Source: Patiria pectinifera
Taxonomy: Eukaryota; Echinodermata; Asteroidea; Valvatida; Asterinidae
NCBI GenBank assembly: GCA_029964075.1
Contig: CM057141.1
Location: 1,860,001-1,924,000 of the forward strand
Reading direction: 5' to 3'
DNA length: 64,000 bases
Every line of letters begins with the position of its first letter. The stretch's first letter is position 1. Both the position numbers and the translations under genes were made by a program. Below the pieces are notes generated by a model that was not told the DNA's origin, did not search any database, and was given only the letters and a program-made list of their open reading frames with translations. Shown in pieces: positions 1 through 64,000 of the stretch.

Positions 1-1714
1 CAACCTTGACAAGTTCATATAAAAACGTTATCCGTCAAAAGTTCACATGTAGGTTCAATAAACTCCATTTGATCCCAGTTCCGCATTAAGACAAGACAGA
101 TAGGTTCAATCACACAGCCGACGCCCCAACCAAAATGCCGTACCCCAACCTCGGGATCCTGCGAAGGGGGAGGGCAGCATTATTTTAAGGGTATTGCAAA
201 ACCCCGAGGCTTGCCCAAACCCGGAAATAACTCTCGGAGCCCCACCGATGGCCGCCAAAAAAATGCCAAGCACTTTTCACGGTGCCCGGTAATTTTTTGA
301 TCGGATCACCGGATCACCCCTGACGAAAAATGCACGAAATATTCCGTCTGCTGACGGAGGCCGAAACGGCAATGGTGACGCACACACTGCCTCTTTTCTG
401 TTAATGGAACCGTCCGAGATCACTTTGATTTCTGGATTGTGTCACCGAAGTGGCAGTCTGTCCAGTTTGATCAGTCACTGTCAACCAGTTCAGTGACCTC
501 TCGTACTCTATTATGCTTCGGTTTGTACGGAGCTAGAGCGAGTTGGAGAGATGAATTTGCGTTATTTTCGTAAATCCCGAGACAGGCAGGCAGAAGGATT
601 GCCAAGTCAGGCGATGGGCAAGAGACACGACGCCTTGTGAAAAATTCCAGGTCAAAATCAACGGATATGTGAATACCCCCAGGGCACATTTTTAAAAACG
701 GACATTTTTGGAGATTGCCTGTGTTTTCCAGTTGCTCTCCCGTGCTCTATATCACAAATTCGTGTTTTTTCTTCAAAATAATTTTCAATTTTGTTACTAA
801 TCTTTAACCCACTATTTATATACATTGTTGGCGTTTGCAACTCTGAAAAAAGGTTTCAAGTTTAATTTGGGGTAGCTTTTGCGTACTTTTTCTTAAGAAC
901 ACGTTGGTGGATTGTTTTCGTTCGAGGTTTCATTGGGAAGTTGAATAGTATAGCAATTTACAATTTTTTTTAACTTTAGCACGAGCGGGACAAATTAACG
1001 CTGGGAAGATAATTGGGGCTGAAACTTCACAATTGAATCTCGCGTTTTCTTGAAATAATTAGGGCGCGTTCTCAAAATTAATGTTCACTTATTATCATGA
1101 CTTGTTTCCGTTCTTCTGTTTTTCAATCATCAACTAAAAACTTGGGAATAATAATTTTCGTTTGAGCCTCTGAAAGACAGGTCTTGCCAAATTTTCTGTC
1201 TAACCTTTTCTTGGGTGTGATATCTATATTTTGAACGCTCTGTTCATGGTCGCCAGTCATCCGATGACGTTTCAGAGCGCCCTCTACGACAGAACAAAGT
1301 TGAGATTGGAAATAATCAATTTTATGTTTTCTGACAAGCCAAGCCATGCCACTAGATTGCCTGCCAAATGTGAAATATTATGTCAAAAGAATACACAAAT
1401 GTCGAATACTTCATTTGAATTTACTACCAAAACAAAAGAAAGTCCATGCAGGACTTACCTTTTTTAAAGTGCCGTTCTATAAGGCGAGGGGCGCCTAACA
1501 AGTTCAAAAACTTAATTCTGAGGACCTAATTCTCTGTTTTAGTCTTCTTCGGGTGAACCCCCCCCCCTCCCCCCTCCGAATTCGGGGACATTTTTTTTAA
1601 AGCAACGATAGTTCCTTTTGAACATCTTTCCCTTTTTATATTTATTTATTTTTGAAGGGGGAAAGGTTGGGCCTTTTGAGAACTTGGGGAGTTTGGGCTA
1701 ACTAGAACTGTGGC
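1..1714. other. Non-coding left flank
   Basis: No gene was recognised. Bases 100-420 are richer in G+C and CpG than what follows. A poly-C/poly-T tract lies near 1,560-1,600. A CTCF-like core on the minus strand (GTAGAGGGCGCTCTG) is at 1,273-1,287. The rest is AT-rich, with only short open frames and no domain signal. Confidence 0.5.
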
Positions 1715-1782
1715 TTGACTTTGTAAATCATTACACCACATTGCATTATTGACTTTGTAAATCATTACACCACATTGCATTA
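1715..1782. repeat. Exact 34-bp tandem duplication
   Basis: The 34-bp unit starting TTGACTTTGTAAATC and ending TTGCATTA occurs twice head to tail (1,715-1,748 and 1,749-1,782) with no mismatch, so the duplication looks recent. It is not coding. Confidence 0.9.
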
Positions 1783-3064
1783 TTGAATGAGGGCTCGCAG
1801 CAAGAAGGCTAAAATATACCGAAAGTGGATAAATCGGCTTCCCATTATGGTTTACTTAGTTACTTCAGATGGAAAACAGCAACCCACAATCAAAACTCTT
1901 GAAAAAAATCTATTAAAATACCTGTACGAAAACCAGGAAATTAGCATATTTCATTCTTAAAATAAAAACGTGTTCTAAACTTTTGATTTCATCCTATGGT
2001 TCCCTTTTTGTTTCATTTAACCAACAAAAAAAACCACCAAAAACAAACAAACAAAAACAAAACACCACCTAAAACTTGTCCCAACTCTTAAAAAAAGTAT
2101 GTGTTCTTCGACTATGGATAGTTTGTAAGGAAATATCCCAAACCTTTTGTAAAGAAATTTAAGCTCCGGCCTTATAAGGTTATTTAATTTATTCTCAAAC
2201 CAAAGCCCAAAATAACCGCGACAGCAACTGAGTAACTGATTCTCATGAACAGATGCATGTTCTGAAATTGTCTGAACCTTAACCCGATTTCAAAGTTCCA
2301 TGCATATAAATAACTACACAAACGCTATCTTCATATCCATGTCAAATAGCACAGTAGAAGCTAAATTTAATCAGACATCTTTTTTATACTGATGGTTTAT
2401 CACACCGACTTTACACCATACAAGGTACACAGGCCAAAAGAGAAAGCATTTGTCTATTTATATTAAATATTTATATAAAAAGCATGTTAACCAACAGCTG
2501 CTTTGCAAAAATCCTTAATACCTTCTGGGTTTTTTTAAGAACCAATAACAATATATCCACATTGTATTTACACATCAGAGAACTGTTGCAACAACGACGA
2601 CGACAAGACGAAGCAAAACAAAATATTGTCATACAATAGTAATTTTCTTTCAATGTTTACACAAGAAAGCTGTATAATCCATATACAGCAGTATATTTAC
2701 GATAATTATTGCCCATTCATATTATATTCTCAGAAACCAATATTAGAAATCACAATCTCTCATAATTGTTACAAATTCATGTACATATTTACTTAACTAC
2801 ACAACACTTTGCAGTCATAGAATGAGCACACTGTTAAGTGAGGCGATTAGTCTGCCCCGAACCCTCATTAATATTCCATGAAGAAAAATCCTTTGGGGCG
2901 CATGCTTTGGTTTTACAAGTGGACCTCTTATGCATTCATTACTATAACAAATAAACATCTAAAAGATGATTGCAAAGGGTCCATAGAATTCAAATAATGA
3001 TGCACAAGGCCTAGGGGGAGTGAACACATATCGGATCAAAATGAAAATCCGAGTTACTCTCATA
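1783..3064. other. AT-rich non-coding stretch
   Basis: Nothing recognisable. There are A-rich runs near 2,025-2,065 and no open frame with protein-family character. Confidence 0.5.
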
Positions 3065-3325
3065 TATGGGTCATTAGATAAATTTGGGGTCCAAAAAATG
3101 TGACTTTTTTAGTGTCCTTACACCTGACCTGTGTAATTTGCCATTCGAGTATCATTAAAATTGACTTCAAACTATTTTTATTTGTTTGGCAGGTACTTCG
3201 TTTTACATAATCACTCGGGGAGATAGACGGCATTAAAACATGTGTCATGAATTTCAAAATCTTATACATTTCAGATCTAACAGGGACACAAAAAATCGGA
3301 CCCCAAATTTATGGAATGACACATA
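3065..3325. mobile_element. MITE, about 261 bp, with 28-bp inverted ends
   Basis: The left end begins TATGGGTCATTAG and runs into AAATTTGGGGTCC. The reverse complement of the right end begins TATGTGTCATTCC and runs into the same AAATTTGGGGTCC. The ends match at about 24 of 28 positions. The interior has no coding capacity. Flanking TA dinucleotides suggest a TA target, but this is not decisive. This is a non-autonomous DNA transposon of unknown family. Confidence 0.75.
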
Positions 3326-3639
3326 ATATGTTTTTATATAGGTGAATTAAATAGACAAAAAAGAATTTATTCCAGCATGGCCACACCTTGTGAGAGGAAA
3401 GTCCAAATAATTCATAATTAAGACCCATTGGTGATATTCAGTTAAAAATGGGTCCTGATTCTCATATGTAGAGCAGCAGTGCCTAAGTCCAGTCCTTTTC
3501 CAAGTCCCAAGGTCTACTGAAATGTAAAGTGTTCAGTGGTATCAAACCTAATGCAAATTGTATCAGGAAAACTACTGTATCACATTATATCACAGTGTTC
3601 TTGTTGGACTCGGAAAGGAACTGACGACAACAGTAGCTG

Positions 3640-4008
3640 CTACAGGCTTGCTACCAAAGCGTCCAACAGATCTGGACACAAAATGGCATCCACATATTTA
3701 TACATTAATTTTCCCTGAGCAGTAAAGCCTCCCATCACCTCCACCTCAATAAGCCAGTTCGCAACCTCATCCCCAGTGCTTACTTTATTTCCAACCGTTG
3801 TTTCCAATAGCAGGTAGTGGTGGGAGTGTACTGCTCGACACCCTGGGGACGAGGTTGACCAGTTCGGTATCTCGATGAAGTAGTCCATGTAAAAGGTCAT
3901 TTGGGATAAAATTGCTGATGAGTCTGACGTGATGATACGCAATGTTACGCGGACGCCCGTTCTGCTTGTAATTAACATGCGAGCGTTGTGCACCGTCTCC
4001 CTGCGCGT
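3640..4008 (-). CDS. Candidate exon or ORF, no recognised family
   Basis: The minus strand is open for 122 codons after an upstream stop at 4,009-4,011 and ends in TAG at 3,640. There is no convincing ATG at its beginning; the first ATG gives a peptide starting MLITSRTGVRV. The translation has a plausible globular composition with alternating hydrophobic stretches (for example YMDYFIEIPNW and NWLIEVEVMGGF). A weak acceptor-like AAGCAG near 3,965 could make it a terminal exon. No domain, signal peptide or membrane segment was recognised, and no partner exons were found to the right. Open frames of this length also arise by chance here. It could be a gene fragment or noise. Confidence 0.2.
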   Translation of the reverse strand, partial: TRRETVHNARMLITSRTGVRVTLRIITSDSSAILSQMTFYMDYFIEIPNWSTSSPGCRAVHSHHYLLLETTVGNKVSTGDEVANWLIEVEVMGGFTAQGKLMYKYVDAILCPDLLDALVASL

Positions 4009-4011
4009 TCA

Positions 4012-5022
4012 TGCGCCTTCGAGTAGCGTTCGATTATCCCAAATGACCGGTGATCCATATCATTGTGCGCATGCACAGTTGAAATACCTAACTGGCTTAC
4101 TGTGGTCAAGGCATGCCCAAGTCAAGGTAAAAGTCATTAAATGATTGCCTATACAGTGCTTCATCTAGAACTCAATCCATGAAGATCTGAAAGTCACAAT
4201 GTGTTGGCTCAAGATGTTACAAATTACCCTCTTCAACTGAAAATCATTCGTACAATACATTTCTTCAATTGACAATAAATTTCTTTATAGCTGGGCCACA
4301 ATTAATACTATAATTAATACACAGTGTCATCCAGTTGTTTACAAGTCAACCGTCAACATTCAATGCTGGTTAGGTTGCATCAAGTGCATCATAATACTCT
4401 CTGGTATCAAACTGAGTTCAAATAAATAAAACTACCGGGTACAAATAACATAAATTGTACCTTAGAGGAATGTCAACAATCACGAGCACAACAATTCTCA
4501 CAAATGTCTATAAACACCCAAGTACAAAGAGGGAGGAACTTAATTCCAGTTTCATGCAATAAAGACAAAAAATACAGTCATAAGTCATATAATTCTTTTT
4601 TAGTGATGTGTAGCAGTATGGAGAACGTAACTGTTCACATGAAAAACACGTATCCATTATCCACCAGTTGGCCTATAATGTGCTGACGTTTTGAACGGTC
4701 AATTATTATTAGAATACAAGAATCACTACATTTATGTTTGTTATATCATGTGCTTGGATACTGTAAATTCATTGGTCTAGAATGGCCACGTGTCTGGTCT
4801 ATAAAAAACACATGTCACACACTGATATCCATTTTTATGTGGAGATGCCTGCCTGCGCGTCAGCTTCGCCCAATGAGAACTGCAACGTCAAACGCTCAGT
4901 CTCATGTCCGGCAGGACATCAAAACTTTCAGTTATCAAAGGTTACATCGCAGTGATTTAATTATTTCTCACACAGCAAGTTACAACCATGTATCTTTTGG
5001 ACTTATTGGCACGATATAACAA
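4012..5022. other. Non-coding stretch
   Basis: Nothing recognised. It is AT-rich with scattered short open frames that look random. Confidence 0.5.
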
Positions 5023-5151
5023 AACAATTGTTGACTGCTGCGATACGGGATATGATGTTTTTAACCCCCTCGGGGTGCACAGCACCCGAGGCGATGCTCC
5101 CCTCGGGTGTTAAAAATGACATATTCCACATCACCGCAGTCAACAATTGTT
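5023..5151. mobile_element. Foldback MITE, 129 bp
   Basis: Both ends carry AACAATTGTTGACTGC in inverted orientation (16 bp perfect), and similarity continues inward for about 45 bp per arm. The centre holds a second hairpin built from CTCGGGGTGC and GCACCCGAG. Almost the whole element can fold on itself. There is no coding capacity. Confidence 0.8.
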
Positions 5152-5224
5152 AAATGAAACAAATTTATTCATATGATATGTTCCTGGTCAAACATCCCTT
5201 TTCCAGGCAAGTGGTTTTACATCA

Positions 5225-5470
5225 AGGTTCTTGTGATTTGTGATGGATCAGAAGTACATCACAAGTCCGGTACAAAACAAATCACAAGTCCAGTCACAAG
5301 TTAAGTCACAAGTACATGTAGTAGTGAATGATCAAGGAGAACATTGAATGACTTTGTCACCGATCATTTTTTTGATAGCCTGTGAATTGACTTTGAACTG
5401 GATGACTTGTGACTGACTTGGGACTGACTTTTGACTGACTTGTGACTGACTTGTGATAATTTGTGATTCA
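5225..5470. repeat. Degenerate GACTTGT/ACAAGTC repeat, inverted arrangement
   Basis: The left part (about 5,240-5,315) repeats ATCACAAGTCC-like units. The right part (about 5,395-5,465) repeats GACTTGTGACT-like units on the same strand, so the two halves are inverted relative to each other and could pair. The words resemble the GACTTG-rich repeat at 59.3-60.1 kb. Confidence 0.7.
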
Positions 5471-8215
5471 ACACAAGAATCTTTACTACAACACTGTTCC
5501 AGGCACACATCATTTGAAGACAAAAACTAGCTCTTTCCTTGGGCGGAGACCTTGAGATACAACATTCTCAAATGTCTTAGTAAAATTCAAGAGAGTTTAA
5601 TTTCCATTGGTAATCACTCATCTGACCAACCCTTCCAACTAGTTTTATAAGGTGCAACATGACACAATGACTTCAGTGCCCAAAACCCTCTTTGCACTGC
5701 ACTTCAGCAAAGAAGTGAAACAATCCTAGCATTGATGAACAAACTAATTAGCCAGTGAACAAAAAAAAAATTGAAATGTGAAAAACCTTCATTTGAAAAC
5801 AGGAAGTTATCCAACAGATTGGGGGCTCATTCCATCCATCTGAGTTTACTACGGAAATAGGAAAGCGAAAGTGAAGAGAAAGTGTCCCTGTACGCAAAAT
5901 TGTGGAAACTTGGAGCAAACTAGTTGTGACTGCCATCACACTGCCCCGGCCATGTCACAGCCAAGTGGACAAGATAAGTCGTCTGCCAATAAAATGGGAG
6001 GATTTGGAGACAAATCAGTCAGCAATGACAAATTTGTCAGCGCCTGTGGGTGCCAGATGGGGGAGTAACTGCAATCTCAAGGGGCAACTCCCTCAGGATT
6101 CATTGACCCAGATCCAAGGCACATGGCTTAAAAAAGTTTCCATTAGACCCCACACTGCAACAGCTAGGCTATGAAGTTTCAACATCTGACAAGAAAAGTA
6201 CATCTGCGTGTATTACAAAGCAAGTGCAACAAAAAGTAGATTGACAAGAGAGAGTGAAAGTCGGATGGATAATTTTGGAATCTCCTTAAACTCCCAAATA
6301 TCCCAGCCAATTAAAATTTAAAAATGTGCACGTGTTTCTTGTGTGTTTTGGCATGGACAAGATGCAACGTCTTTGCATTTGAACATCCCCTTCCCGAATT
6401 TGCCCACCTGTACAACAACTTGGCATGGCCTCAATAGTTCAGTCAGACATTGACCCTTGCTAGAAAAAGCCAACAGTCCGTATGGACACTGCGGCTCACC
6501 AATCAAGGCAAGAACTCGTGAATTATCGTTGAACTCTTTGAAGGAGCAAGAGACAGAGAGGATGTTGAAGTGCAATGACACCGCCCCGCCACACAGCAAA
6601 ACACACGATTTGAATTGATCGGCCGACGACTGACAAGAAGTACATGTAATGTGGCAGACATCCATGGCTGTTAACGTCTGCTCATGCTTGTCATCTTCCC
6701 GCCGTTAACCTTTTTCATTTTCTGATGTCTCTTTTTTTTGAGTTTCCACCCTGTTGTCTGCTGGGAGGGAGAGTTGTTCTTACTGAGACACGAAAAAAGT
6801 ACAATTTGTGGCGGAAGGTTTGTGTTCAAGTAGAAGTGGCTCCGACGTCATGCATGAACAGTCCAAAAGTGACACGTTTTAGCGTTGAAAACGCAAACAG
6901 AAATCAAAGGTGGGCCCCTTAGTGCCATTTGCTGATGCAACACCCTACTTGGAAACATTCTCCAACATGAATGTAACAAAACAGAATGTACTAAACTAGT
7001 CAGTACACTTGGCTACATTAATGTACTCGTCTTGACTTTGTGGCGAGCACCATTAGCAGGTGTCACATGCCAATACTCGGCTCTTTGAGGCATCGCAGCG
7101 CCTGTAACAGTTGACGCGCGGACTAGAAAGGGAAAGGAACTATTGCCGTTTCCGAAATCTCGGCTTATCACCTTCAGCTTCCTCTCTGGCCCCAGATTCA
7201 CTTCCTCTTTAATGCCCAAACCAACTGAAAAACTGCACCATACTATTGGCCCCATACTAATGGATTTGATCTTCCACTAAGTAGTTCTTCAACAAGTTCA
7301 TTTTTTTTCCCAGTTTGCATGGATTATTTTAACGAAAAAGGCTTTTATGTTAGGGTGCAAATCTCATGCACATAAAAAGTCCATCTAAAATTATTGTCAG
7401 GGTACAAGTTATTTGAATTTTTTGTTCGTTCCAAACGGAGTAAGTTTCGTATTGTTAGAAAAAAAATAGCAATTTTTATAAAATCTATTGTTGCAGTGAA
7501 ACTTGAAAAAAAAAACAGCATGGGAAGACCAACATGGACCTATATTGCCCCAAGTCAAGGGCCTGATCACCTGAAGCCAAAGTTGATACGAACTCGAGGT
7601 TTGAGAACACATTTTTAGTACACCTTCCCTTTCTCAACCAGGCAAGGCTTAAGCTGTAGAAGCGCCATGGTGCCATCTGGACGACTAAAAAAGCACTTTG
7701 GAAATGGTTTTATCAATCAGTTCCACGAGTTCTTCAAGTGAATGAGTTTGATAAGAAATTATAATCAATCAACCTTTCTATTAACCGGAAATTCAGGCTA
7801 CCAGACGCCCCCCCCCCCAATCCCGCCACATGACAGACTAATCTGATACAGCTTGGAGGAATACCTGTATGTGCAACAGCATATATGGGTCTTAAACTCA
7901 CCCGACTTGAAGAAGCAAATCCGATGAGTGACCTTTTTGAAAACTACATGTATGACCATCTTTGTGAAATGACAAATCATTTTTTTCAACGAGTTGGATA
8001 TTATTCTTGCTCACAACCGTCCGAATCTGGCATTGCTATAGACTAAATTTAGTGGATAAACATTTTCGATGAAAATGCAGCCAGCGACACACAGCCATTG
8101 CATCGCGTGACAACAGACTGATCCCATGCAAACATACACTCTGTGCCAGGTTGTCCTTTCAGTCAAAATCAATCAAGTGACTGTTTTCAAGAATTAAAGA
8201 GTTCCCAGCCTACAA
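5471..8215. other. Non-coding stretch
   Basis: No supported gene. The longest open frame (6,318-6,665 minus, 115 codons) has no family signal. Simple tracts include a poly-C run near 7,807-7,818. Confidence 0.45.
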
Positions 8216-8223
8216 AGCAGGAT

Positions 8224-8497
8224 CAAGGGCGGATCTGGGGGGGGGGGGCAACAGGGACCATGTCCCCCAAAAAAACGAACCAAATTTTTTTTTTTTAAGT
8301 GACACCCAATAAAGGCAGGCACTGCATACACCACCATCTTTTCCTCAAAAAGATTCGGTTAAAGTGGTCAGAAATTGCCTCAGATCGCACCACAGAGCAT
8401 CTAGAATCCGAAGATTTTGGGACCCACATTTTGGGGGACCAAAAACTGTTTTGGCCCCCCCCCCCAAAAAAATAATTGTGTTCTGGATCCGCACTTG
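8224..8497. mobile_element. hAT-type MITE with perfect 8-bp target duplication
   Basis: The 274-bp element is flanked on both sides by the identical 8-mer AGCAGGAT (8,216-8,223 and 8,498-8,505). Its ends are inverted: CAAGGGCGGATCTGG at the left, and CAAGTGCGGATCCAG as the reverse complement at the right. An 8-bp target duplication with short inverted ends is characteristic of the hAT superfamily. Inside are long G and C runs, mirror-placed near the two ends, and no transposase. Confidence 0.88.
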
Positions 8498-8505
8498 AGC
8501 AGGAT

Positions 8506-9913
8506 TGACTGGCTGTGACTGTTTATGTAACTTGATACAACTATGCTTTGACTGTTTGTGATTGATATGCCAGCTGTGCTCAAAACTTGCCTGCTTTTGT
8601 CTGTTGACTGAATTTGACTAATCACAGTGCTTGCTTGACATATGATCTGACTGTTGCTGACAAGCAAGTATAAAAGACATGGCAGGGGAAGTGGATTGAT
8701 TTTTTGACAGTCTGTGACTGTTTAAATAGCAGGAGGGTTAAGCTCCGCCCCATGATGCTTTTACCAATCACAACCCTAACCACAATTCCTTTTTTTTTTT
8801 GGTTTTTGTTATTCCTTGACTTATGTATCTTTTCATAGGTGTAAAATGTCATGAAGAAAACAAATCTGAATGGCATGGATTTTAACCATGCTATAGCACT
8901 GGACATACCAAATGCAATACATATACCCTAACGAAAACATAAGGAATACGTGTAAGTTGAAAAAGTGTCCTTAGTTATGAATAAACAAGAAAAGTGGGAA
9001 AAGTTCCTGCAAAAAAAAACCTCATCCTGGAACCCAAATCCCAATAAATCATCATCATGTTGCAGACATTTGATTTTTCCCCATTCAGATCAATGTAACC
9101 AGAGCGAGGCTGGAAGAAAAAATAGTCTGGTTCCTTTTTGCACCAAAAACATTATCATGCAGTAACGTTATTGGATACAGGGAACATGACTGAAATGGTG
9201 GCAGCCTGATAAAGGTCTATTCATGGAGCCGTTATTGACTCACATCTTCCTTTGCTCAGAAAGCTTTGGTTACAAACAACCGGTTACGTGCAAGCCAAAA
9301 TTTTATATAATTTATGTTGCACTGAGTGGTTCCAAACAGATTTTTCCCTGGCAAGAAAATATTTCTTAGCAATACTTCCTGAATGACATGAGCCCCTGGT
9401 CGACATCCTCTCTGAGATAATATTATATCCGAGATACATATAATGCTTTGTACAGTGTAAAAGCTTTAAAAATAGGACAAAATCATGCAATTCAAACACT
9501 AGAACCTGGATAGATTACGAAATGAGGTCCACTGTATTGTGAAGTCTAACTTGACATTCCATGGCTGTTTATAATGACAGTCATTGTTTTGCATTCTCTT
9601 ACGTAGCGATAGGGGCAGATAGCAAGCAGTAGCTTGAACTCTTGAGCGGCCTGGGTGATAAGCGCCCAAACTCTGCAGCCCTGCAGTCCATGGTGGCAAG
9701 AGAAGGTTGTATCATCCAAAGGTCTGTTCATCATCATGGCACTGAAAGAGAAAAAGATATCAAGAACACAAAAAGTGATTTACTGGAATTTACATAAAGT
9801 AGGCAAGTTGCATACAAACTGATGTGAAATAAAGGACTTGGAAGTTTAAGTTCAAATATCCAACTCTTGATACAAGGCAGCAAACAGTTGAAAGCTCTAT
9901 CCTTCACCATAAA
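8506..9913. other. Non-coding stretch
   Basis: Nothing recognised. Bases 8,506-8,710 contain scattered GACTG/TGACTG words. Confidence 0.45.
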
Positions 9914-9942
9914 TACAGGGTGAGTCAAAAGAAAGTGACCGA
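9914..9942 (+). mobile_element. Mariner-like terminal sequence, single end
   Basis: The sequence TA followed by CAGGGTGAGTCAAAAGAAAG resembles the end of a mariner/Tc1-type element at a TA target. I could not find a matching inverted end nearby, and no intact transposase frame follows, so this is at most a truncated or decayed copy. Confidence 0.4.
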
Positions 9943-10737
9943 GTTAGAAGAAATATAAAAAATTATGTTGCTAGCTCCATTAAATAAAGAAAACATATAA
10001 TGTGTCTCCAAAAAAAGTAGCAGTGAAACAACATTTGTTTTCTGAGCGGCGACGCTAGAGCCTCGCAAATACATTTTGCGGGTACTTTGGGACGCACCGC
10101 AGTATTGCCTTGTTTGTCTCATGTGCAGTCACTTATGCTTATCACTGTTAAAATCTGGTTGCCGTTGTCGCAGTCATGGACAGGCAGAACAGCGCCATCT
10201 GCAGTCTGCACAGAACCATGTAGGCCTACAGGTGCGCCATTGAACCCAGAATACAAGCGCCAGACTCGTATGTCCAACATGACTGGCACATGTTCGCCAT
10301 TCCAGTGAGCTGCCAAGGTCCATTTCAAAAATTTGTTTCATATATTTTGTAGTTGGAGAGAGGGGTACATGGGGGGGGGGGGGATTTTTCCGTGGAGCAA
10401 AGGATCTGTTTGTTTTCGGCACAAACAAGTGATTTTCATTACCAAAAAAAAAAGCCATGTTTTCACATGCTGGGTTGTTTTAGTTACCCTGTAAGTAATC
10501 TGAGCCCACGGTGCTGATAGTTATTTGGGGTGAGCTAATGGTTTAGGGATGTAGAGCTCATAGCCGGTTCGGAAGAGAGGCGGGCTGTCAACCAGCCAAA
10601 AAAGCAGGTCACAGAAATGCTAAAGTTCTCAGCTTCGGCTAACTTGAAAAACTCCCTCCCTCATCGCCCCACCCAACTTGCCTCTCATGTCTCTGGATTT
10701 TTTTCTTGGTTTTATGCATTTTTCTGTTGTTTAATAG
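9943..10737. other. Non-coding stretch with CTCF-like core
   Basis: A CTCF-like core on the minus strand (GCAGATGGCGCTG) lies at 10,190-10,202. Bases 10,040-10,310 are open in both directions and relatively GC-rich, but no family was recognised. A 12-base G run is near 10,371. Confidence 0.4.
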
Positions 10738-10741
10738 TTAA

Positions 10742-11267
10742 AGGGAAAGTACATCATTGGCTTTTGCAGTAATTTTCAGAAAAGAACTATTTGAGGGGTT
10801 AGTATAATAAATCAAATATTGTTACGCTGACATGTTTGAAGTTTTGTGTTCGAAAATGCTGGGAAAACCGAGAAAAACAAAAACGTTCAAGGAGTCTGGT
10901 TCCCCGACTCCACTAAAGATGAACTGGATCAATTTATAAATGCCGGAAAATTGTAAGGTAAGGGAACCAGTCTAGCTGGCCTGCACCCGTTCATGAACAT
11001 GTAACCAATAGCAAACAACATTTGGACTGAAAAAAAAAGGTAAATTTGAAGCAGTGGTTAAAAAAAAGGTAGGTTTTTCCAACGGTGGTCGGCCGACCAC
11101 CATTGGAAATTTAAAAAAAAATACCACTTTTCTTGAAAATGACTTCACACCAGGTGTCATAATTTTACAGGATGCCTTAGACTGCCATTTACCAACATCC
11201 TAGTAAGGTATTTCTTTACAATTTGGTAGTTTTGTTTTTCGATGTTTGCAAAAGTTGTATATTTCCT
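10742..11267 (+). mobile_element. TTAA-target MITE, family A, copy 1
   Basis: The element is flanked by TTAA on both sides (10,738-10,741 and 11,268-11,271). The left end begins AGGGAAAGTACA and soon reaches CTTTTGC. The reverse complement of the right end reads AGGAAATATACAACTTTTGC. The interior holds a palindrome built on GGTCGGCCGACC and no coding frame. Related copies lie at 16.7, 28.0, 53.5 and 57.8 kb. A TTAA target is typical of piggyBac-like transposases, but other superfamilies can use it too. Confidence 0.8.
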
Positions 11268-11271
11268 TTAA

Positions 11272-14200
11272 AGGTGGAATCAGTGCTATGTTATAGGATA
11301 CATACATAGCTTCTCGTCAATATGATGTCAAATGGGTCCCAACAGCAAATAGCTCATTGGTATTCATGTACATGTACGAGCCATTTGGGTCAATTTATAA
11401 CTTGAGAAACTTAACAGGATTATAAATGCAACCATGCAGTATGCATGATTAGTTGACAATTTGTCTCTCAAAATAGGAAGCCAACACGTATAGTGTCTAT
11501 TGTTCATATGTTTTAGAGACTCTTTTATCATACAACTACCGAAACCTAATGAACTAATATAAATATGAGAAATGGCAAAAGAGAGAAAAAAAAAAGCAAA
11601 CAAACAAACAACACCCCCCTCCCAAATATTTCCCATTGCGAAAAAAGTCAAGCTACAGGCAGAGCAAAAGATGACCTGGTTCATATTTTTGGGGAAGAAA
11701 CTCCGAGTTGCAAAACATATTCCAATCCAAGTAGAAATTTGACCAGTCAAATAGTAAAAGTTGTGTAATAACTCAGAGGATATCACCTCAGCCTAGCCAA
11801 CAAGTTATTTGGTAACTGAAACCTAACCGACAGGAAAACAACCTTCATTTCAGCTAGTAGAGAATTCACGCCTGTCCTAGGTTTCACAGGTCCCAAAATT
11901 CACAATTTTTGAACAGACATTGTTATCATTCCAAATCACATTTTAAAGTACTGGCGAACACTCTGGGTGGTTTGCCCATTGCTCCAAATTTGCTGTTTAT
12001 AACAGCAACTTTACCGAAAAGCTTTTTGAAGACAAGCTTGATCTTGTTTGTGTACTTGGCTGTGTAGTTAACACGAAACATTGTTGCTTGTCAGCACGGT
12101 AAACTGGTAACAGACAAAAACCGTTATCACGGCCAGTTGTTGAGGGAAGTGTCAGTCAGCATTAGAAATTTTTAAGCATATCAATCACAGCCAACATTTG
12201 ACATCTCTCAGCGCAGGAAGGAATGCTGAGATTGAAGCCACGGAGTTAGAGGTGACAGGGGGGGGGGGGGGTTCGATAGAGGGGAGAAAAGGGGGTACAG
12301 CTACACCTTTGGCAGGAAATTCAATCTTGTTTTCGATGGAAGTTGGGCCGGGCTTGCACAGATTGTATTACCCAAACGTTACAGCGCCATTTTTTCCTTA
12401 TTCTCTATTATTGAATTAAAGGATTTGATAACCGTTGGCAGATTTGGGGGAAATGACGTCCCCATGAATGCAACACGAGACATTCCACGCTCATGGTTTT
12501 GAGTGAAAGAGGGCCACTCTGCGATTTCAGGGTTTGAAAAACACGGCGCACAACTGACAAATTGGTGAAAAGCTGAACAAATCAGTGGGGTGTTTTCTGG
12601 AGTGTTAAGAACAAGTTTGAGCCTGTTTGACAAAATGTTGACATGTCTCATTTCTCTCACTTCTTTGCATTTTCTCAAAACACATTATAACAAGAACACA
12701 CTTTCACAACGTGCTGTAGCAAGATACATATATTTGTGCACAATTTGGGGTTTTCACAGACAAAACACATCAGCTTGCACCACGTGCTAATAGAAGCTCC
12801 AAAGAACTTGTTTCCTCACAGAATTGCCCAATATGCTTGAACTCCGGATCCGGTTGGAAGTGACTTTCAGGGATATGGAAGGAGTTGATTCCTCAAAAAC
12901 ACGTCGCGGAGTCACTATCATTAGGAACAAACTTGATTTACTTTGATACTGGCGTACAAACTCGCTCGAGCCTACACTTGATGTGTTGATCACCAAGTAT
13001 AGGGAATAAAGGTGCACTGTTTTCATACAATAGGAGCAAACAAGGAAGCACTATAGGAGGGGTTTCTCATAGAAGGGTGGGGGAAACGTGAACATGGTGG
13101 TGTGCCTTGCCGACAGATGACCTGCAATCTCCTAACGTCATTCATCTCGGCAGGGTGCGCCAGTACAAAATAGGGTAATTGTTTCTTACGCGCTGCTGGG
13201 CTGGGGAATGTGGGGAGCCACCTGATGGAACCTGATAAGGTTTTCCTCCAATGTAAGGTGCAGGATAGAGAGAGAGGGAGAGATTGAGAGAAGGGGGCAA
13301 GGGGAGCGAGGAGAGACAGCGTCAAGTGAGGATGCTGTCGAGTGAGAAACGGAGTGTCAGGTGTGAGCAGGCAACTGCACTTTCAGGCAACAGCTAGGGC
13401 ATTGGACTTGTGCCTCACTCCACCAAACTAGCAGCAAAATCCATTCGTACTATGCACAACATGGTTCTGCGTTTCAGTTAAAACAATCGTTGGAACAGGT
13501 AGCACAACACAGAGGACAACTTCTCAGTGATGCGATGTCTTCTCATGACAACAAAAGGGCTTCACTTTGATGTGCAATGTACTCTTATGCCAAGTTGAAT
13601 CTAAAAGACAACTTGTTTTAGAAGACGATGGGACAGAGTTGCCATCAGTAATACATGTAAATGCCCACCAGACAGACTTGTGCCTATTCACAGTAAATAC
13701 TGTTTTGTGTCAACGTACAGTACAGTGTTGCGCTGTATTGTTCTGCTGCTGAAAGTGAATTTAAAAATCACTACATTGGCAACAAGGATTCACAGTTCTG
13801 AATAGATTTTACCATTTTAAAAACAAAATGAAGGTATTTCAGCGACCCTAATGATATGTATCAAGACTGATAAAAAAAAAAAATTGAAATGGAAGAATCC
13901 GATTTAAAAGAATTGTTGGGCCGGATTTTGAAAGCACCATGTTAGATTTAGCAAAGAAATATTCGATTAAATATATTGTGTTTGGTAAGAAGATGTATTG
14001 AAATTGTACGGGTCAAACTGGAAAATGACAGTCAAATTGGGAACTGCAGGGAAAAACTAACTGTGCCCAGAATCCATTCTCTGGCTCACAGTCGCCTCAC
14101 CGTCAGTGCCAAATCTGAAAGCAAGAGAGTCTTACAGGCAAACATTGACAACGGTACAGTCACGTTTGGTGAGGGCAATCCGCGCAAAAAAGAAAATATC

Positions 14201-14370
14201 TGGAGGCCATAACGTGCCCGCAAAACGCAGGGGTAAATTTGGTCCAAACGCAGGGATTTATTCAAACACCGCCAGGTCAACTCCAGGAACAGGAGATGGG
14301 ATTTAAGCTCGCTGCAACCCATCAGTGCATGGGTTTGATTGCAGCTGACAGGTAAACGCACACAGCCAAC
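11272..14370. other. Non-coding stretch
   Basis: No gene was recognised. Features are a G run near 12,260 and a polypurine tract near 13,265-13,315. The longest open frame (11,364-11,786 minus, 140 codons) has a hydrophobic, random-looking translation. Confidence 0.45.
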
Positions 14371-14990
14371 TGGCAGGGAAGATCAGCTTGTTAAGCCCCA
14401 CCCACGGTAACCCTGATCTATCAGCCAACACGGCTCCCTCCCAACTCTATCAGCTCACATCTCCTCCCAGCTAGGGCTTCCCGTCACTCTAATGTGAGAG
14501 TTGTCATTCATGCTTCCTCTCTACACCGGGCCTTCTGATATTCATGTAAGGGGCCACCGCAACAATATTATGCTAACGCATCAACCACGCTGTCTGTAGT
14601 TAACACAATCATGGCCAGCTCTGTATGTGAAGAGTGTAATGAAAATTTCGCAATGCACAGAGATTAGATAGAGTCACGCAGGCATGTTTTTGCTGTTATC
14701 GATCTGTGTGGCTCTGCGCGGTGTTGTTTACCGATGACACTGTTTATCCAATTGATGTGCTATGACTAGGATCAGGGTCTGCAAGTACACGGCCATTAAA
14801 TAAAAGCACTGTGATTTGATGACTTTGTCATCGATCTGAAATTGATATTTGGCTGCTTATGGTTGACTTTGTGCAACGGATGCTCTTTTATTAGCACCTT
14901 TTCATGCATAATCCTGCAATTAATCCATGCATGGTAATTTAAATTAGCTGTTCCCAATTTCAATTGGAAACAGCTTTTGTTTTCGTTCAG
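14370..14990. promoter_or_regulatory. Repeat-poor block, possible enhancer downstream of teashirt
   Basis: This block lacks the inverted-repeat elements and homopolymers that fill its surroundings. It has mixed composition and many homeobox-type and bZIP-like words, such as ATTAATCCATGCATGG, AATTTAAATTAG and TTATCGAT. It has no open frame of note. Enhancer function is an inference from composition and position. Confidence 0.25.
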
Positions 14991-15179
14991 ATTTTTTTCC
15001 CTATTTTCTTTTTTTCTTCATCCACATTTTGTCCATAGGTTTTGTACACATTTCATTCTACAAGCCATTTTGGGAACTTCAATTCATTCAATCACTTTTA
15101 TAACTACAGTATCAATTAACCATCATTTTTGTCATTGTGACATAATCAGCGGTCAATTTGAAGGTTCATTTTTTACAGT

Positions 15180-15450
15180 CTTATAACGATAACTATAGAA
15201 CTATTGGACCGATCGATCTCAAACTTGGTAGGTATACCGTACATATAGACAGGGAAGTGTTATAGATGAAAATTGATATGTAGACTGTAGACTGTCTCTA
15301 GAATATATCGTTTGAGGCCAAACAACTGGACCGATCTCAAGATACAGGAGTAGGCCCATATATTTTAAGTCACTATTACGTAACATATGATGACGTCATG
15401 ATTGATGATGTCATCATGACGTCATATCAATGTTCATATGACAGAAAGTT
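15180..15450. repeat. Interspersed repeat with CRE-rich hairpin
   Basis: The left part carries two similar phrases built on GGACCGATC...CTCAA about 130 bp apart. The right part (15,388-15,428) holds two TGACGTCA cores in an inverted, hairpin-forming arrangement around GATGATGTCATC. It looks like a fragment of a dispersed element rather than unique sequence. Confidence 0.45.
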
Positions 15451-15526
15451 TGTTACGGGCATGCTGCGCAATTAATATACAATTTTCAAGTGAAAGCCAG
15501 TGCATCATGGGAATTGTGTCCTCTAC

Positions 15527-15554
15527 ACATGTACATGTACATGTACATGTACAT
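15527..15554. repeat. (ACATGT)n microsatellite
   Basis: The hexamer ACATGT is repeated without interruption for about 28 bp. The same word, usually as a single ACATGTAC, is scattered across the whole window. Confidence 0.9.
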
Positions 15555-15603
15555 GGCTCGATCCTGTAAGTAGGCTGCTCTGTTCGAACATAGAGCCTTT
15601 AGG

Positions 15604-15861
15604 ATAATAATAATAATAATAATAATAATAACAGGTTCTTATATAGCGCTTTTAACTAATATCAAAGCTTATTCAATCAAAATAACCATCACTGCCCTCA
15701 CAGGTACCCATTTACTCCTGGGTGGAGAGAAGCAATGAGTGACAAAGTGCCTTGCCCAAGGGCACACGCACCATGACCCCGCCAGGACTCGAACCCACAA
15801 CCTGCAGCTTTACCCGCAGACCACGAATCCAGTGCCCTTAACCACGGGGCCACAGCACTCC
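15604..15861 (-). mobile_element. tRNA-derived SINE with (TTA)n tail
   Basis: Read on the minus strand, the element starts with a tRNA-like head (15,861 leftward). The head has a degenerate A box and a good B box, GGTTCGAGTCC (15,785-15,795). A central domain contains CCTTGGGCAAGGCAC and TCTCCACCCAGGAG. The 3' end, GCGCTATATAAGAACC, runs into (TTA)n. There is no protein. The same central domain recurs in the SINE at 61.9-62.2 kb, so this is a family. It resembles widespread marine-animal tRNA SINEs. Confidence 0.85.
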
Positions 15862-16675
15862 AGGATATACATTGTACATGAACAACATGTGCATTGAAAG
15901 TGCACTGTACTTTTCGGAAAGCTCATTATAGCTGTGTGTCCTTCCTCCACCATCAAGTCTGGATCAATTGCCACGAAGCATGCATTGATCACCGATGGCC
16001 AATGCGTAATGCTCAGACTACAAGCGCTGCCTGTCATCACTAACCATCAAACAAACTATGACTTTTCGCAGATCTGCCAAATGAATCATGCCCTCATGTG
16101 CAGACTCAGACAAAGATAATGAGTGCCAATTGACGTCCTCCAGCTACGGCCCTCGATTTTATTTTTGTATCGTAAAAAAAAGAAGGAAAAACGGACAATT
16201 TCTTGTGAAAGGAAAATAGATATGAGCGGTTGATTGTTATCACCATACGATGACATTTAGTGGGGGTTAATGGCCTCATGTTCGTGAGGGAGATCGTGAA
16301 AGGTCACACAGGGTCACTCAAAATGTGAAATCAAAAACCCGCAAATACGGCATGTGCTCCTCGATTATGTACATGTATGTATGTATCATGTATGTGGTGT
16401 CACCATCCTACCATGCACATGTGCAATAAGCAGCACATATTCACATTCTAGAAAAGCTGTTTCTCTGTGTTGGTGCATGGGTGCCAATCCTACTTTTCCC
16501 GCCGTACATCTGCGGGGAAATTGTTTTGTAGACTTTGCCAAACACTTTCAATTTGCACTTCACTTGGACTGGAATACTTCAATTGGGACTTGTTTCTGGG
16601 GAAAATGAGCATCATCTGCAGACAAAGTTTGTTCACTTGTGTTTATGTGATATACAATGTACATGTGAACAATGA
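15862..16675. other. Non-coding stretch
   Basis: Nothing recognised apart from ACATGTAC-type words near 16,370-16,400. Confidence 0.45.
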
Positions 16676-17040
16676 ATTAAAGGGAATATACAACATGAAT
16701 TGCATTTTGTTTATGGTTGGGTATAAATAAATGTTATATTGAATTGAATTGAATGGAATTGAATTGAACATTTGCAAACATCAAAAAGCAAAACTACCAG
16801 ATTAGTATGAAATACCTTGCTGGACTGTTAGTGAATGACAGTGCAAAGCATCCTGTAAAATCATGGCACCTAATGTGCTGTCATTTCAAGAAAAGTGGTA
16901 TTTTTGTATCAATTTCTTTTTCAAATACTGCCCCAATTTACCATAATGTAGTTAGTCCACAAAAACTTCAAACAAGTCAGTGTAACAATATTTGCTATAT
17001 AATACAAACCCCCAAATCCATCCATTTCGGACCATGTGTA
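16676..17040 (-). mobile_element. TTAA-target MITE, family A, disrupted copy
   Basis: On the minus strand the body matches the copy at 53.5-54.0 kb, but a central segment of about 180 bp is missing around 16,960. An inverted end, TTAAAGGGAATATACAAC, appears at 16,678-16,695. It is separated from the body by a (GAATT)n run (about 16,735-16,766), so the copy has been interrupted or rearranged. Confidence 0.6.
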
Positions 17041-17888
17041 GAGTTTTAAGTTCTGGCAGGAAGAAGTTTAGAATTTCAAATTTTGAACAAGAATTTGATT
17101 GAGGACTCTTTCACTTGAGGAGGCTTTTTGAAAACAAAAAAAGTCGGGATCGGCACGGCCTGAAAAGTGTTTTAATTTTTTTAAAACCCCTAACAGAAAG
17201 TGACTCCTGAAACCACAGCTCCCAACAGCCCAACAAAAGTTCTGCTGAAACCATTGTACATAAAATAAAATGTGCTGTGTGTCTTCTTTTGGTCTTTATA
17301 AGATTGGAAAGATAAGACCGTGCAGTTCCTGAATCAACAGAAAACAGAACAATTGATTCACGGCTTTTTATCCAGCCATATTGCATTGTATTGACAATTC
17401 GGGCGATTCACAATGCAGTGCGCCACCAAGAGTTTGCCATGGAGAGTCAACTTTTCAAGTTTACGGTCGACAAAATATGGCCCATTTGAACAAGTGTCAG
17501 TAGACAACTTGAACTATTATGTTATAGATAGGGGCATAGCGTTCTGCCGCCTTACAAAAAATCACCATATTGATACAAAGAAAAGAAAAGGGCAAAAATC
17601 TACTCGAATCATGCTTACGAAACTACTGAAGTTTGTGCACAGGGTGCGTATTCCATCTTTGCTGTGCGTCAAGTTTGCTTGTAGATATATTAGCTATCCC
17701 ACTCGTGCTTGTGGAACACGGAAAAACACTTTGCCCACCAAATGGCACTCGGCCTTCCGCCTTCTAGCATGTGGGCACAGATGCACGTCATTACTCTTTG
17801 TTACACTCGCTCTCGTGGGATAAATAATAATATGGTGGCCGAAATAAGAAAGCAAAACGGAGGTGGTCCCTCACATTATGCACGTATT
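17041..17888. other. Non-coding stretch
   Basis: Nothing recognised. An open frame at 17,413-17,823 (+) has no family signal and a random composition. Confidence 0.45.
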
Positions 17889-17920
17889 TGCATTTAAGAC
17901 ATAATTATGTCTTAAATGCA
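17889..17920. repeat. Perfect 32-bp palindrome
   Basis: TGCATTTAAGACATAA is followed directly by its exact reverse complement with no spacer. Weaker symmetry extends outward (GCACG against CGTGT). It could form a cruciform or be the core of a small foldback element. Confidence 0.9.
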
Positions 17921-18083
17921 TTGCGTGTGTGAAAACCTTCAAATTTTGGCCACTGAAAAGTCTCTACAAATATTCATCAATGCTGTTTGCACTCTATCTA
18001 ACACGCATTTTACTGATACCCAAGTTTATAACACTCAAAAAGCTTGGAGTGATTATCAATACAATTTGATTGAAGATACATTT

Positions 18084-18089
18084 TTTATT
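18084..18089 (-). terminator. Candidate poly(A) signal for teashirt
   Basis: AATAAA on the minus strand lies about 170 bases after the teashirt stop codon at 18,258. If the splice donor at 18,230 is used, this signal would fall in an intron, so it may serve only the unspliced 3' end. Confidence 0.35.
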
Positions 18090-18224
18090 CTGCTCATATT
18101 GATGGGAAAGGTACGTGCAATGCATTTATATATCCCTGTGCCACATGGCCATCTTCCTCATGGCATGGGGATATACTGACACACTACAAAATGGAGATTC
18201 ACTCATGCTTGACATGCTTGTTAT

Positions 18225-18231
18225 ACTTACA
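18225..18231 (-). other. Consensus splice donor 27 bases after the teashirt stop
   Basis: On the minus strand the exon sequence ends GCGCAT at 18,231 and is followed by GTAAGTATAAC, a near-ideal donor. The in-frame TGA at 18,258-18,260 comes just before it. The donor could open a 3'-UTR intron, or be used in an isoform that reaches a further coding exon. A stop this close to a junction would not be expected to trigger junction-dependent mRNA decay. Confidence 0.5.
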
Positions 18232-18257
18232 TGCGCACTGGAAATATCACAGCGGTG

Positions 18258-21200
18258 TCATCTGTGCGTTGCGTTCAGCATTTTACACATCTCCTCCAGG
18301 GGATTGGTCTTGATGTTTTCGTTGCCCGGGTTGACGTAGACCTCTGGCTCTCTCTTCATGACGTACGCGCCCCTGTTGATCAGGTCCACAGAAATCCGGG
18401 CAATTTTGGGCGGGACAGGCGGCTGCTGGATGCCCGTGGTGCTGTTCACTAGTTTACCAATCTCCTGGAGGGGGTCGCTGTTTGGGTAAATCGAGGACTC
18501 GTTGAAATGGACCAGGTCAGATTTGGCAGTGGTGAACTCAGCACCCTTCCTGTTATCAGCAACACAGTTTGCGGGTGACTCTGGGGAGGTCAGGCTCCTA
18601 CTCGGCGATTTGGCCTCTCCGTTTCTGCTGTCAGTCGAGTGCGGCAGGGTGTTATTGTTGTGTGTTCTCTTGACTGGCACCCCTTGACATTTCGCAGACC
18701 TGCCCTCCTGGTCACTGGCGTGACACTTCTGAGCTTCAACCCCAGGCTCTTGCTTTATCTTCAGCATGCCCGAGGTTGAGGCCTGAAGGGCAGGTGGGGT
18801 CTTGACTTTGGAGGGCAAATGCACTGAATTTCTGCTACTGTCAGTCTTGGGAGTGGGTCTCGTTTCATGAGGGGCAGATGAACTGTCACAGAACATTTTG
18901 TACATCTCAAGACTCCTCTTCAGTCGACTGATGTGGCCCTCGTGGTTCACACTGTCTGTATCACCTGTCGGATCACAGTGCATCACACCATTATGCTCAG
19001 CGCTATGGCTTAATGCCAACCTATCCCTTTTCATAAGCATTTTATCTGGGGATTTGTTGTTGGGACTGAGATGGTTGTGGGCTGGACGGGGAACCATTGT
19101 GCTTTGATGAGTGTCTTGAGTATCCCCTAGACTGCTGTGTGAATCACCTGATCCTGATGAAGTGTTTTCAGGGTGCTCTGTTTTTATCTCAACACTGCTG
19201 GGCGACACACTGGTGCTGCCATTATGGTTCTCCCCACTGCAACATGTTACAAGGGAAGTGGGCTCAGTTTTCCCGTTGGCAGCTGTCCCTTTATTTTCAG
19301 CAATATGCTTCGTCATTTGGTTTTTATCAACTGTGTTGATGAGTGACTCTGGATGGCGAGGACGTCTTGAGAAAGGCTCTGGGTTAGTCTTGCTGCTAAG
19401 GCTACTGGCTTTGGCTTGCTTGGGTTCTGAATAAGACAGCCGTAAATCTGTGTCATGATTCTGTATCATTGTTTTCAACCCTGTCTGTCTATCTGCAAGG
19501 CCGTCCATTGGTAGGTGCCGATCATCATGTTCATGCTTTCTTGAAGATCCTCTTCTGTGTCCAGTCTCCATAGGAGCATCTTTTCTATTCCTCTCCTGTC
19601 CTTGACCAGACGAGGAGCTGCTAGACTTCTTCATGAACATGGATACCAAACCTTTCTTAGGCACACTCCGTTGGACTGGGATGCTCACTGTGGTTGCCTT
19701 CACTAGATCCTTCTTGCCTCCTGTTGATGGCAAGCGGGAATGAGGCTTGCCTTCAGAGGGTCTGGCCTGCTCCACTCGCTGAATATCTGCCCTGTAAGTT
19801 TTTAAAGAGAGAAGACTCTTTCCGCTGCATTTGGGCTGAGAGACAATTCCTTTTGCGACAGAATTTTTGATCACATCTGCCGGCAGGGAACGCCTCCTCT
19901 TGTGCATTTTCCTGTGGATTTGATGGTCAGACACAGACTCCTTGGCATCTGCCACTCTTTTCAGGCGCTCACTTCTCATGTGTCGCGATGACCTTCTTGA
20001 ATGCAATCTGGTCCTTGTGGATGCACAAGTTGGGTAGGTGTTTGGCTTCAGTCCAGTGGCGTGTCCATGTCTCACTTCTTTGGTTGAAGTGCCCGGTTTT
20101 GGACTGTGATGAGGATCATGGGATTTCTCCTCCTTCCTGAAGGAATGGGAAAGGATCTTATCGATTGCTTCAGCAACAGTCACATTTTCAGATTCTTTTG
20201 CCGCCAGGTGTTTTTCCATCTTGGAGGCCATGGCCTCTGAGGGGCTTGTGGCCAGGGAAAGCGCATTGTACACCATGGCAAGACCAGCATAGCTAGGGAA
20301 CATACCACTGCCATTCACAAATTGCTGTTGAGGGGTCTCAACCAATGGCATCCAGGGGGCAGTGTGTAAATAAGTGTGGTTTTGCTGGTTGCCAAGCAAC
20401 CTGGGATGAAAGTTTGTGTCCCTTGCTGTCTCCACCATGGAGGACAGTTTGTCAAGTGGGTTAGTTGTATTGCTATCTGTTGCTGGGCTTTTCCGGCAAG
20501 TAAATTTCATTGGGAAAAGCTCGTCGAAATTGTCAGGGTTGACGTACCTAATGGCTGTGCTGGGAGCTGGTGGTGGAGATGCATGGGGACTGGGTGATTT
20601 CGGTGTTGGATTTTGTGGCTCACTTGCTACAGGTAGTTCATTAGGAGCTTCTCTTTTCACCTCCTCCATTGTGCTGTCTGTCGATGGTGCCGTTGAATAG
20701 TTTTTACGAGCTTTACCTTCTGGGCTCACATCATATCTTGAGTCTGTTCTGCTATTCCTAAGTGCTGTTTTTTGGCTCTCTGGATCAGTATTCAGTGAGG
20801 ACACATTCAGCAACTGCTGCTTTGAGGCTCCATCTTTCAAAACAATCTTAATTTTGTCTCTTGGTTGCTGGTGGTCATCCTCTCCTTCCTTATCGGGCCA
20901 AAGTTTCCTGACTGCCGAGTTGGATTTCGTTGTCGAGCTCACTCCGTTTGTAGATGTGTCTGGCTCTGCTATTCTATCAATACCAGACACATCATTGCCA
21001 AGTGCTGGGGCCAGAAAGTGCCCCGTTTCCTTCATGTGGTCTGTGAGTTTGTGAACATTGGCAAAAAGGTGAGAACAGCCAAGACACTTGAGAGATCGAC
21101 TCTTGGATGTCTTTTGGTTGGCATCTGAATCAACTGATCTGGAACGTCCCATACTTGCTGGGACTCGATGACTGCGTGCGGCCAACATCTGGTTGAGAGC

Positions 21201-22603
21201 TGCTTTTGTCGTGTTCTGGCAAACTTCCTCTCGAGAGCTGATGGAACTCTCAGAGTTCCTCTTTTCCCGTTGAGACAAGTTGTCCATCTCTTTTGGAAAG
21301 ACTGTCGCTGGCAGGGATTCCATAATAGGGTTGGCTGCCTCTTGGCAGTCCTCCTCACCAAGGATGTTTCCATCCTCTTCCTCTGCTTCCTCCATCCCCT
21401 TGTCATCAGGTTTAGTGTTAGTTCTTGTCAACAGAATCCCTGCGTGTCCGGGAACGTGACTGTAATGCTTAGTCCTGACCATATGCATGGTCAGATCTTT
21501 GAGAGTTCTGAATGACGCTTGGCAAATCATGCATTTCAGGACTTGGTTAACTGGGATTTCTTCAGGACAGTCCCCTGCAGGTGGCTTGGACTGTGAGTTA
21601 CTGTGGGACTTTTCGTGTTTGTCATGCCCGCTTGTTGTAAGATGCACAGTGTAGTCTAAGAAGTCAGGGAATGAGACCGAGCATGCTGAACAAGTATAAG
21701 CACAGAGTTCTTTCCTTGATGAGGCAGCCGGCAGTCGCTGCTTTCTGCGCAGGGCACAGGTGCTAAAGAATTCTGTCCTGGGTGGAACAAGGGCGAGGTA
21801 TCCCCTTTGCAGCATCAGTTCTGAGTTTAATTGCTTTGTGCTATTGTGCCCAGTGGCTATGAGATGCAAAGACAACATCCCGACATTGGGAAACGCTTGG
21901 TAGCAATCTGTGCACAGAACAAAGTTACAACGGCCATTGATTCCACGACAAAGGCTAACCTGCGATGGCAGCACACTGTAGTCTGTCTGCAGGCGGGACA
22001 CACTGGCAAGTACATCACGCGGGACAGTCTCACAGAACACAGTCTTGACACCCTTGCTGGGACTAAGCCCACCAGATGAATCCGAGGATCTCTTGGACTT
22101 GCCGGGTGAGCGGTCACGATGCGGGGCCTGGTCTTTCCGCTTCTTCACTTTAGAGACCCTCAGGTCAAGTGCCTCCTCCTGTTCCGGGACGGACTGGCTG
22201 GAGCGCATCCCAAGTTGGCTGAATCTCAGCACTGTCTCCAAATCGGAGTCCTCGTCTGCAGAGTCGCTGTCCGTCCCAGACAACGCAGTGCACATTTTGC
22301 TCAACATTGTCATGGGACCATTCATGGAGGAAAAGGGCAGGCTCTTGGTGGCAGATAGAGGCTGGGGTGGAGATGATTGGCATCTCGTTGGACTCTTCAG
22401 AGAAGCAGTATCTGGGGACAGGCAGCTGGAGGTAGATGGATTCTGTGTCTCTTCCCCCTCTGTCTGCTCTTTCTTAATCTCCTTGGCTCCAACTTCTCCA
22501 TTCTCCCTCTCCACCTCTTTCTCCTTCTCCTCTATATCATCTGATTCATCATCAGCTAGCTCTCCAGGGCTGACATCATCAGTCTCAATATCACCCTCAT
22601 GGG
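18258..22603 (-). CDS. tsh: Teashirt/TSHZ zinc-finger protein, main coding exon
   Basis: This exon encodes residues 15-1461 of a teashirt-family nuclear transcription regulator, a family that acts mainly as a repressor in trunk and appendage patterning. The acceptor is TTACACAG at 22,604-22,611; codon 14 (GCC) is shared with the 13-codon first exon. An acidic N-terminal region precedes a CtBP-type motif, ALDLRVSK (about 158-165). Four fingers all have the tsh spacing CX2CX12HX5H: 244-266, 318-340, 371-393 and 520-542. Fingers 2-4 match the vertebrate trio in order; finger 1 is extra or diverged. The long remainder is Ser/Pro/Lys-rich, with repeated short motifs NPLDKLSSMVE, DPLQEIGKLVN and NPLEEMCKMLN like those in vertebrate TSHZ. 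The protein ends there: the vertebrate homeodomain-like region and last two fingers are absent. At 1,461 residues it is longer than the roughly 1,050-residue vertebrate proteins. Confidence 0.95.
21018..21692 (-). other. tsh: Teashirt zinc fingers 2-4
   Basis: Finger 2 occupies 21,624-21,692 (residues 318-340), finger 3 21,465-21,533 (371-393) and finger 4 21,018-21,086 (520-542). All are CX2CX12HX5H. Finger 3 contains the HMVRTKHYSHVP signature and finger 4 HMKETGHF, both close to the vertebrate TSHZ fingers. The long spacer between fingers 3 and 4 is typical of the family. Confidence 0.9.
21846..21914 (-). other. tsh: Teashirt zinc finger 1
   Basis: The finger has Cys at 244 and 247 and His at 260 and 266 of the spliced protein, in CX2CX12HX5H spacing. 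It lies upstream of the three canonical fingers and has no counterpart that I recognise with certainty in vertebrate TSHZ. Confidence 0.8.
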
Positions 22604-24205
22604 CTGTGTAATGAGAACAATAAAACAGACAGTGAGTAGAAAGTACAGAAATTATCAAATTTCCAAGCAACCAAGAGGTGATCAAACACCAGGTGATCAA
22701 TTACCACAAACTGAGATGCTGTCCTTGTTGATACTAAGCTAGTATGTAATATAGCAATAACATCATGTATGGGCAACTTCAGTGCAATTTCTGTTGTGGT
22801 AACACTCAGTTACATGCATGTTCCTGTCTTATTAGGCTTTTCCTACTCAGTTTAAAACTTGGCACATGCTCAGTGCACCGGTTTTTTTTTTCACAGGCGT
22901 GGGGGGGGGGGGGAGGACAAAATCAAATGCTATATGGCATTGTTCAAGATGGAAACTTCAGATAGAAGCAGGTTAAACAAGCACCCACTGGCTGTGCTAA
23001 TGCTGTTTCAGCTAGCAGCGCATCATTGGAATGTAGGCATGTTCTACAAAACATGAGATATTTGTTTTCATGAATTTCGGGGTTTCTTATTTCCTGAAGT
23101 CTTGTATTGAATGAATTCACAATGTTTGATGAGGGGCGTCATTACTGATATCTGGAATACCGATGACCGTGGCCATCCCCAATCTTGAGCAGAGTTGAAC
23201 AATCAATGTCTTGAATGTCAGCATTTTTAATGGACATGAACAACTAATGAACCCTAGCCACTGATGAGCTAACACAGCCTATATTGCCTGTAAACATGCT
23301 CATATTCGTAACTCGTCAAAACGTTACGCAAGCATCGTTAGAGAGAACATTGTTGCGAGTTAATTCACAAAACTTTCTCTCTTCTGTGTATGAAACGGTC
23401 ATTTTGATGTATTTCACAAAAATGTACAAAAATTAACACTCGTACATTCACTTGTATTATTTGTAGCAAATACAGCGCAGCCCTCCCCCAACTTTCAACT
23501 GCTGGTGCATGCACATGGTTACTGGGACACATGGCAGAGCAGTCCACCCACGCTGATACAAGGTATTTTCAAGGTATTGCTGTAATTAACATTCATATTC
23601 TACTTTTTAACAAACTTTGTAAAATATCCCTTCTTGGTAAACATGTTGGTTTTTCTTTTCTTTGGAGCCCAAAAGGGCACGTTCTTTTGAGAGTGCTCCT
23701 TTAACTCATCACAGACCTTGACGTGACCATCATAAGGATGTGACAAGACTTCAGACATCACAAAAAAGTCCTCTTGCTACATTAGGAGACATGTTGCAAA
23801 ATTGTTGCCGATTCATAATTGACATTTTCAAGTCTCCCCATACAACCCCCCCCCTCCCCCATCCTCTAATGAACAGACAGTGCCAATGTTGACATTTATG
23901 GCGGAGAATATGACAAAGGGTTATTAATTAATTTGCTGCATGGCAGGACACCTGTAGGACCGCACACTCTAATGTCTGCTAGGAGAAAGGTTGATGAAGA
24001 CATTAAAAGCTATACATGCACAGTTGGGACTTGTCCACCGTCACACCAGAGTTGTTTCATTAAAAGTCTAATTCTCCTGTGTCTTCAGTTTTATCGAAAG
24101 AGAACGGTTAACGGCATGTGTACATGTGACTGGCCACAAGTGTACTGTGGTCATAAAAAGCCAGATACTGTACACATGCACATATGTAACTAAAAATCCT
24201 CATCA
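22604..24205. other. Intron stretch without recognised elements
   Basis: Contains a G run near 22,898-22,912 and a C run near 23,848-23,862. Nothing coding. Confidence 0.45.
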
Positions 24206-24314
24206 AAAACTATTGCATTATTTTCTGTGTCTGCATGTGAGCCATAAATTTATGATATATCATAAATTTATGGCTCACAGACTCAGAAAATAATAAAATA
24301 GTGCCAAGTTTTTC
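24206..24314. mobile_element. Foldback element with 44-bp perfect palindrome
   Basis: Bases 24,236-24,279 are a perfect spacerless palindrome, starting TGTGAGCCATAAATTTATG. Imperfect arms continue outward (TTATTTTCTG against CAGAAAATAA, then AAAAACT against AGTTTTT), so almost 110 bp can fold into one hairpin. There is no coding capacity. It is probably a small foldback MITE. On the transcribed minus strand it would be a long RNA hairpin within the teashirt intron. Confidence 0.8.
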
Positions 24315-24966
24315 CAGCAATAACAAATAACAGGATGGGAAATACATGTAGCTGTGGTTGCGAAAAAAAGTCTTTCAGATTGGCAGTGATAGCATTTTGC
24401 ACGACACTTAAATCTCCAAGTATTCACATGAACGTATTTCTTAACAATTGTTAATCCAATGAGTAGTGTTCCTTGTTGGTCCCGGATTTTAAAGTGGGTT
24501 TTATATATATATTGTTTTTTAAAACCATGCCAATAAAGATTTCAGTAGGGCAGCAAAATTGAAAATGTTGCCAAAGTTGCCCATCCTCCCAAAACCTTTG
24601 CTTACAACATTGCACACAGGAAGGCACGACTATAAGCTAGTCCATTACGTAGAGTGAAGGTTTGTCAACCCTTAAGGTAGCAGCGAACACGTCTCTACAA
24701 ATTATACAGACAAGACATTGACAAGTGATCACTAATTACATGATGTGCATGCAGTAGATGTACACTTAACTCTACGACCAGCTTACAACAAGCAATAAAT
24801 CGCAACAGCATTTGCCTGCTCGGTGATAATAATGAGCACTGCTTATTGCATGTAAGTGATTGCTGAAGAACAAAACCTCTCTTATGACGACCGAACTAAT
24901 TTGATATTGACATGAATGTACTGTTACCTGAAGATATGGCTCATGATTCTATGCTGTGTACATGTA

Positions 24967-25153
24967 CAGTCGAATCTCGTTAGTACAAACTCTGTTAATA
25001 CAAAATTCTGGTTATAACAAACATAAAGCCTTAGTCCCGACTGTGCATTTATGTGCACAATGAATGGGACTGATGTTCCTCTTAATACAAAATTCTGATA
25101 TAACAAACAATTTGGCTAGGTCCGAACAAGTTTGTATTAACGAGACTCGACTG
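24967..25153. mobile_element. Pogo/Tigger-like MITE, 187 bp
   Basis: The ends are CAGTCGAATCTCGTTAGTAC at the left and, reverse-complemented, CAGTCGAGTCTCGTTAATAC at the right, matching at 18 of 20 positions. TA flanks both ends (24,965-24,966 and 25,154-25,155). The CAGTCGA start and TA target are typical of the pogo/Tigger branch of Tc1/mariner. It is internally deleted with no transposase. Confidence 0.85.
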
Positions 25154-25249
25154 TATACTGCAAGGACAATAGCTGAAAGATACTGGTTTCCACAAGACTT
25201 GCTCTATGGATAAACATGCCTCAGATAGTTCTGGTATGTGCTCCGTGAG

Positions 25250-25570
25250 CGAACAAGAGAGGGCGCTTTTTTACCAATTTCGAGAACCCCGTGGACAGGA
25301 CAACACCACCTGCGCGTACTGGTTCGCGCGCGTATAGCGCAAAGTACGCACGATAGAGTACGAAAGTGTGACATCATTTAGAACCAGGAAGTGTAATGCA
25401 AACGAATGGAGTACGCGCACGTGAGTATGCGCGCGCGTGTTGGTTCACCGGCTGAATCACGTGCTAATGTCTTTTACACACATAATTGTGCGCGTGATTC
25501 ACTTCGGTACTCTATACCGAATGTGTACAAAGCCAAAGCATCTTCGCGTGAGCGTCAGGCGTCGTCAGCA
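25250..25570. promoter_or_regulatory. CpG-rich block inside the teashirt intron
   Basis: CpG is much denser here than in flanking DNA (repeated GCGCG and CGCACG words). The block begins with a CTCF-like core, AAGAGAGGGCGCT (25,255-25,267). It also contains CACGTGAGT and ATCACGTGC E-box-like words. It could be an internal promoter or insulator; no open frame supports a gene. Confidence 0.3.
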
Positions 25571-26976
25571 ATGTGTTCAAATGTCTCTCCCATGCCCCCC
25601 AACTCTCCCTTTCATATCCCATGCAGGGGGTAAATGTGCCCAGACCCCATACACTGTTTGATGAAAGCAGTAATTGTGTTTCTATGAACTCAGGAGTCTG
25701 CTACTTGATGCGTCTATTTTTGTGTACCTGTTCACAATCGTGTTATACTGAGACTAATAAAGAAATGATGGTGATTTGATTGAATGATGAATATCTGCAT
25801 GGATACCCCTGCATAATGCAGGTCTCAGGTGCTCAATAATTTCAGAAAGAATCTTGATGTGTGAAATTGTAAAATCCACATACATGTACAGACAAGCGCG
25901 TTCGTAATGTCGATCGTGGACGTCCTATTGTCCCTCTTTTGTTTGTACTCACATACTTACAGATGTATACATACAGAGTGCTCTTGGTCAACTAGTCTTT
26001 GAAGTTTGGTTACACAAGGTCACATTCTGTCGGTTTTCATACTTACATTACCGGTACATGTAATTTGATGACAAAATTCTTAATTATTCATGTAAATGTT
26101 ATGGATAGGTAACTGAAGATGTCAATACATAGGCCTTACATACTGTACAAGTGTACATGTACATGTAGATCATGTTTAATAAAACATGTACTGAACATGT
26201 GCCCTTTGAATCAAGCATCTGTTGAAATCAAAGGCTGGCCATACTTTATTGGTTGGCCGGCCTCTCTTTGATCCATTTCGGCAGCGGCACATAAGGCCCG
26301 GCAAATATGACTGATTTATGACTCAACAGGCTGGCCATAGACACGAGAGCTGGCTAGCGACTGACTGATGCCTTTTTTTTCCCCCTCTTGCCCGCTCTGA
26401 AGTGTTTACAGATGCTAGGCGTGTTGATTGGCAATCTGTACTGTGTCAATTCTTGAGCCAGGGCAGGAAAGGCCTGACTGTACCAGCTTTTCCCTGGAAA
26501 AACATGCCGCACAGAAACGCTTTGTCAATCATCGGATTCAATTTGTTTTTTCGGAGCCGGAGCTCCAAGCTAACTCTTGGTGCCTTTATTTCTCTCTTTC
26601 TCCCCTAATGTACATGTAGCTATCCTTCACTGTTGTCAGGCAGTGAAAGACAACAGGCATCAATGTAGAGAGTACATGTACATCTACCTCTACAGAGACA
26701 TACAGTAACTAAATACTCAAGCTCATATTCAAACTGCACTTAAATTTACAACACACTCCTACACACTCAGAACAAAGATCTTAATTAACTTCTCACCATG
26801 CTTTGATTGTGTACAATTCAATCAATCTTATCTTTACATGTAACTTTATGGTGATGCAAACCTATGTCAAGAAACTTACGATGAGTTCAGTTCATTGTAA
26901 GTTCCATGGCAATGACGTGCGACTGATAGTGCTTTCTGATGTCAAATGACGCCAAGTGATGACCAAATCATATCTA
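25571..26976. other. Intron stretch without recognised elements
   Basis: Only scattered ACATGTAC words (for example 26,153-26,168) and short random open frames. Confidence 0.45.
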
Positions 26977-26980
26977 GTTA

Positions 26981-27340
26981 AAGGTGTACCTTGCATTTAT
27001 CCCAAACGTAACCTATCAAAAATATTACTGGTACAACACCCCGTGAAATTGTTCCGTCTGGCTTGCTGTCATTCCACTGAAATCAAGAAATGTACATGTG
27101 GTTTCTAATGACCAGTCAATGAATTCACCTGAATTGACTGATTTTTTTTTCAATAAAGAGTGCTATTGATGACATCGTGTTTCGTGATCTACATGTAAAG
27201 GATGTGCATGGTTTTTCACTGTTATCTCAAAAACTGTGATACCCACCGAGCTTAAACTTCAACTTGAACATTCGTCTTTTGATTTTGAGTGTTGCTATGA
27301 TTGGAAACGAAGAAAATGTGTGAAATTATCCTATATGCCT
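26981..27340. mobile_element. TTAA-flanked repeat, family B
   Basis: The segment lies between TTAA at 26,977-26,980 and TTAA at 27,341-27,344. Its ends are AGGTGTACCTTGC and, inverted, AGGCATATAGG, so terminal symmetry is short. The right 70 bp matches the sequence ending at 50,061 (shared TTTTGAGTG and TGCCTTTAA), which shows that it is a dispersed family. Confidence 0.5.
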
Positions 27341-27978
27341 TTAATTAAATATGGTGCGTTTTGATGATCAAATGATGCCTAAATATTATGGTAGGGTGGG
27401 TCCTCATAAAAGAAGAAGTTGCTTTGTAGAGCCACTTTTAACAAGATAAAATCTTTCACAAAAGCATACAAGAGAAATTATATTTACAACAAAAAAAATG
27501 TACATGTGCAGCACATCATGTGTTAACGAAGTTTCACATTCAGTATATGTACATGTAGATGTAGTTATGTTTTCAGTTATGTTAATTAAACAGATTTCAT
27601 AGAAAATCGGATATAAAAAAATGTGGTGAGTCAAATAATTGGGTAAAAGTAAACCGAACTAAATCACACACGTACAAGCGATTACTGTAACAATGTACGC
27701 ACGCATTTATAGCTAGCACAATGGGGAGTTGCATGTACATGTAGCAGCACTGATCCAGATCATATGATCTATTCAATGGAGGTTACTGACTGACTATGTG
27801 ACCTGAGGAAAAGTACACCAGACTGCAGGACACAAGTGATTGATTGATGGGTAATTGTGAAGGCAAAGAGCTCTACGCTAACATTTTTTTTTCGGTTTAA
27901 AAAAGCAGTCTATTCCAGCTGGATAATGGCAACAGAAAAGAGGGATATTCCAAGAATATTTTACAGAAAATAATTTGA

Positions 27979-28328
27979 GGGTAATATACAAGATTTGCTT
28001 TTGCTGTAATTTTCAGAAATGGATGGATTTTAGGGTTAGTAATTTATAGCAAATAACTACTGATCTGTTTCAAGTTTTGTGTTCACAGATGCTGGACAAA
28101 AAAAAGAAGAAAAAAAAGCTGTTCTTGAGTCTTTTTTCCTGACCCTACTTCAGACGAAACGGAGCAATTTGTAGACGTTGGGAATTGTCAGGTCAGGGAA
28201 CCAGACTAGCTGGCTTGCAACAGTTCACAGATGTGTAACCGATTGCAAACAAAATTTTGGAATAACTAAATTTGGTAAATTGGGGAGTATTTTTATGTTC
28301 TGATGTTTGCAAATGTTGTATAATACCT
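27979..28328 (+). mobile_element. TTAA-target MITE, family A, copy 3
   Basis: Same family as 10,742-11,267 but shorter. The left end reads GGGTAATATACAAGATTTGC; the right end, inverted, reads AGGTATTATACAACATTTGC. TTGA, a decayed TTAA, flanks both sides. The interior keeps CCTGACCCTACTTCAGAC and GTCAGGGAACCAGACTAGC but has lost the central GGTCGGCCGACC palindrome. Confidence 0.7.
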
Positions 28329-28619
28329 TTGAAGAGCATCGGAATGAGAAGAGGATTATCAAACTGTAAAGATGCCATTGGTATGATGAACACCATTTGA
28401 ATGAACAATTCAAGAAAACCTTCTTGTTTCATTTGAAATCTTATTAACCTATAGAAGTTCAATTAGTGACTATTTTATACATTTGTATGTGATCAAGAAA
28501 CTTTCCACTGCAGCCCATTCAGATGGCATTATTGCTCTATGGGATAATCAGCATCAGATGGAGGGACCAAAAAAAAAAAAAAGGAAAAAAAAAAACGAAA
28601 AAAAACTGAATACATCAAC

Positions 28620-28800
28620 TCCATCCAATCTCTCAACGGCTCCCTGATCGAGTGTCAACATTTGATTGATGTTTTGTGACGGAGGAGATCCATATCGTTC
28701 CGTCGCCGTGGCAACCATTGAACCCATTGTCCATCACTGAAAAGACCATCACGCTACATTATGCAAACTTGCTCTTAAGAGGATGGGGCTTGGTTCCTGA
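28620..28800. promoter_or_regulatory. Repeat-poor intron block with an RFX X-box
   Basis: Bases 28,702-28,715 read GTCGCCGTGGCAAC, a full match to the 14-bp X-box consensus (GTNRCC, two bases, RGYAAC) bound by RFX factors. Just upstream is ATTTGATTGATG, a PBX/HOX-like word. Unlike the adjoining A-rich tract, the block shows no repeat structure. Confidence 0.35.
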
Positions 28801-30901
28801 TGTGTTCCATGGCTGAATATATGGGTTGGCTATTTGCTGACCTTCCACATCAAAACCGAAAAAAGAAAAAAAAGAATCCAGGAAACAATGAAGGTGATGG
28901 AACTATTACCTGCCATGTCAAGAATAGAATCTATTCCTGAACTGCCTGTAATAAATCTCTCTCAAGAACACTGCTGAACCGAAAAGGTCTACGGTACCTT
29001 TTCTGAAAACCATCGTGCATGTAGCATGTTCAGAGTGCATGCACCAATATTCACGCTCCGTCACAGTCATATTCGTGATGGTACCAATCGTTTTCTGTGG
29101 TTTAAACATTCTCTTAATTTCCTGAATTAGGAAAAAATCTTCTGTCTCAATGATCTTTACAACGTGATTTTACTTTAATGTTTATCACTTTCTTTGCAAT
29201 GGCTTAAACCACAGGTAAATGCAGAACTCTACTGTTTGTATTGAGCACTGGCCCGCACACACACACACATGTACATGTACATGTACAATATTGATTGATT
29301 AACCGTTCCCTAATATGGTTTTGATTATAAAATCATATGGCTGTTTTATTCTGGCATCAATTGGTACAAATTAAGCCAACAATGGAACTTTCATAAAACA
29401 ATTATACACTAACTTTTAAGAATATACCGGTATGTCCTTATGCGTGTATGTCCATCCTTGGGTTCATCCCATTTCTTAGTGATAAAGTTTTGGACATGGA
29501 ATTTTAAAAGACTTTTGGGTTAAGAAGTCAACTGGCGAATCCTATTTCGTCTTTTGAAAAGGAACCTTCATTTCTAAAAAGTGGTTTTTGACAATCATAC
29601 CAAGGAATGTAGCCAAAATCAAAAATTACATTATCAATTCATTGAAAATGTTGATCACCTAATATCAGGCATGCAACTGGGAAGTCACAAAAAAGAGGAA
29701 ATTCACATCTTTCCAAGACTTTGTACAGTGTTTTTCTATTTTCAATGGCACGAGAGGGAATGAAAAAAGAGGAACTCAGCTGATCCAAGGAAAAGTTGCA
29801 TGCCTGTAATATGCAATTTTTTGGGGGGCGGGGAAGGGAACCCAATATCATCAACAACTGTCGCAAAGAAGTCAGTTCGGTAGTGCTTACACGTCTATAC
29901 AATAACACAATCCAATCAAATACACACTAGCCCTCACCACACGGCCCATCCTATGCACATGCTCTTCATCCTAGTGACCAAAATAGTGCCTAAATTTAAT
30001 TATTTATGGCAGAGAGAGGGACGTTTTGTCATCCTGAAGAAACTGTGCTCCTCTGTCTGTCGGTTCTCTCTCTTTTTCTGGCCAAGTCCTGGAGAAGAAA
30101 CAAGTCTGAAGGTGGCTGACACTCCTTAACAACTGTGACGAGTTGCTCTATTTAATGAAGCAGTGAGAGAAAGCAGTGCGGCTGAAGTGCTGGCACGGAC
30201 CAGCCGTCAACCTGATGGCCCCCAAATCCATTACTCTCTCGCCGAATCCCTGATAATAAAATTACGCCGTCAATAAGAAAATAATTGTGGAGCCCCAAAG
30301 ACAAACAGTGAGGAAGTTATGTGGCCCGGGGCCCCCAGAATGTTTTTTTCTTCCCTCTTTGGAGCACACACTGCATACAGGAACAAACAGGATTCGTACT
30401 TGTGACCATTCTTGAGTGCTGTGTAGCCACGATCGGCATATTTTGTTTATAAATAGATTGATTGACGGAGAGATGCCAATAGCATTGACTGTGGGTCCTT
30501 TTGAGACAACTGCCTGTTCTCTTGTACGCTCTTGTTTTTCCCCCCTTTTTTTGAAGAGACATCCCCCACAAGATGCCTTGAATGCGATGAGGCCAATCAA
30601 TCGGCCAATGACACGACATGTGCAGTGCTTGCTTTGCATAATTGAACCGCACAGCACATGAACGCTAAACTGTTCAATAGCATAAACTGTTAATGCGGCA
30701 TCAAGAATGTTAATATTTGTACGATACTTTTGGTTGGGAACTGCGATGGTTCTTTGGCGGTGTTTTATAAGCTCAGCATGAGTATTTGTTTCAAGTTGTT
30801 ATGCACAGCTTCTGCCGAGCATACATGGTTCCATTCCTGTCATGATCTGCCAGAATTCTATCCACCACAGAGGCACAGACATGACTTGGAATTTCTTTTA
30901 C
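28801..30901. other. Intron stretch, partly repeat-poor
   Basis: A short CA/ACATGT microsatellite is at about 29,262-29,288. Bases 30,010-30,290 lack repeats and have mixed composition with words such as GATAATAAAATTACG, so they are possible regulatory DNA. No gene was recognised. Confidence 0.4.
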
Positions 30902-31353
30902 GGGTGTGCATTTACGGGTAGTACTACAGGAACTCCAGGGTACCCGATTGAGTGAAACATGGGTACCCTAACCCGTTAAAGAAACCAAACCCCAAAATTT
31001 AAATCTTGGAAGTTGCTGTTCACATTGTTCATAACGGTCCGCACAATAATACTACCACATTTGTGCGTCAATACAGCAAAATACAAGTGTGTATAGTCAG
31101 CTCTTTAGCTTTACAGTGTAAATTGCATTTTCGCAAGCGTCATAAACGTGAATCTGTATTGTTTGTCCGTGTGGCCTGGTTTTCAATTTGAAAATTTGCA
31201 TAAATTACATTCAAAACCTTCCTTTTTCACTATCTGAGAAGTTAGTAAGTAATATGTAAAGTTACTGTAATTACGGGTACTCGATTCCTTAATCTGGAAC
31301 CAGTTCCTGACATCAGTGGTTGGGTACTTGGGTACCCGGTTTCGATGCACAGC
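30902..31353. mobile_element. hAT-like MITE rich in GGGTACCC
   Basis: The left end reads GGGTGTGCATTTACGGGTA; the right end, inverted, reads GGCTGTGCATCGAAACCGGG. GGGTACCC or close variants lie just inside both ends (near 30,938, 30,961 and 31,331). Such ends resemble hAT termini, but no clean 8-bp duplication is visible. Confidence 0.5.
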
Positions 31354-32183
31354 CACTTATGTCTTTGGTATTTTTTGGTCATTTATGCAGGATTTCAACT
31401 GTTTTGGGAAGTTCGAGGAAAGACGAAATAGAATTTAGAAATATCATTCCTTGTCACCTTGTTGCTGTTTCCACAAAAGAATTTTTTTTCTTTCTAAAAC
31501 TAGGACGATATATTGAAAGAGGCGTTGAATCTCTCGCGTCTTGGGAGAGGTGTCTTCACTGCTGTTCCCTGCTTTGCAGGCGATCAACACGAAATCAACT
31601 CACAGTGAACAAGCCGTGAAAACGCACACACACATCTTAGGTGCTGAATAGTATAGCAGTGATGCTGCTTTTATCATTTGGTCTTCAATGCTTTAAATTT
31701 TGTCACTGGACTGCCTCTGCCAAGAGTTTTTGTGAGTAACCAGGTCCCACTAGTCCTTAAAATACGTACTCACTTTGCCAAATGAGTCATATATCACAAA
31801 TAATAATTGTAGATGAAAGACGTCATTCTCACTATACTGTTACTGGTTGAAAAACATGCTCCGCCTGGCACTTTCTAGTTCTTTAAAGCAGTTGTTTTCA
31901 TACGTTCAGTGAGAATTGAAAAATGTTTCCACATCATATTCTGGCCTTGGCTGACACTATACTGACAATAGTGCACATGTGGTTGACTTGACAAAGCACT
32001 TTGTCCATATATTTATGGTGCCACGGTTGAGAGACAAAGAACATGTAAAGAAAATTTTCACAATACACATCTTGATAGAAGGATGCTGCGATACATCATC
32101 ACATTTCAGGGTTCAAATATCAGAAAAATAAAAACTTAACTGCACAATGCACAGCATGTGGATAACTTATAAATGAATGCAAC
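31354..32183. other. Intron stretch without recognised elements
   Basis: Nothing recognised. Confidence 0.4.
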
Positions 32184-32187
32184 TTAA

Positions 32188-32560
32188 GGCTGGTTCATAC
32201 TACTTCATGCGAATACGAATGCAATGCGAATTTGACGCCACGAAGCTTTCGCTGTGAAATTCACCAAAGTTGAAACGTGTTTAGGAAAGAATATTGCAAC
32301 CTGACGCTGCATTTTTCTTCATATATCATCTCAATGAAATTGCTGACGATAAGACATGAATCTGTGACTGAGAAATATTTCCAATTCCAAAATTCTTGAC
32401 TCTCCATAGACTTTGTACACAGCCGCTGTGAAGTACCGGTACCGTCAGGTCGCAACATTCTTTCCCGTGTTCAACTTTTGCGAATTTGCAGCGCAAAAAC
32501 TCCCCCCTGACTTCACAAATTCACATTCGCGTTCAATTTTGCGCCGAGTATGAACCTGCC
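32188..32560. mobile_element. TTAA-target MITE with GGC(T/A)GGTTCATACT ends
   Basis: TTAA is present at both boundaries (32,184-32,187 and 32,561-32,564). The ends are GGCTGGTTCATACT and, inverted, GGCAGGTTCATACT, 13 of 14 identical. Subterminal GCGAATTTG-like words recur in both arms. There is no coding frame. It is unrelated in sequence to families A and B. Confidence 0.82.
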
Positions 32561-33331
32561 TTAATGCATGTGTCAAACAGAAAAGAGTTACAAAAAAGTG
32601 CCAATAGAAAAAAATTTAAGTTCTCAATGTGTACTGTATTGTATTGTATTGTGTTACACGAATCAGTCATGAAAAAGTGGCACGGTGATACCCAACCTGT
32701 AGTTCATATATAGAAGGGGTTTTTTTCACAGTATAATTACATACATGTGTGCAATGTAGCATTGGTTAACTGTTATTTAACTATGAAAAAACCCATGTCT
32801 GATTGTTTTGCCTCTCACTTCACCCAACACTTCACAAACTGTTGACAAATTGACAAATATTATGATAACGCTGATTGTGCCGAGTGCCCAACAGTTTTCA
32901 TTAAATCCTCGCACACAGACTCGCGCCAGTAATAAGGCGCACCGCGCTGCATTACCGCGCCATTGTTGCCGTTCACCCAAGTGTGCTCCAGTGTTCTCAG
33001 AAACCATGGCAACCAATAACAACCCTAATGTTAGCTAGGCAACCTTCCAACACAATGCCAAAAGCAATCATCTCGGGAAGCATGCAGAACAAAACGGGGG
33101 AAAATGGCCGGGAATTTCTTATTGTTCCTGAATAAGTGTGAAAGCATAAAAAAAATATCCGATTTTCACTGAGCAGAATCTGCAAACTAAACATTGATGA
33201 TAACGACATTCAGATGTCTAAGATGTACATGTACCTTAAATTGCACTTAAGGGAAAAATTTGAGATAAAAATATTATTCTCTATACTGAAAACCAAACAG
33301 CTTTAAACATTTCATTGAGCAGAGGTACATT

Positions 33332-33635
33332 AGGGGGAGTCAGGTTTGTGCAGTGGGTCTTTCCTCGCCTTCCACATCTTTGGCCCAGGTTCGATTCCTG
33401 CCCAGGTCCACATGTGGATTGGGTTTTCAGGCACTACCTAATCCGTGGATTTCCCCAGAATATTCTTCTGGCGTTTTCCTCCCACCTGTAAAAATGTAAT
33501 TTCTTCTCATTGTATTCTCTGTCTCTTCTAATTTTTCGAAGGTTTCTTCAGGCTTGCTAGCTACAGTGCCTCGGGCACTTTTGAGAAACCCTTGGTTTCA
33601 TTACCAGAGATAAATAATAATAATAACAATAACAT
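33332..33635 (+). mobile_element. tRNA-derived SINE with AT-rich tail
   Basis: The tRNA-like head (33,332-33,412) has an A-box-like TTGTGCAGTGG and a perfect B box, GGTTCGATTCC (33,388-33,398). The body contains ACCTAATCCGTGGATTTCCC and CTGGCGTTTTCCTCCCACC. The tail is (AAT)n/(AAC)n, ending near 33,635. It is a different family from the SINE at 15.6 kb. Confidence 0.8.
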
Positions 33636-34323
33636 TGTAATTTTAAAAGACAAATGCACCTTTGTTGGCTGACAATATTTTAATCACACTATTCAAATCA
33701 AAGGCTTTTAACAAACTGAACAATTTCATCGCGATCCTGAGAAATAAAATGTAAAAAAAACCACCAAATCACTCAGTCAATGTACACTTTATCTTCTAGG
33801 CAGAATTTGCTGAACTGGTCTGACACAAGCGAGTTGAGCACGTTAGTTAAGCAAACTTGCCCTATGAAACTTTTTGTACTGCCCATGCTTTTTGGGTATA
33901 CGTGTACATGAACATACACATTGTGCATTCAGCCTCATGTACAAATGTAAGCGCTTCATCCCTCCATCAATGAAATGTAAATTTCACATAAAGTACATTT
34001 TTTTGTACATGTAAAATGTAATAAAAATGCTAATTTACCTAATGGACTTTTTATAATGATTTCCAGAAAATGTTCCTGCCCAGCATATACTTCATGGTGT
34101 ATTTGTTTAACATCTGGTGTTGCAATTTCAATTCCTGGAATCCATCAAAAACATGGTCTTTAAAATAGTCTTTAAAAATCCTAACCCTAACCCTTAGAGT
34201 CTTAGACCCCCCCCCCTTCCAAAATTAAACTATCAAGTGTCAAGGATGTGACGGGTATAGGTATAGAAATGAGGGTATGCATACAAATATATTGTCTGTT
34301 ACATTTTCCTTGACCATTACACC
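33636..34323. other. Intron stretch without recognised elements
   Basis: Contains CCTAACCCTAACCC near 34,180-34,195 and a C run at 34,208-34,217. Nothing coding. Confidence 0.4.
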
Positions 34324-34327
34324 TACT

Positions 34328-34562
34328 GGGCAATTCCACGGTTACTCACGTTACATTTTCGTAACGTGAGTAACCGATTTTGTGCGTTTTGATTATCATA
34401 CATAACACGTTTTTCGGGATGTCATCTTTGGTGCTTAGGTAGGTCTAGGTCTACTCTATCTACCACAGGGATAACAGTTATTAAACCTTTACAGTAAAAT
34501 TACAGCCCAAGGAAACTCAAAAGTACATCAAGATTGTAACGTGAGTAACCGTGGAATTGCCC
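34328..34562. mobile_element. MITE, 235 bp, with perfect 28-bp inverted ends
   Basis: The first 28 bases, beginning GGGCAATTCCACGGTTACTC, recur perfectly inverted at 34,535-34,562. TACT flanks both sides (34,324-34,327 and 34,563-34,566), giving a probable 4-bp target duplication. A third, inverted copy of GGTTACTCACGTTAC sits six bases inside the left end and forms a subterminal hairpin. The perfect termini suggest recent activity. No coding frame. Confidence 0.9.
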
Positions 34563-34566
34563 TACT

Positions 34567-36291
34567 GATAAATGGCCTATCTTCACAATGACCCCTTAAC
34601 TAAGTGTAAACAAGGACATGTAGGAATAGAGGTCCATATTGTAGTAGGCTGCATAAATTGTGTGATTACCAGTTAATGGTCATTCAATGAGTACCAGTAC
34701 GGTACATGTAACGCAAGGTTGATTTTATGCACTTTTTGAGCGTGCACAAAAGACTGAAATGCAGTTAAACATGTCATAAAATTATGCAGTGCTTAACCAT
34801 TATGCATAACTTCACTGATAATTAGATACAGTAGATGTACATGTACATCAGGTTCATTTGTGTTCATCCTTATGGAAGCATTTTTTGCATTTTTAAAAGC
34901 CTTCTTGCATAGATTTGCGTTTTCTACCACTTTACAGTACCCTAGCTGGCAGTCCCATTCAGGCTCCATGCAGACCAGGGCCAACCAGGAGGAAAAAAAT
35001 ATATGGATGATTTATGACTTCTAAAGTAAAAGCTAAATATGTGTGTGCATAATCTACCCTGGTCAGACATGCATTGTATCCATATATCACATCACTGCTG
35101 GCCTAGGTTTTTTTTTTTTTTTAATGTGACACTCCCTTCAGTACTAGACGATCAGATCAAACGATCTGTCATCAGCGCTAGTGGAGTCCTGCAGACGTGT
35201 GCGGCGGTTAGAGCATGCAGTCAGTAATGGCAGGGACCACAAAGGCAAGCCGCCACTTGCAAAGGACACCGCCGACAAAAGCTTACAGCCTAAAGAGAAT
35301 TGCAGCTGATGTGGGCATGAAAAGCAAGTTGGGAGGAATAATGATGTGGAAGCAGTGGTCAGGATTGTTTTTTTTTTCACGGGTACATGTATGGCGTGCC
35401 AATTCTGTCAGACATCTTGGCAGCTTTTTTGTTAATTCATTAGGGAATCACAAAAAGGTTTGTTTAAGCAAGCATTGTACATGTATGTACAGTTACTGGC
35501 ACAAGGCACACCACCTAGCTATCAAATGAAATTGCACTATTCATAACGCCTACAGCAAAAGAACTTTTTAATCCTCGTTGGTCAATTAACATGCAATACA
35601 ATTACATGAGTACACGTACATGTACGGTATTTCAATACCCTTGGTCATTGGCAATCTCTTATTTGTATGGCGAGGGTTTTGATAACGGTAATTCATTTAA
35701 TTTTGCTATTTGCAGATGACCAATGTAGGTAATTAAACAACAATTATGACTCACACTCAACGATATGTCATTCCCATTCTCAGTTTCTGAACCCATATTT
35801 TACATTACAGCCTTACATGTAAATCAAATTTTTTTTTGACGGTGGGAGGGGGGGGGGGGGGGGGACACATAGAAGTACGTATACATTCCAGCCCGACTTT
35901 TAATGGATTTTGGAGATAACATCTCTATATGTACCGGTAAATTGTTGATGTCCCCTAACGTGGCGCAGCCCCTTAAGCCCCTAATGTGGCACGTTTTGAT
36001 TTTTTTTCTTTAGTGCCTTGCTAGAACAAAAGGTTTACTTCAAATTTCACCATAAGGAAATTTCATCAAGCTTTACACATTCCCGCTCATTAATCTTGAG
36101 TTTACCTTACTCATTATAAAGTTAACACAATTTTTTTTTTAGTGTGATTGTCTGATTTTATTTTGAAGCGCACAATGAACTCTTTTAAAATGAGCCCAAA
36201 AATAAGAAAATTATTTTCTGACAAACTTCAGACAAATTTTCTGACAAACCTGTGAGTGGAGATAATAATGGTTTATCAGACTTTGTCAACT
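34567..36291. other. Intron stretch without recognised elements
   Basis: Contains a long G run at about 35,852-35,872 and a paired CCCCTAACGTGGC / CCCCTAATGTGGC near 35,953 and 35,978. Nothing coding. Confidence 0.4.
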
Positions 36292-36295
36292 TTAA

Positions 36296-36595
36296 CCCTA
36301 ACCCCTTGAGCACTTTTACTAGAAAGTATCTTGAATCCGCCAAAATGCATCAATTTTTTCGTGCCAAAAACAGTGGTGTCCTGAGTCCATCAGAATCCAC
36401 CAGTGAGTCCATCAGAATCCACCAGTGTACAGTGTACATATACATGTAGCTCGTACACACCAAACATATAGCCAAGGAGTTCAACTGTTCAGATCCTGAA
36501 TCCATCAAAGTCCCCCACATTTTTCAATAGGGAGGTATCCTGAATCCGCCAAAATCCTCCAAATTTGGATTTTGATGGATTCAGGTACGTTACGT
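36296..36595 (-). mobile_element. GATGGATTCAGGA-repeat element, copy 1
   Basis: It lies between TTAA at 36,292-36,295 and TTAA at 36,596-36,599. The left end is CCCTAACCCCTTGAGC; the right end is decayed (CAGGTACGTTACG). The interior is an irregular tandem of TCCTGAATCC(G/A)(C/T)CAAAAT-type units. It is the inverted, shorter relative of the element at 52.9-53.2 kb. Confidence 0.75.
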
Positions 36596-36650
36596 TTAAA
36601 GAAATTCTTAAATGTTAACTTAGGATTTCCCATGATTTGTTCTTAAAGCG

Positions 36651-36935
36651 GTCACATGATGACCAGTCATACCAGCCACATGATGACAAAATGGCAGCCG
36701 TCAATTTTGAATCATGTGACTTCCTTCATGAATCTGATTGGTCAACATAAATATTGCATCCGGTGAAATCGGAGTGCTGCCCGCACACCTTTCCAGTGAC
36801 ATCGGATCCGGTGAAATCAGATGCAAAAAAAATTTGGCGTAGGGAAAGATCGGTCCGATTTATTCAGCGCACATCTCTGTACGATGGCCCGATGATCTGT
36901 TGAACAGATAAAATCGGAAAGGTGTGCGGCAGGCC
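36651..36935. mobile_element. CCGGTGAAATCGG repeat with embedded inverted ends, copy 1
   Basis: Closely matches 42,976-43,278 in direct orientation. Inside, TGCCCGCACACCTTTCC (from 36,778) is inverted as GGAAAGGTGTGCGGCA (to 36,931). GGATCCGGTGAAATC and CATCCGGTGAAATCGG are direct repeats at the left. The shared flank ACATGATGACCAGTC is outside the inverted ends, so the repeat unit is composite. Confidence 0.75.
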
Positions 36936-39900
36936 TTGGATTGTTAGTCTGCAGTTATTTCCACCTTGTTTCACACATTATATCCATGGCATTTACAACG
37001 TGCCCTTTTCTATCCATGGTCCCCCATACCATTTCTGTTAATTGATTTTCTCGGAGTATAAATTACATGCAGGAAACAAATGCTTCTTGAATTGAATTGA
37101 ATAGAAGTGACTTTGCACATGCATCAATTTGAAGACAGCATTAAATTGTTTTACACACTGGGGGAAAACGATGCCCCCCCCCCCCCACTACCCACCACTC
37201 CACCTCAGTCCTACAATACGGTGGATGCATAGTTTGTGGCACTGCATAAGGTCAACTTCACTTTGTTATCATTTTTTGAGCGATTCCCTAAATTTGATTG
37301 GAGCCGCTTGTTCTAATCTCATTTTGTCCTTTGGATTATGATCCGGCATGGTTCTCCATTTGTCGGGGAGAGAGTGCTGTGCATGATGGATGTGCTCCAG
37401 CCTGATATGCCAACTACGATTTCAAGTAACCTCTTCCCCATCTGGTGTCAGATGGTAAGGGATATGACACTGCCGTCAGGCCCGCAGAGATAAGACCTGG
37501 GATGAAATAAGAAAAACTTAAGACCCTAGCTCGGCTCAAATTGGCTGTCAGTCTATCATACTGCCACGGCGGAGGTTGCAATATGCCAATGCATCATCAA
37601 TCAAAAGGGCTGTGTTATTCAATGGATTAATAATCAGCTCTGCTCTAAGAATACCCGGGAAGTCGCCACGGCAGAGACCGTAATATTGCTGAGGTTTCAT
37701 TAAGATTTATCTCTTTCCCGTTTTCCATTTTCTGATGAACGATAGCCTTTCCGATTCCAGGGGAGGCCTTCGTTTTCATCTCTGATATCGTATATCTTCA
37801 TCATCGCGATTCAACATTATTTCATTAGAGCCACTTTTTAATATACCATTAAAATGTAAGTTAATACCAACACTTAATACTGAAACCAGCCCATGACCAC
37901 AACAACTGAGGAGATGGATAATTTGGGGGGGGGGGTGGCAAATTAACCTACTCAAATATTGGGTCAACAAAATAATGACTCAAGTTTATTATAATCTGTG
38001 TAACCCTTCTGATTTTGTAAACTCGAGAAATCCCAAATAAATGTGTAACTTCGTACAGCTTTAATACACCATACCAAAATGTACAATGTAGTGCATCATG
38101 GTCCTCTACTACAGCTCTCCATGGTACCAGGACGGGATATTTAAACATCTTTTCACACATACAGTGTATAGCCAGCGATCTCCACACAGCTCATCTGAAC
38201 CATAATAGCAAGCACTCAAGTGCAGGAGGTAATCACAGGCACTGATGCTGCTCGGCCCGGGAACAGTTTTTTTTTTTTCTTTTTTGCCTTTGAGTGCGCA
38301 GCCCGTTCCAAGTCAGTCAATCACATGACAAATGAAGACAGGCAATCGTGGCAGCTCTTGGGCCGTGCCCGAACAGCCGCATGCGCTGCGAGTGTATTGT
38401 GTGCGCCTGTGTTAGCGTTTGGTTGATGCAAGGCGCGCGGGACTTCAATACACCATCGTGTCTCCACAGACACTTCTGCCTGTCTGGGCCTGTATGATCA
38501 GGCCATACACTGCTGGGGCCAGTTATTCATAACGTCATATTAATGAAGACAGTCGGTGAGATGGAATAAGGCCTCTCTCTTCAAGTAGCCGGCGAGGGGA
38601 CGAGCATTACCCTCATTGACCGTGCCGATTCGGGGCCTATTTATTTAGCAAATACCCCTCGACACACACGAACAAGAAGCTAATTATCCACGATCGCATG
38701 CATTGCACATGTATCGCAGGATCATTTATTTTATATGGAATAAAGTGGAAGTTTCGTTTTATGGATTTTTTTTCTCTCTCTCTCTCTGTCTTCGGAATTA
38801 CAATCTCGTCAAAGCGGGACATCCTGTTTTGTGTGTGTGTCATTGTTTTATCACGGACTACTTTTTTGTATCCTTCCTTTCACTGAGTGCATATTGCAGA
38901 CCTAGAATTTGTGTGATGTTAGTTACAGATCCATTGTTATGTTGATAATCTTTGTTTATCATTACATCAGCAGAACGAACAGTGTCATCAGTTCATCCGT
39001 TGCACTGTACACATATTTGAGACCTTTTTAAATTTGAATACAGTGATGCTGAAAACACATGTACATGTAGGGTACGTTGTACGTATTTAGTGTGTGGACT
39101 AATGACTTGATTCACAGATTTACATGTATACATGTATAGAGAAGACAAAGTTAACTGTAGATTTTATTACAATGTTTTGTAGGGAACATGATTTATAGCA
39201 TTTTTGTAGTTTGAAACGAAGAGAGGCACACATGTAACCATGCGACTTAGGCCTGTAGATGTATGTACCGGTAATTACATCAAAATACTACGATACCCAG
39301 GGTGTGTTTTCACGACCATAACCAAATAATCATATTTGCAACATCAAAATAATCAAATGGCATGTTGATGCACTTGTGTGCAAATGCAGCAGCAAAATAT
39401 TGTTACATTGTAATTGTAAGTGTCACACGCTTTGCATTTTGTGTATCGAACGATCACTACTTTGGCAGAATGTATACCATGCGGCCACAGTGCTGCTACC
39501 ATATTATTTTTGATATCATTTGTGCCCATTACAAGTGATATCAATCAAATACATGTAAACTATACAAAGTTATTTCCCCAATACTTTAAAAAGTTATTTG
39601 CCATTTGAAATTATGGCTTTTAATTTCTTTCTATGTACCGGGTACTTGGCTTCTGACTAATTAAGAAATCTGAAAATCACAGCAAGAAAAACCTGAATGA
39701 TAATTTTTGTGACAGCAAAGAAAAATTGTCCGGTCGCCTGTCAATTGTCAGAAAAATAGATAAAGGTAGAGTAGATCATTTGCAGCTATCCAAAACGTAA
39801 CCGATGAAATTATTGTTGAAAAGCATACTTGGTTTAAAGATCTAGTAATGGCACTAAACTCCCTGTGAAGTTATTCTTTATGGCATGCTGTCATTTTGAA

Positions 39901-40265
39901 GAAAATGGTAAAAAAAAGGCCATTTCCAAAGATGCGTCAAGTGACGCTGGGTGTTGATTTTGGACGCAATTCAAACCATGACTCGGCAACTTTTGAATTG
40001 AAATTGAGATCCTGGAATTCTTTTTTTTACGGAACAGACAGCATTCACAGAGCTAAAACTTACACAGACAAAAGTAGAAATGAATTGTCTGGTTTCAGGG
40101 CCACCTTTAGGCCTATTACTGGCCGGTTTTAAACACTCCTCCGCGGTGTTTAAACGGCAGTTTAAAATCACCCACTGCAAGGGCTCTCGACCAATAGGAA
40201 TAGGTGAACAGTCTCGGGTATTAATGAATATAATTTTGTAGCATTTTGATACTTTATCACTACCG
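36936..40265. other. Intron stretch, partly repeat-poor, possible enhancers
   Basis: Bases 37,340-37,770 and 38,490-38,780 lack repeats and are rich in homeobox-type words. In the first block GCCACGGC(G/A)GAG occurs twice, 102 bp apart (37,563 and 37,665), around CATCATCAATC and GGATTAATAATCAGC. At 39,763-39,905 there is a diverged fragment resembling families A and B (AAGGTAGAG...CATTTGCAG). No gene was recognised. Confidence 0.35.
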
Positions 40266-40607
40266 TAAGCCTGTGCGATTAGTGCGATTAGTGGACTAGT
40301 CACCAATACTAAAAAACATTGGTAGTCGCGACTATCAATTTCTAAATAGTCGACTAGTCGTTATGACGTGATTAGTCGCGACTATTGACATTAGTCGTGA
40401 CTAGTATTGAAATTCATTAGTCATCCACACCTGAAAATTTGTAGTCCAAGGAAAAGTTGCATGCCCTGAACAATGACAGAAAATGAATGACAATTTTTTG
40501 AGGCAAAAGTATATTTCTAGTACAATGGGGTTGTACAATGAACAATAGTCGTGACTGTTTATCCCAACTAGTCGCGACTATTGAAATTCACTAGTCGCCC
40601 AGGCCTA
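40266..40607. mobile_element. MITE rich in TAGTCGCGACTA
   Basis: The inverted ends are TAAGCCTGTGCGATTAGTG and TAGGCCTGGGCGACTAGTG (16 of 19 identical). TAGTCGCGACTA or near variants recur in both arms. About 100 bp in the middle (40,440-40,545) look unrelated, and the phrase CCAAGGAAAAGTTGCATGCC there also occurs at 29,786. hAT-like, but without a visible 8-bp duplication. Confidence 0.65.
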
Positions 40608-42975
40608 CCGGTACATGTAGTTATTACCATCAGGTACCAATGTTGTTATCATCAGGTCTAGGGAATGAGTCTGAGACTCTGTGATTGAACTGAAAACGTG
40701 TCATTGCAAAACATCAGGCTGGAGAAACCACTTCATACACAAACAAAACATCCATGAGCTGGTGATGAGCACAAGCAATGCTTTCAGAGCTCCTGAAATT
40801 GCATTGGTTGCCATGCACTTTGATGACGCATAAATTTTATACTAAATGCTGTTACCTATTTATGCCCATTTACATTAGGTCGACCCCACAACAGACCTCA
40901 AAAGGACAATCATACCCTAGCTGGCTGTTCCCCGTAACTCCTCCCAATGCGACATCACAGCAGCTCACTTGCGGTAGATGCCAGTCAATACAGGTATATA
41001 ACTACCCTCGGTCATTCCCCTATCACATGTTCAGTCAGATATCAAACAGTGCATCCTCGCCTCCAGCAGTCCATAAAAATGCATACAAATGCTTATGAAA
41101 GCATAATATGCTCAAATGTTAAATGTGTGGCGCGCTGCATTAGAAACCCTTGAAAGTTGATACAACGCTGATGCTAGAGAACTGCACTTATCAACCTTCC
41201 ACAAACTACCATAAACACTGTAATTATACAATTACTACAAAAAGAAAGATACATCAACGATGACCATATGAAATGTAAAATGTAATGTCAAAACAAACTT
41301 TTTTTTAACAAACTCTCAAGATGTATTTTTTTTGCAGCCGCTTCTCAAGATGGATGGATTTTGAATTGTGCATTTCAAAACCCAGATTACAACGTCGTGG
41401 ATAAGGGAGGCATCCCGCTTCCTGTCAACGGAAAACGAGGAAGGGCCAGTGCCCGAGCAGTTCAGCCACCGACCGTTTCGGCCACGCTGCACGCACCAAC
41501 GCCACGATCATGTGGTCAGCGAGTGATAACTCCAGCATGCGCGACGGCGACGCGCCCCGCGATCAAGTATCCAAACAAGACGGACAAGCGCTGAGAGTGT
41601 CACCCATATTAACCTGGGCCAGTCTACTCGAGTCTCTCCAAAAATCGCCTGCGGGCCATCAGCGCATGGGGCAGCCAGGCAAGACAGCCAGCGAGAAAAT
41701 CAATTTTCAATTTAAAACTAGTTTCCTGTGTGTGTATCTGATTAAGAGAGAGAGAGAGAGAGCATTTGTGGCAAATTTTGTGTTCTCTAATTAAGGATGA
41801 ATAGGCCTATCTTTCCCTTCCTGTGTAAAAAAGTACATACTTTGTTAAATTTATTACAATAAACTTTGGAGAAAAAAATGTTGATTTTTTTTGCACTTCT
41901 GATTTTCTTAGGCATCCTGCAAACAGCACTTAACGTGCACTACATATTGGAGACTAAGACAGCGGCAAAATGCAAATTATGTCCTAGACACATTATACCT
42001 GCATACAAATTTATACAGGTCTGCATATAAATGTGACTGACAGCGTACAGTGCGGCAGGCTTGACCACTGATTTACATGCACAACATTGAAGGCATGTGC
42101 ACAAATCAAACCATGCTCAACCTAATGAAATTCTAGGTACAGCAACCGGTGCTACATGTAACTAATATTAACATGTTTGTGAAATAGTCTGTTACCCAAA
42201 TTGTGAACCTTTTATTATCGCTTATTTGAATGGAAGTTTGTGTCTTTGGTGATATTAAAACAAATCCTTGGCACTTCAATTTTAAAATTCATATCTCAGG
42301 GTGAACAGTGAAGGCAGGGAAAAAAATTTAATGGAATGTTGAATTACGTCAAAATGGAAAAATTGGCAATTTGAAGAAAACGTTGGTTTGTTGGAATCTT
42401 TTGATTTGAAAAACAACATGTACAGGGGGCATGTAAAGAATTGGTTCTTTTCAAAAGTATGATGTACATGTACGCAAAGTACACAAAGGTCATTCATATC
42501 ACATTACGTGCACTCTACCTCCAACAACCGGTTAAATCAGTCCATTCTGAAACTTCATTGTAATTAGTTATACATTTTATATAGGTCTCGTTCAAATGAC
42601 GTCATTTCCTACGGACCATGCACGTGCATCAGCATTTTGACTGGGAACTTGCATAACGCGCAGCGGCTGCGTCGTATTTCGAACACATTTCGAGCAACAA
42701 GCGCGCGTGTTTGGAACATTTTCAACACTGCCCAATGCGTGCTTGATTGCGTAAAATACGCAGTTGCAGTTCTCCTACAGAGATGGCCGTCATTGAACGA
42801 GCCCTATTGGGTTATGCCCTTTGTGGACATATTTTATACCAACTGCTGTGTATACTGTACAAGCCGGCCAGGGCGCACACTTTTTTCACTGGTTCACCCC
42901 ATCACCGGTATGTTTTTTCACCGTTGCAATAAGACCATAATGTTACCCGCAGACATGCCTGATTCCGTTCTATAA
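40608..42975. other. Intron stretch without recognised elements
   Basis: A GC-richer segment (41,390-41,600) has many CpGs but no supported frame. A (GA)n run is at 41,745-41,763. Otherwise AT-rich. Confidence 0.4.
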
Positions 42976-43278
42976 TCACATGATGACCAGTCACATGATG
43001 AAAAAATGGCAGCCCTCAATTTTGAGTCATGTGACTTCCTTCATGAATCTGATTGGTCAACATAAATATTGCGTCCGGTGAAATCGGAGTGTTGCCCGCA
43101 CACCTTTCCGGTGACATCGGATCCGGTGAAATCGGATGCGAAAAAATCACACGTTTGATTTCATCTGGTCGCCCAGTGTAGGGAAAGATCGGTCCGAATT
43201 TTATGCGCACACCTTGAGCTGAAAGATGGTCCGATGATCCGTCGAACCGGTAAAATCAGAAAGGTGTAAGCTGGGCTT
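42976..43278. mobile_element. CCGGTGAAATCGG repeat, copy 2
   Basis: Direct repeat of 36,651-36,935 about 6.3 kb away. It keeps TGCCCGCACACCTTTCC near its left-centre. A 30-bp segment (ACACGTTTGATTTCATCTGG and what follows) is missing from the other copy. Most of the first 165 bp are identical. Confidence 0.75.
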
Positions 43279-44095
43279 AAGGGCTTGCGAGACAAAAATG
43301 TGACTTTTGAGCTTGCCAGGGTCGGCTGGACGGTATGAGACAGTGGTGGTGTTACGTGGAAGTTGGGAGGGGGGAGGGGGGTTACAATTTTTCAGTAGCT
43401 GGGGATGCAATAGGTGGGAGGGGGGTTAGGGCAAACAATAATTTCCAGAAACTTCAACCACCTTGATAAATTCAGTCAGAGTCTGTGATGTCATACAACA
43501 AGTCCTTGTTTTTTAAGTCAAACTCCAAACCAAAAACCAGGGATTTGAGATCAATCTCATCTCAAGAACTACTCAAGAGTCCTCCAGCACTGGTCAACAT
43601 TTCCAAATACAGCAATAACAATGTTCTGCAGGGCTGGACCATCAGGGGGAAAACAAGAAAGGAAACTCAAAGATTTCTGTGCTTTCCAGTTCCCACTGAC
43701 ATGAAAAGGAAGTCAAACAGGCGGAAATCAGCTGATCCATGAAAAGGTTGTCGAACCAAAATTGACAATACACAAATCACAGCCATTAGGAAGTGCAGAT
43801 ATTTGAGGAAGTTGTGCATAGACATTGCAGCTGTTCCTATGGTTTTTGTGTACTTTTTCAGGCATCCCCCACCCAAATCGGAAGACAAATTCTGCAATGT
43901 GACTTCCAGGTCTTTGACCTCAGGAAACATCTTTCAATGCAAACATTCCTTTCTTTTTGTAAAATGCGTGTACAAGGAACCTCATCGGCAACATTTACAA
44001 GCCATTCATGTACTTACCGTCAGGTGGTACAGTACTTCCCTTACACACGTCACAATCTTGCCAAATTAGCACCCCACATCAAATTTAAGAATGTT

Positions 44096-44433
44096 TTTTC
44101 ACACTAGACAAATCTCAGGGTTGACCCAGAGTTGAAAACATGCATCGTTTCACACTTAAAAAATTTCAACCCTGCGTCGACCCTGCGTCAACCCCGAGAC
44201 TGATTTCGCCCCAGGTTGAACTCAACCCTGCTCCAGACCAGGGTTGAGATTTTCAACCCGGGTTGAAATTCTTGCCAGGGTTCAAAACAGTAGTAACTGA
44301 GCATGATAAACTTGATTTGCATGAAACAAGTGTGAAATGACGCGGGGTTGAAAAATAAAAAACGCAACCTGGGGCGGCACTGGGTTCGCCCAGGGTTGAG
44401 TTCAACCCTGGTTGAGAGGCTCTAGTGTGAAAA
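44096..44433. mobile_element. MITE with perfect 13-bp TTTTCACACTAGA ends
   Basis: TTTTCACACTAGA (44,096-44,108) is exactly inverted at 44,421-44,433. The interior carries many alternating CAACCCTG and CAGGGTTGA words in both orientations. No coding frame. Confidence 0.8.
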
Positions 44434-45289
44434 GGGCTATATGACATTGCTCCGCTGAGGAATGGCTAATCATGGTCACCAGAAGGGATTCTCCAAAATT
44501 AAATTAAATAATTACATGTTACTCAAGCACATTGTCATCCTTTATGGTCAGATTTAAGGTAGTCAAGTTTAATACAGGGTTTCGGTTTTTTTTGGCGGGG
44601 CGGGGGGGGGGGGGTGATATGGGCTCGGGAAGCGGTACTGTTGAAACAAAAACAAAAAACACCATTAAAACATTGGTCACACTATGAGCTGACCTATCTC
44701 ATGTACATCAGAAACACAACATGTACATGTATCGATATGTATGTGTTCATGGCATCCCCAATCGACAGTGCATGTACGTCGCTTTGTGATGCCCAAAACA
44801 TTGTGTTGTTGACAAAGTGATAAACCTGAGGAAGGCATAATTGAGAACAAATTTCTATTCTTAAACATGATTGATTTTTTTTTACTAGTGTAATAATGTA
44901 AAAATGCAGTTGCGGGGAAAAATGTATTTCAAGCAGTGGTGCCATCTTTGATACTCTTTCAGCACTGCTAATCAGCTTCCCGGGACATTTACACATGACT
45001 GCAAAGTGCAAACTCCCCAGGATTTCTGATGGATTTGCAGGATTCCACTTTTTTTTGTGACTAAGAGAGAAAAGCAGATGTGTTGGGTAGCGATAGCAAG
45101 GTGTGCGATGAGAGATGTTGGCATTACCAAGGCAAGCTGTCAATCTGATTATGAACAAATTGGCAAAGTCTCGACCCTACCATGATATGGCTTAGCGAGG
45201 GGGGGGGGGGAGGACGATAGGAAAGGGGCTGGAGATGGTGTTCAAATCAGGCTTCATAAATATAATATGTTGACTACATGATTTTTCAT
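44434..45289. other. Intron stretch without recognised elements
   Basis: G runs are at about 44,597-44,613 and 45,199-45,210. A 154-codon open frame on the minus strand (44,694-45,158) has no family signal. Confidence 0.4.
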
Positions 45290-45612
45290 GAAACGTCCGT
45301 GAAGGGCAAAAGCTAATTTGATTTACATCATCCGACGCAAAATTCCATCTTATAATAGTTTATGCGGTAGGCCTACCCGCTGCTATGTACATTAGATTCG
45401 AACCGGCCAACCGATCCCGTTAGCTCGGTGGTCGAGTGGTAAGACATCTGCACTAGAAAGCAGGAGGTTGTGGGTTCGAATCCCACTCGAGTGATTTTTT
45501 CCAACTTTCACTCGGGAGGTAACATACTGGAGTATACAGTGTTTAAACGTCGGTGAAGGGCAAAACCTAATTTGATTTACATCACCCGATGCAAAATTCC
45601 ATCTTATAATTG
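45290..45612 (+). mobile_element. tRNA-derived SINE next to a second SINE tail
   Basis: The tRNA-like head has a consensus A box, TGGTCGAGTGG (45,429-45,439), and a B box, GGTTCGAATCC (45,473-45,483). The anticodon loop is 8 nt and the acceptor stem does not pair well, so it is not a functional tRNA. About 60 bp of tail, including GTGAAGGGCAAAACCTAATT, follow at 45,549-45,610. An almost identical tail precedes the head at 45,293-45,357. Two copies therefore abut, or one inserted into another. Confidence 0.75.
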
Positions 45613-48079
45613 ACTACATGTACCGGGTACATATGTAATTTCATTTTCCCCTTGGTTTACAATGCTTTAACAGTGTATAATGTTTAACCCATCAGCACAA
45701 CATTGTATTATTTTGTTTATTTGCTGAAGAATCAATAAAATCATTGTTCAGGCAGTTTTTGGCGTAACCATAGGTGCAGGCCCGTCGCCAGCCCTGAGCG
45801 TCGGGAGGGGGGAGCCATAGTACCAACTAGGGGGGGCCCATTACCATAAAAATACAAAAATACACATGTATGGCTTTTGCTGTTGGGGGGGAGGGGCCAA
45901 TTGTTCGCCAAGGGGGCCCGGCCCCACCAGCCCCTGGGCCGGTTTCAGGCACTTCTAAAGGTCTAACCAATAATCATATCTGCATATCGGATCGGGCCGA
46001 CATGGAACATTACTTGCTGGATCGGCAAAAAAATAGTAATTGCCACTGCCGATACACATTTCGATATTGTCCTGTTTGCCTATATTCACTGCAATGTGTA
46101 AGTTTCAAATGGTTTTAGTTTGGGTTCAATACATTTGATAGGACTACGTACATCACAAAACAAGTCAGTAGTCAATGGCCTGCTGTATACCGGTAGTGTC
46201 TTTGGTTCCCTTCACGCTCCGTATACAGCATACATGTACATTGTACGTACTACTGTGTGGTCATACAGCCACAACACCACGTGTAGCGCACCCAGCGCCC
46301 AATAGCTGGTAACCTTCACATGGATATGCCTACAGCGTGTCATGCAGCTGTGTTCACCGGCGCACAATTCCGGATAAGCAGGAAGAGTGTGGATATGGCC
46401 AGCAGTATATACAGAACAGCAGGATTCTATTTGCCGGAGTGCACAAAGCACGACTGAACAACTGAAAGCATACAAAATACGTACATGTACATTTGCTGCA
46501 CAGCATTTATCTTGAGATGTACATAAAGCTACAATCCTGGCCAAATCTCGCTGGGCCTCCAACCCCCCGGCCCCCGTTCAATGTTGTCTCTCATTGCGCG
46601 GTGTGTGCTCCATCAGCTGGAGAGAACAACATTGACCGAGGGAGTGGGGGAGTGGGTGACCGTGGCAGGCTCAGGAAGTGTCCCAACCATTTTGGCCGGG
46701 ATTGTAGCTTCAGAATTTTCACGAAATCACACACGCGGTGCCATATCCGTAACGGAATCCAGTATACCCGACTTGGTAAACAACCAAATTTGTGGTCCGT
46801 GTCGAACCTAGGGGGATCGCTACTCAGGTTTTCAGGGGGTCCCTGAAAGCCCCCATCTCCTTAGAGTTTGAGCATAATGGGCACGGGCACTAGGTGACAA
46901 ACTTCTAATTGGGATGGCTCCACATCTCATCCCCTGCTGTAGACAAAGGAAATCCCCCCAAAACCTTGCCAGCCAAGCCGTATTTGCATTGCTGATGGGA
47001 ACTGTGCATGCAGACGATTGGGCCTTTACAAGTAAACATGGGAACAGTGTCGAAAAAGGGGACAAGACTCGGACACGCTTCACCACGCTTGTGTACAACT
47101 CTGCCACAAAAAAAATGGCGAACTCTACATGTAAGTTATACCTATCCTGTGGTTTCTCGGGTCAGGATATTTTTAATAGAAACATCCTCAAAAGTCTGTT
47201 ATTTAGAACAATGCGGTTTGAATTTGTTTCGACTGTGTACTCAGCATTAAGGGTCCCAGCAGGGTGATGGAGGATGGAGGTGGAAACAGCGTAATTCAAA
47301 GTGATGATTGAGATGCGCAATCAGGCCACAAAATCAGCGGGTGTGGGAGGGGGTGGGGAATGGTACTGATAAAATTAGACACAAACAGATGAATAGAACA
47401 GAAATTGGGAATTCACATTCACATGTGCCCCACTGTACAAGAAAATATACATGTATGTGTACAAAATTTGATTGACCTTGGATCACAATCTAATGATAAC
47501 ACCTCCTCCCCCTCCCCCCCCCCCCAAAAAAAAGGAGATTACTCAACTTTCTTCTCAAAATAGCTGGGCACTATACTCACATAGCTTCATCACTGTCACA
47601 TCTTATTCAAGGAGCCTGCTTTAAGCCTGATACACACGTCATGATACCTGTAACGTTACATGCAAATAAGGGAGATATGTGAAGTAGCTTTCTGCATTCT
47701 GGGTTGAATTGTGGAGATAAGGTTTCTAGTTGCCCAACGTTGTAAATTGGGTGGTTTTAGACAAGTTAAAATTGTGCAATGTCACACATTTTGTGCCCAG
47801 CTTTATGGGTGTACAGGTACATACATCCTTGAGACACCTCCATGGCTGAAACACAGCAGGATATTACATAATGCCTGGAATCCTTGACCTGAATTTCAGG
47901 TCACCAATTGAACAGAGTAAATAATCACTAGAAGGTAAAAGTGGACCATATGGGTGGACTAAGGGCTGCAATGTTGCATAAAACTCGCTGGTCTCTAATA
48001 GGCCTATGTCTAGTGTTTTACCAGTGATGTAGATGTTTTTTTTCCCACATCGGTGAACGCCGTGGGCTTGAGCTGCTTA
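45613..48079. other. Intron stretch without supported elements
   Basis: A G/C-run-rich segment at 45,778-45,950 may be a decayed transposon. No gene was recognised. Confidence 0.4.
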
Positions 48080-48129
48080 TGTTGGTTGGTTGGTTGGTGA
48101 GTTGATTGGTTGGCGGGTTGGTTGGTTAG
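48080..48129. repeat. (GGTT)n microsatellite
   Basis: Imperfect tandem GGTT repeats with a few substitutions. Confidence 0.85.
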
Positions 48130-49388
48130 TGGACACTTTACTCGGGGTGTATTAAACTGTTCCATCGGCGCGCGAATATGATCAAATTTAACTTGCGATG
48201 GTGTCCCAGACTACTCCCCGCCCCCAATAACTCTGGATCATTCGAAATACACAGTAGTTCACAGAGCCCATGGAGCTGTACACTGAACCAGTTCTGCAAT
48301 GGAGCACTGATACCAGATAAATTAATTCTTCAAAGCAGGAACTGTACCTTTAAAGTTGATCATGTTATTAAGCATTTGAAATAAAAGTTCCAAGACAAAA
48401 ATTTCACCTGAGTCGTTCAGCAGATCTTGACCATCACATCAAAGCACTTTTGGAATTTTTGGTGTACACTAAAAATGTCTTGTCGATAAAAGAACGAGCT
48501 CCTTAAAAAAAGCTGCATGGAGGTCTGTGGAGACTTGGTCTTTTTTTTTTGCCAGTCATAAATAACTTTGTAATCTTCTCTCCGACACATGTAGCCTTAA
48601 AGACCTTAAAGTGAAACTACCATGTCTTATGTACTTCATAATTACAATGCCTGTATACTCAGATTTGAGTTCCTTTCAGTTTCCACGGACCAAAGTTATA
48701 GTTAATAAACAAACTATGTTACGTGTACATGTACTTAATGGGGTCGGAGCAAGAACATACCCTCGGGTAATACAGGTATTTCCTATTTGGGCCCATTAGC
48801 CCCATTCTGCTTCGATTCCAAAGTTCCATATCTTGTGAACACAAAGGCAGTTTTGGTTCATGCGTAGCCAGATGAAAAGTGGTCAGACACTAGGTCCACG
48901 GGAATGTGCAAAGTACATGTAGTGCATGCACAGAATGCGTCCTTCATTCGCTCGTGTGAGTGCCACACAGCGCCACCTACTAACAGGTTTCAAGATTTAC
49001 TTCACAAGTGTAGTAGATCCTTCTCCTTTAAAGATCTATTGTGGGCTTCACACAACCCATGACCGTCAAAAGCCGTAATGAAAGACAGCATCCGTTTCCA
49101 GCGATTTCTTACAATGACTTCATGACTTTGCTCTACACACACACCATGCACATTTAAGTATGATTTTATTTGGGACATCCGCGCGTAAACTCATAGTAGT
49201 CCAGACGCATTTCAAATGTCAGTTGAAATTATGATGGAGATCAGTTAGATAAACTTGGCAGAGCTCTGTAAAAGATGGATTTTGAGAGAAACTGACATTC
49301 TATTGCTTGCTGTGCCTCATAATATTAAAGAAATGCATCTTACCATAGCACCAGAAACTGAACTAGTTGTGTTTTTCCTGTGGTCTGT
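48130..49388. other. Intron stretch with a strong CTCF-like core
   Basis: TAGTAGGTGGCGCTG on the minus strand (48,968-48,982) is close to the conserved CTCF core. Nothing else was recognised. Confidence 0.4.
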
Positions 49389-49925
49389 ATGAAACCCGAA
49401 ACCGACCCGATCCGACACCGACTTTGGGTCGTGTCGGTTTGTCCATCATTTCACTTGGGTCGGGTCGGGTCGGTTTCAGTTTTGCGTTTGCGATTTTCAG
49501 GTCTTGTTGGCCCCCCCCCCCCCGAACACTTCGGAACAGTTTGGAAATTTACACAATATTTATTGCAGAGTCACTTTGCCCGGTGCGACCAACTTTGGTT
49601 TGCGGTCTATCACACACTGTCTATAACATGTAGGCCCACCTGTAGGTCACGTTGTAAGTGCCGTATCGTATGATTCATTTAACTGATTGATGACGATATT
49701 CACACGACGCAGGTAAGTTCAGGCAGAAAAAGCGGACACAGATGCTCAAGCCAGACATTCTGGGTTTTTTTCGGGTTGGATCGGTTCCGGGTCGGTTGGG
49801 TTGGGTTTCCTTGAATTTTTGTTGGGTCGGATCGGTTTTAGGAGTTCAAATCAGTTTCAGTTCGGATTTGGTTTATATCTATGTTTCGGGTCGGTTTGGC
49901 CTGGTCAACCCGACCCGATCCACAA
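49389..49925. repeat. GGGTCGG-rich repeat cluster
   Basis: GGGTCGG and its complement recur many times at 49,395-49,475 and 49,765-49,920, with CCGACCCGATCC at both extremes in the same orientation and GGGTCGGGTCGG runs between. A C run and unrelated sequence separate the two clusters. It may be the ends of one transposon; boundaries are unclear. Confidence 0.5.
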
Positions 49926-52865
49926 TATTAGTCTGGTGGTCTCAATTCCAGGCTGGGTTGTAGTTTCTGTCAATGTAACCACCGGATTTTGAGTGATGCT
50001 ATTTATTATTGAAAATGAACAAAATGTATGAAAAGCAAATTTATGATCCACATGTATGCCTTTAACGATACCCTTACCCTGCAACAGAACTTGTTCAACT
50101 ACCCCCCTGTGTTGCCTTTTCCCACGAGAACTAGCACCTCCATGGTAATAACACCTATACTTGGCATGCATAATGTCAAAATCCTTTCAGTTTTTTTCTC
50201 GAAGACAGGTTCCCACAAATTGTGATGAAATTGCAATGAAAAACACAAAACTTGCGAGACCTGGCTCCAGCAGAGCTTGTTATCAGGAAGTGAAATTTGC
50301 TTATCTCTCCAATATGACATCACAGCTATCGCGCCCGCATGCACAGTGCCAGCCAGTAATGGGGAAGGGAAATCGGGGGAAATTGAGAGTCCTCCTTGCT
50401 TAGCACCAGCGAGTGTGTTTTCTTTTAATATGACATGTATATTTATTTTTACCGTCAGCTGCTGCTGACAACATGGGCGGTTACACACACAAAAACACAG
50501 GGTAAACATCGCGAGGCAGACAGGTTGGATTTAGCACAGTGGTGCTTGACAAGTGTCTGCTTAACGTTTTTATTTAATTAGCTTTGAAACTTCAAGCCAA
50601 ATCGGCCTGTTAGATTTTTAATCCAGTGTGTACGTGCTTCATCACTGGGTGAAATTAAGGTCAAACATAAGACATTTGCTGACCTTTCACAACAGTATAA
50701 CTGGTTCAGTTGTGATACAATGCTTCCGTTTCTATCTTACACATGTATATTTGTCGTTGCACTTACAAAGAAGTAAAGGTCAATCGACTGTGTAATTTTA
50801 TATGATGAAATCTGAACATCGGAATCCTAGCCAAGATCTCTTGTGAGAACTGGCAAATCAACAAGGCAGACATAATTAGATGTGAACAAGGGTTGCAAAA
50901 GTCTCAAGGCTTCAGAAAATCTGGCAAGCGAACAACTTTTATCTACTGTATTTTACAACAATGGCGTACAGATCATGCACAATACATGTACAATTTCTTC
51001 AAAATAGTTACAATGTATCAATTTGCTTAACACTGTACTACTACCGGTAGTATGCAGAAGTAGGCCTATTAATTCCCCCCCCCCCCAAAAAAAGAGGTGC
51101 AAACAAATTAAGCCAGTCCTGTGGCATGTTTGGGCTTGGGCAACTCTGGGTAAGAACTGAACAGAACTAATTCCCTTTTTGACACATGCTTGATGACGCC
51201 ACTGTTTTGAGGAATAGCCAATTCAAGTTCCTAATGACTTGTTGAGTACATTCCAGACACTTCAAAATAGATTTTACATGATGAATGACCATGTTATTGA
51301 GCGGGGTCACACCCATCATGACCTTTCATTCAGTTCACATTATGGAGGTTTCGCAACGCTTTCTTCGGCTGGGTTCAATTACAAAACAGATGGAAATCAC
51401 CCAACCCTACAGTGCATTCTTTATCTTACAAACCACTCAGTAAACAGAAAGACAGTCTCCATGCCCACAAACTAAATAAGAAGGTACACATCTTACATGA
51501 ATCGGACATATAGTTCAAATCAGTGCATTAGTCAACCCTGTGCAGTCAGGGCACCAGACATGCCGAAAAAAAACCTGACAAGCCGCAAGAATAAAAAAAA
51601 ATGATCATACCGACTATGGATGATAATAACCATGGATATATCAGTTATGTTTTCCCCTGCGCCGCTCTTAATTCGCCATTCCCCCTTCAGGAAGAGACAG
51701 GGATATCCTGGCCAACCCATGCGGAAGTGCGCGCTGAAGTAGTGTCACTCTAGCTACAAATCAGCTCGGACAAGACTGCTTGACATCTCGACATTAGCCT
51801 CTCACCATACTTGACAGATCAATTCATGGGAGAGACGGGCTCCTGCATCAGAAGGAACTCTCTCGCCCTGTCCGCAGGGCACTTTTCAGGATCTCGCTCC
51901 TCTGGGGGGAAAAGGGGGCAAGCTACGTCACACACACACTCACGAAACTGCGAGGGGCCCAGGAATAGCAACTATGAAGAAACTATTACCAGACATTTCA
52001 CTGAGCAGGTAAAGGTGAACATCCATCAAACTGGCAAGGCAGGCTTCACCTGGACTTCATTTCAAAAATTCTTCGTGTACTTTCTTTTCCTTCTGAAAAA
52101 CGTCCAACCGGCCGGAATTTGATATTAGGCATATGAAAATAAATCATCTGACAGGCAAGAACAGCCAACTAAGACAAACACACACAAAAAAACTCTGCCT
52201 TCTGCTTATGATGGAGCTGATAAGTTTCACTTGGGAGGAAGTGGGCGGCACAGCTGCAAGTCAAGATGTGGCATTGTGGGGAAGTTGAACAAGTAAAAGG
52301 GGGAGTGACGGCTGTAGTCTTCATTGCTCCGTGCCATATTGTCAATGTCAAAACAGAAAGAAAAAAAATGAGTTGACACGTCAACAGAGTCTTGAAGGAA
52401 CATGCAAGACCTTAAAATAAAATGATGAAAATTCAGGCAAACTATATGTAAGATCTTCATGGGTGAGCAACCAGAGAGAACTGAACAAGAAATATTAAAG
52501 ATGTATAGTCCATCTTCTTTGTCAAATTCAATTTGTTTTTCAATGTATGTTACCAAAATAAAATAAAAAAAATATTTGTTTCTTGTTTCTGCGCGAAGAC
52601 AAGTTGCCAATCACTAAATTATATTCTGATAGGGGTCAAGAACCTGCGAGTCTACCCTGCGAGAACTTAATTATTGCCAGGATATAAATATTTTGATAAT
52701 TGAAAGTAATTATTTTGTGACTAAACGTGGGTGTCTCATTCATGATTAAACTTGCACTGCTGGAAAAACATTCTTCATAGTGAAACTCTAAAAAAGTACT
52801 GGCAGTACATCTTTAGAGGCCAAAACGTGGTACAAGCATGATTAAGGCCGATACGGGGTACATTT
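49926..52865. other. Intron stretch with a family B fragment
   Basis: A family B fragment ends at 50,061 beside TTAA and matches the right end of 26,981-27,340. The rest shows no recognisable gene or element. A C run is at 51,077-51,087. Confidence 0.4.
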
Positions 52866-52869
52866 TTAA

Positions 52870-53248
52870 CCCTAACAAACCTGAATCCATCAAAATCCAC
52901 ACCCCTGTTTTGGAGGAATTTGGATTCAGGACACCTCCATATTGAAAAAGTTGGGGGATTTTGATGGATTCAGGACAGTAAGCCTAGCGGTACTGGAGGA
53001 TTTTGATGGATTCAGGATACCTCCATATTGAGCAGTTGGGGGACTTTGATGGATTCAGGATCTCAACAGTTTAACTCCTTGGCTACGTGTTTGGTGTGTA
53101 TGAGGTATATGTACTACACTGGTGGATTTTGATGGACTCACTGGTGGATTCTGATGGACTCGGGACACCAACATTTTTTGCATGACAAAATTGGTGGATT
53201 TTGGCGGATCCAGGATACTTTCTAGTAAACATGCTCAAGGGGTTAGGG
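52870..53248 (+). mobile_element. GATGGATTCAGGA-repeat element, copy 2
   Basis: This is the better-preserved copy. TTAA lies on both sides (52,866-52,869 and 53,249-53,252), with CCCTAAC at the left and GTTAGGG at the right as inverted ends. Inside are about eight irregularly spaced units close to GGATTTTGATGGATTCAGGA, most in the same orientation, several followed by TACCTCCATATTGA. TTAA plus CCC termini resemble piggyBac-type elements; the class is an inference. Confidence 0.78.
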
Positions 53249-53479
53249 TTAATGCAATTTGTGAATGAACATCAACAAACACCGATTAGTTCTGCAGAGT
53301 TTTGCTTATTTCCATAAAACACGGTAGAATGCTTAGAGCACAGCTGCTGACATTTCAATGAAATAGCTAGTCTTCATTGTAATTTACTTCTGGTATTTGC
53401 CAAAACAAAAAAAACCCCTAAAAAAGCTCACGCAACCTTTAAAATCTTTCTCACATAAACACAATATTTATATCTTCAC

Positions 53480-54003
53480 TTTAAATTCACCAAACTAAAA
53501 TTTGCAAACATCAAAAAACAAAACTACCAAATTATTATGAAATACCTCACTGGACTGTAAGTGAATGACTGTCTAAAGTATCCTGTAAAATCACGGCACC
53601 AGGTGTGCTGTAATTTTCAAGAAAAGTGGAATTTTTGTATCAATTTCTCACGCTGGTTGGCCTACCAGCATTGGAAAAACCTGTTTTTTTTTCCCTCCAA
53701 ATACTGCCCCCAATATACCGTATTTAGTTAGTCCGCATTTTGTTTGCAATTGATCATACACACCTATGAACGGGTACAAGCCAGTTAGACTGGTTCTCTG
53801 ACCTTACAATATTATTTCATCTTATGCTCGGTCAGGCAACCAGACCATAGGAACATGATTGTTTTTCTTGGTTTTTCCAGCATCTACGAACACAAAACGT
53901 CCACCAAGTCAGTGTAACAATACTATATATCATACAATAGTAACCCCCCAAATCCATTCATTTCTGAAAATTACAGCAAAAGCACATGTTGTACATATTT
54001 CCT
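53480..54003 (-). mobile_element. TTAA-target MITE, family A, copy 4
   Basis: Minus-strand copy of the 10.7-kb element. The right end, inverted, reads AGGAAATATGTACAACATG and then TGCTTTTGC. It contains the inner pair (TTCTCTGACCTTAC with GGTCAGGCAACCAGA) that is missing from the 16.7-kb copy. Confidence 0.7.
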
Positions 54004-55772
54004 TCAAAAATCACTCCTGAAGAATAAAAAAGGAATATTTCCATTGCCATTTTTTTAAAGTTGACAAAAAAAATTAATAAAATTTGAATTTTTGTATAGA
54101 TCTCACATTGTTGTTTCAAATGTACTTTGATGTGTTGACTTTTTGATGTCTTTTTGATGTCAAGAAACCCAAAATGCCTTGGTAATGTCTTCCTATTGTT
54201 TGTGTACATTACTATAATTGGATTAATTAATTAATATGAAAAGCGGTTAACAGTCAATCAAAATAAGAATTTGTATGCATAGCATTAGTTTGTGAACCTA
54301 TGTGTCAATTTAATTTTTCATTCATGTTAATACTATGTTATTTTTAGCTTGAAATCGATGAGGTTGAGCAAAAACAAAAACAGTTTCTTGTCCAGGCCTT
54401 TTTGAAAAAAATGAAGGAAACGGCCTCATTTTCTTAATTTTGGTTTCAAGATGGCGAATTTTCAAAGATTGCGAGTGGATTTTTTTCTCGACTCTTTTGA
54501 TGATGCAAAATTGTGTCCCCACCCTTTCTGCATAGCTACAATTTGTTGGAAACAAGTTTACAATATATTGACAAAATTGGCAAAAAATATTGTAAATATG
54601 TATGAATTATTAAAACAAATTTAAGAAAAGACGGGCAGGAAATAGGAAGTGGGCAGAGATGAGAAACTTACTTACTTGGCCTTATCATAAACTTAGTAGG
54701 TTGATATCTTATATAAAATAAACAAAGATCAATCCTCATCAAACTGCCTGTAGTGCAGGCCTTCTTCCCCTCCCCCCCCCCCCAAATAAACAAATAAATA
54801 AACAAATAATAAAAAACAACCCAGAAAATACTCGGGTATTATAGTTTATACATGAGTTACATCAAATCAAATCAAACTTTCTAAAACAAACATTGTAATA
54901 CAACATGGGACATAATTATGGACAGATAAACAGTTAGTCCAGTGCAAAACCGACCACAGGCAATATACCATGCATTATGCATAGCGAGCAAGTGATCCCA
55001 TCATAAATCTGACCGACACAAAACAGCAGTTGACACGAAACCCTTTGATGTGACCGCCATTCAACCACACATTTGCACAATGCACCGCCAACAGCTAGGA
55101 CTTGCGACTCCACACAAGCCAACATGATACGGCTATGTTTACGCTTCTACGCAAGAGGCACAAGAAAAACCCTGTTATATTCATGGTACATTGGTAGTTA
55201 ATTAAATTACCACGTCGAACTTCCTAACTGCACAATAACGCCCAGTTGCTAATCCCACCAAACGACCCCACCGCTCCGCGTAGTTAACGATATTAAAGCC
55301 CCGTTACAAAAAACCCAAAGTAATAACCCCGTGAACTCCCCCCGAAAAAAAAAAATACCAAAGCGATCGCCCGGCCACAAAGTCTTCGGCGGCACCACCA
55401 AACACAACTTCATTTTGGGCTAATTTCCGCGGCGCCTGCAATTCGCTTGCATGTCGGCAAACGGTGATTTATTAGACAAGCTTTAACACTTGACCCTGGC
55501 GAGGGTGTTGACCGAGATGCGTCAATCAGCCCGACTTGAAGGCGAATGAAACATGTCAGTCTGAGAACCGTCAACACATCAATGGAGCTTCGCATAAGCG
55601 ACTAGGGGATCTAGCCAGCCAACCAGGCCGCGCGCGACCCATCAAGCCGGTGATGGGGGCCTCTCGCCCAGCCAAGCGCTGGCACGACATCGCGGTCCCG
55701 TACTACGGACGAATCGCCAAAACAGTCGCACCTTCACACCACAGAAACGACCAAAAAGACAGCCAAACTCAC
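54004..55772. other. 5' part of the teashirt intron
   Basis: Bases 54,004-55,130 are AT-rich with nothing recognised. From about 55,240 to the exon, CpG density rises (GCGATCGCCCGG, CGGCGGC, GCGGCGCC), as expected around a promoter-proximal first exon. Confidence 0.4.
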
Positions 55773-55812
55773 CTTTTAAACGTTTCGGGGCCTGCTGCTT
55801 CCGACGAGGCAT
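55773..55812 (-). CDS. tsh: Teashirt/TSHZ first coding exon
   Basis: The 40-base exon encodes MPRRKQQAPKRLK plus one base. The first nine residues equal the start of vertebrate TSHZ proteins (MPRRKQQAP), which also come from a tiny first coding exon. The donor is AAAG followed by GTGAGT, in phase 1, and joins the acceptor at 22,604 to make Ala14. The ATG at 55,812 has A at -3. The frame stays open upstream to 55,893, but the conserved start is at 55,812. The basic start resembles a nuclear-localisation or corepressor-binding peptide; this role is an inference. The exon is too short to be found by ORF length alone. Confidence 0.9.
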
Positions 55813-57100
55813 GATCCTCCGACGGAAAATCCTGGCGGCGTGGAGAGGAATTGGCAGAGAATCGGGGGGTTTACTGTGGGACCTTGCGCGCACACATCAC
55901 CGTGCATGCAAGCAGCTGGCTGATATCAACATGGCGAGTTAATGAGATATGGGGGCGCTATAACGCTTGAAAATAGCACGCTCGCTCATCCGGGATGACC
56001 TTGCTATATCGTGATGATTAATATTCACATATGATTATATATACCAGCTTGTTTCTCCCTTTTGTTTTTTCTTTGGGTGTTTTGTCTCAAGTTTTAACTA
56101 CCATCTAAAATAAAACAATATCAGTGTTAAAGAAACACACAGTTATAGGAAAACTGATAGGGATTTTTACAAATTAATATCTTTTTTTCTTTTCAATCTC
56201 ATTGCCATCAATTTGTTCTTATCCTCGGTAGATAAAAAAACGGTGAGAGCTTGTTAAATAAAAATACTCATTAATTGACTGAAAATCTTGGTTTGGGAAT
56301 TTAAAACATTTTTGATGCGCTTGAATAAACTTGCACTATTTCGTGTTGGTGTACGAATTTGAATTTTGTGTTGTGATAAGGTGATATTTCGAAGATCCTA
56401 CGAAACGATTGGTCAGAGAAATGGGCCCAAAAAAAGATGCAGAAAGAAGTTTTAAGTTCATTCATTCAGAGCCAACAACTGAACATTTGAAATATGTACT
56501 GCTAAAAGACATCAACAGCTGAAGATTAGTTCCCCCCAAAAATCGGCTAAATCATGAGAATGTTGTTTGAAATTGAACTCGACTATAGACTATAGTTACC
56601 CATTGCGTATAATTATGACATCTGACTTCTGTGACATTTCAATTCTATATATAAATCAGTTGATAATCAACGCTCATTTAAACCCATTTGTCTTTTTGAT
56701 TGCTGTAATTACACCAATTTATTTTGACAAGTCAAATTATGTTGTTCCGGATTTCTTTTCAGGTTTGAAGTTCAAAAGGAGTCGCGAGGCCTGAACAAAA
56801 ATACTAAAAACTCGACCCGCATTTGCACAATATGTCGACAGTCGCGCCTCTTCCATCATTATATCTGCGTGTATGTGTCGAGTCCCTCAATCAATCAATC
56901 ATTTATGCAAATCAGCAAGACACGCCCTAGCCACGTGACACGCTACGACGGCTGATGACGTCAATCAGCCGAGCAAATAACATGTCACATCAGCCGGGTG
57001 ATTGATGGGTAGTCTTTAAACCCTTTGTGGGCCCACAGAGGATTGCTTGGCATTAGGCAGCCGCCATATTATTTCTTGTCCTCGCTTTGCCGAGCAGTAA
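55813..57100 (-). promoter_or_regulatory. tsh: Presumed teashirt promoter and upstream region
   Basis: This lies immediately upstream of the start codon. A pyrimidine-rich run ending CCGCCAG (about 55,836-55,860 on the minus strand) could be a 5'-UTR acceptor or lie within the 5' UTR. A CTCF-like GGGGGCGCTA is at 55,951-55,960. At 56,950-56,970 a CRE core (TGACGTCA) sits between GGCTGAT and ATCAGCC. GTGATTGATGGG, a PBX/HOX-like word, follows near 56,999. ATGGCGGC, YY1-like on the minus strand, is near 57,060. No TATA box is convincing and the start site is not determined. Confidence 0.45.
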
Positions 57101-57754
57101 TATGATAATGTTGGGTTGGGTCAGGCACAATAACACTAAATCTTCCGCGCCCGATAGAATTTCAGCGGATAGAATAACTGATATTAAAACCCATATTTTC
57201 TAGTTGAAATGACAGGGTCACTCCTTTATAAAAAAATAAAGGTGATGAAATAGTTCCGTGTTATTTTCTCGTTATTTTAGGATGCACTGTCGTTTGGGCA
57301 CACTTAATGTTTATACACTATGTCTTATAATTTATTGTTTATACGAATTCAATATAAGACCAACAACTATTAAACGCAATAACTAGGCCTGTATGTGTTT
57401 CGATTTCTTCTATTTATTTTTAGATGGGATTATTTATTTCATTACTGCATTTAGATGATTTGTTTTACTTTGGCAAATATAATCTAAATTCGCACAAATC
57501 AAAATAAAAAAATTGAAACAAACTCATGTTGCCTGCTATTCTTTATGCGAGTTGGTGCCATCACTACTGCTGCCAATTTGGATCATTTTAAAGAAGTTAA
57601 CAGGTGATGGAATTGAAATGACTCATTAAAAAAATGTCTAAAGGCATTGCCTGTAACATGTAAAAACTAATTTAAGGAAATTCACACAACTACACTTCAA
57701 TATGCCATGGTCAGACTAAGCCAAGTTTGAATAGCCTTTTAAAGTTAATTTTCA
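57101..57754. other. AT-rich intergenic stretch
   Basis: Nothing recognised. Confidence 0.45.
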
Positions 57755-58277
57755 AGGTAATATTCATTTTCTTTTGCTGTATTTGCAGAAACGAATGGAT
57801 TTGGGGGTTTAGCATTTTGTAGCAAATATTTTTATACATGTACTGACCTGTTTAAAGTTTTGTGTTCATAGATGCTGAAAAAAACCAAGAAAAATTGCTG
57901 TTCTTGTAGTCTAGTTCCCTGACCGTACTTCAGACAAAAAGGAACAATTTGTAGACGTCCGGGAATTGACACGTCAGGGAACTAGACTTATCTGGCTTGC
58001 ACTTGTTCATGGATGTGTAACCGATTGCAAACAAATGTGCACTAAATTTGGTAAATTGGGGACAGTATTCGAAAAAAAGGCAGTTTTTTTCCAACGATGG
58101 TCGGCCGACCATCATTTGAAATTGGTAAAAAAATTCCACTTTTCTTAAAAATGACAGCACACCAGGTGCCATGATTTCACAGGATGCTTGAGACTATTAT
58201 TCACTTAATCAAGTAAGGTATTTCATAATAATTTGGTAGTTTTGTTTTTTGATATTTGCAAATGTTGTATACTACCT
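57755..58277 (+). mobile_element. TTAA-target MITE, family A, copy 5
   Basis: The right end is followed by TTAA (58,278-58,281) and, inverted, reads AGGTAGTATACAACATTTGC. The left end is AGGTAATATTCATTTTCTTT. An inner pair, GTCTAGTTCCCTGAC and GTCAGGGAACTAGAC, is perfectly inverted. The GGTCGGCCGACC palindrome is intact. Confidence 0.78.
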
Positions 58278-59298
58278 TTAAAGGGGTTGTGTGAGAAATA
58301 ATTCAAGAAATGGAATCTGTAAACAAACAAGATTTATGACAGGAGTCCAAAGTTACAATTACAGGCTCCCCAAATGCAGGAGTCTTTTATTATTTAACAC
58401 AGTTCTTGAAGAAAAAAATACATGATCGTGGTGGCACAAATATTCTGACTTTGTGCCAATTTGCCCGTCAAAAATGGATAATGTTGAACCTCCAATCTGC
58501 ACTTGTTTTCCATTCTGCACAATTATCAAACCCACCATACAAAGTAATCAAGCCAACCATGTCCCCCTGTACAGATATCATCAACGACTACTAATCTACA
58601 TTCAAACTAGACAGAAATCAATTAAAAATTAATGACTGTTAGTTCCAAAAAACAGCCCAGGCATTTAATGTATTTAAATACGATGCACATATAAAAAAAG
58701 GACTGATCATCTTGACAAGCTGACAATGGGATGACAGAGAAAAATTGTCTAGTACAAAATTAAGGCTATATTAATAACGCTTAACAACATTAATTAATAC
58801 ACCAACATGGAAATGTATTGTGCACATATGCAGGTTTTTTTTTTTTTTTCAAACTGAATTCCGACTCCATGGAAAGAAAAATCTGACCGTAAAGGAAAAA
58901 GCAATGCTAATTATTATTAAAAGAAATTAGTTTATCATATTCAACACTAAAAATTACCTCACAAGATTTGCATACAAAAATGTGTGCATTCATTGCCCCA
59001 ACAAGAAACTACATGTATTTACATTAAAATTGATATTGAAACATAAAGTAATAGAATTGGTACAGCTGGGCCCTTCTTGTTCTAATATTTTCAATTATCT
59101 ACGGCTTACATGTACGGCAGAGAGGCCAAAAAACCTCTCATGATGAAAATATGTTACTTTGTAGCATTAATGTTCACATTGCAAACTCACAAACCTTAAA
59201 AGGAATTAAATACAAATGACACAATCAAGTAGTTAAAATGTCGTTGACGTTCAACATTAGAAAGCAGGAAAATATCGGAATTGTACAACAAAACACAA
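58278..59298. other. AT-rich intergenic stretch
   Basis: Nothing recognised. Confidence 0.45.
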
Positions 59299-60141
59299 GA
59301 TTGTTGACGCGAGTCGCTGACTGGGACTTGAGTCCAACTCGAGTCGCTATGTTTTTGACTTGAGACTTGACTTATAAACTTGAAAAAAAAAGTGACTTAC
59401 TTAGACTCGAAAGAAAATGGTTTGTGACTTGACTTGACTTGAATAAATTTGACTTGCTGACATTAACACAAACTTTCAGGCGTATGCAAAAATCGTTTTA
59501 ACAGAACGGCAAGGACATGATGTACTTGAGGCGAGCTACATGTAGGTGTCCAGCAAGTGCAGGGATCGTCAAGGTGGCATTTGTGGTGCATGCTGGTTTA
59601 TGCCATGGAGATCAGTGCCGTTGGTTACAGTTGTGTAACAAGGCACCACATTGCCTTACTGCACACTACTGATCCGTGTATAGAAGCATGGAGAAAGCGA
59701 CATCTTAAATGACTGGAAAATTACTACTATCGTCATTCCGTGATACAGATTTGAAGCATAGCAAGAATTCTTCCCATTCAACGAAAACGCTTGTCAAGTG
59801 AATGTCTGATGTCCTTCAGAAATTCAACATGATTGCATTAAGTCTGTAGATTTGTAATCAAAATTCATTTTCAGACTATTTTAAATGAACATAAGGTGTT
59901 TCTGAGAACAAAAAAGTTGACAAATTGTAATTTTTTAAAATAAATTCTCCTGACATGATGCACCCTCAATAAACACCATCGCGAACACATACATGTAGAC
60001 TGGCTCCGTCTCTACTGCTGTTGACTAAATATATGGTACATGTGTCATGTGTATTATGACGTAACATGTTCAGAAGGACTTGAAAAAAAATTGACTTGCG
60101 ACTCGACTTGACTTGTGAAACATGACTTGGTTACAACACTG
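59299..60141. repeat. GACTTG-rich repeat, probably the ends of one element
   Basis: GACTTG/GACTCG words crowd 59,300-59,465 and 60,075-60,135. The right boundary, inverted, reads CAGTGTTGTAACCAAGTCAT, a hAT-like terminus. The left boundary, AAGATTGTTGACGCGAGTCG, is only loosely similar. The 600 bp between has no open frame. Confidence 0.5.
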
Positions 60142-61404
60142 ACAAAACACTTGCACAATTAAACGGATAAAAGAATGGATATGATGCTCTGACTGGGGAG
60201 AAATATTCACTGCCTAAATGTGCAATCATTAACTGCAGCTACTTATTTATTGCAGGTCCCAAACAAGAACGACAAATAAACAAGGGAATAAGACAATTGC
60301 CTATTTTTGTTTGGCTTGCTACCATAGTTGGAAACACAACGCACTTAATTTCTGACATTAAATCCTGATCAATACCAAAACTGTACATTATTTGTTTTAC
60401 TGAGTAGCAGTTGGAATACAGGGAAAAAAACAAACTGAAAATGAGCATTATCCGCTCCGTTCACAAGTACCCCCTCACCGGCAAAGAAAGTACAGTTGGG
60501 GGTGACCGATCGACGCCATCTTGCCTGACTGCAATTTTGCTGCGACGCGCGGCCGTACCACTGCGTGTACATAGTACAAATCCCCTGGTGTACGTGCGGC
60601 ACACTGGAGGAACGGTGCGCGTCAACCAGCTAAATGTCCCTCCCATGGGACATCGTTGCTAGGTAAAAGGGCGCCCTCTTTCATTGGCACACAGAGCCCA
60701 TAAGTGTTGCCCACTGGACATTTATGTCAAGCAGTCCGCTAGCCACCATGCACCTGCAACTTACATCTCCCATAGCGGAGATTGTTGCAGTTCCCAGCAG
60801 AAGCAGAAGTATTTACAATGCTTCCAAGGCATCTTTGATTTTTCAGGAACAGAAATGATTTCCTGTTTAACGCTTGTTAAACGTCCTCTTGAAATATGCA
60901 ACAAGATTTTGTCGGAAAGTAGTGAAACATTGGTGATGACCATTGGTTGGATGTGATATATTTGATCTTCAGGGCCATCTTTAGGTAAAGCATTATCAAG
61001 TCTACTGCAAGAATAATACCCGGAAGGTACCTGATGTGATTCTGTTAAAATGTTGTACTATGGCATGTTCTTTTGCCATCACAATACACATGTAAGTGGG
61101 GTCATTGGCATTGTGACATGATCACACAGCAGCAACGAAGACGCACTTAATATGAGCTGGTGGTTCAGTGCGAATGGGCCATCAACCATCGGGGATATTA
61201 CATCATACATATGAAATACAGAGGCTGAAACAACTCCTAGATTAGAGTACTTGCCTGGGACCACCTCAAATTGTTTCTTAGTTGGGATACAATGTCACAG
61301 CTTGATCATCAATTCAATGAGTAATTTTGCAAACAGTGCCCCTGTGAGATGACAGGCTGAACGCTATAATAAAAGACAAAAATATAAAATGTGATTCCCA
61401 GGCT
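60142..61404. other. Intergenic, including the ZC3H18 3' flank
   Basis: Contains the CpG-rich 60,460-60,680 block described separately. An AATAAA on the minus strand near 60,246-60,251 is a distant candidate poly(A) signal for the ZC3H18 gene; none closer to the stop was found. Confidence 0.4.
60479..60519 (-). promoter_or_regulatory. TISU/YY1-like start element in CpG-rich block
   Basis: The minus strand reads CAAGATGGCGTC at 60,523-60,512, close to the TISU element (SAASATGGCGGC) that marks genes with very short 5' UTRs. The ATG at 60,519 opens 13 codons, MASIGHPQLYFLC, up to a donor-like CGGTGAGG (GT at 60,478-60,477); without splicing the frame stops at once. A CTCF-like core lies at 60,669-60,682. 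This could be the first exon of an unrecognised minus-strand gene, or only a YY1 site. No further exon was identified. Confidence 0.25.
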
Positions 61405-61802
61405 CTACTTGAGTTTGGCCTTCTTTCGAGCGATGGCGTCCTCCACAGCCCGCAACTGTTTCAAGAGTTCTTCCCGACGAGACACCGTGGTGCTCTTCTT
61501 GGGTGCTGCGCTTCCCGATGGCTTAGCAGTACCTGCAGGCTTGTTGGCTGCCGCGGCTGCGGCCGCTGTGGTAGGCTTTGCCCCAGCTCCTGTTGCAGGG
61601 GCTGTCCGGGCAGGCACTTTGGCGGGCGGCTGTCCCTTCAGGGCGGTTGGGGAGGATGGACGCTTGCGGTCACCAGTGGACGGCTTGGGGGCGTTCTTGC
61701 TGGTGTAGCCCGGCGCGCCAGTCTTGCGGTTAGCATCTCCAGACGTCGTGGGCTTCTTGGCAGTGGTTGGGCTGGCGACAGGAGGTCTGGTGGACTTACG
61801 AT
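61405..61802 (-). CDS. ZC3H18: ZC3H18 homologue, last coding exon
   Basis: This exon encodes the C-terminal 131 residues plus the end of a split Asp codon. The acceptor is ACCATTAG at 61,803 and the stop is TAG at 61,405. The exon contains GDRKRPSSP and ends SRREELLKQLRAVEDAIARK followed by KAKLK. Both stretches correspond, in the same order, to conserved C-terminal sequence of vertebrate ZC3H18, where the last is a short coiled coil. An Ala-rich run (eight Ala, one interruption) lies between them. ZC3H18 is a nuclear CCCH zinc-finger protein that links the cap-binding/ARS2 complex to the exosome-targeting NEXT complex. Assignment rests on motif recall, not a search. Confidence 0.82.
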
Positions 61803-61882
61803 CTAATGGTCAAAGATAAAAAACAACGGCATGCATTACCAACCCTGATCATGCAAAATATAAATGCCTACACAAACATGAG

Positions 61883-62183
61883 TTAATATTAATATAATAA
61901 TAACAATGTGGTGCTTATCCAACACTTTATACCCAATGTTGCAAAGCGGTGTACAATTATTATCCCTGTTTGTCAGGAATGAGACCTTTTTTCTGCAGCA
62001 GCTCGAGATCAGTGCAATTTGGTCTCTACCTTCACAGGTACCCATTATACTCCTGGGTGGAGAGAGGCAATTGTAGTCAAGTGACTTGCCTAAGAACACA
62101 AGCACCACGCTCCCCGTCAAGGTTCAAACCCACGTACCACGGCACACGAGTCGAACAACCTGACCACTCGACCACAGCGCCCC
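61883..62183 (-). mobile_element. tRNA-derived SINE in the ZC3H18 intron
   Basis: On the minus strand the head starts near 62,183. The A box is a consensus TGGTCGAGTGG and the B box is a slightly degenerate GGTTTGAACC. The central domain shares CCTCTCTCCACCCAGGAGTA and ATGGGTACCTGTGA with the SINE at 15.6 kb. The AT-rich tail ends near 61,883. It lies in the intron between the last two exons and inserted in the same direction as the gene. Confidence 0.82.
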
Positions 62184-62571
62184 GTATAACTTGAATTCAA
62201 GAACAGTCATCACAAAGTGAATCACATGCCAATCACATGTCACATCACTTGTCCTCTCTTAAGTCACGTGACACTGGTGTCCGGTTGGTGTTCTTGAGTC
62301 ACCCCGACACCAAATCATAGTAGGACTGAATCAAGTGGAAACAAATAGATTTTGATTTCAGACAGGTAAACTGTATGTATTAATTTCCATTGACTAGACT
62401 CTTGGAATTGTTCCCAATGGCTGCAACAAGTGACTTTTAGACGTAGTCACTCCTAACTGATTCAACTGTCAAACTTTCATGTGCTTGGAAACAATTTGGG
62501 AATAATTTGGTTTGGCGTGACTCTGGAATACCGGTACGAAACTGGGCAGCGAATGCTACCCTGGATCCTAC

Positions 62572-62674
62572 CCTTGTCTGTGGAGGTCTTGGACTGTGTA
62601 GGAGTAGCTGACGTCTTCTTGCTTGCCTGGTTGGACTGAGAATCAGTTGATCGCTTCTTGGGGTCGGTTGCAGG
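62572..62674 (-). CDS. ZC3H18: ZC3H18 homologue, internal exon (third from left end of gene's visible part)
   Basis: A 103-base exon with acceptor CGCAACAG (62,675-62,682) and donor AAGG followed by GTAGGA (62,571-62,566). It encodes 34 residues beginning PATDPKKRSTDSQSN and ending SKTSTDK, plus the first base of an Asp codon completed by the next exon. It is Ser/Thr/Lys-rich and probably disordered, equivalent to the charged linker between the two conserved C-terminal blocks of ZC3H18. It starts in phase 0 and ends in phase 1, matching both neighbours. Confidence 0.75.
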
Positions 62675-62951
62675 CTGTTGCGATAGGACAAAACAGTCAA
62701 GTCAATAAACCAGAGAGATGTAATGACACCACGCTTTGTTACATATGTGCTTTCTTCCGGAGGGTTTATTCTGTGCACATCAAGCTCAGGAAGGGTTGCA
62801 CGCCTTCAGCATTAAACTTTGGAATGAATTCATCTTCAAAAAGCCACTCAAACAATGGACCCCAAGTCACATACATACTGTGGATGAGATTTTGGCCAGT
62901 GCTCTTTTCCCTACTGAGCATGTCCATGAAACAATAAAGGTGTCCTCTTAC

Positions 62952-63048
62952 CTTGTTTAGCAGCGTCAGCTTGATGTCTTTGTGGGCTGTCACTTTCAGT
63001 GTGTTTGATCGTGGGGCTGCTGCAACTGGCGCGGAGGTGCTATGTTGT
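62952..63048 (-). CDS. ZC3H18: ZC3H18 homologue, internal exon with KDIKLTLLNK block
   Basis: A 97-base exon with acceptor TGCACACAG (63,049) and donor AAG followed by GTAAGA (62,951-62,946). The first base completes an Arg codon (AG plus A) from the upstream exon. 32 codons follow, ending HKDIKLTLLNK. That last block is the second strongly conserved motif of the ZC3H18 C-terminal half, upstream of the coiled coil. All phases agree. Nothing suggests a pseudogene: no stops, frameshifts or broken splice sites. Confidence 0.8.
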
Positions 63049-63372
63049 CTGTGTGCATGTGAAAGTAACATAAATTCCCAAACTCAAATTTCTTGATGAA
63101 AAAAAACCCAATGTTGTTTATCCCTTTACCTATGTAAAACGTTGTCTTTGTTATATGAAATACAAATGAGCTAAAAGGGGCAAATTTTTAAGCTCACACC
63201 TAGCTTATCACCATGACCACTGGAATTGAGAATATAACGCATAAGCAACCGAAGCTGGCAAGTCCTGCATCCGAGTTGGTAATAAATTTGCATTATTTTC
63301 AATGTTCAGTTTGTCCTTCATTAAACATCATCATCAAATTTAAAACACTTTCAAGCTGTGAATATTTCTGAC

Positions 63373-64000
63373 CTCTGTGTCGCCGATGCCACACTGGATG
63401 ATCCTGACGGTGCACTAGGTGTAGTCCCCGACGTCGATCTGGACTTCTCTTTATCCTTGTCTCTGGCGGTGGTGGCTGGTTTTGGAGCACTCTTCTGCTT
63501 CGCCGGCGCCGGGGCCGCTTTGGCCGGTGCTTGCGCAGTCTTGCTACTGGGCACTGCTTTGCTGCTTCTGCTGGGAGACTGCCTGCTGTTGCTGGTTGGA
63601 GGTTTGGCAGGTGCAGAGGAAGGCTTGCTAGAGGGCTTACTACTGCTGCTGCTGCTTGCAGGGGGCTTGGTTGATGCAGTCTTGACAGGCGCCGGTTTGT
63701 TGGACGGTGGCTTGACCGTGGGTGAAGCCTTGCTGCTGGATGGAGGCTTGTTGCTGGGTGGAGCCCTGCTGCTGGGTGGCGCCCTGCTGCTGGGTGGCGC
63801 CTTGCTGCTGGGTGGAGCCTTGCTGCTGGGTGGAGCCTTGGTGCTGGGTGGCGGCTTGGTGCTGGGTGGCGCCTTGCTGCTGGGTGGCGCCTTGCTGCTG
63901 GGTGGAGCCTTGCTGCTGGGTGGCGCCTTGCTGCTGGGTGGAGCCTTGCTGCTGGGTGGAGGCTTGCTGCTGGGTGGGGGCTTGGATGACTTTGCCTGGG
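63373..64000 (-). CDS. ZC3H18: ZC3H18 homologue, Ser/Pro/Ala/Lys-rich exon (partial)
   Basis: Open from the window edge to the donor CAGAG followed by GTCAGA (63,372-63,367). It encodes 208 whole codons plus two bases (AG), completed by the next exon to Arg. The first part is a hexapeptide tandem (K/R)(A/P)PPS(S/T) translated from an 18-bp minisatellite. The second is low-complexity Ser/Lys/Ala/Pro sequence, including a run of six Ser. Vertebrate ZC3H18 also has a long disordered Ser/Lys-rich region before the KDIKLTLLNK block, but not this hexapeptide array, as far as I recall. The N-terminal part with the CCCH finger is outside the window to the right. Confidence 0.78.
63730..63981 (-). repeat. 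ZC3H18: Coding 18-bp minisatellite, 14 copies
   Basis: Fourteen head-to-tail copies of TTGCTGCTGGGTGG(A/C)GCC on the plus strand encode (K/R)(A/P)PPS(S/T) on the minus strand. Copies differ by one to three bases; many changes are silent (GGA/GGC on the plus strand) and the rest mostly swap Ala/Pro, Lys/Arg or Ser/Thr. The period of 18 keeps the frame whatever the copy number. Confidence 0.95.

Follow-up and report, generated by a model that had tools for sequence, protein, structure and literature searches.

A 40-base first exon of a teashirt gene encodes a putative NuRD-recruitment motif, in a layout repeated among zinc-finger genes

The window (the whole 64,000-nucleotide stretch of DNA analysed here) holds on its minus strand a teashirt (tsh) gene, which by its sequence consists of a 40-nt exon (55812-55773), a 33,169-nt intron and a 4,346-nt exon (22603-18258) (Table 1). 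The earlier note had proposed a 40-base exon with a GTGAGT donor and, 33 kb away, a zinc-finger exon that fits it in phase, and both proposals held: exon 1 consists of MPRRKQQAPKRLK plus one base before the donor AAG/GTGAGT (the slash marks the splice site), and the spliced sequence translates as a single open frame of 1,461 aa that ends at 18258. With both strands of the window scanned, the donor pattern [A/C]AGGTGAGT has a single occurrence. The acceptor, ...TTATTGTTCTCATTACACAG/CC, sets the start of exon 2 at 22603, the sole AG site of those listed from 22710 to 22341 that combines the right frame, at least 13/20 pyrimidines and no AG just upstream. Alternative acceptors near 22.6 kb were rejected on frame, pyrimidines or a preceding AG; the acceptor at 22411 has the right frame and 15/20 pyrimidines but was rejected for the AG immediately upstream. 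Above the ATG lie two in-frame stops, followed by no in-frame ATG. From these sequence features we infer that most transcripts join exon 1 to the zinc-finger exon.

Table 1. Features of the tsh locus, in window coordinates
Feature	Position	Strand	Details
CpG-island-like stretch around tsh exon 1, candidate promoter	55201..56100		GC 0.52-0.56, CpG o/e 1.03-1.23
tsh coding exon 1	55773..55812	-	40 nt: MPRRKQQAPKRLK plus 1 nt, phase 1; RRKQxxP = residues 3-9
tsh splice donor GT	55771..55772	-	AAG/GTGAGT, 9/9 to MAG/GTRAGT
tsh single intron	22604..55772	-	33,169 nt; dispersed repeats and tRNA-like element inside
tsh splice acceptor AG	22604..22605	-	14/20 pyrimidines, no AG in preceding 16 bases, frame kept
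tsh coding exon 2	18258..22603	-	4,346 nt with stop; rest of Teashirt, four C2H2 fingers
RKDQAPHR, fits RKxxxPxK/R; weak	22116..22139	-	residues 169-176; one in 6% of shuffles
C2H2 finger 1	21846..21914	-	residues 244-266, pattern
Second RRKQxxP (RRKQRLP), between fingers 1 and 2	21729..21749	-	residues 299-305; 0.13% of exon-2-protein shuffles
C2H2 finger 2	21624..21692	-	residues 318-340, aligned to TSHZ3 2dmi
C2H2 finger 3	21465..21533	-	residues 371-393, aligned to TSHZ3 2dmi
C2H2 finger 4	21018..21086	-	residues 520-542

Of the parts of the window that pass CpG-island-like thresholds (GC of at least 0.5, CpG o/e of at least 0.8), the longest, which is also the strongest, holds exon 1; the others are two weaker spots, near 51-650 and near 38201-38700. 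The window as a whole has a GC of 0.41 and a CpG o/e of 0.60. Scanning for bacterial-type promoters around exon 1 gave no useful information.

Teashirt governs trunk, eye and neuronal fate. That the gene is a teashirt, as had been claimed, is borne out by fingers 2 and 3, which match PDB 2dmi, Teashirt homolog 3 (human TSHZ3), at E 1.6e-12, and 2dmi was the sole sequence returned at E up to 10 in a PDB sequence search with the tsh protein. With E values up to 10 admitted, Pfam matched seven families, none of them a homeobox family, although a very divergent homeodomain could escape this search, and of the CtBP-binding sequence PLDLS the protein has only ALDLR, at residue 158, such a match arising in 7% of shuffles. 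The first Met within exon 2 is Met107, and exon 2 has one place in the 613-Mb genome. Protein relatives were not found in viral_contigs or genome_contigs; ten window open frames outside exon 2 gave no Pfam match at cut-off, one such frame gave PDB matches only at E 0.22 and above, four proteins gave no NCBIfam match, and an Rfam scan matched only a tRNA. A 27-aa N-terminal query gave no match among PDB sequences, in a library that excludes chains under 20 residues (short motif peptides). The AlphaFold model of residues 225-545, made from a single sequence without alignment, has a mean pLDDT of 34.3 and is useless.

The peptide encoded by exon 1 contains RRKQQAP at residues 3-9. This fits RRKQxxP, one of two published consensus forms for RBBP4/NuRD binding, and the peptide also fits the other, RKxxxPxK/R, as RKQQAPKR (PMC11602157). 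In six frames RRKQxxP occurs at two places in the window, both within tsh; in 100 base-shuffled windows it averaged 0.04 per window at any position, and M.RRKQxxP appeared in 0/100. A shorter-spaced candidate motif lies at residue 579, and because exon 2 thus holds candidate motifs of its own (residues 169, 299 and 579), loss of exon 1 might leave RBBP4 binding. In the portions of the literature available to our search, no paper was found connecting Teashirt with the RRKQxxP motif, nor was 'MPRRKQ' found, and 'tshz' is not in the main texts of PMC11602157 and PMC6644156.

The same beginning recurs elsewhere in the genome. There are nine M.RRKQxxP starts, and in five of them, that of tsh among these, the ATG is followed within 80 nt and before any stop by a phase-1 splice donor, compared with only 2.5% of 7,805 ATGs. 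All five donor-bearing starts sit upstream of zinc-finger genes on the same strand (tsh, SALL, BCL11, ZNF423/521-like and RREB1-like). Downstream genes were followed for these five, the other four starts having no such donor, and the BCL11 locus was read for its donor and downstream gene. The five first exons are 40, 46, 79, 40 and 52 nt long. Genome-wide the pattern totals 13 against 14 in the reversed control, which is no excess. Chance occurrence of exon 1 was rejected by the shuffled windows together with the genome donor counts. That tsh and four other zinc-finger genes appear to begin alike suggests a repeated gene design; and a NuRD/RBBP4-like motif in exon 1, in a layout recurring among zinc-finger genes, points to selection on the exon's protein product and not on its intron alone. 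Exon 1 as an RBBP4/NuRD motif in such a repeated layout is a likely reading, and one that goes beyond the earlier note.

We consider it quite probable that exon 1 equips a Teashirt repressor with a tag for recruiting NuRD. As proposed from the published motif, residues 3-9, near the free N-terminus, would bind the acidic face of RBBP4/7; this contact would bring NuRD (HDAC1/2, CHD4, MTA) to whatever DNA or partners the Teashirt fingers hold, and the targets would thereby be repressed. RBBP4 structures have been reported with motif peptides of FOG-1, BCL11A, SALL4 and ZNF827, and the p.R3S change in BCL11B weakens its binding to RBBP4-MTA1, with a Kd of 1.16 uM in place of 0.133 uM (PMC6644156); in ZEB2, R22G in the motif region leads to loss of NuRD (PMC8304685). 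Phosphorylation of Bcl11b at Ser impedes its binding to MTA proteins (PMC7158892), a modification that would be impossible in tsh because residue 2 is Pro, not Ser. Since the start codon and the motif share exon 1, transcripts begun elsewhere (the first Met of exon 2 being Met107) would be without the N-terminal tag, so that NuRD recruitment could be switched by the choice of promoter or of first exon. SALL2 has two promoters, giving E1 with the motif and E1A without it (PMC7937961). If the N-terminus is a NuRD tag, it offers a direct, testable mechanism for Teashirt repression, loss of a 40-base exon that annotation easily overlooks would matter, and alternative first exons are predicted to switch corepressor recruitment.

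The recurrence in five genes raises the question of whether these share a movable exon module or converged repeatedly. We lean towards the motif, the tiny first exon and phase 1 having evolved separately in each family: the motif needs an N-terminal position, a short first coding exon ahead of a long first intron is common among large animal genes, phase 1 would owe something to luck, and the first exons, which vary from 40 to 79 nt, are too short to reveal DNA homology. Against separate origins, all five motif first exons of the genome are in phase 1, although, with tsh as the seed, the independent evidence on phase comes from the other four (a chance of about 1 in 81 under equal phases). Additionally, the first coding exon of human ZEB2, with its ATG at nt 523 and its last base at nt 595, ends in phase 1, and its junction to BCL11B exon 2 keeps the frame (PMC4505893). 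The other answer, which we regard as doubtful, is that an exon of ATG, RRKQxxP and phase-1 donor is a portable NuRD module, shuffled as exon or promoter early in animals onto unrelated zinc-finger families (those named are Teashirt, SALL, BCL11, ZNF423/521, RREB1 and ZEB). Because the exon stands alone before a long intron, first-exon choice could then toggle a factor between NuRD-bound and NuRD-free forms.

The earlier note also held that the split of the gene is vertebrate-like and predates vertebrates, and that the intron may have been kept for its regulatory DNA. The vertebrate-like structure is supported, since human TSHZ3, which spans about 74 kb, is likewise described with one ('only') intron (PMC3428857). 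A split older than vertebrates is likely, with a presumed non-vertebrate host taken from the one place of exon 2 and from the homeodomain search that found none. Retention of the 33-kb intron for regulatory DNA may hold, although we incline slightly against it: human TSHZ3 likewise has a single long intron (PMC3428857) and SALL in the same genome has a first intron of 35.7 kb, whereas the RREB1-like first intron is shorter, at 12.6 kb. Drift could account for the intron's length because part of it is dispersed repeats.

It is improbable, in our view, that exon 1 is real but supplies just a start codon and a basic nuclear-localisation stretch, Teashirt not using NuRD through it. The peptide is indeed basic (residues 3-11 hold 5 K/R, and K13 adds another), RRKQxxP is short and basic enough to be readable as a nuclear localisation signal, and PMC4505893 gives the similar ZEB2 peptide no functional domain beyond nuclear localisation signals; but the exact order RRKQxxP stands where SALL4, BCL11 and FOG-1 have it (PMC11602157, PMC6644156), basic residues also follow the motif proline, and the motif opens the other four genes of this genome as well. 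It is more improbable still that the 40-nt exon marks a minor isoform, with most Teashirt starting at Met107 or from another intronic first exon in the way that motif-free E1A predominates in SALL2 (PMC7937961), given the CpG-island-like stretch at exon 1, an open frame upstream of 22603 without a Met before its stop, and, for human TSHZ3 in ovarian tumours, exon 1-2 and within-exon-2 array probes that showed no difference between rearranged and other samples and 5' RACE that gave wild-type products only (PMC3428857).

We keep to exon 1 as a probable NuRD tag in setting tsh beside known systems. The tsh protein here begins MPRRKQQAP, an N-terminus that it would share with vertebrate TSHZ proteins, and it presumably has one more N-terminal finger than TSHZ3. 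Teashirt fingers are common to tsh and vertebrate TSHZ1-3 (the 2dmi match). By sequence the coding part of tsh is split by a single long intron into a tiny first exon and a large second one, and TSHZ3 has its 'only intron' (PMC3428857). There are three human TSHZ genes (PMC2211742) against one tsh place in this genome, and vertebrate TSHZ proteins have a divergent homeodomain (PMC4901127), whereas none was found in tsh here. Drosophila teashirt/tiptop is, as described in PMC4901127, likewise a finger protein without a homeodomain, but Drosophila Tsh has PLDLS for CtBP (PMC12469452) where tsh here has only ALDLR. RRKQxxP near the N-terminus of a zinc-finger protein, as in tsh, is found in FOG-1, SALL1/4, BCL11A/B, ZNF827 and ZNF296 (PMC11602157, PMC6644156), and in BCL11B the motif is encoded by exon 1, like that of tsh (PMC4505893, PMC6644156). 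The first coding exon of ZEB2 has the tsh layout, with 24 codons plus 1 nt, RRKQANP and phase 1, although its motif begins at residue 14 (3 in tsh) and an untranslated exon precedes it (PMC4505893), and ZEB2 has ten exons (PMC11818587), unlike tsh with its two coding exons. In ZEB2 the motif is needed for NuRD (PMC8304685), the role that we propose for the motif in tsh.

The earlier note had proposed that a 40-nt first exon of the Teashirt gene (tsh) is joined to a distant large exon, and this gene model is very likely right; the finding is real. The two exons together form an open frame of 1,461 residues with no internal stops. As read from the sequence, the ATG in exon 1 is the first in-frame ATG past two upstream stops, the GTGAGT directly after the exon scores 9/9 against MAG/GTRAGT, and the predicted intron spans 33,169 nt. 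The start of exon 2 is set by the acceptor within a longer stop-to-stop frame, and no Met occurs in it before residue 107, at 22325. There is also a weaker phase-0 donor (7/9) at 81 nt. The AATAAA closest to the stop lies at 18089, and the best CpG-island-like stretch in the window, which has two weaker spots elsewhere, spans exon 1.

Features of the tsh region and first exons of the M.RRKQxxP loci (window coordinates unless a contig is named)
Feature	Position	Length	Sequence	Remark
tsh first exon	55812-55773 (-)	40 nt	ATGCCTCGTCGGAAGCAGCAGGCCCCGAAACGTTTAAAAG	phase-1 donor
L011 first exon		46 nt	MSRRKQAKPRSRAVK	phase-1 donor
L012 first exon		79 nt	MSRRKQANPQHIGSEHESQLPAALEN	phase-1 donor
L013 first exon	locus L013 at C13:19861271-19861296 (-)	40 nt	MSRRKQALPARIT	phase-1 donor
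L014 first exon		52 nt	MSRRKQDNPQQLRRSLD	phase-1 donor
tsh exon 2	22603-18258 (-)
Frame holding exon 2	22700-18258 (-)			stop to stop
Second RRKQxxP in tsh	21729-21749 (-)			residue 299
CpG-island-like stretch	55201-56100
tRNA-like element	45421-45495 (+)			in tsh intron
Flanking direct repeats	45291-45356, 45545-45610	66 bp		94% alike
Dispersed repeat family	10749-11274, 16767-17028, 27971-28334, 53500-54008, 57746-58284			both orientations
Inverted repeat pair	36292-36600, 52865-53252			in tsh intron; up to 87% identity
Direct repeat pair	36671-36925, 42986-43267			in tsh intron; up to 94% identity
Upstream neighbour	61405-64000			same strand as tsh
18-bp tandem repeat	63719-63977			in upstream neighbour

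The tRNA-like element (Rfam 47.7 bits), to which ARAGORN assigned no anticodon, lies on the strand opposite tsh and is either a tandemly repeated unit or a tRNA-derived element. Matching pieces of the dispersed family are 74-88% alike and occur in and outside the intron. The upstream neighbour, together with L002, has low-complexity P/S/K-rich and RS-rich frames, one of which ends SRREELLKQLRAVEDAIARKKAKLK; it may resemble ZC3H18.

In PDB the sole sequence at E up to 10 is 2dmi, from Teashirt homolog 3, which aligns with fingers 2-3 of tsh (E 1.6e-12). A pattern search gave four C2H2 fingers, Pfam zf-C2H2_2 stands above its cut-off (31.8 vs 26.9 bits), and exon 2 finds one place in the genome (613.5 Mb, 1,020 contigs; E up to 0.001), on contig C13 (25.9 Mb). 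A homeobox model is absent from the seven Pfam hits (E up to 10). A review (PMC4901127) describes a divergent homeodomain in vertebrate TSHZ proteins and none in teashirt or tiptop of Drosophila, for which it considers secondary loss probable; if the animal is a non-vertebrate deuterostome, its missing homeodomain would bear on that reading.

Residues 3-9 of tsh agree with RRKQxxP, described in PMC11602157 as an N-terminal NuRD-interaction motif that binds RBBP4, and we identify the exon-1 motif as such from its sequence. Residues 4-11 (RKQQAPKR) also agree with the internal variant RK(x)xxPxK/R, which in the same source binds more tightly in ZNF512B. Across six frames of the window RRKQxxP occurs twice, both times within tsh, compared with a mean of 0.04 in base-shuffled windows, and M.RRKQxxP (Met, any residue, motif) occurred in 0/100 of these. 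The second copy, located in the stretch that links finger 1 to finger 2, is a candidate motif unlikely to arise by chance (0.13% of exon-2 protein shuffles). Weaker candidates are an internal form at residue 169 (6% of shuffles) and a shorter-spaced one at residue 579.

Does this layout recur? Scanning the genome with ATG NNN MGN MGN AAR CAR NNN NNN CC gave 13 matches, and the reversed control pattern gave 14; the number of motif starts by itself thus does not exceed chance. Of the 13 matches, nine encode M.RRKQxxP; the excluded four (L003, L004, L005, L015) have Ser in the motif. Five of these nine (tsh, L011, L012, L013, L014) have a phase-1 donor of at least 7/9 ahead of any stop, and L006, L007, L008 and L009 have none before a stop, L009 having a phase-0 donor only. 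Comparable phase-1 donors follow 2.5% of 7,805 ATGs in the sequence examined, the five loci included, giving a binomial P of 1.1e-6 for 5/9, or about 2.5e-5 by our own arithmetic with the seed tsh excluded (4/8). Judged from sequence, the predicted layout is recurrent in this genome. L007 and L008 (C7:20098344, C7:20109325) are near-identical, donorless MPRRKQLTP frames, inverted and 11 kb apart; the motif there probably arose by chance within a segment that was duplicated.

At L012, the first finger frame (1,614 aa, ten fingers by pattern) begins ~35.7 kb away on the same strand, with two further finger frames after it in the 100 kb examined; in a PDB search with 1,421 aa, Sal-like protein 4 ranked first (E 3.4e-43). 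A phase-1-compatible acceptor (16/20 pyrimidines) lies near the frame's start and a poorer one deeper within it. L011, presumably ZNF423/521-like, has a second exon of 174 nt that encodes a single finger, and then a 1,434-aa frame with 33 finger pattern matches; both acceptors take phase 1, the middle donor (7/9) is phase 1, and an alternative phase-compatible acceptor lies 105 nt deeper in the large frame. Its PDB matches, among the best 60 of 207, are other finger proteins. L013, which we take to be RREB1-like, has an acceptor 12.6 kb downstream that fits phase 1 and leads to an open frame of 377 aa, followed by a 1,619-aa frame with 17 finger pattern matches; one candidate middle-exon donor (7/9) and one large-frame acceptor are both phase 0, and the PDB matches are again other finger proteins. 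This gene seems to begin with a NuRD-motif exon, a start that vertebrate RREB1 is not known to have. For L014, no finger frame appeared within the 20 kb examined; the genome's best match to an approximate human BCL11A finger fragment is 80% identical and, like L014, on that strand, 76.6 kb downstream of it, adjoined by the second-best.

Most likely, exon 1 is spliced to the zinc-finger exon in vivo and its motif binds RBBP4, which would recruit NuRD and bring about repression, with first-exon choice possibly switching recruitment. A full-text search of 5.39 million papers did not find 'MPRRKQ', and the 16 publications naming TSHZ and NuRD looked off topic by their titles and abstract openings; figures and most subscription journals lay outside the search's reach, which makes the case for novelty of a link between Teashirt and this motif a weak one.

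The first exons of FOG-1 and ZNF521 are likewise 40 nt. Other human precedents come from published reports. The first 19 residues of BCL11B, MSRRKQGNPQHLSQRELIT, come from its exon 1. In ZEB2 the first coding exon is exon 2, which starts with the ATG at nt 523, ends at nt 595 and encodes 24 residues; at 73 nt it ends in phase 1 by our arithmetic, and since a fusion found in leukaemia links it to BCL11B exon 2 with the frame kept, BCL11B exon 1 must share that phase (PMC4505893). SALL2 has two promoters, with MSRRKQRKPQ in E1, not E1A (PMC7937961). BCL11B p.R3S, within the motif, raises the RBBP4-MTA1 Kd from 0.133 to 1.16 uM, and mice carrying it show craniosynostosis (PMC6644156); ZEB2 R22G abolishes NuRD binding (PMC8304685), and in our alignment, counted from the motif proline, R22 corresponds to tsh R11. 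As a gene, tsh is of a known kind, to which our analysis adds the reading of its exon 1 as a putative NuRD tag and of the arrangement as a recurrent design.
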